Position numbers and translations under genes: made by a program. Below, piece by piece: positions 1 to 64,000 of a stretch of 64,000 bases of DNA. The notes beneath the pieces are model-generated. The model made no database searches. It saw only the letters and a list, made by a program, of their open reading frames with translations, and was not told where the DNA came from. Each line of letters starts with the position of its first letter. Position 1 is the first letter of the stretch. The stretch spans positions 78,084-142,083 of the forward strand of contig NW_024883053.1 of the NCBI RefSeq assembly GCF_019059575.1, in the 5' to 3' direction. The DNA comes from Amphibalanus amphitrite (taxonomy: Eukaryota > Arthropoda > Thecostraca > Balanomorpha > Balanidae).

Positions 1-1725
1 CCCATTATAAGTCAATGGGAGAAAACTGAAATGCGCCTCTTTTGGACGAAATACATTATAAACACTCCCAAACACTGAATTACAAGTAGTTTAGACACAC
101 TGAACATAAAAATGGTGTCCGTGACCCCTGTTTATGCCCTGAGGTCATCTTAGGTCACGAATGGTATCTAACAGTTTTTCGCAAATAACTTTTGATAGAG
201 GCATGCTAGAGCGATGAAAACGCCTTAGATGTGTTCAGCTCGACGATACGGATCGACTGATATGCAACATGACCCTTTCCGGTCAGGTCATGACCTTGAC
301 CTGAGGTCAAATTTTCAAGTTGACCTTTCAAGGTCAAGTTATTACGAGCGAGCGAGCGCAGCGAGCGAAGTGAGTCTTTTCAATATAACGGAAAAATCTC
401 AGTATGAGCGGCCCGGCCCGGCCCGGCCCGGCCTGTAACGCTTTTGAGAGGCTTATATCTCAGCAACCGCTGGACCGATTGGCCTGCGGTCTTTTTTGTT
501 GGGTAGCCCCATCCCTTCTGCCCCGTAATTGACTACTTTTGATACATCTCAGTGACCGTCGTGGCACGTGCCACGTGAAAAGTCAAGGGTGTTCAAGCTG
601 TTTTGCAAAAGTAGTGATTTTGAGAGGCTCATATCTCAGCAGCCGCTGGGGCGATTGACTTGCGGTATATTTTGTAGGGTTGCAGCATCCCTTCTACACA
701 AAATAGGATACTCTCGATGTATGTGGGTCACCCCCAGTGCACGTGCAAAATACAACAATAAGAGGTGCCAAATTTGTTCCCATTTCAGTAACTCGGTAAT
801 TACTGGGGCGATTTCGCTGAAACCTGGCATACAGGTAGGCACCCACCAGGCAATGCTTTCCCATGTGTTGCGGTTAGGGTGCTACTGCACGTGCGCACGT
901 GCAGGGGGCGTTTCCAGATCTCGAGAACGGCTGGGCCGATTGCGCTCAAATTTGGTTACGGTTGGGGACCAGTTAGTAGGGTGCCGTGCAAAAGTCATTT
1001 TGGACCCCGTTTGCACGTGCGCACGTGCAGAATGCCGCTTCCAGATCTCAGGAACGGCTGGGCCGATTGCGTTCAAATTTGGCACACCGCTAGCGACCGG
1101 TTAGAAGGGTGCTTTGCACAAGCCCGTTGGAAGCACCCTCTCGCCCTTCCGCACGTGCAGGGCTCACTATCTCGCTGGCTCGTTCTTCGCCCAAAAGGCG
1201 TTTTACTGGTAGTTCATTCGATGCGTCTTGACGAGAGGAACACGATGCCGTAAAAGTAAGCTCGTACAAGGCTTGGGTCAAAAGTTATTGCAGAAAAACT
1301 GTTTCCGAAAAAAATCGGCTATTTTTGCAGTTTTTGTCCCCTGCAGGCAAAACCGTTAACGTTAGGTCAAATCTGAGAGAATTACCCAGAAAGGGAGTTA
1401 ATAGGGCTATCGAATGCGCTTTTCCGCGGCGCTGTAGCTCTATTGGTTCCCGAGTTATGCGTTGGCTTCTTAGAAATTGTCGACATTCGACCTGGAAATC
1501 GGCAAAATTTTGCCTTCAATGACCTCTGGTGACCTGACCTTTGACCTGACCAGAAAATTGACTGAGGTGATTTCCTCATTATTTTTGACGCTCTTTCGAA
1601 CGCCGCCTTCCGCGTATCGCTACGTGGCCCAGGAGCCGAGTTAGAAGGGGGTGTTCAAACACCCCCCCCCCCCCCCACCCCAGCAGTGCGTGGAAATCCA
1701 GGACCCCCAGCCGGGCGCGGGTTAA
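1..1725 (+). mobile_element. Family A1 TTAA element, copy 1 (left end outside window)
   Basis: The sequence is collinear with the complete A1 copies at 37538-38728 and 57752-58940, starting inside the element at the phrase about 50 bp before TTTTGGACGAAA. The right end reads GGGCGCGGGTTAA with the TTAA at 1722-1725. A G/C-run hairpin remnant lies at about 1648-1680. A family E element interrupts it at about 342-1210; the uninterrupted A1 copies supply the empty site. It carries an IR0 AGGTCATGACCT (285-296) and a perfect DR1 TGACCTTTGACCT (1535-1547). No transposase is encoded, so it is non-autonomous. The TTAA duplication and CCC terminus point to piggyBac-type mobilisation (family knowledge). 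Confidence 0.8.
342..1210 (+). mobile_element. Family E repeat, copy 1, inserted in A1
   Basis: This block is absent from other A1 copies, which run straight from the AAGGTCAAGTTA phrase into GTTCATTCGATG. It begins with a GAGCGAGCGA run and a GGCCC-repeat tract (411-432), and ends near CGTTTTACTGG. It contains several copies of a module that starts with a TATCTC or GATCTC phrase and runs into GCTGGGCCGATT, at about 459, 636, 785, 915 and 1044. Two modules are preceded by CACGTGCGCACGTGCAG. The short reading frames inside are by-products of the repeats. Confidence 0.7.
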
Positions 1726-1897
1726 AAGTTATTTAAGTATTTATTTTGTATTAAGACACAAAACGTTTTTGGTTGAATTGTTTCATTATGGTAAAATCAA
1801 AATTTCAAATACGACGCAATTGGAAGTTTTTTTAATACCATTAAGGAAATATGTCAATTTCTTCAAAAAGTTTTTTTTTTTTGCTACAGTTTCATGA

Positions 1898-2603
1898 TTA
1901 CGGAGCGAGCGAAGCGAGCGTAGTCTTTCCTTAGATTAACGGAAATTTCTGAGTATGAGCGGCCGGCCGGCCGGCCGGCCGGCCGTGCGGACGCTTTTGC
2001 GAGGCTTATATCTCAGCAACCACTTGACCGATTTACATGCGGTAATTTTTGTAGGGTAGCTTCATTCCTTCTACCAAGTATTGGACTATTCCCGTCGTCC
2101 CGATGCATGTGGGTGACCCCTTATGCACGTGCCACGTGCAAAACGAAGAGGTGTCAGTTTTGTAATTGTTGCAATATCTCGGTAACTACTTGGCCGATTG
2201 CGCTGAAAGTTGGCATGTAGGTAGGCACCCACTAGGCACTGCATATTCATGCGCCAGAGTTGCGGTGCTGCTGCACGTGCGCACGTGCAGGGGTCGTTTC
2301 CAGATCTCGAGAACGGCTGGACCGATTGCGCTCAAATTTGGTACACAGTTAGGGACCGGTTAGTAGGGTGCCATGCACAAGTCAGTTGGAACCCATTTTG
2401 CACGTGCGCACGTGCAGGGTGTCGCTCCCAGATCTCGAGAACGGCTGGGCCGATTGTGCTCAAATTTGGCACATCGCTAGAGACCGGTTAGTAGGGTGCC
2501 GTGCATAAGTCAGGTGGAGGTACCCCCTCGAAATTTCGCACGTGCATGGCTCACCCTCTCGCTCGCTCTGTTAGTCGCCCCAAAAGGCTTTATACTGGTT
2601 TTT
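1898..2603 (+). mobile_element. Family E repeat, copy 2
   Basis: This is the most complete E copy. It starts TTACGGAGCGAGCGAAGCG, followed by a (GGCC)n palindromic tract (about 1961-1985). The ATCTC module recurs at 2009, 2174, 2302 and 2430, the last three exactly 128 bp apart. The palindrome-like CACGTGCGCACGTG precedes the last two modules. The right end is CGCTCGCTCTG, then CCCCAAAAGGC and TATACTGGT. The CGCTCGCTC near the right end is the inverse of the GAGCGAGCG at the left end, so it may be a degenerate terminal inverted repeat. No target duplication was resolved. Confidence 0.7.
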
Positions 2604-2961
2604 ATGCTTACAATGATCAGAAAAAAAAATATTATTTTACAAAAGGAATTTAAATGTTTTTAAATAGGAATACTTATTTTCCATCCTTGGTAGAGGCTAA
2701 ATAGTGTTATAGTTGAGTATGTTAAGTTAAATAGATAATTATCGTTTAATAGTTAAATAGTTAAAAGTGATATATTTCCTTTTAGACAAGTACCTAACCT
2801 ACCTACCTAAGCCCTAATGACCCATCAATAATTCACAATTGCTAAGGCCGTTGTAAAACAGGTCACCGTTGAAGATTTATTTTCAGCAACACCTCTATTT
2901 TCAAGCACTGATAGCCGACAGAGCAGGCGCTGGCCGAAGCAGACGTGTTTTGAACTCTCAC
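2604..2961. other. AT-rich unassigned stretch
   Basis: AT-rich sequence with several TAAATAGTTAAATAG-like phrases (2700-2770). I see no reading frame or repeat border. On the minus strand it would be the start of the intron after the candidate exon at 2962-3169. Confidence 0.4.
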
Positions 2962-3169
2962 CTGCTTCATGTTGGCGCACTGTGCGGCGGGACGAGCGCG
3001 TGCTGAGGGCGGCGGCGACCGGCGAGCGACTGCCGCGCCGACCCGTCGACACGGATGCCGAGACGGAGCGCTCCTGGGCACATCAGGAAGGCCGCCGGTG
3101 CCGCCGCCGGCAGCGACGAGCACCGACCGACCAACGCGACGGACGTCAGCGCTGTATGCATAGTGAACT
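2962..3169 (-). CDS. Candidate first exon (5' UTR plus ATG AAG CAG, then splice donor)
   Basis: On the minus strand a very GC-rich, CpG-rich block ends in GCGCCAACATGAAGCAG followed directly by GTGAGAG, a good splice donor (GT at 2961-2960). The ATG (2970-2968) has a reasonable start context. A TCAGTT initiator-like motif sits at 3171-3166, at the block's upstream edge. The pattern fits a short first exon with a three-codon coding part (Met-Lys-Gln). Its downstream exons would lie to the left, and I found none in the remaining 2.9 kb. The block could instead be an unrelated CpG island. The product is unknown. Confidence 0.35.
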
Positions 3170-3400
3170 GAACGAATTATGTAAACTCGGCAGGTCTTGG
3201 CCACAGGCCCCAAGAATACAGCAGCCCCAAGAATTACTGCACGAAATTTTTTTACGAATATTTTCATATCTTCACCTCATAGCAGTCATAGCATAGCAGT
3301 CACGATTCTAGACACACCATGCCCCAGTTCATCTAAAATAGCTATCGAATCAATGACGGTCTCCTTGAGATGGATGCCAAAAACATGTTCAGAACGTAAT

Positions 3401-4426
3401 TTAACCCTCGCCGGCCGGGGGGGGGGGGTGCCCCCCCCATAGTGTTTTTTCACGATAGCTCCGAACACACTGGCGATAGAGAGCTGAAACTTAGCATACC
3501 TGACCTTTGATCCAGGCCGGATCTTATGACACCAACCGCATTTTTGGGTCAGGTCAGGTCACTGACCTATGACGTCATAAGTGAACCTCTGCACGGTCTT
3601 CAGATGTCGCAACTTCGCAACGCCCTCACTGCCAGAGGAGATGTCACAGGGAAATGAAACTTGCAGAATCTAGTATCCATTATGAGTTTCACAACTTGTA
3701 TATCTCGGATTTTTCCTAAAGGTCATATGAGGTCAGGTCATTTTCGTGACCTCACCATTATAAGTCAATGGGGGAAAATGAAAACTGCTTTTCTGGCGCT
3801 GGGAACGATCTCCAACTATCTCAAGCACACAGAATCGTGATTTGATGCACTCCTTGCAAGATTAGATGCGTCACTTTTGCAATGTTGACCTTGCGTGACG
3901 TCATTTATGACGTCATCAAGGTCATATTAGTTTTTCGTCAATAACTCTTGATCAAATTGAGCTAGCGAGTCGAGAAAGCCACCAATGGACTCAGGAAGAC
4001 CTGCCGAATCGAATGATATGCGACATGACCTATTTCAAACAACTTTGTGACCAGGGGGTGCTGACCTGACCTTGACCTGAGGTCAACACCCCAAGTTGAC
4101 CTGACCCGAACAAAAAGTATATCATTCGACGCGCCTGAGCAAGGCAAACACGATGCTGCCAAAATCGCGGCTCTGCGACCGTTTTCTGCGAAGTTATTCA
4201 CCAAAAACAGAACCGTACCTTGGGGCACTTGACCTGACCTCAGAGGTCACCGGTTGACCTAGGACCTTAAAATCGAGTACCAATCTCTGCGTCTCGTAAC
4301 GGCGCACACGCTTGTTTTTACCGCGACGCGCTAGCTCCACCAGGGGCGAAACGGCGAGGGGGGTCGTACTCCCCCCCCCCCCGGCCACCGCGTATGTAGA
4401 AAACCAATAGGTCCGGCGAGGGTTAA
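3401..4426. mobile_element. Family B TTAA element B1
   Basis: It is bounded by TTAA (3401-3404 and 4423-4426) with termini CCCTCGCCGG and CCGGCGAGGG. G-run/C-run blocks lie just inside both ends (about 3416-3440 and 4359-4384). The body holds many AGGTCA half-sites, a perfect IR1 (3556-3568) and CRE-like TGACGTCA motifs (3570-3577 and near 3895-3915). No coding capacity is seen. B2 and B4 resemble it in length and layout. Confidence 0.85.
3556..3568. promoter_or_regulatory. Perfect AGGTCA inverted repeat, 1-bp spacer (EcR/USP-type IR1)
   Basis: The sequence is AGGTCACTGACCT. An IR1 of AGGTCA is the consensus palindromic ecdysone response element and also binds other RXR partners (established knowledge). 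A perfect CRE-like TGACGTCA follows at 3570-3577. Function here is inferred only. Confidence 0.5.
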
Positions 4427-4469
4427 AATGATTCAAAATCGTTAGCGCTTTAGCTAGCCTATAAAAATA

Positions 4470-4494
4470 CGTATGTATGTATGTATGTATGTAT
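4470..4494. repeat. (GTAT)n microsatellite
   Basis: About six tandem GTAT units, just right of element B1. Confidence 0.9.
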
Positions 4495-4639
4495 TGACAC
4501 CAAAAGCCTTCCACATATTGCGTGGCGATTACGGCTTATACCTATATAGGCGATTAGGGCAAAATATATAGGTATTTTGAAGAACTCAGGCTACGACGAG
4601 ATTCTTTTGCTCGTCTACGTTCTTTGACCTGAAAACACA

Positions 4640-5632
4640 ATGAGGTTTCAATGTCTGTCATAGCTACACTAAGAAACCGATCACTTAAAACTTTCAGCAG
4701 TTGATAAGAGCTACAATAGCCGTTTTCACAACGGCCATCTGGTACACATTTGTTGCACATCTGGTGCAGATTAGGTGCAGATTTGGTCAAATCAGGTTCA
4801 GTGTGTCTCTTAGTAGCTATCAACTAAAGGGTTGCATTAATTGCTCATATGCCTGCTTTGTCATATTATCAAAGAGTAGTATCAATGACTACACTGAAAT
4901 AAATTCATAAAATAAAGATATTTGCTGGAAAAGAGATAAGGTACAGATTTGGTCAAATAAGGTGCACTCGCCGGATAGCCCGTCGTGAAAACGGCTAATA
5001 TGCACAAAATGTTAGCCTTGAAATTTCGATATCGGTGACCTAAGATCAGGTCAATTTTGCTACCTCTCCATTTCAACCCTCGCCGACACAGTTGATGATA
5101 TGCAGTTTGACCTTCCCTGGTCAGGTCATGACCTTGACCTGAGGTCAAATTATTGTCAAGACGAAAGGAACACGATGCTGGCAAAAGTAATGTCGTGACT
5201 CTGTCAAGTTAGACATTATTGAAGAAAGACGTTTTTCGTAAAAAGGCTATTTTTTGTTTTTTTTCCCACGGGAAGCTTAACTGTCGACCCGAGGTCAAAG
5301 CTGAGAACGTACTCCAGAAAGATGGTTAAAAGGGCTATCGAATTCGCTTTTCCGTGGCGCTGCAGCTCTATTGGTTCTAGAGCTATGCGACGTTGCTTCG
5401 AAAATTGTTGAAATGGGCGACATTTTGCCTTTGCTGACCTATGGTGACCTGACCTTTGACCTGACCTAAAAAATGACGCAAGTGTTTTCGTCCTTATTTT
5501 GACCGTTCTTTCGAATTGCGCTTACCGCGTGTCGCTACGTGGCCCAGGGACCGAGTTACACGGGGGTCTTTAAACACACACGCCCCAAGCAGGGCGCAGA
5601 AACACATGGGACCCCATCGGGGCGTGGGTTAA
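4640..5632 (+). mobile_element. Family A1 TTAA element, copy 2 (left end lost)
   Basis: It follows the A1 order from the TTTCAATGTCTGTCATAGCT phrase to a right end CGGGGCGTGGGTTAA (TTAA 5629-5632). A perfect DR1 lies at 5450-5462. A small inverted-repeat insertion occupies 4718-4996. The left terminus and its hairpin are missing. The right TTAA is shared with the next element, A2 copy 1. Confidence 0.7.
4718..4996. mobile_element. Small inverted-repeat element inside A1 copy 2
   Basis: It begins AGCCGTTTTCACAACGGCC and ends with an inverted counterpart, CCGTCGTGAAAACGGCT. A1 sequence continues on both sides, matching the AGAGCAATAGCATGTACAAA part of intact copies. The interior has repeated GGTGCAGATT(A/T)GG-like phrases. 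The target duplication was not resolved, though the insertion point is next to an AT step. Confidence 0.55.
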
Positions 5633-6281
5633 CCCGCGCCCCGCTGGGGGGGGGGCAGAATCTGCCCCCCCCCCCCTCCCGTTTTTCGCTAATAACTTCT
5701 AAACGCGTTACGCCAGCGACGTGAAACTTTTAGTACCTTATTATACATCAATTTGACACGATCCCTGAAAGTTTGAGCGAAATCCGTCGGAAATTTTTTT
5801 GAGAAATTGACGTTTTAGTGACGTCATGTTCGCCATTTTCGCCTCAAAAACGGCAAAATTTCAAACGCCGCTAAAATCTTCAATTTTAAAGGAACCAAGA
5901 CGTAACAAAAAAGGTCATACGTGATTCTACTGTGTCTATCAAATGTCTATCTCGGTTTTTTGAAAATTGTGGATTTTGGCTCAATTTTTTTTTCTTCGAA
6001 AAACTGACTTTTTTGGGAAAATAATTATAAAATCCAAAATTTTGAGGGTATCGAAAAAACGGAATATATGTCAGAGAAGTGGTCTATGTACACCTACATA
6101 CTAATTTTTAGAAGAATCGGTTCAAACATGTGGGAGTTATTCAAAATTTTATGACGTCACGACACACAAGAATTTTGAAAAAAAAAAGATTTTTTTGAAG
6201 TTCTAGACCTCGTACGGAAACAAAAATAGCACCATTCGATTTGCCGTGAATCGCTGCATCAGATAGACACCTTTTTAGGTC

Positions 6282-7189
6282 TTAACCCTCGCCGGCACAG
6301 GGGGGGGGTTGATGCAACCCCCCTAAGGTTTTTCGCGAATAACTCGCGTAAAAAGCGGCCGATCGCGACGAAACTTTCAGTACCCTCGCATTAATCAATT
6401 TTACACCTACCCTGAAAATTTCATGACCCTGACCCCAATGACCTTTGACCTGTGACCTCTTTTCTGTGACCATGTTTGGCCGAAATCGCGGTTCGGCGCA
6501 TGTCGGCTCGCATTACCCGCGCGTTTGCAAGCTTTTCGTGGTTTCATACGTTCAAACATGTGATTTGATGTTGCTCCCATGCATTAGGGTGGGTGTCAAG
6601 GTCACCTGAAGGTCAGGTCAGGTCATTGACCTTTGGTGACCTCGGGTGACCTCGGTTCACTTTTTCGAGTTTTACATGTTTCTAGACTAGTTTTTGGAGC
6701 TGAATTCGAATTTAGCAACCATTTGAACATTTACGACGTAGTTTTGGTGCCTTCGTAACATGTTACGAAGCTGTCCGAGGCGGTTGACACGTATTACGAA
6801 TACCCGTCACAACCCCTACCGGTTGACCTGACCTGACCTGACCCGACCTGGTCTAAATGCTTAAAGACATCATCTCTGATCAAAACTAACACGATATTCG
6901 TGATCAGCACCCCGGAAAACCACATAGCAGCCACACTTTACTACTTTCTAACAGGTCCCGATTCTCCCGGTTTTCGGGTCATTGACCTGACCTGGAAGGT
7001 CACCCGATGACCTAGGACCTTAAAATTGGGTATCATCGGCTTCGTCTCGTGACGGGCAACACGCTCGTTTTTTCCGCGAAGCTCTAGCTCGATCAGGGGC
7101 CAAACGCGAGGGGGGGGGTGGTTGTACCAACCCCCCCCCCCCCTTGTGCCGTCGAAGGACTCAAAATGGCCTGTGCCGGCGAGGGTTAA
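6282..7189. mobile_element. Family B TTAA element B2, nested in A2
   Basis: TTAA at 6282-6285 and 7186-7189; termini CCCTCGCCGGCACAGG and CCTGTGCCGGCGAGGG. Hairpins with G/C runs lie at both ends (stem centres TTGATGCAA on the left and TGGTTGTACCA on the right). The body has a perfect IR1 at 6620-6632 and dense TGACC pentamer runs. The empty site is visible in A2 copy 2 near 13870. Confidence 0.9.
6620..6632. promoter_or_regulatory. Perfect AGGTCA IR1 (EcR/USP-type)
   Basis: The sequence is AGGTCATTGACCT inside B2, preceded by a further AGGTC repeat. Confidence 0.5.
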
Positions 7190-7558
7190 AAACCAACTTC
7201 AAAATTTGACCTTACTTGACCTGACCTTGACCTGACCTCGACCCCAAGTTCATCCAGAGGTGGTCCATATCACTTATTGAGTGTGCCTATTGAATTCTAT
7301 GAGTAAAATGACCCATAAAACATGTGTCGCACATGCCCTTTTCTATATTTTGTTTTTAGTGACCTGACCTGACCTGACCTGACCTTGACCTTGACCTTTG
7401 AATAACATTTTTTGCAACGACTATTGTCTTGGTAGTCTAAGAACACGTTTTGGGCAATCAGTCTCAGTCCATTCTTCGGCAACTACGGTGCAAGGCCGAT
7501 ACTGTAGAAACTTGCATTTTGTACCCTTGACCTGACCTTGACCTGACCTCTGACCTAC

Positions 7559-8700
7559 TTAACCCGCGCCCGGCTGGGGGTCCTGGATTTCCACGCCCTG
7601 CTGGGGGGGGGGGTGTTTGAACACCCCCCTTCTAACTCGGCTCCTGGGCCACGTAGCGATACGCGGAAGGCGGCGTTCGAAAGAGCGTCAAAAATAATGA
7701 GGAAATTACTTCGGTCAATTTTTTGGTCAGGTCAAAGGTCAGGTCACCAGAGGTCATTGAAGGCAAAATTTCGCCGATTTCCGGGTCGAATGTCGAAAAT
7801 TTCCCAGAAGCCAACGCATAACTCGGGAACCAATAGAGCTACAGCGCCGCGGAAAAGCGCATTCGATAGCCCTTATAACGCCCTTTCTGAATAATTCTCT
7901 CAGATTTGACCTAACGTCAACGGTTTTGCCTGCAGGGGGCAAAAACTGCAAAAATAGCCGATTTTTTCGGAAACAGTTTTTTTTCTGCAATAACTTTTGA
8001 CCCAAGCCTTGTACGAGCTTACTTTTACCGGCATCGTGTTCCTCTCGTCAAGACGCATCAAATGAACTATAACTTGACCTTGAAAGGTCAACTTGAAAAT
8101 TTGACCTCAGGTCAAGGTCATGACCTGACCTGCAAGGGTCATGTTGCATATCAGTCGATCCGTATCGTCGAGCTGACCACATCTAAGGCGTTTTCATCCC
8201 TCTAGCATGCCTCTATCAAAAGTTATTTGCGAATTACTGTTAGATACCATTCGTGACCTAAGATGACCTCAGGGCATAAACAGGGGTCACGGACACCATT
8301 TTCATGTTCAGTGTGTCTAAAACACTTGTAATTCGGTGTTTGGGAGTGTTTATAATGTCTTTCGTCCAAAAGAGGCGCATTTCAATTTTCTCCCAATGGG
8401 GAGGTCGCAAAATTGACCTGACCTTAGGTCATCGATATAAAAATTCTGAGATATACATTTTGTACATGCTATTGCTCTTAGCAATCGCTGAAAGTTTCAA
8501 AGCGATCGGTCACTTGGTGTAGCTATGACAGACATTGAAACTTTTTATGAGGTGAGGTCACTTCAAGTGACCTGGTGACCTGACCTTGAATGACCTTGGT
8601 CTGAAATTTTCACAACATGTGTAGAATCGATGTATGATAAGGTGTACCAAAAACACAAAGAGGGTGTTCAAACACACACCCCCAGCAGGGCGCGGGTTAA
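7559..8700 (-). mobile_element. Family A1 TTAA element, copy 3, nested in A2
   Basis: A nearly full-length A1 in reverse: left TTAACCCGCGCCCGGCTGGG (TTAA 7559-7562), right AGCAGGGCGCGGGTTAA (TTAA 8697-8700). The hairpin GTGTTTGAACAC sits between G and C runs near 7605-7630. A perfect DR1 lies at 7729-7741. It lacks the GGCGGCGCGGAGCGCC hairpin near its A1 left end (about 8640-8670) that other copies have, so it carries a small internal deletion. Confidence 0.88.
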
Positions 8701-8977
8701 GCAAAAAAAAAATTGTGCTCTTTAGATCCGCCTTGTTGAGAGCTTTCGATTGCCGTTTTCCTCGTCTTTCTACGACCATCGGTTCGGAAGTTAGACAGGG
8801 GGGGGGCAGAATCTGCCCCCCCCCCCCCAGCAGGGCGCGTATGGCTGAATAACCCAGCGGGGTGCGGGTTAAACACCTCATCCCGCGCCTGACTGAGGGG
8901 TGGCCATTCATAGCCCCCTCTCGTTTTTCTACAATATCTTCTAGACCGCTAGACGCATCAACACAAGACTATTAGTA

Positions 8978-10559
8978 CCGTAAAGTGGGGCTATTTGAGA
9001 CAGTGGGGCTATTTGAGACAGTAAGGTAATGGTATAGTAAAATCGCTGTAAAATGAAAACCGTTTGATGTTATTTCGTCATTTTGCTTAAGCTGATGTGG
9101 AATTGAACAATGAATGCTCTGAATAACCTTTTTGAAAATTTCGAAAAGTTCTGAAAGAAATTTGCAATAAAATACGAAATACAGAAAAACGCACAATTTA
9201 AGTTGCTCGAAAAGGACTCCTACCTGCAGCTTAAAAAAGTTGAAGTTTTAACAGCTTCGCCACTGCATCTATCGCTACTACCTTTTTGCTTATAGGTTAA
9301 GCACATTTTTCATGAAAATATTATATATTGTTAACGGTACTGCCGATTGCGTAACCCATTGTCTCAGAATCCCGATGATGCCCACCTGGTTAAACCTCAA
9401 CGGATATGCCAAATAGCTGATGATAACGGTGATGCAATGCGCCCGAGAAGACTTACCGCCATCTACCTGAAGTGCATCGAACGTTCGACATAAGCAACAC
9501 CGGTGAATCGGTCGTGGTCATAAACGTGCAGTGGGTTCATGGTAGGTACTTTTAGCAGCAAGCAATATTTACATGTTCGTAGTGTAACATAATAACCCTT
9601 TAGCTGGTGACCAAACTAGTTATTCTGATGAATATGTGCTTAAAATGTGCTTCATCAGTCACTGACTCATTCGACAATCAACATATGTCTACCTTGGTGG
9701 ACCAAAAAACACCATCGAATGTTACTTAACACATGAACGTACTGTTAGGTGAGCCTATCCAAGTACTTGATGTGGTAGGGTAACCGGCCAATTGATACGG
9801 CATGCAGCGATCGAGGAAAATCGGCATAAAATCAAAACCGTTTAACATTTTTCTGTTATTTCTTCGCATGGAGATGTACAATGGAACAAACAATCATGCA
9901 GACCATTCACTCAAATGTTTTGGGAAACCTTTTGCCTTGTTTGATTCATTACAGTGTGCTTCATAAGGTAGCGAGACTGTCTCAAATAGCCCCACCGACT
10001 TTCGGTATATCTGTTTTCACGTCACCGGGGCTATATACAAAAACTTACTTTGAAAATTTTACTGTCGATGACTTTAAAATAGTCCTTGATGATCATCCTG
10101 TCAGTTTGAAAGCTATGGGTCACATCATATTATGATAGCCTTAGCATATAGTGATGCAATTTTATACCCTACCGAAATGAAGTGTCCTACGAAAAAGGAA
10201 AAGATTGAATATAAAGGTCATATAACAGTCTTTGAAAAAAACAATTTTTGCCAAGATGATCAAAATTCAATTTCCAAATGCAAGGCGTTTAAAAAATTAT
10301 CTCTAGCGTCACCGATTTTCTTTAATTTCCTTGCAACTAAAACTGTCTCAAATAGCCCCACCCTATGGGGCTATTTGAGACAGGCTTTAACATAAAAAAT
10401 AACCTCAGTCATTATTAGTAGCTGAACCAAAATACACCTATATGAAAGAGCTCACAGAGAACTACATTTTTGCAATTTACATGCTATAAGAAATATGAGC
10501 CGTCTTAAAGGGAGAGGCCAAAAACTGTAAAATCCGTTTCAAATAGCCCCACTTTACGG
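8978..10559. mobile_element. TA-flanked element T1 (CCGTAAAGTGGGGC ends)
   Basis: Terminal inverted repeats CCGTAAAGTGGGGC and GCCCCACTTTACGG are flanked by TA (8976-8977 and 10560-10561). The phrase GGGGCTATTTGAGACAG recurs immediately inside the left end and, in both orientations, near 9983-9995 and 10346-10383. TA duplication suggests Tc1/mariner-type mobilisation (family knowledge). No transposase frame is evident, so it is non-autonomous. The host is a remnant of another A-like element, continuing as CCTTCGGCTGCATCAATTTG. Confidence 0.85.
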
Positions 10560-10776
10560 TACCTTCGGCTGCATCAATTTGACACCTTACGTTCGAGCAA
10601 AAATTTCGTTATAACTACTATAGATCGGCCGAAAATGATATCAGAATGACGTTATGTTCGACCAATTTTGATGCAAAACATTGACAGACCTTTGTTCGGA
10701 ACCTTCATACAATGGGTTTTGTGGTTTCTACGTCATGTATACATACAGGCTAGATCAAAAAACATAAAATAGCAAG

Positions 10777-10834
10777 TTAACCCGCGCCCCTCTGGGTCGC
10801 GTATGGCTGAATAGCCCAGCGGAGCGCGGGTTAA
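10777..10834 (+). mobile_element. 58-bp minimal A2 element
   Basis: It consists of almost nothing but two A2 ends: TTAACCCGCGCCCCTCTGGG joined to a GCGTATGGCTGAATAGCCC segment and GCGCGGGTTAA, with TTAA at both borders. It looks like an extreme internal deletion that kept both termini. Confidence 0.75.
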
Positions 10835-11039
10835 AACCACGTAGCAAAGATAAAGGCGCATTAAAAATCATTCCATTGCTTGCTAGCGTGAAATATGAAG
10901 CCACGGCGGGCAAACTCTGTCCTTACACGAGGCGAAGTCAAACGCCCATTCTCAGTCGCACGAGTACCTACTTCTGGAAGACTCGCGTGATCTAAAGACC
11001 AGCTTATTACGCAAGATATCAGGGGCGTTAGCTGAGGTC
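10835..11039. other. Unassigned stretch
   Basis: No reading frame, repeat border or motif recognised. Confidence 0.3.
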
Positions 11040-11390
11040 ATCAGATGTCGTACAATAGTGAGATCATTGTCGCGAATCAGATCGCCCATACACGCTTCAG
11101 GCTAGCTCCTGCAGTGCTACTTAGGGGTTACATGTTCGCGCCGGCTCAAACCGCACGTTATGCGCGCACCGAAATTGATTATTTTTTGGATGCGCTTTTT
11201 CTGGGTAACATTGCAGCTACCCCAAACACTGATACAGTAATGTATGTGCAGGAATGCGAGCGTTTCTATGAGCATGAGCTTCGTGGATTTCGGTACTCTG
11301 TTGCGCAACCAAGCGAGACTGATCAATATCAGGTTGCAGCGTTGGACGATTGCGGTGACATGTTTTTCCCAAGTCAGGTGGGACAGGGGC
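11040..11390 (-). pseudogene. LINE reverse-transcriptase C-terminal fragment
   Basis: A minus-strand open frame (11117-11428, of which 11117-11380 is LINE) encodes a thumb-like region of non-LTR reverse transcriptases. It has LTWEKHV, a leucine-rich helix, YCISVWGSC and IQKIINFGARI, matching the usual LxWxxHI ... YxxxVWG ... LxxIQxxAxR pattern. It lacks the catalytic YxDD part and is joined at about 11390 to an unrelated repeat. Dead fragment. Confidence 0.7.
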
Positions 11391-11515
11391 GGATCCAGGA
11401 ATTTTCGGGAGGGGGGGCGGCAAGTCAAAATAGGGGCGACTTGGCAATCCGGGGGCGCTCACTACAAAGGGGGTGCCAAACCGTCAAAATCGGGAGCTAA
11501 AAGCCCGCGACGTGC
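11391..11515 (+). mobile_element. CAGGGGCGGATCC-type element fragment
   Basis: It starts ACAGGGGCGGATCCAGGAAT, followed by G-rich phrases. A CAGGGG start is typical of hAT-like ends (inference). No matching right end is seen, because A1 sequence begins at about 11516. A related inverted segment is at about 25900-25985. Confidence 0.4.
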
Positions 11516-12717
11516 TAGGGGGCGTTATCGCGCTCCCCCTCAGGTTTTTCGCATACCTATATCTGAAAAACGGCTGCGCGCAGCGCCGCCATTTTCAGCA
11601 TACCTTATCATGCATCTTGTTTGCACATGTTGTGAAAATGTCTGACGCGGGTGATGGGAGGTCAGGTCACCAGGTTATGCCAAGTGACCTAGCCTAAGAA
11701 AAAGTTCATATGCTTACCATTGCTATACCGACCGAACGATTGCTTTGAACCTTTCAGCGATTGATGAAAGCAACACTATTCATGTAATGTACATATATTT
11801 CGGAATTTCGATATCTGTGACCTAAGGTCAGGTCAGTTGTGCGACGTCTCCATTAGGTAGGTAGGTATAATTAAGTCTTTGGGAGAAAACTGAAAGGCAT
11901 CTCTTTTGGACGAGCGCCATTCTAGACAATATCAAGCATTGGGATACATATAAAATTAACACACTGAATAAGAACATTGCACCTAGTGTGACCACTCATT
12001 ATGTCCTAGAGGTCATCCCATGTCATGAAAGGTCCGCAGCAGTTTTTTTTTTAAATAACTTTTGATAGATTCAAGCTAGAGCGATAAAAACACCTCAGCT
12101 GTGTTCAGCTCGACGATACGCATCGACTGCTATGCAGCATGACCTTTCCCGGTCAGGTCATGACCTTAACCTGAGGTCAAATTCTCAAAATTACCTTTCA
12201 TAAGGTCAACCTTTAGTTTGTTCGACGTATCTCGACGACAGAAACGCAATGCTGACAAACGTAATGTCGAGACTCTCTTGAGTCAAAAGTTATTGCAGGA
12301 GAACATTGTTCGTAAAAAGGCTATTTTTAGAGTCTTTTGCCCTCTGAAGGCTAAACCGTTGACCTGAGGTCAAATCTGAGCGCAGCTTGCAGAAACACCT
12401 TTAAAAGGGCTATCGAATGCGCTTTTCTGCGGCGCTATAGCTCTATTGGTTTCCGAGTTACGTGCCGCTGCTTCGAAAACGGAAAAATGTTGAAACAGGC
12501 AACATTTTACCTTTGATGACCTCTGGTGACCTGACATTCGACCTGACCTAAAAATGACCGTTTTGTTTTCGTCCTGTTTTATGACGATCTTTCGAATGCC
12601 GCTTATCGCGTGTCACTACGCGGCCCAGGAGCCGAGTTAGACGAGGGAGTTTGCCCGCCCCCCCCCCCTCCCCAGCATGACACGGAAAATTCAGACCACC
12701 AGCACGGCACGGGTTAA
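11516..12717 (+). mobile_element. Family A1 TTAA element, copy 4 (diverged, left end lost)
   Basis: It follows the whole A1 order: the GTTTTTCGC module, ACATGTTGTGAAAA, the AGTGACCT region, the CGACGATACG phrase, the GCGCTATAGCTCTATTGG phrase and the right end GCACGGCACGGGTTAA (TTAA 12714-12717). It is clearly more diverged than other copies, and its DR1 is broken (near 12530-12550). Probably an old insertion. Confidence 0.7.
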
Positions 12718-13004
12718 AAGTCGTAGATGGGCACCGCTACCCTAGCAAAAGATATTAGCAAAAAGGTGGCCTCCATTTACTGGTGCAGTCCTTCTTCTCC
12801 CAGTGATGCCCCCTCCTTTTTCTGGAAGCGTCTCACTTATGCTGGTATGCCTCACTTCCCGGGGGCGCCCAACCTCTGCTTGGATCGCCTAATCCATTAT
12901 GGAGAGACCCAGTTTGCTTAAGTCGCCTCATTTCTTCCTTCTAAGAACGACCAATTTGCTGTAGGAGGCCCACTTATCTGGGACGCCCATCTTCTGCTAG
13001 CTCT
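12718..13004. other. Unassigned stretch
   Basis: Mixed-composition sequence with a short open frame (12727-12921) that resembles no family I know. Confidence 0.3.
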
Positions 13005-13233
13005 CCATTTCTAGCGCCGCCATTTTGACTTTTTCGACCCCCGTGACGTCATTTTTGACCTGACCTGAAAATGACCTTAGTAAAAATTGTAGACCTTGTC
13101 CGTGCGTATCCGATGCCGTTTACCGCTTGTCGTTATCTTGCTTCAATCTCGAGATCTCAGGGGGGCGGTCATCCGCCCCCCCCCCCCCCGTCGGTGCGAA
13201 GTTGGCGCAGACCCCCGTCGGTGCGCGGGTTAA
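13005..13233. mobile_element. Right-end fragment of a CCGACGG-type TTAA element
   Basis: It carries the hairpin GGGGCGGTCATCCGCCCC (near 13157-13190) and ends CCCGTCGGTGCGCGGGTTAA, the inverse of the left end at 61433 (TTAACCCGCGCACCGACGGG). The left part is missing. Its terminal TTAA (13230-13233) is shared with A2 copy 2. Confidence 0.6.
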
Positions 13234-14274
13234 CCCGCGCCCCGCTGGGAGGGGGGCAGAATCTGCCCCCTCTCGTTTTTCGCCAAAAATTTCTAAATAC
13301 GTTACGCCAGCGACGTCAAACTTTCAGTACGTTATCATACATCAATTTGACACGTTCCCTGAAAATTTGAGCGAAATCCATCGGAATTTTTTTGAGAGAT
13401 TGACGTTTTAGTGACGTCATGTTCGCCATTTTCGCCTCAAAAACGGCAAAATTTCAAAGCCGCTAACATCTTCATTTTTAAAGGAATCAAGACGTAACAA
13501 AAAAGGTTATACGTGATTCTACTTCGTCTATCAAATGGCAATCTCAGTTTTTTTGAAAATTCTGGATTATGGCCCAATTTTTTTTCTCAAAAAACTGACT
13601 TTTTTGGGAAAATAATTATAAAATCCAGAATTTTGAGTGTATCGAAAAAACCGGGACATATGTCAGAGAAGTGGTCTATGTGCACCTACATACCAATTTT
13701 TAGAAGAATCGGTTCAAAAATGTGGGAGTTATTCAAAATTTTATGACGTAACGACACACAAAAATTTTGAAAAATGATTTTTTGGAAGTTCTAGACCTCG
13801 TACAGAACCAAAAATAGCACCATTCGACTCGCCGTGAAAACTTGTATCAGATAGATACCTTTTTAGGCATTAACAACCAACTTCAAAATTTGACCTCACT
13901 TGACCTGACCTTGACCTGACCTCGACCTGAAATTCATCCAGAGGTGGTCCATTTCATATCACTTATTGAGTGTGCCTATTGAATTCTATGAGTAAAATGA
14001 CCCATAAAACATGTGTCGCACATGCCCTTTTTCTATATTTTGTTTTTGGTGACCTGACCTGACCTGACCTAACCTTGATCTTGACCTTTGAATGACATTG
14101 TATGCAACGGATATTGTCTTGGTAGTCTAAGAACACATTTTGGGCAATCAGTCTCAGTCCATTCTTCGGCAACTACGGTGCAAGGCCGATACTGTAGAAA
14201 CTTGCATTTTGTACCCTTGACCTGACCTTGACCTGACCTCTGACCTACTTAAGCAAAAAAATTTGGGCTCTTAC

Positions 14275-15228
14275 TTAACCCTCGCCCGCACATGCCATTT
14301 TCCCATCCTAGAACGCACATGGGGGGGGGGGTTGCCACCCTTCCCCCCGCGCCATTTCGTTCCTGTTGGAGATAGAGCTTAGCGGTAAAGACCAAAAAGA
14401 TTCTTTGGGAAGAGACGAATCCAATGATACCCAGTTTTACCTTCTCAGGTCAGTCATTGACCTTCTAGGTCAGGTCAAACTAAAAAATGTTGCTGCTTTA
14501 GGTCACCGTTGGATATCAAGTGCGCTGCTTGTCATATACCGATGACGATGCCGTTTTCTGGCGACAAGCCAGCTAGAACCTCTTTGTCACACTACCCGAC
14601 CAGGTTTTTGCTGCTGAGGTCATCTCAGGTCAAGTTAGGTCAAGGTCAATAATATGTGTTTGTGTGTCTGTGTGTGTCTGTGTGTATACTGATGTGTGCA
14701 CCGATTGTTTATGTGTCCATATTACATGAAATCATGATCTGAGAAGCTTTTACCAAAAATTTAGTCAAAAAATTCAAAAAAAGTAAATTCAGTTTGCCTA
14801 AAACGCAATTATCTTAGATGACCTAGGTTGACCTTGACCCTGACCTTGACATCTGTATATCGTCGAACAACATGTTTCATGATAGGTGGGAGGTAAGATT
14901 GGCATAAAAGGCCGAAATCAAGGTGTTAAAAGCTGACAAGGCCCTATAGCCAACGCAAGATGTTGAGAATTGGCCATTTGGGTCATGACCTGACCTAAAA
15001 AACAAGGTCATATCTCCGAAACCAAAAACCACAGCAATTTGAAATTTTCAGTGGACATCAAGAAAAAATTGAGGAGCAGCTATACGAAAAATCAGCTTTC
15101 TAGCTCTAAAAATGTTGAGTGCAGAGCAGAAAGACTACCTGGGGGGGGTTGCCACCCCCCCCCCAGGTAGTCTTTGGAAGTTCTAAGACTACCTGGGGGT
15201 AGCCTTAGAACTTGCGGGCGAGGGTTAA
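14275..15228. mobile_element. Family B-like TTAA element B3, nested in A2
   Basis: TTAA at 14275-14278 and 15225-15228; termini CCCTCGCCCGCA and GCGGGCGAGGG. The hairpin-like G/C runs surround GTTGCCACCC near both ends (about 14321-14350 and 15140-15165). A (TGTG) rich stretch lies at 14656-14690. The final TTAA also starts element A7. Confidence 0.8.
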
Positions 15229-16163
15229 CCCGCGAGTTGGTGGGGGGGGGGCGTTAAACGCCCCCACTTTTTTCGCCGGGCCATAGCATAAAAACGGCGC
15301 GTAGCAGGCGCGCCAAATTTTGGGTACCTGTAGGGAATTGATTGAAGTTTATTGTGACAAAGTTTCAAAAAAATCGGTCGGAAAATTTTTGAGATATCGA
15401 GGTTTTAGTGACGTCATGATTTCTGAGTTTTCGACCAAAAACGGCATATGTTCAAAAAATCATATAAAATCACAGAATAGACATATAGACATGCCGTAAA
15501 CGCCATTAGACTGCCAATACCATGGAGAATCAAATGGCTATCTTCGATTATTGATTATCGTTCCGCATTTTCCAAAATCTTGAACTGAATCTTGGCAATT
15601 TCTCGTGACTACTTCGCGACCATGATACATGAATTTCTTAAATTGAACTTTTTTAGCCAAACACGTACACATATGATAAAATGAATGTCACCATCGTGTT
15701 CTACGCCCCAAATTACCCATAAAACATGTGTCACAGGCTGCGAATATCAGTTTTTATTTTCGGGGATATGTGCCTGCCCGGTTGAACTGACCTTGACCCT
15801 GACCTATGCTTGACTGACCCCTGCATGGAGCTGACACTCTTGTAGGCCTTATATGATTATTGTGCCTTATTGTGCACCGTTTTGACAGAGTTTATGACGA
15901 GAGGCGCCCATTGCGAAGTCCTGAAGTCCATGCTACTGAAAGCCCGATTTCAGGTGCTTGACCTGACCTTGACCTGACCTGTGACCTCAAAATTCAACTG
16001 AAGAAGTACTCATCTGAAGCATCTCGTCGCGTTCTTTCGTTTGCCGCCTCGTGCGTTTCGCTGCGCCTATTGGTTCTCGAGTTATCGGCTGGGGGCGTTT
16101 AACGCCCCCCCCCCCCCCCAGCAAACGGTGGGTGGCGAAATACCCCAGCAACTGCCGGGTTAA
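15225..16163. mobile_element. Family A TTAA element A7, abutting B3
   Basis: The left end TTAACCCGCGAGTTGG is followed by a hairpin GGGCGTTAAACGCCC. The right end has GGGGCGTTTAACGCCCC (about 16093-16110), then CAACTGCCGGGTTAA (TTAA 16160-16163). It is a distinct subfamily with no coding capacity. It has a TGACGTCATG motif near 15409 and several ATATCGAGG-like module phrases. Confidence 0.75.
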
Positions 16164-16272
16164 GATCCGCCTTGTTGAGAGCTTTCACCGTTTTCCCCGT
16201 CTTTCTACGACCATCGGTTCGGAAGTTAGACAGGGCGCGTATGGCTGAATAGCCCAGCGGGGCGCGGGTTAA

Positions 16273-17025
16273 TTTTCCCAGATGATAGGGGGCTGCCAGT
16301 GTATAGCCCCCGTCAAGACAAAGTCAGCTGAGACGCGTCCCTTACCCATGCGACGTTTGTCAAATATTCTCAGTATTCATCTGGCGCTATATTCACGCTC
16401 ATATTTGAGAGCAATAACGAAAAAATTTCCAATACCTAAGTACCACAGGTTTTGTTTAATTAAAACATGTATCAGTACAAGAACTTGTTGCAACTTCACA
16501 ATTAGCGCTGTCCGGTACAACTCCTGCGAGGTGTCTCTCCTGCGAGTTCAGCTCGATCGTGTGAGGCCTGTAGCGACTGGCGATGTTGACCGGGAGCGGT
16601 TCGTTGATTTTGCCAGCTCATCAGTGTGCCTCCCAGCTGGTTCGTTCTCCTTACATGCAGGCATGCGGAACCGCTGCCGCCGCCGGCGTCGCCTTGGCAC
16701 GCTCTGGCGGCGCCGGTTGCAGGTCAGAGGTGGCCGCGGGCGCCTGCAACGGCAGATGCTAACGGTGCCGGGATGCTGCGGAGAGAAATCTGGACAGCGC
16801 CGGCGTCCATCTCGGCCGGGGTGAACAGCCGCTCTCCTCTCTGGGGCCGCCACAGGAGATATCCGTCCTGGGGTGAATAGCCGCCCTCGTCTGCGGCACC
16901 GCCGCACCAAATGGCTGTCCTCCGGGCATGCTGGTCCCAGAACTAGCACGCAGCTCATGAGCAATTGTTGCATAATCGTTTGTCAGACTCGCCCTGACCC
17001 TTTCCGAGTTCCACCAATAGTGTCT
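16273..17025. other. Unassigned stretch with GC-rich block
   Basis: 16273-16320 resembles an A-type hairpin remnant (GGGGGCTG ... TAGCCCCC). 16540-16930 is GC-rich, with a duplicated GGGGTGAA(C/T)AGCCGC phrase (about 16818 and 16870). Overlapping frames on both strands are arginine-rich and compositionally driven. No protein family is recognised and no convincing splice pair is seen. Confidence 0.3.
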
Positions 17026-19012
17026 TTAACCCGCGCCGGGCCGGGGGGGAGTGTTTGAACGCCCCCCCCCCCCTGCGGTTTTTCGCAGATATCTCAAAAA
17101 CGGCGGCGCGTAGAGCCACCGTTTCTGGCACACCTGCTTATGCATCTTTTCCGCACATGTGAAAATTTCAGACCCACAACTCTCAAGGTCAGGTCACCAG
17201 GTCAGGTCAAGTGGGCTCAGAAAAAGTTTCAATTTTCGTCAGAGCTACACCGACTGAGCGATTGCCTTGAAACTTTCAGCGATTGATCAAAGTAGCAGTA
17301 TGTACAAAATGCTTATCTCGGAATTTTGATATCGGTGACCTAAGGTTAGGTATGTCAATTTTGCGACCTCTCCATTATAATTCAATGGGAGAAAATTGAA
17401 ATGCGCCTCTTTTGGACGAATGGTGTTCAAAATCCTCTTAAACATCGGCTCATAGGTAAACATGACACATTGAATCGGAAAAATGCACCTGTGACCCCTC
17501 TGTGTGCCCCTATGTCATTTCAGGTCATGAACGGTCACCAGCAGTTTTTTGGCTATAACATTTGCTAAAGACGTGCTAGAGCGCTGAAAACACGTCATAT
17601 GTATTCAGCTCGACGATACGGATGGACTGATATGCAACATGACCCTTTCCGGTCAGGTGACCTTGACCTGAGATCAAATTTTCAATATGATCTTTCAAGG
17701 TCAACAAATAGTGCATTCGACGCGTCTCGACGAGAGAAACACGATGCTGCTAAAAGTAATGCCGTGGCTCTCTTGAGTCAAAAGTTGTTGACGAAAAACC
17801 ATTTTCATGAAAACTGCTATTTTTACAGTTTTTGCCCTCTGGAGCAGGGATGCGGAGCCGTGGAAATTTCAGACGGCTCCGGCTCCGGCTCCGGCTCCGG
17901 AGGAAAAAATCGACTCCGGCTCCGGCTCCGGCTCCGGGTGAAATGTTGTGGCGGCTCCGGCTCCGGCTCGTTTGTTTGTTGTTTGTTTATTGGGGCTTTA
18001 GGGCGCGTCGACTGCAAAGGTCATTTTGCGCCCATCCGGCTCCGGCTCCGGCTCCGAGTAAAATGGTCCGGCTCCGGCGGCTCCGGCTCCGGCGGCTCCG
18101 GCTCCGACTCAGTACATCCCCTATGCAATCAATTAAATACGAGTGGAAGAAAAATTGGATTGGTTATACGCGTTACTCTTTGCCATGACCGGCTCACCGC
18201 GTCCCCGCGCAAACGCACCTCGGAGAGAACTGGCAGAACAAAGGACTAGGAAGCGATGGCATTGGAAACGCAGTCGCCGCGAATTGGAGTTCACTGAACC
18301 ATCGTAAGCTGACACCAGTCTCGGCTGCATTGGGGGGTGGGAGTGGGGGGGGGAGGGGAAGAGACGGTGCTGGGAGTCGCAGTCCACTGCCACTGGCTTG
18401 AAAACAATGGCCGTCACCTGATGACCGGTCCTCATGTTCTGGGGATGCAGTAGACGTGGGGAACTAGGTCAATTATTTTTTTTCCTCTTCAAAAAATAAA
18501 AAGGAGCCGGAGTCGCCCCCTTTTTTGGCGGCTCCGGCTCCGGCTCCGGCTCCGGGCTATATTGTTTCACGGCTCCGGCTCCGGCTCCGGCTCCGGGCAA
18601 AATATGTCGGCTCCGGCGGCTCCGGCTCCGACTCCGGCTCCGGCTCCGCATCCCTGCTCTGGAGGCTAAACCGTTGACCTGAGGTCAAATCTGAGAACAT
18701 TATTCAGAAAGGTCTGTAAAAGGGCTATCGAATGCGCTTTTCTTCGGTGCTGTAACTCTATTGGTTCCCGAGTAAGCCGTTGGCAGTTTCCAAAATTGTT
18801 GAAATGGGCTACATTTGACCTTTGATGACCTCTGGTGACCTGACCTTTGACCTGACCCAAAAAATGACCGTGGTATTTCCGTCATTATTTTTGACGCTCT
18901 TTCGAATGCCGCTTACCGCGTGTCGCTACGCGGCCCAGGAGCCGAGTTAGACGGGGGTGTTCAGACACACACCCCCCCCCCCCCCCGGCCCGGCGCGGAA
19001 GTCGCGGAGTCT
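17026..19012 (+). mobile_element. Family A1-like TTAA element, copy 5, carrying a hAT element
   Basis: The left end is TTAACCCGCGCCGGGCC (TTAA 17026-17029) with a G/C-run hairpin around GTGTTTGAACGC. The A1 order is preserved around the nested hAT element (17845-18656). A perfect DR1 lies at 18841-18853. The right end degenerates at CCCGGCCCGGCGCGG near 18995, where LINE sequence begins; no terminal TTAA remains. Confidence 0.75.
17845..18656. mobile_element. hAT-type element with GGCTCC hexamer body
   Basis: It has a perfect 8-bp target duplication CTCTGGAG (17837-17844 and 18657-18664). Ends are CAGGGATGCGGAGCCG and CGGCTCCGCATCCCTG. Both arms are mostly (GGCTCC)n, with a non-repetitive centre (about 18115-18500). 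CAGGG-type ends and 8-bp duplications are hallmarks of hAT elements (established). Non-autonomous; no transposase. Confidence 0.9.
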
Positions 19013-19017
19013 AGTGT

Positions 19018-20258
19018 TCACTTAATCGAGCATAAATGAGTTTTTCTAGCAATTTCGAAATGACCGGGAGTAAAGATATTGGGCGATAGTTATTTGAATA
19101 ACTGTTTATCCCCAGTCTTATAAATTGGCTTTATAACAGCTCTTTTTAATGAGGTGGGAAACACACCTTGGAGAAGACAGAGATTCATGAGATGAACAAT
19201 CACAGTAATTTTTGATGTGTATTTTGATTTAAATATTTTTGTATTTATTTTGTCCTGACCAAATCCCACATTGCGCATACTATTCACAATATTTTTCACT
19301 TCGTTTTCATTTGTGGAACATAATTGCTGAAGTGGTGTTCTTACAAAGTTAGGAAGATAATCAGTTGGATTGCTTTCAGTGTCTCTGATCTTACTTTTAA
19401 GCTCTTTTCCAATGTTGGTGAAGAATGTGTTAAATTTATCAACTATGTCCTTAGTGTCATGCAATAAGCCGCTGTTGGTTTTGAACGCATCAGGCAATTT
19501 TGTGTTTTCGGAGGACCCTGTGGACATTTCCTTGATGATTTTCCAAGTATTCTAAGAATCTGATGTTTTAAGTTTTGCTTGGATATATGATTTCTTTGCT
19601 TCTCTTATTATCATCACAAGTACATTGCGATATCTGCGATACTTGGTTGCATTTTCATGCACCGGCTCGTTATTTTCTTATAAGAATAGTTCATTTTTTT
19701 CTGCCTATTGACGCCAGTATGCCAGGCGTGATCCAGGGTTTGATTGGCGAGTTTTTCCGCGAATGTACAAAAGTAGCGCTAAATTTTTGTATACCATCAG
19801 AGTAAGAACGAATTATTTTTTCACAAGCTATGTTAGGATCAATTACATCTGTGAGGTCCTGTAAATCAGTTTGCAAATGTATTCGCAGATCAGTGATTTT
19901 GTTATAATTAAATGATGTGATTTGTTTTTTCAGTCTCACATTTTTTGGTTTATATGTTTTTAAGGTAACATAGATTGGGAAGTGGTCAGACAAGTCTTCG
20001 TAAATTGCTCCAGAGTCTTTAACAAGTAATATATTGTTACAATATATATTGTCTAGCAGAGATAGTCTTGTTTCACCTTGTCTGGTGGGGAGGAATATCA
20101 AGGGAAGAAAGCCAAAGGACAACATCATATTGAAAAATATCCCCGCACCATGATCATTCCTCAGGGCGCATAGGTCAAAATTAAAATCACCAGTGACGAT
20201 CACTGTGCTGGATGAGATATCAATGGAGTCGAATAAAGTTGTCATCTGCTCACAGAAA
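19018..20258 (-). pseudogene. Truncated LINE: endonuclease 3' half to start of reverse transcriptase
   Basis: On the minus strand, 20245-19691 encodes the second half of an AP-type endonuclease: VTGDFNFDLC, LLDNIYCNN and DLSDHFPIYV carry the catalytic GDFN and SDHxP motifs. 19527-19090 encodes the linker and N-terminal RT region (FNTFFTNIG, GFGQDKINTKIF, VFPTSLKRAVIKPIYKTGDK). A frameshift after that leads to NNYRPISLLPVISKLLEK, then the copy stops at about 19018. There is also a break between the two frames (about 19530-19690). The RT catalytic core and 3' end are absent. Confidence 0.85.
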
Positions 20259-20875
20259 AGAACTGGGCAAGCATCTGAAGATACTTATGAAGAATATTGG
20301 TGAGTAGGTATCAAACAAGAAACTAATCCGCTTTCTTGGCAAATCTCTCCTGACCAACCTGTCCATCGAAGAGGCTCTGGCACTATTGGCCCTGTACCGT
20401 GTACGAATGATCGTGGCTTTAAACGATGATTTATCCTTAAACTGGAACCGTAATAGACAGAAGACCGCTGATGAGCAAAGACAGCTAGCGCTGGATGCCC
20501 ACCAGTGACTCGTGTCGCTGTGTCCTGGCACCTGTGAGTTGGATTCCCCTAGTCCATGTCGGTGTGCCACTTCTGATACCTGTGAGTTGGGATACCCCAT
20601 TGAGTCGTGTCGCTGTCCTCTTCTGACGTCATGAGAGTTGGAAAGCTACCGGTGAGTTGAGACTGCCAGTCAGCCCCTCTCCACAGCGTTGGGCTTTAAT
20701 TGCAGTGCAATGGCCCACCTCAAAACGGTCACTGAACGACCACCGGTGGCAACAGCAGACAACGAATAGGCCGCCGGCTACATCGGATAACTTATCACCT
20801 CCCCGGTGAACTCGGTGGTCAGGCGCTCGGCTACTCCGCTCACAACCGACTTATAGCTGTCAGGGCGGGACGAAA
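20259..20875 (+). other. Unassigned stretch with a coding-like 60-codon frame
   Basis: A plus-strand frame from about 20315 to 20508 reads like real protein (it includes SIEEALALLALYRVRMIVAL and a polar end before the stop). I recognise no family, and no ATG or clear splice acceptor sets its start. Downstream there are repeated phrases containing GTGAGTTGG(A/G) (about 20528, 20582 and 20650), suggesting degenerate tandem repetition. Confidence 0.3.
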
Positions 20876-22057
20876 TGGACGGACCAAAGAGCCGCCCTAA
20901 CGGTGTCGGCAAACAAGTGCACAAACCACCACTTATGATAATCACCATTCATGGCTTCAGCACACTAGGAACGGCTAAGGAATTGTCAAACGAGGGATTA
21001 TATGCGATAATGGCGAAGCTAGTGTTAATGAAGTTTATTCAATACTCTCACACAATCGTTGCGTAATGCGCATAAAACGCTGTAAAGTGACCATCTCACC
21101 TGAGCATAAGCTTTGAGTTGAGATAGCCAAATTGGGGCCCCGGGCCTGCACTTACCGGTTTCGGCACTCATACCATCGATAATTGCTTTAATTCGGAGAT
21201 ATTTAATTTCAAACTTGCAGTTTTCAGATTCTAAGGGGTTAATGCATTTGAATGCCCCCTTAGAATTTAGGACGTCAGCGGAGATCTTGAGATTTTAAAT
21301 TTTATACTAAAACCATCGTTAACACGTGGTGGTATCACTGAGTTACTCTATAATGGGTGGTATTTACTGCTTTGCGCGCAACGTTTATGCTAATTCATTA
21401 GCTTCTTTGAAGGTGGGAGGGTCCCTTTAATCGTTGGTAGTTCGCTCAAAAGGGACGGACGGTGTCTAGCACGCATGTGAAATGTGTGTGTCTATCTTTG
21501 CAAATGCATTTTGCTGTAAGAATACAATATTATTGTTCGCTTTTCAAAGTAAAGTAGATACCTATGCATGTTTCCGCCCACCGCTTTAGGGATCGATGTT
21601 ACAACTTTGTTAGTTGTTATGCGTGACAATATTTAAGTTCCCTCATATACGGTTTGCCGTCCACAAATAGGACAACACCTCTGATGCGACTACCTGCGGT
21701 ATCTAATTGCAACTAAGTGTCAAAAATATTCGCCTACTTCTTTTATTTAGAAAGCTGGAAAACAAACAGAAAGAGACTCGCATACAAATTGCAAACCTAA
21801 TTTTAGGCATAACGCCCCCCCCCCCCGCTTGGTTCTGCTTCTGCGAATATCTATAGTATGCATGCATATTTCATGCCTAGTACTCATTCATTCATCTGGC
21901 TCATCGCCAATCTGCATGGGCCAGCAGCGGCTGACGAGATCGCACTGTGATTGGTCGGCTGCGGCAGACGCTCATCGGTCAGCTGGGGATGGCGGCGCGG
22001 TGGGGTCGGGAGGCTCCATGGCGGCCCGGTCACCCGGTGATCTGGGTCATTGACCCG

Positions 22058-22100
<43 letters not shown>

Positions 22101-22358
22101 CGACTGCACTGAGCCGGCGGCGGTCTGGTCTGCAACCGGGCAGTTGCAGCGGACTAGTCATGTGACTGGCAACTTCGCTCCGCCTAGTCATGCCGCCGCG
22201 TCAACTTCACACGTATCTCCCCGAGTTCTGGCCATGGCCTAGCAACTAGTTTTATATGTTGATATAGTCGTTATCTAAAGAAGATTGTAACTTGTAAGGC
22301 TTTACGGTTGATATAGCTGACTTCCAGCTTACTGATTTGGAGGCAGGTACGTATGTAC
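20876..22358. other. Unassigned stretch
   Basis: No gene or element border recognised. It holds a C-run at about 21815-21828, a (CT)n tract (22055-22095) and a GC-rich segment around 21940-22040. Confidence 0.3.
22055..22095. repeat. (CT)n microsatellite
   Basis: A nearly pure CT dinucleotide tract. Confidence 0.95.
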
Positions 22359-23402
22359 TTAACCCTCGCCCTGGCAGGGGGGGTCGATGCGACCCCCCCC
22401 CCTAAGGCTTTTCGAAGATAGCGTAAAAACGGCGGCGCGCAGCGCCGCCAAATTTGGCACAGCCTATGGGGCAACCTTTTTACATGTTACCTGAAAATTT
22501 CAGGTCCGGGTGACCTTGGGTCAGGTCACCAGGTCAGGAAAACCGGTACAAGGTCATGGTCAAATTTCAATTTTCTTTTTGCACCTGTCCAACTCACAGT
22601 TTTCGACTGATTTCCTTCAAACTTTCAGGATGTGTTAAGTTCACTGAGTCGTATAACATATAGTTCGGGTTTTTTGAGGTCACTGACCTGAGGTCAGTTA
22701 GAGGTCATTACGCCGTAATGTTAAGCCTATGGGAAAATACTAAAATCGGAAAATACTGGAGATATCCGCCTCGTTCTATCACTTTTGTGCTTTGAAACCA
22801 CAGTACTTAACAGCAGGTCACTTGGTGCTCATTTGTTTGGTGTACTTATCCATGGGTCAGGTCAAGTGAGGTCAACTGAGGTCAAATGACTTTTTTGCCA
22901 ATAACTTGGCACATAATGACGCTAGAGCTTAAAAAATGGTGTCATTGTGTTCCTTATGATCAGCCGAATCGAATGATATGCGATATGACGCAATTTGGTT
23001 AAGTTGAACTTAATTAGTTGATTAAAGTTTACTTAAAAATTAAGAAAAACTTTAAGTACACTTAAGCAAGCTAAAAAGTATATCATTCGACGCGCCTTGA
23101 CGTGCTGAGTTCACTGGTGCTTTTCTTTTTGCTCTATCTTAATTAGATCAGAAATTATAAGCGAAAAACTTTTGGCCTGTTTTTAGCGAAATTTTTACAT
23201 TTATACCCCCCAAAACCCCCCTAAATATTGATCTAGAGCAACCAAATTTGCACAGGGGCGAGAACTCCAGAGGGCCCACCCACCTACCAAATTTGGTGTT
23301 TCTAGGTGCCATAGGAGCCAATCGCGAGGGGGGGGGGGTCGCATCGACCCCCCCCCCTGCCAGGCCGTGTTATGAAAAATGCCCTGCCAGGGCGAGGGTT
23401 AA
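22359..23402. mobile_element. Family B TTAA element B4
   Basis: TTAA at 22359-22362 and 23399-23402; termini CCCTCGCCCTGGCAGGG and CCCTGCCAGGGCGAGGG. The left hairpin GGGTCGATGCGACCC and right hairpin GGGTCGCATCGACCC are reverse complements of each other. The left interior shares the AAAACGGCGGCGCGCAGCGC hairpin with B5 and A1. A perfect IR1 lies at 22677-22689. Non-coding. Confidence 0.9.
22677..22689. promoter_or_regulatory. Perfect AGGTCA IR1 (EcR/USP-type)
   Basis: AGGTCACTGACCT inside B4, immediately followed by GAGGTCAG, so three half-sites lie within 20 bp. Confidence 0.5.
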
Positions 23403-23452
23403 GTATTTGTTCGAAAAATATTGATGCACCGACATCGGGCATGCAGTGTAGG

Positions 23453-24763
<1,311 letters not shown>

Positions 24764-25150
24764 AAGTCAGTACGATTCATCCCGTCCCACGAGCAGCTAC
24801 CCCAGAAGTGGATGATGTAGCTCCCCGCCTCTGGAAGAACCGCCTGACGATCAGTCCTTCAGCCCATAGCTGCGGATCGAGAATGTCCAGGTCTGCCGGC
24901 GAATTGATGATGTCGAGGCGGTAGGACTCGTAGGACTCGTTTCGTAGTCGAAACGAGTCGGCAGCTTCACCGCTGTCACCGCCTCCGCACCAGTCTGCTC
25001 CCGGACGTAGGAGCTGACTGCCTCCTCACCAGTGCCTGGCGGGAGTCGCGACATGAACATGGAGTAACGCCTGGACGTGGCCACAGCCCTGATTGTGCCA
25101 TGTTTCTTTGCACCTATCACAGTTTTCCGGGGCGGTGGGTTCATGCGACC
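24764..25150 (-). pseudogene. LINE ORF1 C-terminal fragment, frameshifted
   Basis: The minus strand encodes RRYSMFMSRLPPGTGEEAV and VTAVKLPT; then, after a frameshift near 24950, DSFRLRNESYESYRLDI and LDPQLWAEGLIVRRFF, ending at a stop before the ORF2 start. This resembles the RRM-like or PHD-associated ORF1 C-terminus of CR1/L2-type LINEs (xxLWPxGxxVRxF). It lies directly upstream of the ORF2 remnant, so both belong to one 5'-truncated insertion. A short duplication (TTTCGACTACGAAACGAG region) marks the frameshift. Confidence 0.65.
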
Positions 25151-26170
25151 CGGGGCAGGAGGCACTGTAGCAGTAAGTAAGGAGTAAGGAGAGGTAACTT
25201 CGTGAAATCCTCAACTTCGTGATTTGCAGTTGCTCAGAAACCTGAAAACTTGCAGCGCTATCAACCATCTCATCCTGTGGGGCTCGGGCAGTAGGCGAAG
25301 TGACTTTTTGGTAAGCAGTTGTCCCTCCCGCGGTTTATATGGCATAACCTTAAATATATTTTTCGAGGTCAGTTCTTCTTTTTCTGTATTTATTTTAACT
25401 AGGGTATCTTTCTCAACTTACCGAATTGAGAATTAACAAGTGGTGTTTGGTTTGCTAGGTCTATGTCATGTATGTCAGTGGGCGACCTTTTTGTCCCGCT
25501 TTCCCTGAACCTTTGCAATGCTGCCAAATGAAAAAAATATTGTCCACGTTCTCAACTTCGTGAACCCTAACTTCGTGATGAAAAAAGTAAGGCAAGCATT
25601 TCCCGAAAAGCAAACCGCGGCGCTACGCACCGCGGTTTTTTATTCACACGCAAAAAAACGAGACAGGGTGCCGCCCTGCATATGCCGCCCTGAAGTTACA
25701 GCCACACGGACACGGTCGAAAATCCAGCCGTCTGTGCTGCATAAGCTGGTTGCCAGCACGCCAAATTGCGTTCGTACGTAAATTTCTGTACATATTCACC
25801 TATACCAAAAAGTTAATGTTCGGCCTTGGCGTCGATAAAAATGGTGAAAATAATTCTGAAAATTAGCCGGGTTTGAGAAACAGCACGGATGAAAAAGGGG
25901 GCCAAAACATATGCTGCTTCCCCCCCTTTTAGCGCCAAAGGGGGTAGCTTGGCCTATGGCTCCCCTGGATCCGCCCTTGAAGGCACGCCTTTCCAGCAGC
26001 ATCACCAGGGGCGCGGTAACTACTTTTAGACTGGGGGGCATACCATGATTAAACTAGGGTACCCCCAAATCAAGTTTTCTCACCGGTTTATAGGCCACTT
26101 ATTTTTCATGAATTGGCTCTTCCAACAAAAAAAAAAGAAGAAAACATTTGCAAAACAAGTGCGGTATTCC
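25151..26170. other. Unassigned stretch with element fragments
   Basis: AACTTCGTGA occurs in two close pairs (about 25196 and 25214; about 25552 and 25570). 25608-25690 matches the right part of element A11 (a GCGGCGCTACGC hairpin, then GCGGTTTTTTAT and CACACGCAAAAAA). 25900-25985 is an inverted piece of the CAGGGGCGGATCC-type repeat seen at 11391. No genes recognised. Confidence 0.4.
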
Positions 26171-26410
26171 GTCTCAAAGTTGTGGGGGCACCGCCCCCAC
26201 GGCCCCAGAGTTGGGGGACAAGCTGGCCCCACTGCCCCTCCCCCCCCCCCCCCGGTTCCCGCGCCTATGAGCGCGGGAACCGAAAAACACTATCCTCGCG
26301 GCTTACGCAAAGCAATTTGTGTCTCAGATGAAAAGCAAGCAACCACTGGACAGTGGCGGCGGGACACCTTCAATTAAGGGGGGGGGGGGCACTGCCGACT
26401 TTTGGTCCCA
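26171..26410. repeat. GC-rich hairpin cluster
   Basis: It contains GTGGGGGCACCGCCCCCAC (a perfect hairpin, about 26184-26202), a long C-run (26238-26254), GGTTCCCGCGC paired with GCGCGGGAACC (about 26252-26281) and a G-run (26379-26390). It looks like the edge of another G/C-run element whose borders I cannot fix. Confidence 0.5.
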
Positions 26411-26644
26411 TTCTTTCCATGCAAAGCCCATAGGGCTAATGTTAAAATACTAAGATCAAAGGAGGGTACGGTTCCCCGATGCCCCCACCCCCTCCCCCGT
26501 TCCGCCGCCTATAAAAGGATGAAAGGAATTAGGGGAAGACATTGGTGTGGGCGGGCAACCTTGCGAGTTACCGGGGCTGAGCCCGTCCCAAAGGAAAAGT
26601 TGACCACTGACCACAATGACCAGCCTCCTAAGAAGGGGAGGATG

Positions 26645-26997
26645 GGGTAATTTGACCGCATGCGGTAATTTTTGTAGGGTAGCTTCATTCCTTCTACCAA
26701 GTATTGGACTATTCCCGATGCATGTGGGTGACCCCGTATGCACGTGCCACGTGCAAAACGAAGGGTTGTCAGTTTTGTAATAGTTGCAATATCTCGGTAA
26801 CTGCTTGGCCGATTGGGCCGGAAGTTGGCAGGTAGGTAGGTACCCACTAGGCAATGCATATCCATGTGCCAGAGTTAGGGTGCTGCTGCACGTCCGCACG
26901 TGCAGGGGTCGATTCCAGATCTCGAGAACGGCTGGACCGATTGCGCTGAAATTTGGTACGCGGTTAGGGACCGGTTAGTAGGGTGCCGTGCAAAAGT
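26645..26997 (+). mobile_element. Family E repeat, copy 3 (fragment)
   Basis: It runs from the GACCGCATGCGGTAATTTTT phrase to GGGTGCCGTGCAAAAG, matching the middle of E2 and E6, then is cut by a T-run at 26998. The CACGTCCGCACGTGCAG variant has lost its perfect palindrome. Confidence 0.7.
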
Positions 26998-27689
26998 TTT
27001 TTTTTTTTTTTTGCTACGCCAGCCAAAAGCCAGTCTGGAGCCGGGGGTCATTACATCTGGCAATTTTGGCTAGGAACAAAGTTTTACGTTAAGCCGGTTT
27101 ATGTGAACCCGGAAGCAATAGCAACGTGGGAGCCTATCCTTAGCGTGTGTGAGCAAATCTAATGGGGGAACTTACTTTTGCCGAAGTGCCGAAAAAGCCG
27201 GAACAAAAAACACAGATGAAGAAACGGTAACATTTATTTACATCACATATTCATACACTTGTGTAAGGTGTCAGTGTACTGGTGTGGGGTGTATTGATCA
27301 GGGAAAAAGTCCTAAATAACAAAAAAACCTGACGCCTATTGCAAAGGGGAAAACCCCGCACTGAAGCCAAAGAGCGCGGGGAAAAAACCCTACAGTTATT
27401 AATCTAATGTGTAAGAGGCAAAAGGGAAGGGATAATAACGGCCCCGTGCTGGGGAGGGGCGACCGGCGACCACAGGCGTACTAACACCTTGGCCGCCACT
27501 CGCCAGTCGGCGTTGGCTCTCAACGACTCCGCCTTTGCGGGTCGGAGAGCGCAATAGGGGGCCGCCAGTTACACATGCCAGTTACACAATGCAAGAAACA
27601 TCAGTGGCTAGAGCGCGAGCACACGATGCAATCAAAAGAAAAATGTAAATAAACGACCGGGATTTAGGTTGCACGAGTAAGGAACTGGG
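26998..27689. other. Unassigned stretch
   Basis: A T-run (26998-27012) may be the reversed poly(A) of an unidentified retroposon. I recognise no reading frame or repeat. Confidence 0.3.
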
Positions 27690-27764
27690 CGCTTGGGACC
27701 CATTTTGCGCGTGCGCACGTGCAGGGTGCCGCTTCCAGATCTTGAGAACGGCTGGGCCGATTGG
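27690..27764 (+). mobile_element. Family E repeat fragment
   Basis: One E module, from a GGACCCATTTTGCGCGTGC phrase to GGCTGGGCCGATTG. The LINE ORF1 sequence starts directly after it, so the LINE apparently inserted here, 5'-truncated. Confidence 0.65.
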
Positions 27765-28911
27765 GCGCGTCTCCCACCCGACCTTGACCCACCAGAAGGC
27801 CGCGCTCTCATCCTGATGAGCCGGCCTGATGGCACTCCACTGCGAGGGAACCCGTTCGCCATCATCAGGGAAATCCGCTCGATCTGTGACTCGGAAGTCG
27901 AAAAAACGAAACAACTCGGATCTGGCAAAATTCTCATCTCGACCTTCAACAAAGACCAAAGCTCTGCCTTTCTCTCCTGCCAAACCATGCTCGGAAAACC
28001 TGTTTCGGCCGTCCTTGCTACCAACCTGATATCATCGCAGGGTCTTATTCACTGTCCGGATCTCAGCGACCTGTCTGACGAAGACCTTCTCGCCGAACTA
28101 GCCCCGCAGGGTGTTATCGAGGTGCAGAGGCTGAAATCTAAAGATCGAACTCCAAACCCCCTGATTCGACTTCGCTTCAAAGGACTCGACCTTCCAAGAA
28201 AGCTCCTCTGCTGGTACCTCTCCGTCCCTGTCCGACCCTGGATCCAGCTGCCAAGGCAATGCCGTAGGTGTTGGAAGCTAGGTCACTCCATGCGCTCTTG
28301 CCGACGGAAAGAGACAGTCTGCGGGCAGTGCTCTGCCAGGGACAGCCACCCCACAGGCGACTGTACGTACCTCGGTCCCAAAGTGCCCTCTCTGCTCTGG
28401 TCCACACCCAGCATGGGACCGAAACAGCTGCCCCGTCTGGAAAGCCACCAAACGAGACACTCGAGAGCGAGCGCCATACCAACCCCCGCCGCTCAACTCC
28501 ACAGCCTGGCCACCACTTGAGAGCCAGCACCGAACGATGCAGCCCCCTCCGGCTCGCACAGACGCCTCTGTCCAGACAGATGGTGAGGTCATGGCCCCTA
28601 AGGCGACCGCGGTCCCAATTCAGACCCAGACCGAGACAGCCAGCTCTCAGACGACCGACGCCAGCACCCAAACGACCAAACTGACCACCTTCGACTCGAC
28701 CTCTCAAACTCGACCTGCCCGACTGGTCTCCGCTGAAGTCCAGACTGACATCCCCGACCCACCGACACCAACCCCGGACCCCGACGACCTCGGCTACTCT
28801 CGAAGCAGGCCGTTCATCCGAAGCCACATGGCAAGCTTCCAGCCTGACGATTCCCGAAACGACATTGACGATCCTGATCCAGACCTGGTCCCGAAGAGAC
28901 GTCCGGGGTGA
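27765..28911 (+). pseudogene. LINE gag-like ORF1 with zinc knuckles, frameshifted
   Basis: Frame 27693-28520 carries an N-terminal nucleocapsid-type region (ALILMSRPDGTPLRG, QGVIEVQRLKSKDRT, NPLIRLRFKGLDLPRKLL), then zinc-knuckle cysteines (CRRCWKLGHSMRSC and CGQCSARDSHPTGDC). A one-base frameshift near 28378 is needed to continue into KCPLCSGPHPAWDRNSCPVW, the usual third knuckle, and then a Gln/Thr-rich tail ending at the stop in 28909-28911. The layout matches ORF1 of I/Jockey-type LINEs. The first E-derived codons of the open frame are not part of it. No ORF2 follows. Confidence 0.82.
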
Positions 28912-29393
28912 GATCCCTCCACCTGAAATCGGGTCGCTGAGATTTGAGTATGCCAGCGGCAGGCGACCTTCCTACCCTCCCTCCACCTGGTTTGACCATG
29001 AAATCCGACTGTTCGACCTTGACCTTCGCCCAGAATCCAAAGCGTACAGGGCAGCCGTGGCTGGTTTCTATTTTGATGGACCCCCTCACCACGGACGCCG
29101 TTTCTTCCTTCAGAGAATTCCTTCAACGGGTAACCACTATAGTCCTACCAACATCGCTGCCTAGGAGTCGAGCTATGCCTCACGGCTACTCCTCCAGAGC
29201 CACCAAATCCCAGTCAAAGTTGTACCCCTAAGACGGGCGGGACATGACTGGCGGCACCCGGGTCCGGGGTCACACCGGCTGCCATAACCCGCTGGCTGTC
29301 TCACTCGGTAGGCCGGTTTTTATTTTGGCCGATCTCTGCGAACAGCCTGCGCAATTACACTTTCACTGTCCACATTAGAGATATAACGTAACG
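28912..29393. other. Downstream remnant, possibly LINE-derived
   Basis: The composition stays similar to the LINE until about 29230, with no endonuclease motif. Possibly a deleted 3' part. No further feature seen. Confidence 0.3.
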
Positions 29394-29395
29394 TA

Positions 29396-30368
29396 GGGTA
29401 AGGGCGGGTAAGAGTACGCGGGCGATAAGAGTACGCATCAGCTGTTTTGGCTGCTTAGCAACGCGGGCTTGTCGAGTTCATGAAGTGACATGAAGCCGCC
29501 AGTGCGTGCTTGTCACCAACGGAACGCGGGCGTTGAGCGGCGACGCTGTTGAGTTTAAGGCGATGAATATTATTTTCGAGCGTTATGATATTATTATGGT
29601 ATGGTACAATAATTTTGATACTTGGCAGTTGAGATCAGGTACATTTCCGTGATTGTTGTGGGAAACTTGTGAGGTTATCTGGGGAAATACTGTGCAGTGC
29701 AATATTATGTTTCCGAAGTTTTGCACAACGTTTCGGGGTTGTTTTGTGCGCGAATTGCATGTACGGTAAGAGGACGCACTGGTCAGGAGGGTAAGAGTAC
29801 GCAGAATTATACATTAAATCGAATATACAGAAATATAAAATTATTAATATATCGCTGAATGACGTTTGTTTTGTAGGTATATCATCAATGGAGCCCTGTG
29901 ATGCAGATGCGTACCCGAAATTCTTCCAAATACGAGTTATTCTCCCTTTTGATTGTGCATTTTTTTTTAAAGAAACACACGACATGATTATTTCCTGATT
30001 TATAGACTTGAAATATTTATTTTAAGTTTTTCTTTTTGGATACTAGAATTAACTTAAATGCCTTCTGAGTTTGAAGTTAAGCATTTGGACAGTACAAGCT
30101 GCATAGGTGTGTGTTCATATGCTTGCGTACTCCACCCGCATGGTGTGCGTACTCTTACACACCCCATATGGTAAGAGTACGCAACTGCAGCGGTTCAGAA
30201 AATGTCAGTTTTAGACCACTTCCATTTACGCTGAAGGATCGTTGCCCCACGGGTTGATGGCTAATTCAATGAACTTTAATATTCCCTATTTGCGATTTCT
30301 TTCTTTCAAATATTAAACAAATGAGAGCAAGAAATCCACTAAGTGCGTACTCTTATACGACTTCACCC
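29396..30368. mobile_element. TA-flanked element T2 (GGGTAAGGGCGGGTAAGAG end)
   Basis: It is flanked by TA (29394-29395 and 30369-30370). The left end has GGGTAAGGG and GTAAGAGTACGC; the right end is GCGTACTCTTATACG, then TTCACCC. The phrase GTAAGAGTACGCA recurs inside (about 29791-29803 and 30169-30182, with an inverse near 30146). No coding capacity. Same design as T1: a TIR whose first words are repeated through the body. Confidence 0.75.
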
Positions 30369-30370
30369 TA

Positions 30371-30745
30371 ACTATTGCGGGGATTTTTACTGCACTCAAC
30401 AGTTTTTGCCCCTTGACTTAGGCACCAGGTTTTTTCTAGTTAGGACTTTTCCTGGTAAATACATCCCACAACAATCATTACACATTGCAACACCTCACAC
30501 CATCAGCAGCAAGATTTACAGCAGCAAGTATGAATATTCTACCCCCTTTCTGGACACCCTTGCCTTGTTAATCGGACGCGGCCACATGAGCCGAATTAAA
30601 GTAAGGTTTGCTTCTCTCTCTTGCTTGGGTCAGAATTAAATAGCTGACAGTAAAGTAAAGTAAAACGAAAGATCTGGCTCATTGCCAGCCTAAGTAATTT
30701 CCCCTTCCCTGGCGGTTGCCTTAGGCATGCCGGGAAGACTAAATT
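30371..30745. other. Unassigned stretch
   Basis: Contains an AAAGTAAGG/AAGTAAAGTAAAAC phrase set near 30598-30668. No gene recognised. Confidence 0.3.
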
Positions 30746-30876
30746 AAAAAAAGCTCAAATTTGGCACATCGCTACTCGCTAGAGACCGGTTAGTAGGGTG
30801 CCGTGCACAAGTCAGTTGGAGGTACCCTCTCGCAATTTCGCACGTGCATGGCCCACCCTCTCGCTCGCTCCGTTGG
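30746..30876 (+). mobile_element. Family E repeat, copy 5, left piece
   Basis: It matches the last module and right end of E up to CTCGCTCGCTCCGTT. The missing right border, GTCGCCCCAAAAGGCG, is found at 33430, so this E copy was split by the element at 30877-33429. Confidence 0.75.
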
Positions 30877-30985
30877 CATAGTGTGTCAAAAGTGGAAATA
30901 GCCGGTGCGCTGTCTGGCAACCCGGCAGCCCGCCGCCATAGGGAAATTCATGTGTTTTGTCGCTTTTTTGCTCCTTATGAGTCAC

Positions 30986-31951
30986 TTAACCCTCGCCCAT
31001 GTAGGGGGGGGGGTTGGTGCAACCCCCCCCCCCCCCCCCCCTGAGGCTTTTCGGAAATAGTGCAAAAACGGCGGCGCGCAGCGCCGCCAAATTTTGGGTA
31101 CCTTATGGGGCAAACCTTGCGCATCTTTTGATAAAAAAAAAATTTGACCGGGTCATGTCAGGTCACGGAGTTATGACGTCACAAAGGGAACAGCCTCCGG
31201 CCGGATTTTCACAAACTGAGTGCCAACGCCCGAGGTTTCCTGCCGATGGTACGGACATCGGTTGATGGATCGTGATGAAACTTCCCATGCATGTTGGGGC
31301 AAGTATTGGCTATCATATGGTATAAGAAACTTGACCGGGTCAGGTCAGGTCACGGAGCTATGACGTCACAAGAGGAACAGCGTCCGGTACTATTTTTGAA
31401 AAGCGCCCGAACCACTATTTTGCTAATTCTTGTCACCTCAATGGGAATATGCAGCAATATTAGCTTATATAGGGAGCAAATGGACCTCCCAAATCCAAAA
31501 ATACAATCAGATTTCAAAAATTTAAATTTTGATTTTTCGAATTTCTGCCGCCGACTGTGACCTTGCCGACTTCCGGCGCTCCCAACGCGCCATTTTTAGA
31601 GCTAGGGAAACGAAATACATACCAAACGATAGAGAATTAATCAAGGAACACGATAGTGAAGATTTCAAGTCGATATCTCCCACCGTTTTGCCGCAATCGC
31701 CGCCGAAAGTTGAAAAAAAATCTATTTTTCCGAAAATTTGACCTTTGACCGGTCAAAAGTAGGTCAAATGTTGACCTAGGACCAAAAAATATACCACCAA
31801 TCGCGAGATCTCGGCGAGAGCAATCCGTTGGTCTTTTCCGCTAAGCTCTACGACGCTCCGTTTTCAAACGTCAAGGGGGGGGGGGTCGCACCAACCCCCC
31901 CCCCCCTGCATGGGCGAAGGTGGCAGATCGCCGTTTACGGGCGAGGGTTGA
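30986..31951. mobile_element. Family B TTAA element B5
   Basis: Left TTAACCCTCGCCCATG (TTAA 30986-30989); right CGGGCGAGGGTTGA (31948-31951, one mutated TTAA base). Hairpins with stem centres TTGGTGCAA (left, about 31008-31037) and TCGCACCAA (right, about 31875-31905). The left interior shares the GGCGGCGCGCAGCGCCGCC hairpin with B4. Confidence 0.82.
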
Positions 31952-32177
31952 TCTAATTAGAGGTTAACCAGGAACGAGGCGGATCACTTGGACGTATTTG
32001 AGAGCCAAATACGTTGTTTTGGAGCCAATACCTCGGAAAACCTATCCGCCCAATGCGAGTTTTCAAGAGTCTATCTACATGCCCAAATTAACGTTGAGCG
32101 CTGCCGTTTTCGGTCGGGTTTCCGCGACCTTTTGGCGAAATCGCCTTATCTAATATCTATTCAACCAGAGTGGACTA

Positions 32178-32402
32178 CAGGGTTGTGCTTGACTCATGAG
32201 TCGAGTCAGAAATTTGACTCAACTCAGACTCAAATGAGTCAGGTTTGAGTCGAGTCGGATAAAATGTTGAGCTGTTGAGTTGAATCGGACAAAAATATTA
32301 AGGTGTTGAGTTGAGTCAGAGTTGAGTCAGTAAAATAACTTTTGACATTGAGTTGAGTCAAAAACATTTAGGAACATGAGTCAGCTGACTCATCTTTCTA
32401 GA

Positions 32403-32497
<95 letters not shown>

Positions 32498-32801
32498 CTT
32501 TTCATTCTCCCCCCGCTTAACAACTTAGGCCTGGCCCTGCTGCCGGATTTTTTTCACCCCCCCCCCCCCCCCCGTCTGCTCAACAACTTTTTTATCTGAG
32601 TCGATTTTGAGTCAATACACTTGACTCAATAAAAAGTTTGAGTCAAGTTTGAGTCAACTCATATTTTCATTGAGCCGCTTGAGTCATGAGTCGAGTCAAG
32701 GGAAAAAATCAGCTCCTTGTTTGAGTAAGAGTTGAGTCAGGGCTCTCTGAAGTTAAAAGATGAGTCGAGTCGGCAATTTTTTTTAGTCGAGCACAACCCT
32801 G
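32178..32801. mobile_element. hAT-type element with GAGTCA hexamer body (copy 1)
   Basis: Perfect 8-bp duplication GTGGACTA (32170-32177 and 32802-32809). Ends CAGGGTTGTGCTTGACTC and GTCGAGCACAACCCTG. Both arms are built of GAGTCA/GAGTTGAGTC words, giving many TGAGTCA (AP-1-like) sites. A (TA)n tract lies at the centre. Non-autonomous. Confidence 0.92.
32407..32494. repeat. (TA)n tract inside hAT copy 1
   Basis: About 88 bp of pure TA at the centre of the inverted-repeat hAT element. Confidence 0.95.
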
Positions 32802-33429
32802 GTGGACTAATTCGCTTAACTAGGAATAAGGCGTTGAAGATAATTTTTCAAGGAAAAAAGCTGTGCAAAAATATTTTTGTACCTATTGTTACAACTGTAT
32901 CCGTCCTCGAACGATAAATATTGTTGATGCATCAGAAACACATCCCGTGGAATGCGTTTGGACTTGGCTGGATCTAATATTAGCGAGTCTCTGCTAATGC
33001 AGTTTCTTGGCTAATGCACACAAACACAGGTACATGCTTCCAGCCCTTGGATTATTCCTCACTTGACTGAAAATTTTGCTATAATAACTATTCCAAGCAG
33101 TTGACAGGTTTTAGTGCTATGCAGAGTCGGAATTCGGAACCGTCCCGCGCCGGCAATCTCCCAGGCGGCGCGTAACGGCCGCCGCCGGCCGCCGCCGGCC
33201 ACCGCGCCGCCGCTCTGGCAGAGTGTTTGACTTTATACCCCTGTTTTTAGAAAAGTTGTGGACCGATTTACTTGATTCTTGCATAACAAGATCCGCCATT
33301 TAATTCTTAGCAGGTACCGAAAATTTGACGTCAATTGCACGTTCCGCCGCCCATATTGCGGTGCTGCCATCTATTGACAAGGCTGGAGAACTAAAGTCGT
33401 ATGGCTATTTCCACGTCTGACACACCATG

Positions 33430-33456
33430 GTCGCCCCAAAAGGCGTTATACTGATT
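33430..33456 (+). mobile_element. Family E repeat, copy 5, right piece
   Basis: GTCGCCCCAAAAGGCG followed by TTATACTG, which is the right border of E. It completes the copy that ends at 30876. Confidence 0.75.
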
Positions 33457-34376
33457 ATAGATAGGTACTTAACGCATCCTACAGCATATCATGCAGTATG
33501 CACAACGGCTTCTGAACAAAAGCGATTACATTGTTCTATAGCTCACAGCCGCTAGAGAGAGAGAGAAAAAAAAACAACCACGGTGATGTCGGCACTCGGC
33601 GGTCTTCACCGATGGAAAACATCGCATGTACTGGAAAAATTGTACTCCCATCGTAATGAAAAAATCGAAGTCGAAATCGTTCGATTTAAACCTGTTCGGT
33701 AAATAATCAATGCAAAATATGCCAAAGACAAGCGTGAGGTTGGCATTTGGCAATCTATACCTAATCCCAAAGCTCTGTAAGATCACATCATATCGCAGGC
33801 AACTAGGCGAGAAAAGAAAGAACTCAACAAAAATCGACTCAACAACCACAACAGCAAATATCCAATGGAAATTATCACAACACACTTAATACTGTCGAAA
33901 CAGAATACTGTTACAAAGTATTTCAGTCAACACATCAATTTCTTTTCAAGATCACGAAGCCAGCTTTTTATCACGTTTAAACACAGCCCCTTCCGTTGAA
34001 TCATCCGATCACACTTGACATGTTAAAACAAGACATCTAGGCCGGTCACCAGTTGGAAAGACTAATTTTGCTATTCAAGTGACCCTAGCCAAGAGGCAAA
34101 CACAGACAGGCATAAATTTCATACCACGCCTGTGTAACATTTAACAACGTAGCTTTGACTGAAAACAGTCCAATCGCACACTACATTCATGCGCCAAAAA
34201 AAAAAAAAAAACGGTGCACTGCACACGAAACGACACCTGTTACCGATAGTATCACAAGTTGTTAAACAGCCAGAAAACAGCACTGGAAATATCTATAAAC
34301 CACCATCACCATCAGCGGCACCTGTATCAGGGGCCAGAGCCGCCCCCGCAGCGGCAGACGCTGGCGCACCGCGCCG
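33457..34376. other. Unassigned stretch, includes likely 3' UTR of the GT31 exon
   Basis: Immediately below 34377 lies the minus-strand sequence following the GT31 stop. It has an A-run at 34196-34210 and no clear AATAAA. The rest has no recognised feature; the minus-strand frame 33526-33885 has no family signature. Confidence 0.35.
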
Positions 34377-35404
34377 TCACCCTCCGGCCGCCGGCCGGGT
34401 CCGGTTGCTCCTACACAGCGTCTCCGTGTCGAGCCGCTCAGTGGCGTACAGGATGGCCCGCAGCCGGTCGGCGTGGTGCTCGTAGCTGACTCGGTGGGTG
34501 AGGGCGCAGCCGGCCACCTCGCACACTGTCGTCGCTCTCCGGCGGCCCCCCATACCGCTGGTGTACAGACAATGCCGCTCCCAGGGGCGGCGCTCCACCC
34601 CAGCCGCCTCGGCCGCCACGCCCGTCACAAACACATCTTCCAGGTGGTGGTAGCGGGCGGCGAGCGCGGCGCGCAGCAGCGGGCCCGCCGCCGCCGCCGC
34701 CACCAGGTATCCGTTGCCGAGCACCAGGGGAGGGTAGGAGTCGGCCGGCCACTCGCGCACGCTGCTCCCGTACCCCTGCCATGCCAGGCTGGGCCGGTTG
34801 GGCTGCAGCGAGGCCGCCGGCCGGCCGTACACGGCGGGCCCGTCCGGTAGCGCAGCAACTTCCGCCGCCAGCAGCGGCACGTCCACCAGCACATCATCGT
34901 CCGTCTTCACCAGGAAGCGCGCGCCGGAGCACACCCGCCTGAATGCGTCCAGCAGGGCGACCGTCTTCAAGGCCAGATGGTAGTAATGCTCGGGCACGGC
35001 GCTCTGAATAATGTCACCGTGCCTCGCCGCCTCTGCGTCCACTGCCGCCTGCACAGCGCGCCGCCGCTCCCAGTCCGACACGCCGCCACCGGTCGCTGCA
35101 CTCTCCGCCGACCAGTCCTCTTCGTCGGCGAACTGGTTGTAGGCGTGTGTCACCGGTTCATCCGCTCCCAGTAGGAAGACGAGGCGCAGGCCGGCGGCGG
35201 CGGCGGCGGCCCCGTACAGCCGCCGGAACAGAGCCCTGCGCTCGGCCGCCGCCGGCTGGGAGGTCACAGAGACGAGGGCCAGCGGCGGTCCCTCGGCGCA
35301 CAGGTCCGCCGGCAGGTGCAGGAAGGTGCCCGGGTAAATGTCGGCCGTGACTGGCACCAGCGGGTCCATCGTCCGCGGCGGCTCCACCGTGACGTTCCGT
35401 GGCT
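34377..35404 (-). CDS. GT31 beta-1,3-galactosyltransferase-like terminal exon
   Basis: This exon encodes the catalytic domain of a Golgi glycosyltransferase of family GT31, which moves a sugar from a UDP-sugar in beta-1,3 linkage. Counting from the GTG at 35387, visible motifs are RRALFRRLYG (50-59), FLLG (71-74), HGDIIQSAVPEHYYHLALKT (123-142), the metal-binding TDDDV (162-166), VYGRP (186-190), YPPLVLGNGYLV (218-229) and LEDVFVTG (249-256). The frame stays open upstream to a clear splice acceptor (CCCATTCTCCTTCAG; exon from 35404), so the real start is in an upstream exon. The first two bases complete a split codon (phase 1), followed by an NVT glycosylation sequon. GC content is very high. 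Possible upstream exons are at 47825-48366 and 60577-60767. The exact sugar and acceptor cannot be told. Confidence 0.9.
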
Positions 35405-35633
35405 CTGAAGGAGAATGGGCATATGGAAGGCGTCAAAGACGCGCCTTTTACTGTACACTCACCTACTAAGTGATGTTCGCCCCCCGACGGCCCAGCGTTT
35501 GACTGGAGCGGTAGACTGCGCCGCCTCACACCCAGGTTCAGCGGTACAGTATACCCCTCTGGCCTCACGCTCGGCACAGACGCGTTGGGCTGGGTCAGGG
35601 ACGCGCCGCGCTGCGCTGGCCGCCTTACCACTC
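35405..35633 (+). repeat. Dispersed repeat R, copy 1 (in intron next to the GT31 exon)
   Basis: The sequence CTGTACACTCACCTACTAAG, then GTGATGTTCGCC, GTTTGACTGGAGCGGTAGAC and the CACACCCAGGTTCAGCGG phrase, recurs inverted at 46096-46318 and 47509-47530. It supplies the empty site for element T4. No coding function is likely. Confidence 0.65.
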
Positions 35634-36302
35634 ATTACGGAGCGAGCGAAGTCTTCGTAGAATAACGGACAGTATGAGCGGCCGGCCGGCCGTGGTCACG
35701 CTTTTGCGATGCTTATATCTCAGCAACCACTTGACCGATTTACATGCGGTAATTTTTGTAGGGTAGTTTCATTCCTTCTACCAAGTATTGGACTATTTCC
35801 GATGCATGTGGGTGACCCCTTATGCACGTGGCACGTGCAAAACGAAGAGGTGTCAGTTTTGTAACAATTGCAATATCTCGGTAACTACTGGGCCGATTGC
35901 GCTGAAACTTGGCATGTAGGTAGGCACCCACAAGGCAATGCCTTTGCATGTGCCACAGTTGGGGTGCTGCTGCACGTGCGCACGTGCAGGGGTCGATTCC
36001 AGATCTCGAGAACGGCTGGACCGATTGCGCTCAAATTTGGTACGCGGTTAGGGACCGGTTAGCAGGGTGCCGTGCAAAAGTCAGTTGGGGCCCATTTTGC
36101 ATGTTCGCACGTGCAGGGTGCCGCTTCCAGATCTCGAGAACGGCTGGGCCGATTGTGCTCAAATTTGGCACATCGCTAGAGACCGGTTAGTAGGGTGCTG
36201 TGCACAAGTCAGTTGGAGATACCCCTCGCGATTTCGCACGTGCAAGGCCCACCCTCTCGCTCGCTCCGTTAGTCGCCCCAAATGGCGTTATGCTGGTTTT
36301 AT
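35634..36302 (+). mobile_element. Family E repeat, copy 6
   Basis: Nearly complete: CATTACGGAGCGAGCGAAG start, GGCCGGCCGGCC tract, and ATCTC modules at about 35716, 35874, 36002 and 36129, the last three 127-128 bp apart. The right end is GTCGCCCCAAATGGCG, then TTATGCTGG. Confidence 0.75.
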
Positions 36303-36720
36303 TTTTATAGGTGGAATGCGTTGGCGGTTGAACCAGCACGGCTCGTCGGAAAGTCATTTCATCCACCAAAGAAACGAAATATACCGTTCGAAAGCTGACG
36401 GTGAGCTGATTCCAAAACAGTATTTTATATAGAAATCGTTCGATGGCCTTTTTAAGAAATTGCGTTTTTGTAAAATCGTAAAAATCTTTTATGTTATTCA
36501 ACGAGCTGTCCAGGACAATCTTTAAATCATAGTCATGTTTTTTCGATTACCAGTGAAAGCTGAATGCCAAAAGAACAATACATAGCGAAAAAGTATTCTG
36601 AAATATTAAGATGTGTCTCTCACAGCCGGCAACAAGGCGCAATCACACAACACAGTGTCACGACGGATCAAAGTAAGCCACACAAAGGCGTCAAATGACC
36701 CTTATCGACGCGCAGACCCG

Positions 36721-37300
36721 GCGCTCTCAGCTGTCTGACAGGCCACAGAAGAGACGTTCGGCTGTCGCCCTACTAAACAGACGTCATTTTTGTTAGTTTA
36801 ACAATTCAAGTCGGTACTTGAGCTGTTCAGGATACCTGAGAGGAAGCTTCATTGCTCTGTCATTTTCACATCATGTATGAATTTGCATTTGTTTTTGTCT
36901 ACTTTGCTCAACTCAGCTATGCCCATACAAGAAGAGTTGGCCGCGCTGAGCTGTCAGAGGCTGTATCGACTTCAACTGGTCAGAAGTGGGGGTAGCGCCC
37001 GGCGGGGCGGGGTAACCTTCGACCGGTCACAGGGCCAAACAGTTGTCACTGGTACAACCTCTGACAGTGAAACCCCGCTAACTTTCCCCGCGCGGGCATT
37101 GAGCGCAGCGGGACGGAGCAAAACCTGTATAAGAAAATGTAAGTTAAAGCATGTTGTAAGTCAATCTAGCAGAAGAATGAACTTTCTTCACCGGTATCCT
37201 GAAAACTTTGATAGTGATATGGATCGTTAAACAAACAAATATGACACTTGTTTAGTAGGACGAGACTCGAACGTATTCCGTGGCCGGTCAGGCGGACCTA
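36721..37300. mobile_element. Unidentified insertion in the left arm of palindrome 1
   Basis: This block has no counterpart in the right arm. It starts near GCGCTCTCAGCTGTCTGACA and ends near CAGGCGGACCTAT. No target duplication or family signature was found. It includes a short open frame (36877-37230) with no recognised domain. Confidence 0.45.
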
Positions 37301-37537
37301 TCGCACAGTGATGCAAATGGGGTTGACGAGTGGCTATAAATACCAAAAAAATCAAGTTTACCAAACCGAGTAAATCACTATATGGCTAACCAAATAAATG
37401 TCGCATCTGAATCACATAGTTTTCATGTTTTTGTCAAAACCGGCCTCGTGTATGATTGTCAGAAGTCGTGACATTTTCTATGTCGTAAAATGACTGTCAG
37501 ATACTTTCAAGTTCAAACGCCGCTAGCGTGCGTTCAT

Positions 37538-38728
37538 TTAACCCGCGCCCTGCTGGGGGGGTGTTTGAACACCCCCCCTTGTGGTTTTTCGCGAATATCT
37601 CAAAAACGGCGGCGCGGAGCGCCGCCGTTTTTGGTACACCTTATCATGCATCAATTCTACACATGTTGTGAAAATTTCAGACCAAGGTCATTCAAGGTCA
37701 GGTCACCAGGTCACTTGAAGTGACCTCACCTCATAAAAAGTTTCAATGTCTGTCATAGCTACACCGAGTGACCGATCGCTTTGAAACTTTCAGCGATTGC
37801 TAAGAGCAATAGCATGTACAAAATGTATATCTCAGAATTTTGATATCGATGACCTAAGGTCAGGTCAATTTTGCGACCTCCCCATTATAAGTCAATGGGA
37901 GAAAATTGAAATGCGTCTCTTTTGGACGAAAGACATTATAAACACTCCCAAACACTGAATTACAAGTGGTTTAGACACACTGAACATGAAAATGGTGTCC
38001 GTGACCCCTGTTTATGCCCTGAGGTCATCTTAGGTCACGAATGGTATCTAACAGTTTTTCGCAAATAACTTTTGATAGAGGCATGCTAGAGCGATGAAAA
38101 CACATTAGATGTGTTCAGCTCGACGATACGGATCGACTGATATGCAACATGACCCTTTCTGGTCAGGTCATGACCTTGACCTGAGGTCAAATTTTCAAGT
38201 TGACCTTTCAAGGTCAAGTTATAGTTCATTCGATGCGTCTTGACGAGAGGAACACGATGCCGGTAAAAGTAAGCTCGTACAAGGCTTGGGTCAAAAGTTA
38301 TTGCAGAAAAACTGTTTCCGAAAAAATCGGCTATTTTTGCAGTTTTTGCCCCCTGCAGGCAAAACCGTTGACGTTAGGTGAAATCTGAGAGAAGTACTCA
38401 GAAAGGGCGTTAATAGGGCTATCGAATGCGCTTTTCCGCGGCGCTCTAGCTCTATTGGTTCCTGAGTTATGCGTAGGCTTCTTGGAAATTTTCGACATTC
38501 GACCTGGAAATCGGCGAAATTTTGCCTTCAATGACCTCTGGTGACCTGACCTTTGACCTGACCAAAAAATTGACCGAAGTGATTTCGTCATTATTTTTGA
38601 CGCTCTTTCGAACGCCGCCTTCTGCGTATCGCTACGTGGCCCAGGAGCCGAGTTAGAAGGGGGGTGTTCAAACACCCCCCCCCCAGCAGGGCGTGGAAAT
38701 CCAGGACCCCCAGCCGGGCGCGGGTTAA
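37538..38728 (+). mobile_element. Family A1 TTAA element, copy 6 (complete reference copy)
   Basis: TTAA at 37538-37541 and 38725-38728; left CCCGCGCCCTGCTGGGG, right CAGCCGGGCGCGGG. Hairpins between G and C runs: GTGTTTGAACAC (left) and GTGTTCAAACAC (right). A GGCGGCGCGGAGCGCCGCC hairpin lies at about 37606-37626, an IR0 AGGTCATGACCT at 38165-38176 and a perfect DR1 at 38547-38559. The right arm of palindrome 1 shows the empty site (TTTGTATGAAATGAACGC), proving a single TTAA-like site before insertion. Non-coding, 1191 bp. Confidence 0.95.
38547..38559. promoter_or_regulatory. Perfect DR1 of AGGTCA half-sites
   Basis: TGACCTTTGACCT reads AGGTCAAAGGTCA on the other strand, the classic DR1 of RXR/USP, HNF4 and related receptors (established). 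The same site is intact in A1 copies at 1535, 5450, 7729, 18841, 48800 and 58758. Confidence 0.5.
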
Positions 38729-39577
38729 TACAAACTGCAAAAATCATGCATTACAATGATTCCTAAGGCCTGCTGCTTCTCATGCGGGGTCACAAAAAGC
38801 CGCATCTGTTTTGGTTTGGCGGTCATCGAGTCATTTGTCATCATGTTGCAATCGCAGTTTTTTACTAAAAAATATTTGCTTTCGTTTCACCTACAGCAGT
38901 CTACACAGTGTGTGCCCGTTAATGCACCATACCATAGCATTCCCTAACCATTTCTAAGTCACACCGTGAAAGAATTAAGGCGCTAGCACAGGGCAGACCG
39001 ACGCTATTGAAGTTTTTGTCCGTTGCGGTCGGGTGTCGCAGTCGGGGCGGATTGCTTTCACCGCGGATTGCAATTTCGACAGACGTTTAACTTTGACCTG
39101 CTATAAGTGGGTCAAATATTGACCTTAACTCAAAAGTAATATGCTCACGCACGAGATCTTGTCAAGAGCAATCCGTTGGATTTTGTCACGAGGCGCTAGG
39201 ACACTTGATTTAGGAACAGCAGAGGGATGCACCGACGAAACCCCGCTGTGGCCGCCCGCCCGCGGCGCGGCCGCCCGGGCCGACCACCGCGCCGCGGCAC
39301 CCGACCGCAACGGACGAAAACTTAAGTAGCGCCGGTCAGCCCTGTGCTAGCGCCTTCATTCTTTCACAGTACGGCTTAAAAATGATTAGGGAATGCTATG
39401 GTATGGTGCACTAACGGGCTCACACTGTGTAAACTGCTGTAGGTGAAACGAAAGCAAATATTTATAAATAAAAAACTGCGATTGCAATATGATGACAAAT
39501 AGTTGGATCAACGCCAAACCAAAAGAGATACGGCTTTTTGTGACCCTGCATCAAAAGCAGAAGACTTTGTGGATCAT

Positions 39578-39732
<155 letters not shown>

Positions 39733-40385
39733 CCATTTGTATGAAATGAACGCACGCTAGCGGCGTTTGAAGTTGCGAGTATCTGACAGTCATTTTACGA
39801 CATAGAAAATGTCACGACTTCTGACAATCATACACGAGGTCGGTTTTGACAAAAACATGAAAATCATGTTTTTCAGGCACTCCAAACATTTGCCTGACTG
39901 GCCATTTTACGATTTATTCGATAAGGTGAACTTGAAATTTGGGCCTTTTCGGCATTTATGGCCACTCGTGAGTCGTGAACCCCATTTGTATCATTGTGTA
40001 GCGGTGGGTCGGCGAGTCGATAAGGGTCATTTCACGCCGTCTGTGTGGATGACTTTGATCCATCGTGACGCTCAGTTGTGTGATTGCGCCCTGTTGCCGG
40101 CTGTGAGAAGCGCATATTAATATTTGAGGATATTTTATTGCTACATATTGTTTCTTTGGCATTCAGCTTTCACTGGAAAACGAAACAAACATGCATATGT
40201 TTTTAAGAATGTCCTGGACAGCTGGTTGAATAAAGAATTATTACAAACACAATTTTTGAAAAAGGCCATCAAACGATTTCGATAAAAACACATTTATGGC
40301 ATCGTCCCACCGTCAGCTTTCGAATGGTATATGTCGTTTCTTTTGTGAATGATTTCACTTTCCGACGAACCGTGCGAGAGCGATG

Positions 40386-40844
40386 CCATGCCGTTCATCT
40401 CATCCGGATAGGCTACAAAACTGCCGGTGCAGCTTCAAAACACGGCATCCTTCTGCCTTGCCCTCAGAATCTCTGAACATCTGAACCACTCTCATACTTA
40501 TTCGAAATTTCCTTCCTAATTTTCCTTCATCCTTTCTTATAGTATGCCTAATACAAGGCTCATTATAACTATGCTATAACTGTGTTTATTGTAACTATTT
40601 TATGAAGAATATGGAATACCTAAACCTTGACGGCTAGATTGGGCTGTGGTCCATGTTGGCACTTTGCAGCCCATTCATGGCAATATTTCACATTAATATT
40701 ATCAGAATATTATCTCTATATTCTCAAAAACCCTCCGTGGTGGTCCGTTAGCGAACCCTACCTGTGGCCTTGACACAATGGTCGAAATATCTGGCCGTTG
40801 ACATTGGTCTAGAGAGAGAGTGAGAGAAACGGTCACGAACAGCT
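40386..40844. other. Spacer between the two palindromes
   Basis: Moderately AT-rich; no gene, element border or repeat recognised. Confidence 0.35.
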
Positions 40845-41518
40845 CCTTGGTTCTGTCAGATGTTGGGATTCGCTGACCACCGGCGCCACGCAACCACTGC
40901 ACTCAGCTGTTTTCTCCGAAGCGCCAGTGAACGACCTCGCGACCTTCGTTCTCCCCTGCCCGTAGCCAAGCTGCGGCTGAACAAATCCGTCAGCGCTTGA
41001 AAGGAACTGCGCGGCAATGGAAAACAACCCGGCTATCCCGCTAAAAAAAGAGTGAGAAAAGCAAACAACCCAAAGTCTGCTCTCACTTCTGTGTTGGCCC
41101 GTCTCTTGTGTCCTGATTATTTATTTAATTGCTTATAAAACGCATCAATCATACATCATCACGAGACCCACCACCGCCAGCAGCCACTCGCCTACAAACA
41201 AGTGCAGCTTTGTAGGATAACTATATAAACTTTATAGGTAATATAGACTATAAAAAAACTTTATTTATATTGTCCGCATATAAACTTCGGCCCTCGAGAC
41301 CCTGGTGGTGGTTCAAGTCCCTAACTACAGGCACGTGGTTATGCCCCGGGGCTCCGTATCTCACTCACTACTGGATTTTGTGTGGGTTCCCTCACTTCGA
41401 ACCGGTCACATGACTTACCTCGCCCGAGGCTGGGCGGGCGGTGCAGGCTGGGCGGTGCGGTGCCATAGGGTCGCGACCTATCGACACTGCAGCCGGCCGG
41501 GCCGGGTCAGCCCGCGGA

Positions 41519-41582
41519 TCCGTGGCGCTGTGGTATGGCGTCGGGCTGGCTTTTGAATTGTCGTGTGTTCGGATCGCGCGGG
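41519..41582 (+). repeat. tRNA-like (A-box/B-box) segment, left arm
   Basis: GTGGCGCTGTGGTATGG resembles a pol III A box and GTGTTCGGATC a B box, about 40 bp apart. This is what tRNA-derived SINE heads look like. The right-arm copy is closer to a tRNA. The stems are imperfect, so it is not called as a functional tRNA gene. Confidence 0.45.
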
Positions 41583-42184
41583 AGTCGTTGCTTTTCTACA
41601 GAAAGGAGATCTGTGCTATTGTAACTTGACAGCTGATTGGTTAATAGCTTCGTGTTTATCGTTGCGTGCCTTACCTGTTTAGTGTTTATGCGTTGCATTT
41701 ATTTTAATTATCAAGAATAGAAAATCATACCTATTGCAGCGACTTGCATACCTACTTAGATCCCACATATTTACAACTGCATAGACATGTCATTTCCTAA
41801 ATGTTACGTAAATGGTGTCAAAGGTGCCGCCAACATCTCTGCTCGTTGCACCAATGCAATAACAAGGACCATTTTCACTTAAGCCTGCATCTGTAAACTG
41901 TAGGCCAAGGCCCTACCTGTCACATATAATCTGGCACCCCTGACCCCACGGCCGTTAGTTTCATCCTTGGCTCCCGGATCTGGCTCCGCCTGTGTTTACA
42001 GTGTGGAGTCCTTCACCACCAGTCGGTCGGTCACGTGACTGACCTAGCCCGAGCCCCGGCTGTCTGACCAGAGTGCGGGCCGCGTGCCGACTGATCGTTT
42101 CGCCCACAATTGATACACCTCCGCGGCTTCCGACAAACTTATCTACTTTCAAATTGGGAGTCTGTGCCTTGGTCTGTGCGTATT

Positions 42185-42247
42185 CCATGGCGTAGCAGCA
42201 GGGTGCTGGACTATAGATTGGAGGGTTGTGTGTTCGGGCCACGCTGG
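42185..42247 (+). repeat. tRNA-like segment in spacer of palindrome 2
   Basis: ATGGCGTAGCAGCAGGGTG (A-box-like) and GTGTGTTCGGGCC (B-box-like) in the same spacing as the arm copies, but a different sequence. A related SINE-like head is likely. Confidence 0.4.
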
Positions 42248-43035
42248 GGTGATTGCTTTTGTTGGGAACTTGTTTTTCCTAGCGCGGCATTAAATTAATT
42301 CTTGTCCTCCTCGGGACGAAGTCATCATGCTCCTCACGTTTCCCTTTCCAGACGGCGGTCACCCCACCACACGACCGGTGCAGGTGACGGAAACTCCTCA
42401 TTCGATTACACCATTTCCGGGGTGACCGTTTGAGCGGCAGGACGGGCTGTCCTATCGGGACGTTCCCATCCCACTATCGGAACGATCTCTGCCGCTGCGG
42501 CACACCCTCGTAGGCCCGCGCAGCCCAGCGTTTTACGCCCGTGGAGGTGCATCGAACTCAGCGAAACGATCAGTCAGCACGCGGCCCGCTTCTGTCACCC
42601 GGCCAAGCCTCGGGCTTGGTCAGTCACGTGACCGGCCGACCGGTGGTAAATGACTTAACACTGTAAACACAAGGCGGAGCCAGGTCCGGGGCCCACGACC
42701 TAACGGCTGTGGGACGACAGCCTAGGTATCAATTACAGTTTGCAATTGCAGGCCAAAGCCTGTGTAAATGGTGGAACGTGCGGAGGTGTTGGCGGCATGC
42801 CTTGACACCACTTAGCATCCTTGATGACATCTCTCTGCAGACATAAGAAACTGGGCTTTATCTAATGAAGTCGCTGCAATATGCTTCCTTTCTATACACA
42901 CTAGTAGATGATTTCGAGTAATGCTACGCGTTAACAGGTAAGGTATGCAACGACATACAGGAAACTATGAGTTCATACAGCCAGCTATGAGTTCAATGGC
43001 ACGGATCTTCTTTCTGTAGAAAAGTTACGACGTCC

Positions 43036-43095
43036 GCAGGATCCGAACGCACCGCCTCTCAATTACAAGCCCACCTTCTAACCACAGCGCCACGG
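43036..43095 (-). repeat. tRNA-like segment, right arm
   Basis: On the minus strand: CCGTGGCGCTGTGGTTAGAA, a middle GGCTTGTAATTGAGAGG and GCGTTCGGATCCTGCGG. The A box and B box are near-canonical. Its inverse partner is 41519-41582. Confidence 0.5.
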
Positions 43096-43390
43096 ACCTG
43101 TGGTAGTTTTCGAGTGTTATCGCAGTGAAACTGTTGTTCTGATAGGTGGCGACCCCATGGCACCGCGGCGCCCAGTCTGCGCTTTGGTCACTTGATGAGC
43201 CTCGGGCGAGGTCAGTCATGTGACCAGTTCGAGGTGAGGGCTCAGCCACAGCTTGTCTGCGAGGCAGGGGAGAACGTGGGTCGCGAGGTTGTTCACTGGC
43301 GCTTCGGAGAAAACGGTCGAGTGGTTGCGTGGCGCCGGTGGTCGGTGAATCCCGAGCAATTGACAGGTGGGCCTCTCAGCCAACGTTACC

Positions 43391-44029
43391 ATGGTGGGGG
43401 GTGAGGGAGGGGGCTACACAAGTATTTGACCACGCATGGTTATCTCGGAAGGTAAGAAAGCAAAAAAGAAAAAGACGCAGTAAAAAGCAATCTATAACCC
43501 ACTGTTGGATTTTTCATGGGTTATTATTCCATCAGATTATCGCTAAGGTCACTGCACGTCACCAGCATTATAATTATCACGAATTCTGGTTCCCCATTTT
43601 GACAACTTCTCACAAGCGGCGCATAAGTCAAGTCTGGAACTGTTAGAGCTACAGCGCCGTAGAAGAGCGCATTGAATAGCTCTTTGAGTTTTTTTTTGTG
43701 TGTATTTTCTCAGATTGGACCTAGAGTAAATGGTTTATACTCCAGAGGGCAACAACTTTCAAAATTTGACGTTTTGCGGATAGTTTTTCTGTAATAACCT
43801 ATGGCGTCATGCTTTTATTACGTTGATTTAACCGGAATCGCGTTTCTTTCGTGAAGACGCGTCAAATGAACCATACCTACATTGAAATTTAATTTACAAA
43901 AATGATCTCAGGTCAAGCTCATAGAAAAGGTCATGCTGTGCATATCATTCGATTCCTATCATTGAGCTGAACGCATCGGTGTTTTTCAGCGTTCTATCAT
44001 GTGTTATCTAAAGACATTGTCAAAAACTG
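43391..44029 (-). mobile_element. Family A1 fragment (diverged), mainly 43640-44029
   Basis: 43640-44029 reads in reverse through the A1 order: AGAGCTACAGCGCCGT, AGAGCGCATTGAATAGC, the CAGAGGGCAACAACTTT phrase and the GAGCTGAACGCATCGGTG phrase. Both ends are missing. 43391-43640 is unassigned. Confidence 0.55.
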
Positions 44030-44042
44030 TTAACCCTCGCCG

Positions 44043-44656
<614 letters not shown>

Positions 44657-45666
44657 CCTCGCCGGCACAGGCCATTTTGCGTCCTTCGACGGCACAAGGG
44701 GAGGGGAGGGTACAACCCCACTCGCGTTTCGCCCCTGATCAAGCTAGAGCTTTATGGAAAAAAACAAACGTGTTGCCCGTCACGAGTGGAAACCGATTAT
44801 ATCCCATTTTTAACCCTCGCATGTGTGCGGCGTTTGCCAGCTTCTAAAGTGTAGGGGGGGGGGATCGGTTGGACCCCCCTTGCCGTTTGGCCCCTGATCG
44901 AGCTAGAGCGTCGCTTAAAAAACGAGCGTGTTGCCCGTGACGAGAGAAAGCCGATGATGCCCAATTTTAAGGCTCTAGGTCATTGGTTGAGTGTCGCTGC
45001 TATGTTTTTTTATTGGGGGGGGGGATTGCTGATCACCAATATCGTGCTACTTTTGATCACAGATGATGTCTTTAAGCATTTAGACCAGGTCAGGTCAGGT
45101 CAGGTCAGGTCAACCAGTAGGGGTCGTGACGGATATTCGTGGTACCTGTCAACCGCCTCTGACAGCTTCGTAACATGTTACGAAGGCTCCAAAACTACTT
45201 CGTAAATGTTCAAATGCTTTCTAAATTCGAATTCATCTCCAAAAACCAGCATAGATATATGTAAAACTCGAAAAAGTGAACCGAGGTCACCAAAGATCAA
45301 TGACCTGACCTGGCCTGACCTTCAGGTGACCTTGCCATCCACCCTATTGCATGGGAGCAACACCAAATCACATGTATGAACGTTTGAAACCACGAAAAGC
45401 TTGCAAACGCGCGGCTAATGCGAGCCGACATACGCCGAATCGCGCTTCCGGCCAAACATGGCCTCGGAAAGTAGGTCACATGTCAACGGTCATTTTGGTC
45501 AGGGTCATGAAATTTTCAGGGTAGATGTGAAATTGATCAATGCGAGGGTACTGAAAGCTTTGTCACAATCGGCTGCTTTTTACGCGAGTTATTCGCTTGA
45601 AGCCTTGGGTGGGGGGGGGGGGGGGTGGCGGGTGCATCAACTTCCCCCCGTGCCGGCGAGGGTTAC

Positions 45667-46095
45667 GGAGACGTATCATGATGTGAGATGACTTCAGGGG
45701 CATAAAATGGGTCAAGAGTGGAATTTTGTGATTCGGTGTGCCATTATTCACCTGTATCCGGGTGCCATCGCTAAAAAGAGGAGCATTTTGACCTGACTTT
45801 ATGATGTGACCAGGTGTCAACAATTCCAGACACGATACGAAATTCATAAGTTGTGCCAAGTTTTGCGTCGCTGTGCGCCGCAGTTTCCGTTACAGACACA
45901 CACAAACATTGGCAAGTGTGGCCAAACACCCCACCCCCACCCCCACCCCACCCGGGAGAAAATAAACGATGTAAATTGCTATAACTAATCTCACTGAGCT
46001 AAATGCGATCGTGACTACTTACAAGCATCATATTCGAGTCGACACAGAAAGACCAGCGATTCGCAGCAGGCCCCCTAGCCACAGATATGTGACTG
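45667..46095. other. Element remnants
   Basis: 45680-45800 has diverged A1-like phrases (GGGTCAAGAGTGG, ATTCGGTGTG). A (CCCCAC)n run lies at 45928-45950. No gene seen. Confidence 0.35.
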
Positions 46096-46318
46096 TGAGC
46101 GATAAGGCAACCAGCGCGGCGCGTCCCTGACCCGGTCAAACGCGTCTGTAGCGAGTGTGAGGCCAGAGAGATATACTGTGCCGCTGAGCCTGGGTGTGAG
46201 GCGGCACAGTCTACCGTTGAGGCCAGAGGGATGTGCTGTGCCGCTGAGCCTGGGTGTGAGACGGCGCAGTCTACCGCTCCAGTCAAACGCTGGGCCGTCG
46301 GGGGGCGAACATCACTTA
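46096..46318 (-). repeat. Dispersed repeat R, copy 2, with internal tandem duplication
   Basis: The inverse of 35460-35640. A unit of about 63 bp (GAGGCCAGAG(A/G)GAT ... GGCGCAGTCTACCG) is duplicated in tandem at about 46157-46275. Element T4 inserted near its end. Confidence 0.6.
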
Positions 46319-47506
46319 CTGTTAACGCCAGACCCCTTGAGACCCTAATTTTTTGCGATTACTTTTAAATGCGTGAAGGAATTTCAACCAAGCTCAGGAC
46401 ATGGCCGTTTCAAGACAGGCCGAAACTTTTACAATTTAGATATTTTATCGCCATTTCAATATTTCAGGCACTTGTCATTGACTCGTAATGTTAACTGTTT
46501 TTCCATCCTGGATAGAGGCTTTCTACGTCATATGACATTAGGCTCCGCCCACGACTGCGGCATTGACCCGTGCCCATCAGCGACCTCTGTACAAACGACA
46601 CCCCTGCCATCTGTGAAGGACTATGAATTTCGCTGACGCTTCACGTGCTATGAGTCAATTGCAGCAGACGGTCAAGTAAATGTTAGGCTCTTGTTAACTC
46701 TTGTATATAGGACCAAGAGGACCATCACTCCTCAACCTACTACTCAGTCGTGCTTCGAACAAACGTTAACGATTCCTAACAAATACGATTTTCGATGTAG
46801 GGTATCTGTTTGAAATACGAGCGAGCCGTATGATGTGAAGCTCAGACAATTAACTTATTATTGCGTTGTTCGATGGTTGCATAGCGATGTACAAATCGGC
46901 AGCTACTTGGTGACATCCGACATCCCATTATCGCATTATCTGCAACGCCATAGGCTTTAAATACAGGTGAATATTTCCTAACCTTATGTCAGTTATATGC
47001 CATCTGCCCGTCATTTGCAGCTTATAAAAAATATATCAGCGAACATATCAGCATTGTAGAAGCAATGCGCATTGAGCATTTATGACTCCTTAGTCATCAT
47101 GTCGCTCTCTGGGCACTGTCAGCCAAGACGCTACGCACAACTCCGCCGGCTTTCGGCACCGCTCGACCGTCGCCCGTCCCCGCTCCCCGCCACAGCGAGA
47201 GTGACCGCGCGCCGGCCCGAAACCGCCGCAGGCCAAGACCACAGAGTCGGGGCTTAGCTGTGACGTCATAACGTATCACAGACTGACTGGTGATAGCCTC
47301 TACACACCGGATGAAAATCTTGCTCGAAATTTAACATTACGAGTCAATGACAAGTGCCTGAAATATTGAAATGGCGATAAAATATCTAAATTGTAAAAGT
47401 TTCGGCCTGTCTTGAAACGGCCATGTCCTGAACTTGGTTGAAATTCCTTCACGCATTTAAAAGCAATCGCGAAAAATTAGGGTCTCAAGGGGTCTGGCGT
47501 TAACAG
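46319..47506. mobile_element. TA-flanked element T4 (CTGTTAACGCCAGACC ends, ~180-bp inverted repeats)
   Basis: TA at 46317-46318 and 47507-47508. Inverted repeats of about 180 bp begin CTGTTAACGCCAGACCCC, with block partners such as TTCAAGACAGGCCGAAAC and GACAAGTGCCTGAAATATT. Repeat R copy 1 at 35450-35475 shows the empty site (CATCACTTAGTAGGTGAG in inverse), which fixes TA as the duplication. The interior is non-coding, with a GC-rich block (47110-47250). Confidence 0.9.
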
Positions 47507-47824
47507 TAGTAGGTGAGTGTACAGCACAACGAGGCGTTTACGGCGTGTCCGTGTCTGTATATACTCGTATAATGGCGTAACTGTCAACGCCATTGCCATG
47601 GTCCTTAGGAAGCTGTACGGCAGTATGGAGTGAAATTCTCCTCCAGTCCAGGCACCTGCATAAATTGTGCAAATAAACCAACTGAGCATATAGAACGTAT
47701 TTCTCTGCGCCAGACGTCGCACTACAGGGTTCCAACAAGAGAGTATCAGTTGAGTCTAAGTAGTTACATATGCCCACTGGCCACTGCACCTACTTGTCCG
47801 CGGTGTTCAACGACCGGCACTTAC

Positions 47825-48104
47825 CGGAGCTGACATCCGGGGCGGCGGCGCAGACGCGGCAGCACCGGTGCTCGGGGTCGGCTTCCGACCAGCGGCCGTC
47901 GCTTCCCTCCGCCCCGCTCCCTCCAGCGGCCTCAGCACGGTGACTGCCAGCCGGGCCACACCCGTACATCGGGCAGTCATGGATCGTGCACGACAGCGTC
48001 GCCTCCGGCTCTACCGATGCCTGCGGTTGGTGACACATTGGTGGCTTTAAGTATCGGTATCTACTCACGCAATGTTTCTTGAATAATGCACACAATATAA
48101 ATGC
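47825..48104 (-). CDS. VWC-domain exon 2
   Basis: On the minus strand the exon runs from an acceptor (GTTTCCTATTGGCAG, 48105) to a donor (CTCCG then GTAAGTG, 47824). It continues the VWC domain from exon 1 in frame 0: AFILCALFKKHC supplies the next cysteine pair, SCTIHDCPMYGCGP follows, and HRCCRVC is the CCxxC signature that closes VWC domains. It ends in phase 1, which fits the GT31 exon (phase 1 acceptor). VWC domains bind BMP-type ligands or other extracellular proteins (family knowledge). A longer than usual Gly/Ala/Ser-rich insert precedes the CCxxC. Confidence 0.55.
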
Positions 48105-48229
48105 CTGCCAATAGGAAACACATCTCTAAGTAGGAAATCACACAATCAAAATGATGATCAAGAGTCACGCGTCATGGGAGAGGTGAGGCAATGAGAGGCA
48201 TCAAACTCAAGAAAACAGTGCATACTCAC

Positions 48230-48366
48230 GTTGTCCAAGGCACACTCGCAAACAGCGCACAGGCGAGGCGCCCCGCCAGCCGACCGATCCGACGCCCATG
48301 CCGTGGCGTCTCCGAGCAGCAAGCGCCGACCGTTGAGAGGGCATGTCACAGTGGTCTGCACCGCAG
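48230..48366 (-). CDS. VWC-domain exon 1
   Basis: On the minus strand, from acceptor TGGTTTTCCAG (48367) to donor GACAAC then GTGAGT (48229). The 45 full codons include TCPLNGRRLLLGDATAWASD and LCAVCECALDN, matching the VWC pattern C-x-NG-...-W-...-CxxCxC. The exon starts in phase 1 and ends in phase 0; exon 2 begins in phase 0 after a 125-bp intron. The upstream partner could be the leader exon at 60577-60767 (also phase 1). Confidence 0.58.
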
Positions 48367-48627
48367 CTGGAAAACCACGTGGCATGTCAGGACACCCCCA
48401 CTAGTGCTGGCTGGAACATCAGAGGCTTGTGCTATGCTATGCTTGGGAACACTAAAACAAAGCTTATAAGTGAATGAGGATTTTACTCCACAAGCAATCG
48501 TTCGGGTCGGAGCTTTCGAATTGTAATTACAAAACAAAGCCCGAACCCGATTACGACTCGCTGACGAAGCTTTGTAAATACAATTCTAAAGCTGGCCGAC
48601 CCGTAAAGTCCTCATTCACTTATTACA
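48367..48627. other. Intronic stretch upstream of VWC exon 1
   Basis: No exon or element recognised. GTGAATGAGGA(T/C)TTTAC occurs in opposite orientations near 48470 and 48605, a short inverted pair (the CGACCCGTAAAGTCCTCATTC side abuts element A10). Confidence 0.35.
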
Positions 48628-49826
48628 TTAACCCGCGCCCGGCTGGGGGTCCTGGATTTCCACGCCCTGCTGGGGGGGGGGGGTGTTTGAACACCCCCCC
48701 TTGTAACTCGGCTCCTGGGCCACGTAGCGATACGCGGAAGGCGGCGTTCGAAAGAGCGTCAAAAATAATGACGAAATCACTTCGGTCAATTTTTTGGTCA
48801 GGTCAAAGGTCAGGTCACCAGAGGTTATTGAAGGCAAAATTTCGCCGATTTCCAGGTCGAATGGCGAAAATTTCCAAGAAGCCAACGTATAACTCGGGAA
48901 CCAATAGAGCTACAGCGCCGCGGAAAAGCGCATTCGATAGCCCTATTAACGCCCTTTCTGAGTAATTCTCTCAGATTTGACCTAACATCAACGGTTTTGC
49001 CTGCAGGGGGCAAAAACTACAAAAATAGCCGATTTTTTTGGAAACAGTTTTTCTGCAATAACTTTTGACCCAAGCCCTGTACGAGCTTGCTTTTACCGGC
49101 ATCGTGTTCCTCTCGTCAAGACGCATCGAATGAACTATAACTTGACCTTGAAAGGTCAACTTGAAAATTTGACCTCAGGTCAAGGTCATGACCTGACCGG
49201 AAAGGGTCATGTTGCATATCAGTCGATCCGTATCGTCGAGCTGAACACATCTAAGGCGTTTTCATCGCTCTAGCATGCCTCTATCAAAAGTTATTTGCGA
49301 AAAACTGTTAGATACCATTCGTGACCTAAGATGACCTCAGGGCATAAACAAGGGTCACGGACACCATTTTCATGTTCAGTGTGTCTAAACCACTTGTAAT
49401 TCGGTGTTTGGGAGTGTTTATAATGTCTTTCATCCAAAAGAGGCGCATTTCAATTTTCTCCCATTGACTTATAATGGGGAGGTCGCAAAATTGACCTGAC
49501 CTTAGGTCATCGATATCAAAATTATGAGATAAACATTTTGTACATGCTATTGCTCTTAGCAATCGCTGAAAGTTTCAAAGCGATCGGTCACTCGGTGTAG
49601 CTATGACAGACATTGAAACTTTTTATGAGGTGAGGTCACTTCAAGTGACCTGGTGACCTGACCTTGAATGACCTTGGTCTGAAATTTTCACAACATGTGT
49701 AGAACTGATGTATGATAAGGTGTACCAAAAACGGCGGCGCTCCGCGCCGCCGTTTTTGAGATATTCGCGAAAAACCACAAGGGGGGGTGTTCAAACACCC
49801 CCCCCCCCCAGCAGGGCGCGGGTTAA
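48628..49826 (-). mobile_element. Family A1 TTAA element, copy 7 (complete)
   Basis: TTAA at 48628-48631 and 49823-49826; left CCCGCGCCCGGCTGGGGG, right CAGCAGGGCGCGGG. Hairpins GTGTTTGAACAC and GTGTTCAAACAC between G and C runs, the GGCGGCGCTCCGCGCCGCC hairpin near 49733-49753, and a perfect DR1 at 48800-48812. Collinear, in reverse, with 37538-38728. Confidence 0.95.
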
Positions 49827-50065
49827 CAAACTCCACATCGGCTACGTTTCCATGGCACAAGCTAAGCCGATTTTGAAAATTGGATTTCCTCCATCATAGC
49901 ATTTAGGCATAATTTAACAATGTAAATATAGGATTAGGTGCAAGCTAAACTCATATATACTCGTATGCTCATTTTTTGCATAAGGTAAATAGTTTCCGAG
50001 AAAAACGCGCGTGAAATTTCGCTAACTCGTTTTAGACGTGTCATGGAAACGTAGTGATCATGTCC

Positions 50066-51733
50066 TTAACCCGCGCCCCAGTGGCGGTCTCAGCCAACTT
50101 CGCCCAAGTGTGGGGGGGGGGCATATGTTACCACCCACCTCTAACTCAAAAACTAAGAGGGCTAGAAAGACGCGGTAAAAAGCAGTCGATAGCTCTTAAT
50201 GCGTACGTTTGAAAATATTCGGTCATTTTTCATCTTAGAGCAATATTGGGGTCACTGGAGGTCATCAAGGGTCAAAATTTGCCAAATGTCATTATATTTC
50301 TGAAAAACATGCACTTATCTCAGGAACTATGATAGCTAGAAAAACGCACGGAAAAACAATCGATAGCTTTTGAACTCTTCTTTGATAAGGTCATTATCAA
50401 AATTGACCTTAGGTCAACGGTTTAGCCTTCAGAGGGCGAACACTAAAAAAATAGCTGTTTTTACGAAATATGTTTTTTGACAATAACTTTTGACTAAAAA
50501 AAGCCACAACATTTCTATTGCCAGAATCGTGTTCCTCTCGCTGAGACGCGTCGAATGAACTATAGTTTGACCTTGAAAGGTCAACTAAAAAATTTGACCT
50601 CAGGTCAAGGTCATGACCTGACCGGAAAAGGTCATGTTGCATATCATTCGATGCGTCTCAACAAGACAAACACAATGAGACCATCCCCAGCGTCCTATCT
50701 CTTTCCAATCGAGAGTTATTGGCAAAAATCTGTTTGTAGCCTCAAATGACCTCGGATGACCTTTCTACCAGGGTTGTGCTCGACTCAAAAAATTTGCCGA
50801 CTCGACTCATCATTCAACTTCATAAAGCCCCGACTCAACTCTGACTCATACAAGGAGTTGCTTTTTTCCCTTGACTCGACTCATGACTCAAGCGGCTCAA
50901 TGAAAATATGAGTCGACTCAAATTTGACTCAATGTTTTTGTTGAGCCAAGTGAGTTGACTCCTCAAATTAATGTCAAAAGTTATTACTGACTCAACTCTG
51001 ACTCAACTCAACACCTTAATATTTTTGTCCGACTCAACTCTGACTCAACTCAACAGCTCAACATTGTATCCGACTCGACTCAAATCTGACTCATTTGAGT
51101 CAGAGTTGAGTCAAATTTCTGACTCGACTCATGAGTCAAGCACAACCCTGCTTTCTACACCTTTTTAGGCGCAATTTCAAAAAGTTAAAGACCAAATTCA
51201 AAAAGCTTGCGTCCGAAATGCACGTGAACGTTTTGATTTTGGTCTTTAACTTTTCGAAATTGCTCCTAAAAAGGTGTAGATGCTATCAGCAAAAAAAAAA
51301 GACACCTTGGTCGTCACGGGTGGTCCAAATCATTGTGATTCTGAAATATTTGGACGGGTCCTATGCGTACACATGGATCTAGAGGCATTTTCATTTTCTC
51401 CATTGACTTATAATGGTAAGGTCACGCCGCTGACCTGACCTTAGGTCACGGATATAAAAAGTCCGAGATATACAAATTATAGGCACCCATAACATCATGT
51501 AATCCACCAAGTTTAAAATCTTTCTGACAGTTAACTTGTTAACAGTTAACAGTTAACTTGACCTGTTGACCTGACCTGACATGACCTGGGGTCAAAAATT
51601 TCACACAATGTCCAAAATTGATGTACAAAAAGCTACCCCAAGCGGCGCGGCGCTACGCGCCGCGGTTTTTTATCCACACGCAAAAAAAGCGACAGGGTGG
51701 TAACATATGCCCCCCCATTGGGGCGAAGGTTGA
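50066..51733. mobile_element. Family A TTAA element A11, with hAT inside
   Basis: Left TTAACCCGCGCCCC (TTAA 50066-50069), followed by a G-run and CATATGTTACC. The right side has GGTAACATATGCCCCCC, then GGGGCGAAGGTTGA (51730-51733, TTAA mutated). The hairpin stem is thus split between the two ends. It shares mid-element phrases with A1 (the GAGACGCGTCGAATGAAC region). hAT copy 3 lies inside. Confidence 0.65.
50769..51150. mobile_element. hAT-type element with GAGTCA hexamer body (copy 3, short)
   Basis: Perfect 8-bp duplication CTTTCTAC (50761-50768 and 51151-51158). Ends CAGGGTTGTGCTCGACTC and CAAGCACAACCCTG. 382 bp, lacking the central (TA)n of copies 1 and 2. Confidence 0.93.
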
Positions 51734-52049
51734 GATAAAACAATGCTAACTATAGAGGGCTCCTAATGCGCCGTCGCCCATAACTCGGGCGACTATATGT
51801 TGATTATGAATGGACTGCCTCTCCGAGAAAGACTGTGTCGGGACTCTGCCGCTGCGAGCACCCGAGGCTACAGCTCACGTGCCATAGGCGGCGGAACAAT
51901 TTGAGACAAGGGGGGGGCAACCAACTTTCCACTTCTGATACCAATCAGCACTTTGTTGTAAATTACCCCCTCCCGCCCTTGCTACAGACTAGAGGTGTCG
52001 ATCGGATACCGAATTTTTGGTATACCGATACCTAACCGATATTATGTGC
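51734..52049. other. Unassigned stretch
   Basis: No gene or element border recognised. A G-run (51910-51917) suggests an eroded A-type end. Confidence 0.3.
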
Positions 52050-52061
52050 AGTGTTTATATT

Positions 52062-52165
52062 TGACCAGGGTCATTGAACAACGGCAGGGACATTTAATAT
52101 CGACAAAGTGCATTCCGTTTTGTCATATTGCATTTTACGTCGGCAGCTTGCAGCCAAGCTAGCCC
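52062..52165 (+). repeat. 105-bp direct duplication, copy 1
   Basis: ACCAGGGTCATTGAACAACG, then ATTTAATATCGACAAAG and TTTTACGTCGGCAGCT recur at 52670-52770 with few differences. Confidence 0.8.
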
Positions 52166-52292
52166 GCGACCCGTTGGGGGGAGGCCCAAAGGGCCTCGGC
52201 CCCCTCCCTCTGTGGTATTTCGCAGATAACTAAAAATGGCAGCGAATTTCGACTTGAAACTTTCAGTACCTCTCTGCACATCAATTTTACAC

Positions 52293-52527
52293 CAGTATAA
52301 CGCCTTTTGGGGCGACACGGAGCGAGCGAGAGGGTGGGCTTTGCACGTGCGAAAATGCGAGGGGGTACCTCCAACTGACTTGTGCACGGCACCTTACTAA
52401 CGGGTCTCTAGCGATGTGCCAAATTTGAGCAAAATCGGCCCAGCCGTTCTCGAGATCTGGAAGCGGCACCCTGCACGTGCGCACGTGCAAAATGGGTTCC
52501 AACTGACTTGTGCACGGCACCCTACTA
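52293..52527 (-). mobile_element. Family E repeat, copy 7, first piece
   Basis: An inverted E from ACCAGTATAACGCC through GGAGCGAGCGAGAGGG to GCACGGCACCCTACTA. The rest of this copy continues at 55777, the two halves being separated by element D1. Confidence 0.8.
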
Positions 52528-52669
52528 GACCTTTTTTTAATCCGAATCGGCGTCCGTTCATTCAAATACGGCAGCGGGCACCTTATCTCGACAGGCACTC
52601 CAACAACTCGACACTGGAGCACGCATTTCGACACGTTTCACGGATTTAGACTAGCATCTGTTGATATTC

Positions 52670-52770
52670 GACCAGGGTCATTGAACAACGGCAGGGGCAT
52701 TTAATATCGACAAAGGGCATTATGTTTTGTCATATTGCATTTTACGTCGGCAGCTGGCAGCCAAGCTAGA
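52670..52770 (+). repeat. 105-bp direct duplication, copy 2
   Basis: Partner of 52062-52165; it lies inside D1, whereas copy 1 lies outside the E repeat. Confidence 0.8.
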
Positions 52771-53708
52771 CAATGGTCAATTTATCTCATCAGTGAATCA
52801 AGCAACTCTTATATTTTCGGAAAGGCATTCTAAGAATGTGCGTTAAAATGTTCCACGGTACTGTAAAGAGACACTCAATATGGGCGCTAGGTTGCTAAGT
52901 AACCACACCTTTTTCAATCCGAATCGGCATCCGTTCATTGGAATACGGCAACGGGCACCTAATTTCGTCAGTCGCTCTGGAACACCGGTTCGTCCCTAAC
53001 ATCAACCGCTTCCGGCACACAAGCTGACCTCATTCGAGGTCACCATCCTTGCGTCACTCTGTGACAATGTGGAAGCACTGGCGAATCCAAAGGGCGACGG
53101 GGGTCATTCGGGGCCTCGCTCCTTTCAACGCATCTAAAGTGGACAATGTTTTGGCCGTATTTCTTGCATGAAAAACAAAAATATTGATTTTTTTTTCATT
53201 TGTGTCGATCTGTCGACACATTGTGAGTGGCGCTGACCGCCAGCGCGGATGGCTCAGGTCTGCCGAGATGGGAATGGGCGTGTCACCGGAGAGCGGCAAC
53301 AATGTTTGCAGGACGGCGGTGTGGTCACTCATGGTCAACTGTATTTCTGGACAAAAAACTGCCATCTGGAAAGGTGGAAACCCTACGGGCTGACCCATCG
53401 ATCGCTTTGGCTGCATATCCGTAGCGGGACAGTTTTATATGTACCGGCGCCTTATCAGCCGCCGCAGCTCACCGGTCACTGGTAGACTCACCCAAATGCT
53501 TCCTCCGCATGATCCTCTCACCTCACGACTCTGACATGGCTTGCTAGCCTACTCACACTCCATTCACAGAAAAAAAAAACGTTTAGACCTTAAAACCACG
53601 GCCTTGGCGTATTTTGTGCTCCATTTATCCAAGGGAAGTCTAAGAAAAGGAAAAATGCTATATATTCTAGTGGAAAGCATTGAAAACGCATCTGTGTAAA
53701 AAACATTA

Positions 53709-55477
53709 GGGGAGAGTGGGGCAATGGCGGACGGTGGGTAATGCCGGCCACCCATCTCTAGTGAGTACTTTGTCCATCACTAATCAGCTGATATTGTTTA
53801 CATTTCAGTTGAGCGCCATTCTAGCACGTGGTGCAAGTTTTTCACGGTAGCTCCATTATTTTCATTTTTATAGCGTTAAATGTGTTTTTCGTATCTGATT
53901 TTTAATTTTTGTTGCATCTATTTGCTGATTGTGAAATGTGTCAACGCATTTTCAGAAGTGCTGCTTTGCAATGACCTTCAATTAAGCCTTTCTTAGGCGA
54001 CTGCTGGATGTGAGGCGTTTGCGGCGCAATGCCTTTGACTGCTACCTGCTTTCTTAAAATAAAGCTGACCTCGGGGTAATACCGGACGCGTGTCCGGAAT
54101 GACTCCACGTGGTTTTGTTTGCGACTTCCGTCGTTAAAGCTCAAAGTTTCGGGTTGCTGTGTTTACGGCTGTGTTAGTTTGCTTGCTGTGTTTACGGTTG
54201 TGTTAGTTTGCTGCTCTGTAGGTGCCGCACTGTTGTGTTGCAGCGAGTGCAGTGTTGTGTTGCAGTGCAGTGTACTGTTAACTGCTGAATACAGTTGTCG
54301 TTTCTTAAAGGTAGTGTGCCAGCTTTCTTGGACCGTATGGAGTTAATGGCCCAGATAAGGAGAAACCGGATTTTTAGAACTTATCCATACCTTCAAAACT
54401 CATGGAAACGTCTTAAATTCTTCAAATTTTGAGTACCCCAGTGCGAAATTCGCCCCGACGGGTTGTCGGTCGTACCCCAACCACATTTCACACCACTATG
54501 AACAATAAATGCACACACTGAAATCGCTATTACCGATATGCTCATCCAATCAAGTTTCGATAAACCCGTTCATCATCATCTCCTGCGATTTCGAACACGC
54601 CTGTTAGGTGGCTTCTGATGCTCGTCGAGGTCGGAATTTCCAAATACGCGTGGTGCGTCGGGCCACGCGCTCTGACTTCGGCCAAGAAAAATGCGTCAGC
54701 TGATCATTGTCATTTCTGCCACTTGCGTGTGGTGAAATGGGGTCATAACTTAAGAGACGGCTTTTTCATATCAATTATTTTACATAAAATCATATTTCAA
54801 ACCATAAATAATGTTCGACAGCCAAATAAAAGAAACAATACCAATACGGGCTTACAGTTTAAGGCTCGACATTGTGTTGTCTACGATTAGACAGCTGATA
54901 ACTCATTCCCGTACGTCGTATGGTCGTAACACTATAATGACCTTTGCTTATTGTCACAAGTGCGCCGCATTCGCGATTGTTGCCCGACGCCTGTTTGCAG
55001 GTGAGCCCACTACAGTTGTTATACATATCTAAAAACCGAAAAACTTATAGGCGAAAAAGGCACTATTCCAGGCCCATTTTTGATTTTTTTTTGCGATATT
55101 AGGTAAAAACAGAAGCTTCTTATCCTAGGAAAAATAAAATGGGAAATCTTTCAAAGGTGGCACACTACCTTTAATTCTCACTTAAATTTCCATCAAAAGA
55201 ACGGTTTAAGGATGAATACCAGCGACGATATTTCGATTTTTTGTGCTATTGCACTTAGTGGCCGGCATTACCCCTCGCTTTTTTGCACCTCCATTTTTCA
55301 CCACATTTTCGCGTAGGCTCTGAATCTGTCATCAGTGATCTGAGATACTAAAACTGGGTGCTATCTGAAAGCCTATTCCTTTGGCTATAACCACAGTCAA
55401 AATCACCATAAAATAGCTTCAAATAGCTAAGCTATTGAGCAAAATGCTTATGGTGTCGCCATTGCCCCACTCTCCCC
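53709..55477. mobile_element. TA-flanked element T3 (GGGGAGAGTGGGGCAATGGC ends)
   Basis: TA at 53707-53708 and 55478-55479. Terminal inverted repeats GGGGAGAGTGGGGCAATGGC and GCCATTGCCCCACTCTCCCC. TIR-like words recur inside (GGTAATGCCGGCC, GGTAATACCGGAC, GGCCGGCATTACCCC). Family C element C1 is nested at 54305-55174. Without it the element is about 0.9 kb. Non-autonomous. Confidence 0.9.
54305..55174 (+). mobile_element. Family C TTAA element C1
   Basis: TTAA at 54305-54308 and 55171-55174; ends AGGTAGTGTGCCAGC and GGTGGCACACTACCT. Collinear with C2 and C3 but without the GC-rich hairpin insertion they share. Non-coding. TA duplication with AAGG ends is equally possible by sequence alone. 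Confidence 0.88.
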
Positions 55478-55776
55478 TATTTGAAATTTGTACGATTTAA
55501 CTTGTTATACCGCCAACGAAACTGCATGACCATTGCCATTGTAAAATGAAATTTGCCCTTTTCCAATGCCCGATGTCAAAATCCTATGCCGTGTGCCGAA
55601 ATCCATTGGCCAGTGTCGAAACCACGCCCAGTGTCGAAATTAAATGCCCCATGTCACGCCTCTGCACTATGCCGAGTTTGGAGCGTGGTTTGTCGAAAGC
55701 GCACTCCGGCTGACGTTCCTAATGCAGATCTGCCGAAACTAACTGACCGGATGCCGATTCGGATTGAAAAAAGGTG

Positions 55777-56224
55777 TAACTGGTCCCTAACCGTGTACCA
55801 AATTTGAGCGCCATCGGTCCAGCCGTTCTCGAGATCCGGAAACGACCCCTGCACGTGCGCACGTGCAGCAGCACCCCAACTCTGGCACATGGATATGCAG
55901 TGCCTAGTGAGTGCCTACCTACATACCAACTTTCAGCGCAATCGGCCCAGTAGTTACCGAGATATTACAGCAATTACAAAACTGACACCTCTTCGTTTTG
56001 CACGTGGCACGTGCATAAGGGGTCACCCACATGCATCGGGACTAGTCCAATACTTGGTAAAAGGAATGAAGCTACCCTACAAAAAATACCGCGTGTAAAT
56101 CGGTCAAGTGGTTGCTGAGATATAAGCCTCGCAAAAGCGTCCGCACGGCCGGCCGGCCGCTCATGCTCAGAAATTTCCGTTAATCTAAGGAAAGACTCCG
56201 CTCGCTTCGCTCACTCCGTAACAA
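55777..56224 (-). mobile_element. Family E repeat, copy 7, second piece
   Basis: It continues the copy from 52527: TGGTCCCTAACCGTGTACC, then CTGCACGTGCGCACGTGCAG, the ATCTC modules in reverse, GGCCGGCCGGCC and CGCTCGCTTCGCTCACTCC. Confidence 0.85.
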
Positions 56225-56354
56225 CTCCTGAAAAAAATAGGTCCCAGGTCATCTCAGGTCACGAGCTATAGAGGTCAAACTGAGGTCATGTTCGGCGATT
56301 TTTCGTCGAAAAAGTTGTTCACGGAGAAAAATCGCAGAAAATCAGAGTTTCAAC
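56225..56354. other. A/B-like remnant flanking C2
   Basis: AGGTCATCTCAGGTCACGAG and GAGGTCAAACTGAGGTCATG phrases typical of A/B bodies. The host of C2. Confidence 0.4.
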
Positions 56355-57448
56355 TTAAAGGTAGTGTGCCAGCTTTCCTGGACCGTATGGAGTTAATGGT
56401 CCAGATAAGGAGAACCGGATTTTTAGAACTTATCCATGCATTCAAAACTCATGGAAACGTCTTAAATTCTTCAAATTTTGAGTACCCCAGTGCAAAATTC
56501 GCCCCGACGGGTTGTCGGTCGTACCCCAACCACATTTCACACCACTATGAAATAAATTAAAAAAAAATGCACACACTGAAATCGCTATTACCGATAGGCT
56601 CATCCAATCAAGTTTCGATAAACCCGTTCATCATCATCTCCTGCGGTTTCGAACACGCCTGTTAGGTGGTGCGGTAGACCGCGCCCAAAGCCAGGGCCCC
56701 GGTGACGTGAGGTAGCCGAGTCGGGGCAGCGTGCGCTGACCCAAGCCGGGGCCGCGCGTCCTCCCGGTGTCATGTGATAGCCCGGGGCTGCCCGGGGATG
56801 CGGTAGACCGCGCCCAAAGCCGCGGCCCCGGCTTGGGTCAGTGCACGCTGCCCCGACTCGGCTACCTCACGTTACCTTGGCCCTGGCTTTGGGCGCGGTC
56901 TACCGCAGGTGGCTTCTGCTCACTTGGTGCGGTGGTGGTGCGTCGGGCCGCGCGCTCTGACTTCGGCCAAGAAAAATGCGTCAGCTGATCATTGTCATTT
57001 CTGCCACTTTCATGTGGTGAGATGGGGTCATAACTTTAGAGAAGGCTGTTTCATATCAATTATTTTACATAAAGTAATATTTCAAACCATAAATTAATGT
57101 TCGACAGCCAAATTAAAGAAACAATACCAATACAGGCTTACAGTTTAAATTCGACATTGTGTTGTCTACGATTAGACAGCTGATAACTTATTCCCGTACT
57201 TCGTAACTCTATAATGACCTTTGCTTATTGTCACATGTGCGCCGCATTCGCGATTGTTGCCGACGCCTGTTTGCAGTTCAGCCCACTACAGTTGTTATAC
57301 ATATCGAAAAACCGATAAACTTTGATGCGAAAAAAGCACTATTTTAGGCCCATTTTTGATTTTTTTGCGATATTAGGTAAAAACAGAAGCTTCTTATCCT
57401 AGGAAAAATAAAATGGAAAATCATTGGAAGGTGGCACACTACCTTTAA
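56355..57448 (+). mobile_element. Family C TTAA element C2
   Basis: TTAA at 56355-56358 and 57445-57448; ends AGGTAGTGTGCCAGC and GGTGGCACACTACCT. Contains the GC-rich hairpin element at 56670-56907. Confidence 0.9.
56670..56907. mobile_element. 238-bp GC-rich hairpin element inside C2
   Basis: Inverted repeats of about 85 bp begin TGCGGTAGACCGCGCCCAAA and end GGGCGCGGTCTACCGCA. C1 supplies the empty site (TTAGGTGGCTTCTG), and GGTGG is present on both sides of the insertion. C3 carries a version with one end shortened (about 59855-60083). Almost the whole element can fold into one hairpin. Confidence 0.85.
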
Positions 57449-57751
57449 CGACTCAACAATCGAACTGTAGGTATTAAAAAGCATGGAAAATAAAATGGTT
57501 ATCTCGAAATTTCCAAAATATAAAAATCCATAGCTTTATGGGTTTTCTAACTTATAATTAGATTTATTGAGTTATTTTTCAAGTTTAGGGATCTTTAAAC
57601 GGAACATATGTCAGAGAACCCCTTACGGGCCCCACACATGCCAAAAATTAACAAAATATCTCTAAAACTGCCAGAGATGACTGGCAGTTTTCATTCCATT
57701 TGAATGACTGAAAAAGTAGGTAATTACAATTTTGATTGTAAAATGACGAGA
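57449..57751. other. A2-like remnant
   Basis: The ACATATGTCAGAGAA phrase near 57605 matches the A2 interior (near 6065). Nothing else recognised. Confidence 0.35.
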
Positions 57752-58940
57752 TTAACCCGCGCCCTGCTGGGGGGTGTTTGAACACCCCCCTTGTGGTTTT
57801 TCGCGAATATCTCAAAAACGGCGGCGCGGAGCGCCACCGTTTTTGGTACACCTTATCATACATCAATTCTACACATGTTGTCAAAATTTCAGACCAAGGT
57901 CGTTCAAGGTCAGGTCACCAGGTCACTTGAAGTGACCTCACCTCATAAAAAGTTTCAATGTCTGTCATAGCTACACCGAGTGACCGATCGCTTTGAAACT
58001 TTCAGCGATTGCTAAGAGCAATAGCATGTACAAAATGTTCATCTCAGAATTTTGATATCGATGACCTAAGGTCAGGTTAATTTTGCGACCTCCCCATTAT
58101 AAAACAATGGGAGAAAATTGAAATGCGCCTCTTTTGGACGAAAGACATTATAAACACTTCCAAACACTGCATTATAAGTGGTTTAGACACACTGAACATG
58201 AAAATGGTGTCCGTGACCCCTGTTTATGCCCTGAGGTCATCTTGGGTCACGAATGGTATCTAACAGTGTTTCGCAAATAACTTTTGATAGAGGCATGCTA
58301 GAGCGATGAAAACGCCATAGATGTGTTCAGCTCGACGATACGGATCGACTGATATGCAACATGACCCTTTCCGGTCAGGTCATGACCTTGACCTGAGGTC
58401 AAATTTTCAAGTTGACCTTTCAAGGTCAAATTATAGTTCATTCGATGCGTCTTGACGAGAGGAACACGATGCTGGTAAAAGTAAGCTCGTACAAGGCTTG
58501 GGTCAAAAGGTATTGCAGAAAAACTGTTTCCGAAAAAATCGGCTATTTTTGCAGTTTTTGCCCCCTGCAGGCAAAACGTTGACGTTAGGTCAACTCTGAG
58601 AGAACTACTCAGAAAGGGCGTTAATAGGGCTATCGAATGCGCTTTTCCGCGGCGCTGTAGCTCTATTGGTTCCCGAGTTATGCGTTGGCTTCTTGGAAAT
58701 TGTCGCCATTCGACCTGAAAATCGGCGAAATTTTGCCTTCAATGACCTCTGGTGACCTGACCTTTGACCTGACCAAAAAATTCACCGAAGTGATTTCGTC
58801 ATTATTTTTGACGCTCTTTCGAACGCCGCTTTCCGCGTATCGCTACGTGGCCCAGGAGCCGAGTTAGAAGGGGGGTGTTCAAGCACCCCCCCCCCCAGCA
58901 GGGCGTGGAAATCCAGGACCCCCAGCTGGGCGCGGGTTAA
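57752..58940 (+). mobile_element. Family A1 TTAA element, copy 8 (complete)
   Basis: TTAA at 57752-57755 and 58937-58940; left CCCGCGCCCTGCTGGGG, right CAGCTGGGCGCGGG. G/C-run hairpins at both ends, IR0 at 58377-58388, perfect DR1 at 58758-58770. Collinear with 37538-38728. Confidence 0.95.
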
Positions 58941-60521
58941 ATGTCTCGTGTCTAAGTCCATGTCTAACGTCTAAATACGTAAGGCCTTGTCGAAATTGAA
59001 TGCCCCTTGCCGAAATGATGCCTGATATCGATGTGGTGTGCCCGATGTCAAAGTAGAGCCCAAATGACGAAACAAAATGCCCCTATTCGAAGCAAATGAG
59101 AGATCGCTAATATTGAATACAGTTCGCCGAAATGGAATGAAAAGATGCCTAATTGAGATGCAAAAAGGTGTATACCGCCAACGAAACTGCATCACCATTG
59201 CCATTGTAAAATGAAATTCGCCTTTTTCCAATGCCCGATGTCATGCAGTCGTATGCCGCGGTGGCGAAATTCATTGGCCAGTGTCGAAACCTCGCTCAAT
59301 GTCGATATTAAAGGTAGTGTGCCACCTTTTAAAGATTTCCCATTTTATTTTTCCTAGGATAAGAAGCTTCTTTTTTTACTTAATATCGCAAAAAATCAAA
59401 AATGGGCCTGGAATAGTGCCTTTTTCGCCTAAAAGTTTATCGGTTTTTCGATATGTATAACAACTGTAGTGGGCTGACCTGCAAACAGGCGTCGGCAACA
59501 ATCGCGAATGCGGCGCACATGTGACAATAAGCAAAGGTCATTATAGAGTTACGACGTAAGTACGGGAATGAGTTATCAGCTGTCTAATCGTAGACAACAC
59601 AATGTCGAGCCTTAAACTGTAAGCCTGTATTGGTATTGTTTCTTTTATTTGGCTGTCGAACATTATTTATGGTTTGAAATATCATTTTATGTAAAATAAT
59701 TGATATGAAAAAGCCGTCTCTTAAGTTATGACCCCATTTCACCATACGCAAGTGGCAGAAATGACAATGATCAGCTGACGCATTTTTCTTGGCCGAAGTC
59801 AGAGCGCGCGGCCCGACGCACCACCACCGCACCATTAAGTATGAGCAGAAGCCGCGCCCAAAGCCAGGGCCCCGGTAACGTGAGGTAGCCGAGTCGGGGC
59901 AGCGTGCGCTGACCCAAGCCGGGGCCGCAGCTTTGGGCGCGGTCTACCGTATCCCCGCGGGCAGCCCCGGGCTATCACATGACACCGGGAGGACGCGCGG
60001 CCCCGGCTTGGGTCAGCGCACGCTGCCCCGACTCGGCTACCTCACGTTACCGGGGCCCTGGCTTTGGGCGCGGTCTACCGCACCATCTAACAGGCGTGTT
60101 CGAAACCACAGGAGATGATGATGAACGGGTTTATCGAAACTTGATTGGATGAGCATATCGGTAATAGCGATTTCAGTGTGTGCGTTTATTGTTCATAGTG
60201 GTGTGAAATGTGGTTGGGGTACGACCGACAACCCGTCGGAGCGAATTTCGCACTGGGGTACTCAAAATTTGAAGACTTTAAGACGTTTCCATGAATTTTG
60301 AAGGTATGGATAAGTTCTAAAAATCCGGTTCTCCTTATCTGGGCCATTAACTCCATACGGTCCAGGAAAGCTGGCACACTGCCTTTAAATGCCCCATGTC
60401 ACGCTGCTGCACTATGCCGAGTTTGAGGTGTGGGTTGTCAAAAACGCACTCCAGCTGACGTTCCTAATGCAGATCTGCCGAAACTAACTGACCAGATGCC
60501 GATTCGGATCCAAAAAAGGTG
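58941..60521. mobile_element. Family D sequence, copy 2, carrying C3
   Basis: 59170-59300 and 60389-60521 match 55505-55776 of D1, ending GATTCGGATC, AAAAAAGGTG. 58941-59171 is a further D-like piece whose end, CAAAAAGGTG, abuts TA (59172-59173). D1 lacks that piece at the same place (GTTATACCGCC). Bodies have GCCGAAAT/GTCGAAA phrases about every 20 bp. Confidence 0.6.
59308..60388 (-). mobile_element. Family C TTAA element C3
   Basis: TTAA at 59308-59311 and 60385-60388. Reverse orientation of C1/C2. Its host D sequence is seen empty in D1 (GTCGAAATTAAATGCC near 55633). It carries the GC-rich hairpin at 59855-60083 with its outer end shortened. Confidence 0.9.
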
Positions 60522-60576
60522 AATGTACATGCTGTATGTATAGTGTATCTGTTTCGATTTTGGCTTCCCTACTTAC

Positions 60577-60767
60577 CTAGCTGATTGCGGAGTGACCAAA
60601 GGTGTGTGCCCAGTTCCCGTTCCATCACAGGTTGAAAAACGTATCTGGGCAGCACAGAATCCATTGCCAAAAAAGTTGTGCCAGCCAGAACTGCCACCAG
60701 TAGCAAGTGCCAAGCAGTCATATGCCTGACAGGGTGAGCACTTGCAGAAAAGATCACCGTTAGCCAT
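60577..60767 (-). CDS. Candidate leader / signal-anchor exon
   Basis: On the minus strand a clean acceptor (TTCTCTCCCATTCAG, 60768) and donor (CAGCTAG then GTAAGTAGG, 60576) bracket an open exon. From the ATG at 60721-60719 it encodes MTAWHLLLVAVLAGTTFLAM, a hydrophobic signal peptide or type II anchor, then RYVFQPVMEREL and SLRNQL, ending in phase 1. That phase fits VWC exon 1 and also the GT31 exon directly. GT31 enzymes are type II membrane proteins, so this could be their N-terminus. The acceptor may serve a non-coding upstream exon. The frame 60573-60767 is the less likely alternative. Confidence 0.5.
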
Positions 60768-60893
60768 CTGAATGGGAGAGAAGGCATGTATTGTGTCAGA
60801 CAGGTGGTTGCCATGACATAAGTAACAGGAGAAAATAAAATGTCACCTTGAAGCGCAATTGTGACAGAAAACAAAAAGAGACAAAAATTATTG

Positions 60894-61436
60894 TTAACCC
60901 GCGCGGGGCTGGGGTCTCCAGCCGAACGCGCGGGGCTGGGGGTGGGTAAATTTTACCCCCCCCCCTGTTATCTCCCGAACTAATGGTCCGATTTGGAAAA
61001 TTCAAACGCCAATCGAAAGATCTCATCACGAACAACTAAAAACATGTACTTAATTTAAATTTTGAGCCTTGAGGTCAAGGTCAAGGTCAGGTCAAGGGTA
61101 CAAATTGCAAGTTTCTACAGTATCGGCCTTGCACCGTAGTTGCCGAAGAATGGACTGAGACTGATTGCCCAAAACGTGTTCTTAGGCTACCAAGACAATA
61201 TTCGCTGCATACAATATCATTCAGAGGTCAAGGTCAAGGTCAGGTCAGGTCAGGTCAGGTCACGAAAAACAAAATATAGAAAAGGTCATGTGCGACACAT
61301 GTTTTATGGGTCATTTTATTCATAGAATTCAATAGGCACACTCAATAGGTGATATGGACCACATCTGGATGAATTTCAGGTCGAGGTCAGGTCAAGGTCA
61401 GGTCAAGTGAGGTCAAATTTTGAAGTTGGTTGTTAA
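60894..61436 (-). mobile_element. Family A2-like TTAA element fragment (reverse)
   Basis: Left TTAACCCGCGCGGGGCTGG with a GGGTAAATTTTACCC hairpin (about 60944-60960). The interior reverses the A2 segment 13870-14250: AGGTCAAGGTCAGG runs, TTGCCGAAGAATGGACTGAG, ATGTTTTATGGGTCATTTTA. It is cut at the A2 internal TTAA (61433-61436), where another element begins. Confidence 0.7.
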
Positions 61437-61560
61437 CCCGCGCACCGACGGGGGGCGGATATCCGCCCCCCCTGAGGTTTTTCGCGAATAGCGGGAAAAC
61501 CGCGGCGCGTAGTGTGACGGAAGCCACATTTTTTCGAATCACAGCTTACAGGAATTGACA
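61433..61560. mobile_element. Left end of a CCGACGG-type TTAA element
   Basis: TTAACCCGCGCACCGACGGG, then hairpin GGGCGGATATCCGCCC (about 61454-61469) and the GTTTTTCGCGAATA module. The right end was not found; its counterpart end is at 13005-13233. Confidence 0.6.
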
Positions 61561-61599
61561 GAATTATAAGGCATGCATATTGGTGTGAGACTAAAAGCC

Positions 61600-62035
61600 A
61601 AACACGCAAAAGTGAAATCATCTGAGAAGAACGGCGCTTCAATTCCCGACACCTTCATGGATAACGCGGGTCAACAGGGCGCAGGCGGCAGATGGCCTAC
61701 CCCACCTGGACCCGACGTAGCGCCGACCCCTCTTATCGGTCGCACGCCAATTGGGTGGCCACGTCAAAAACGGGCTACACCTGGCACTGCAGAGGTGTAA
61801 ACACTGCCGCCTCCCCGCCCGCATCTACAGGAAAAGCTCATAACGGAACTTTATCTCTCCAAAGCGCAATCGGCCGGCATCCTGTGCGCCAACCCTCTGC
61901 ACCTGCGCCTGGGATATCGCCACCGCCACCGCCTCGACCTAGTGGATCGACACCGGTGTGAGCATGTCAAACAAGAAACAGCTGACGCAGGGACCCCTCG
62001 GGCCGTATCATGCCGCAAGTGCCGCAAATAGAAGG
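61600..62035 (+). pseudogene. Decayed coding remnant, possibly FLYWCH-like zinc finger
   Basis: The plus-strand frame from about 61692 gives WVATSKTGYTWHC; a shift near 61790 gives RCKHCRLPARIY; a further shift gives KLITELYLSKAQSAGILCAN and a stop after SCRKCRK (about 62030). The WHC ... C ... ARIY pattern resembles FLYWCH fingers, often linked to MULE-type transposons. Two frameshifts are needed, so this is a weak call. Confidence 0.25.
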
Positions 62036-62700
62036 CGTCAAGCCATCAAAATTACACTCACGCCGACGAAGTTATCAGCCGCCGACAGATGCTAACCAAA
62101 AGTCCCAGTCACCCTCCCTGCAGAATCGGAGGTGCAAATATGTACGTCCAGAAGAGCAGATGTTCCGTGCCGAGAGTGGGACACGCCAATGCCCATATCT
62201 GGCATTCACCTGACGAGCAGCGACGCCGACGGTCGGGGACTTTTGATACTGGACGGCAGCTGGGACAAATGAGCGTCCAGCAAACAGAGTAATAACTGAC
62301 GAATTCGCTAATATCACAAGCGTTTGGCCAAAACAGGAACAGCTGGGAAGTTCAATGACCATGGCGGACCATACATACCCGAGATATCGTGACTACAACC
62401 AAACCAAGCAATAACGCGCCGACGCCGGACAGTGTACCTCAGCTTCCCAGCAGAACAAAGGTGTGCACGACAGATGGCAAGAAGATAGCAAAAGTGATAA
62501 GCACTGCACCCGGCCCAATTACAACCAGCTGGAAGAAAGTCAATAACCAGGACCGATGCCACTCATGAGTCATCATACAGATAAAGATACTAGGCCTATC
62601 ACGCCACACCGACGAATATCTAGCCATGCTTATCACACCTGGAACACCAACGCGATAGTAATCTGGGTATAAAGGAACGAGGCAGTCATGGAGGAGGAAC
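62036..62700. other. Unassigned stretch
   Basis: Overlapping frames on both strands, none with a recognised domain. Confidence 0.3.
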
Positions 62701-62792
62701 CGAGGAGTGCACAGGGCACCGGAGTGCACGGAGCATCTAGTCTGATCGAGGAGTGCACAGGGCACCGGAGTGCACGGAGCATCGAGTCCGAC
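62701..62792. repeat. 46-bp tandem duplication
   Basis: The unit starts CGAGGAGTGCACAGGGCACC and continues GGAGTGCACGGAGCATC. Copies start at 62701 and 62747 with few mismatches. A partial third copy (GGAGTGCAGAGGACACGGAG) follows at about 62798. Confidence 0.9.
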
Positions 62793-62829
62793 TGGGCGGA
62801 GTGCAGAGGACACGGAGTGCACAAAGGAA

Positions 62830-63655
62830 GGAGCACGACGGGCAGCAGCTGACGAGGGAAGATCCAGTACGACAGTGATCGAGAGCTGGATCGAGGAAAG
62901 TGCACGCTCCCAGCCATCGACAACGGACAAACTGCCATCATCATCGACCTCTCGGTGACCGGCTTGGTCAACAACGCCGTTCAAGTAAGAATCGCCACAG
63001 AAAGGAAGTCTGCTCAATCCTTGCCAACATGCAATCATTCAGCTCCCGTCCCTCATATATTCACTCCGTGATTTGCACCAACCGGCTGATGGTTCAGAGC
63101 TACCTTTCTCGGGCTGAGCGTAAGGATTAGGCACATAGCGACAACACCATGTAAGCTTCTTTTTTTGGGGGGGGGAGACAAAGCGTGAAGACGTGAATAT
63201 TTATAATTGATTGATTGGGTAAATTTATTGGGTAGTTCAATAGGACTTGGGGGCCCAGTTTTTAATTGAATCGCTGTCGAATCATTGCGTCAGGGCTGGT
63301 CGGAAGTGACGAATTATGTTGCGCGATGGGAAGGTTTGCTGCGCGGGTGTGTAGATTTGGGTAACAGATAGCGCGAGGTTATTTCTGTTTTGAAACAAAA
63401 ATCGAAGCGAGGGCGCGTCTGGTGATCAGGAGGTTTGCGCTTGAATTTGGTTTGTTTTACTCTGAGGTGTATTGCGTGAATAAAACCCTGAAAGTTTAGC
63501 GGCATGCGTGTAAGAAAGATCAGGAGTGATGGCAAGGGCGATAAGGGCGACATTTACCTAACGGGCGTGAATACCTAGCCAAAACTGAGCGAGTACGGGG
63601 AAACATCGAAATGGACCACCTCTTGACAATTTGTCTTATACTCCGATCTCTCTTG

Positions 63656-63660
<5 letters not shown>
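62830..63660. other. Unassigned stretch
   Basis: A G-run at 63165-63175. No gene recognised. Confidence 0.3.
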
Positions 63661-63720
<60 letters not shown>

Positions 63721-63772
63721 TCTCTCTCTCTCTTCTCCCTCTCTCTCTCTCTCCCCTCTTTCTCCACTCTCA

Positions 63773-63839
<67 letters not shown>

Positions 63840-63842
63840 TCT
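63661..63842. repeat. (TC)n microsatellite, interrupted
   Basis: About 180 bp of CT/TC repeats with a few C or T insertions. Frames through it are Leu-Ser artefacts. Confidence 0.95.
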
Positions 63843-64000
63843 AGGTTGTATTCACCATCTTGCCCCCAATGATTGTGCCGTATATCGACGCGACTAGCCT
63901 AAAACCACACTACAACACGTAAGTTAGAGACCTAGACCAATTCAACTAGCCGAGGAGAGGCTGGTTCGAGCCAGGCCTCTGTGCCTGTTTTGACTCTGCC

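What the first reader, a model, noticed from the sequence alone, without database searches (positions are those of the whole stretch)
5629..61470. Subfamily-specific, self-complementary hairpins between G- and C-runs at the ends of TTAA elements
Nearly every A and B element has, a few bases inside each terminus, a G-run, a short palindromic stem and a C-run. The stem differs between subfamilies yet always pairs: GTGTTTGAACAC (A1), CAGAATCTG (A2), CGTTTAACG (A7), CGGATATCCG (CCGACGG type), TAAATTTTA (60944), TCGATGCGA (B4), TTGGTGCAA (B5). In A1, A7 and B4 the second end carries the reverse complement of the first. In A11 the two halves of the stem are split between the two ends. Compensatory change like this suggests that the structure, not the sequence, is kept. 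It could act as a transposase specificity tag or an excision intermediate, or it could block read-through. The conservation is seen; the role is inferred.
Basis: partly seen in the sequence, partly recalled or inferred. Interest (0 to 1): 0.8.

Follow-up and report, generated by a model that had tools for sequence, protein, structure and literature searches.

The report
piggyBac ends with subfamily-specific palindromes
The odd G-run/palindrome/C-run motifs sit where the known cut-and-paste transposon piggyBac is gripped by a pair of identical protein domains, so they are best read as protein docking sites that differ between subfamilies rather than as working hairpins.

Summary
In detail: thousands of TTAA elements in this 807.55-Mb genome carry G-run, short palindrome and C-run near each end. 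The palindrome differs between subfamilies yet stays largely self-complementary: 59 of 74 stem pairs over 22 cores, against 24.2 when halves are re-dealt. The layout is that of T. ni piggyBac: left palindrome centred at bp 23.5-32.5 (piggyBac 25); right end with the tip word repeated at 27 bp in 25 of 37 ends and 26 bp in 5 (PMC7351741 passages). piggyBac-type transposase genes lie between such ends in four families and match piggyBac better than piggyBat. In piggyBac two identical cysteine-rich domains (CRDs) bind this palindrome, so symmetry most likely reflects a two-fold protein, not a hairpin. Among A1-type sites one stem pair drifts independently (52 and 54 single changes, 1 double, 10,249 intact); another has 15 unexplained doubles. 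CRD binding is inferred, not shown.

The parts
1647..1676 (-). A1 right-end module (core TGTTTGAACA read inward); end at TTAA 1725
5629..5676 (+). A2 left end: TTAA, tip word, G-run, core CAGAATCTG, C-run
8798..8872 (-). A2 right end: outer tip, inner tip word at 27-bp offset, core CAGATTCTG; B1 and A1 lie between 5629 and 8872
6282..6323 (+). B1 left end, tip CCGGCACAGG, core TTGATGCAA
7110..7189 (-). B1 right end, core TTGGTACAA, tip word repeated at 27 bp; same tip as the transposase-bearing element at C778
7559..7629 (+). A1 right end, tip repeated at 27 bp, core TGTTTGAACA
8664..8700 (-). A1 left end of the same copy, G/C runs interrupted
13160..13233 (-). CCGACGG-type right end, core CGGATGACCG, tip repeated at 27 bp
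13230..13270 (+). A2 left end sharing its TTAA with the neighbour
15225..15265 (+). A7 left end, core CGTTAAACG
16091..16163 (-). A7 right end, core CGTTAAACG read inward
22359..22402 (+). B4 left end, core TCGATGCGA
23328..23402 (-). B4 right end, core TCGATGCGA, tip repeated at 27 bp
30986..31041 (+). B5 left end, core TTGGTGCAA
31875..31951 (-). B5 right end, core TTGGTGCGA (one stem pair broken), TTAA decayed
37538..37578 (+). A1 left end, palindrome centre bp 25.5
38659..38728 (-). A1 right end, palindrome centre bp 55.5, tip repeated at 27 bp
48628..48700 (+). A1 right end
49781..49826 (-). A1 left end
57752..57790 (+). A1 left end
58870..58940 (-). A1 right end, core TGCTTGAACA (uncompensated stem change)
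60894..60965 (+). right end, tip CGGGGCTGG repeated at 27 bp, core TAAATTTTA
61433..61472 (+). CCGACGG-type left end, core CGGATATCCG, centre bp 24.5

Best explanation
The elements are non-autonomous relatives (MITEs) of T. ni-type piggyBac transposons. Each end has two docking sites. The tip word next to TTAA (for example GCCCTGCTGG) would be gripped by the transposase core. The G-run/palindrome/C-run behind it would be gripped by the two cysteine-rich C-terminal domains (CRDs) of the transposase dimer, one per half. Two identical CRDs on one site require two complementary half-sites, so the half-site can change between subfamilies only symmetrically. The left end has the palindrome directly behind the tip; the right end has the tip word twice, 27 bp apart, with the palindrome behind the second, which would seat an inner dimer. 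Shown here: the anatomy, the 27-bp offset, the symmetry, and transposase genes between such ends. Inferred from piggyBac structures: which domain touches which part. Inferred only: that the G/C tracts are the outer parts of the CRD half-sites and that different cores prevent cross-use between subfamilies.
For: Layout: the 67 module-bearing ends in the held sequence split into 30 left (G-run from bp 13-20) and 37 right (G-run from bp 40-61), none between; in the right ends the tip word repeats at 27 bp in 25 of 37 and at 26 bp in 5 of 37; 7/10 or better at any offset in 32 of 37 versus 18.8% of shuffles (several ends are copies of one subfamily, so they are not independent). Left palindrome centre bp 23.5-32.5, 23 of 76 within 24-26. 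piggyBac: CRD dimer on bp 17-33, axis at bp 25, RE bp 34-63 almost identical to LE bp 7-35 (PMC7351741 passages). Partners: transposase-bearing stretches at C33 447032-451754 and C702 33509-39481 have a left and a right module end; C778 130624-~137200 likewise with a decayed left TTAA; C527 289270-294185 has right-type ends on both sides. C778 shares tip CCGGCACAGG and left core TTGATGCAA with window element B1. The four proteins match 6x67 (piggyBac) better than 9c0f (piggyBat): E 2e-78, 1e-56, 2e-66, 1e-74 versus 3e-30, 5e-21, 4e-18, 1e-26; for C527, C33 and C778 the match runs into the CRD, for C702 it stops before it. Two families with CCCATTAGTGCC ends and no module in the stretch shown match piggyBat better. 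Symmetry: 59 of 74 pairs over 22 cores. Centre 82% A+T (54 of 66) versus 44% (53 of 120) in the outer stem of 20 chosen cores, as the A-tract at the piggyBac axis. In 14 hand-picked elements left and right stems agree at 81 of 84 positions, centres at 35 of 45 (pairs with unequal or decayed cores left out).
Against: No binding was measured. The left palindrome is not sharply at bp 25: 25.0 is the commonest single value (8 of 76) but the median is 27.75, because G-run length varies between copies; I assume slippage after insertion or assembly error. As far as I recall, T. ni piggyBac ends have no such G/C tracts. With four transposase families the CRD does not track the core: the two sharing core CCATTTTGG have CRDs 43% identical, other pairs 30-54%. 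8 of 22 cores are not fully complementary. Some elements have unlike cores at their two ends (nested element at C702 33975-34969: CCTCAGGAG and CGATTCGG). No transposase with the A1 core TGTTTGAACA was seen among those fetched. No left-type end of the C527 family was found. 15 double changes at A1 pair 3-8 are unexplained.
Confidence: 0.78

Rival explanations
1. The stem acts as a DNA hairpin or cruciform (or RNA hairpin), for example as an excision intermediate, replication block or read-through block, and pairing itself is what is selected.
For: 5 of 5 modules tested fold well as single strands, dG -10.4 to -18.2 kcal/mol, z -3.06 to -4.13; pairing is largely kept across subfamilies; 15 double changes at A1 pair 3-8.
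Against: Position and left/right asymmetry are those of a known protein site. At A1 pair 2-9 there are 52 and 54 single changes and 1 double, 0.27 expected if independent, 10,249 intact. The pBat-like families whose ends were read in this genome show no such stem.
Confidence: 0.11
2. The symmetry is mutational: intrastrand template switching (quasipalindrome correction) or conversion turns imperfect stems into perfect ones, with no function.
For: G/C tracts could seed such hairpins; the 15 doubles at pair 3-8 and the single, compensatory double at pair 2-9 would fit.
Against: Uncompensated single changes outnumber doubles at pair 2-9 (52 and 54 against 1) and, left side only, at pair 3-8 (53 against 15). 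Left and right ends of 14 chosen elements keep the same stem (81 of 84 positions), which local correction would not ensure.
Confidence: 0.06
3. A host protein, not the transposase, binds the G/C-flanked palindrome.
For: Nothing here shows the binder.
Against: Cores change with the tip word and the same kind of end flanks piggyBac-type transposase genes.
Confidence: 0.04

Closest known systems
Trichoplusia ni piggyBac (PDB 6x67/6x68; PMC7351741, passages seen)
   Same: TTAA flanks, palindrome behind the left tip, right end with the tip motif repeated at 27 bp and the palindrome behind it; the four transposases match it best, with the same order of CRD cysteines and histidine where aligned.
   Different: Palindromes are embedded in G and C tracts and exist in roughly twenty different cores in one genome; different tip words; the left palindrome centre varies (median 27.75).
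Myotis piggyBat (PMC11707139, passages and one section; PMC13405395, passages)
   Same: Tip motif plus palindrome bound by a CRD dimer on the left end.
   Different: No palindrome on its right end and a different CRD fold; the two pBat-like families compared in this genome show no module.
Daphnia Pokey and mPok MITEs (PMC3849761, passages)
   Same: piggyBac family with two end types, each shared by full-length elements and MITEs; MITE titration is suggested there as a driver of divergence.
   Different: Two end types; the word stem 'palindrom' does not occur in that paper's main text.
Coral CMITEs (PMC2872659, passages)
   Same: TTAA MITEs linked to piggyBac.
   Different: No G/C-flanked palindrome in the passages seen; 'hairpin' does not occur.

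Membership tests
piggyBac superfamily, T. ni (pB) type | TTAA flanks and CC-start tips | tested here: met
piggyBac superfamily, T. ni (pB) type | DDE transposase PF13843 with pB-like sequence | tested here: met
   PF13843 E 2.4e-69 for P0001; P0001-P0004 best PDB match 6x67
piggyBac superfamily, T. ni (pB) type | Catalytic aspartates | tested here: met
   D327, D408, D508/D511 of P0001 invariant in 6 of 6 sequences, aligned to pB; residue roles recalled
piggyBac superfamily, T. ni (pB) type | C-terminal cross-brace CRD (order C2-C2-CH-C2) | tested here: met
   aligned to the pB CRD for P0001 and P0002; P0004 match reaches into it; P0003 only by eye; zinc-ligand roles recalled
piggyBac superfamily, T. 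ni (pB) type | Left-end palindrome centred at bp 25 | tested here: inconclusive
   range 23.5-32.5, median 27.75, 8 of 76 at 25.0, 23 of 76 within 24-26
piggyBac superfamily, T. ni (pB) type | Right end repeats the tip motif at 27 bp before the palindrome | tested here: met
   25 of 37 at 27 bp, 5 of 37 at 26 bp
piggyBac superfamily, T. ni (pB) type | CRD dimer binds the palindrome | not testable with these tools
   inferred from PMC7351741
piggyBac superfamily, piggyBat type | Closer to piggyBat than to piggyBac; no right-end palindrome | tested here: not met

The most novel reading that the evidence does not exclude
One genome holds a natural specificity series: some twenty symmetric CRD half-site words combined modularly with different tip words (core TGTTTGAACA with three tips; CCATTTTGG with three), produced by an arms race in which piggyBac transposases escape titration by their own MITEs by switching CRD specificity, both half-sites and both ends changing together.
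Probability: 0.3. Interest if true: 0.75.

Novelty: new variant of a known kind. Interest (0 to 1): 0.52.

Why it matters
If the cores are CRD sites, this genome offers roughly twenty evolved palindromes and at least four transposase families with such ends, enough to ask how the CRD reads DNA, how transposases and their MITEs diverge, and to supply piggyBac ends that may not cross-react. It also shows that covarying palindromes at transposon ends need not mean a hairpin.

Tried and rejected
Rejected: chance; hairpin-first reading as main explanation (see rivals); piggyBat membership; a CRD-to-core code from four families (no signal). The best-scoring transposase families were examined first and turned out to have other ends (CCCATTA...); for several families no end was recognised. 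The within-subfamily test was completed for one stem pair only; for pair 3-8 the right-only count and the letters of the 15 doubles were not obtained. The unpaired-centre control (GGGGTGTTTHAACACCCC) did not complete. That no like motif is in print rests on searches of an open-licence library only, read as listings with passages of a few papers. On re-checking I lowered the best explanation from 0.80 to 0.78 and the hairpin rival rose from 0.10 to 0.11, because the left palindrome centre is less sharp than I first wrote.
Full report
What is there. The window lies in an 807.55-Mb genome of 2,644 contigs, organism not named. Many TTAA elements have, near each end, a G-run, a short self-complementary core and a C-run. 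In 124 kb of the same contig, 62 TTAACCC ends were scanned: 24 have a palindrome score of 10 or more within bp 14-75, against 18 of 885 TTAA sites not followed by CCC. Genome-wide the left-end pattern has 17,664 forward and 55,029 reverse matches and the right-end pattern 13,629 and 35,462, with none for the reversed controls; reverse counts are inflated because several C-run ends of one place are counted. From 82 places taken from the listed rows (contig C1), 28 cores of 7-12 bases were compared (six shorter ones left out): 75 of 96 stem pairs are complementary; re-dealing right halves gives 29.2 +/- 4.6, maximum 51 in 20,000. Some of the 28 are variants of one subfamily; with one core per tip word, 59 of 74 pairs over 22 cores are complementary against 24.2 +/- 4.1, maximum 42 in 20,000, and 14 of 22 cores are fully complementary.

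The anatomy. Ends with a module in the window and the loci held at that time (67; ends without one were not counted) fall into two classes with nothing between. Thirty have the G-run at bp 13-20 after TTAA; 37 have it at bp 40-61. In the second class the tip word just before the G-run is a second copy of the outer tip word, 27 bp further in (25 of 37; 26 bp in 5; 32 bp in 2; five do not reach 7/10). Shuffled outer segments reach 7/10 at any offset in 18.8%. Several ends are copies of one subfamily, so these are not 37 independent events. An element such as A1 (37538-38728) has one end of each class. The left palindrome centre ranges from bp 23.5 to 32.5, median 27.75; 25.0 is the commonest single value (8 of 76) and 23 of 76 lie within 24-26; the spread follows G-run length. 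In 20 chosen cores the centre is 82% A+T against 44% in the outer stem; in 14 hand-picked elements the two ends agree at 81 of 84 stem positions but 35 of 45 centre positions. Pairs with unequal or decayed cores were left out of that count, for example the nested element at C702 33975-34969 with cores CCTCAGGAG and CGATTCGG.

What it matches. In T. ni piggyBac the transposase core domains bind the first 16 bp, and the two CRDs form a separate dimer on a palindrome-like 19-bp repeat at bp 17-33 of one left end, with its axis at bp 25 and an A-tract there; the right end has a 17-bp insertion and a duplication so that bp 34-63 are almost identical to left bp 7-35, taken as the seat of a second, inner dimer (PMC7351741, passages; related passages in PMC11707139, and PMC13405395). 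The 27-bp offset and the left/right asymmetry coincide with what is found here; the axis position agrees within a few bases. The two-fold symmetry of the CRD dimer gives a simple reason why half-sites change together.

The partners. PF13843 finds at least 116 piggyBac transposase matches in the genome. The best-scoring families, where ends could be seen, have ends such as TTAACCCATTAGTGCC and no module in the stretch shown. The two of these that were compared match piggyBat better than piggyBac. Four other families lie between module ends: C33 447032-451754 (666-aa frame; three copies at 100% protein identity), C702 33509-39481 (683-aa frame), C778 130624 to about 137200 (frame with one stop; left TTAA decayed) and C527 289270-294185 (674-aa frame; right-type ends on both sides). 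Their proteins match T. ni piggyBac best; the match runs into the CRD for C527, C33 and C778 and stops before it for C702. C778 shares tip word and left core with window element B1. C33 and C702 share core CCATTTTGG but have different tips, and core TGTTTGAACA occurs with three tips, so tip and core behave as separate modules, as expected if two protein domains read them. With four families no CRD-core relation could be seen. I saw no transposase with the A1 core.

Hairpin or protein site. Single strands of 5 of 5 modules fold stably, so a hairpin is possible. For core TGTTTGAACA between G4 and C4 there are 10,249 intact sites in the genome (not restricted to TTAA ends). At stem pair 2-9: 52 left-only, 54 right-only, 1 double (a compensatory one). 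Independence predicts 0.27 doubles; one is not an excess worth claiming. At pair 3-8: 53 left-only, 15 double, right-only not measured; the letters were not shown. Fifteen would be a strong excess if right-only is similar to left-only. It could be a small subfamily in which both half-sites changed, which the CRD model allows, or a sign of pairing constraint or local correction. This is the main result that my reading does not settle. The control on an unpaired centre base did not complete.

Confidence. Shown: anatomy, symmetry, offset, association with pB-type transposase genes. Inferred: CRD binding, the G/C tracts as outer half-sites, and cores as barriers between subfamilies. The Daphnia Pokey paper proposes that MITE titration drives divergence of transposase and ends (passage); the present genome may be a large case of that, which is speculation.

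Noticed in passing
window 5629-8872: Nested insertions: ends of an A2 element enclose B1 (6282-7189) and A1 (7559-8700).
   Followed up: partly
window 5629/5632, 13230/13233, 15225/15228; L040 1415/1418: Two elements abut at a single shared TTAA, as if one inserted into the other's target duplication.
   Followed up: no
window 10777-10834: Two tips face each other within 58 bp (both TTAA included) with no module: tips CCCCTCTGG and CTCCGCTGG.
   Followed up: no
G000:C527:289270-294185 (L040, L033): Transposase-bearing stretch with right-type ends on both sides; no left-type end of this family was seen there or in the upstream stretches fetched for C1173 and C42.
   Followed up: partly
G000:C103:1031996 and kin; G000:C1643:25411 and kin: piggyBac families with CCCATTAGTGCC ends and several copies with equal scores and open frames, suggesting recent activity.
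   Followed up: no
G000:C260:222803-222847: Two A1-type cores start 27 bp apart on the same strand, one with a right-only change, one the compensatory double.
   Followed up: no
places listed: 15 double changes at A1 stem pair 3-8, letters not shown; possible compensated subfamily.
   Followed up: partly
window 23456-23607, 63647-63842, 32407-32495, 39582-39729, 44282-44398: Long AG, TC and AT dinucleotide arrays.
   Followed up: no
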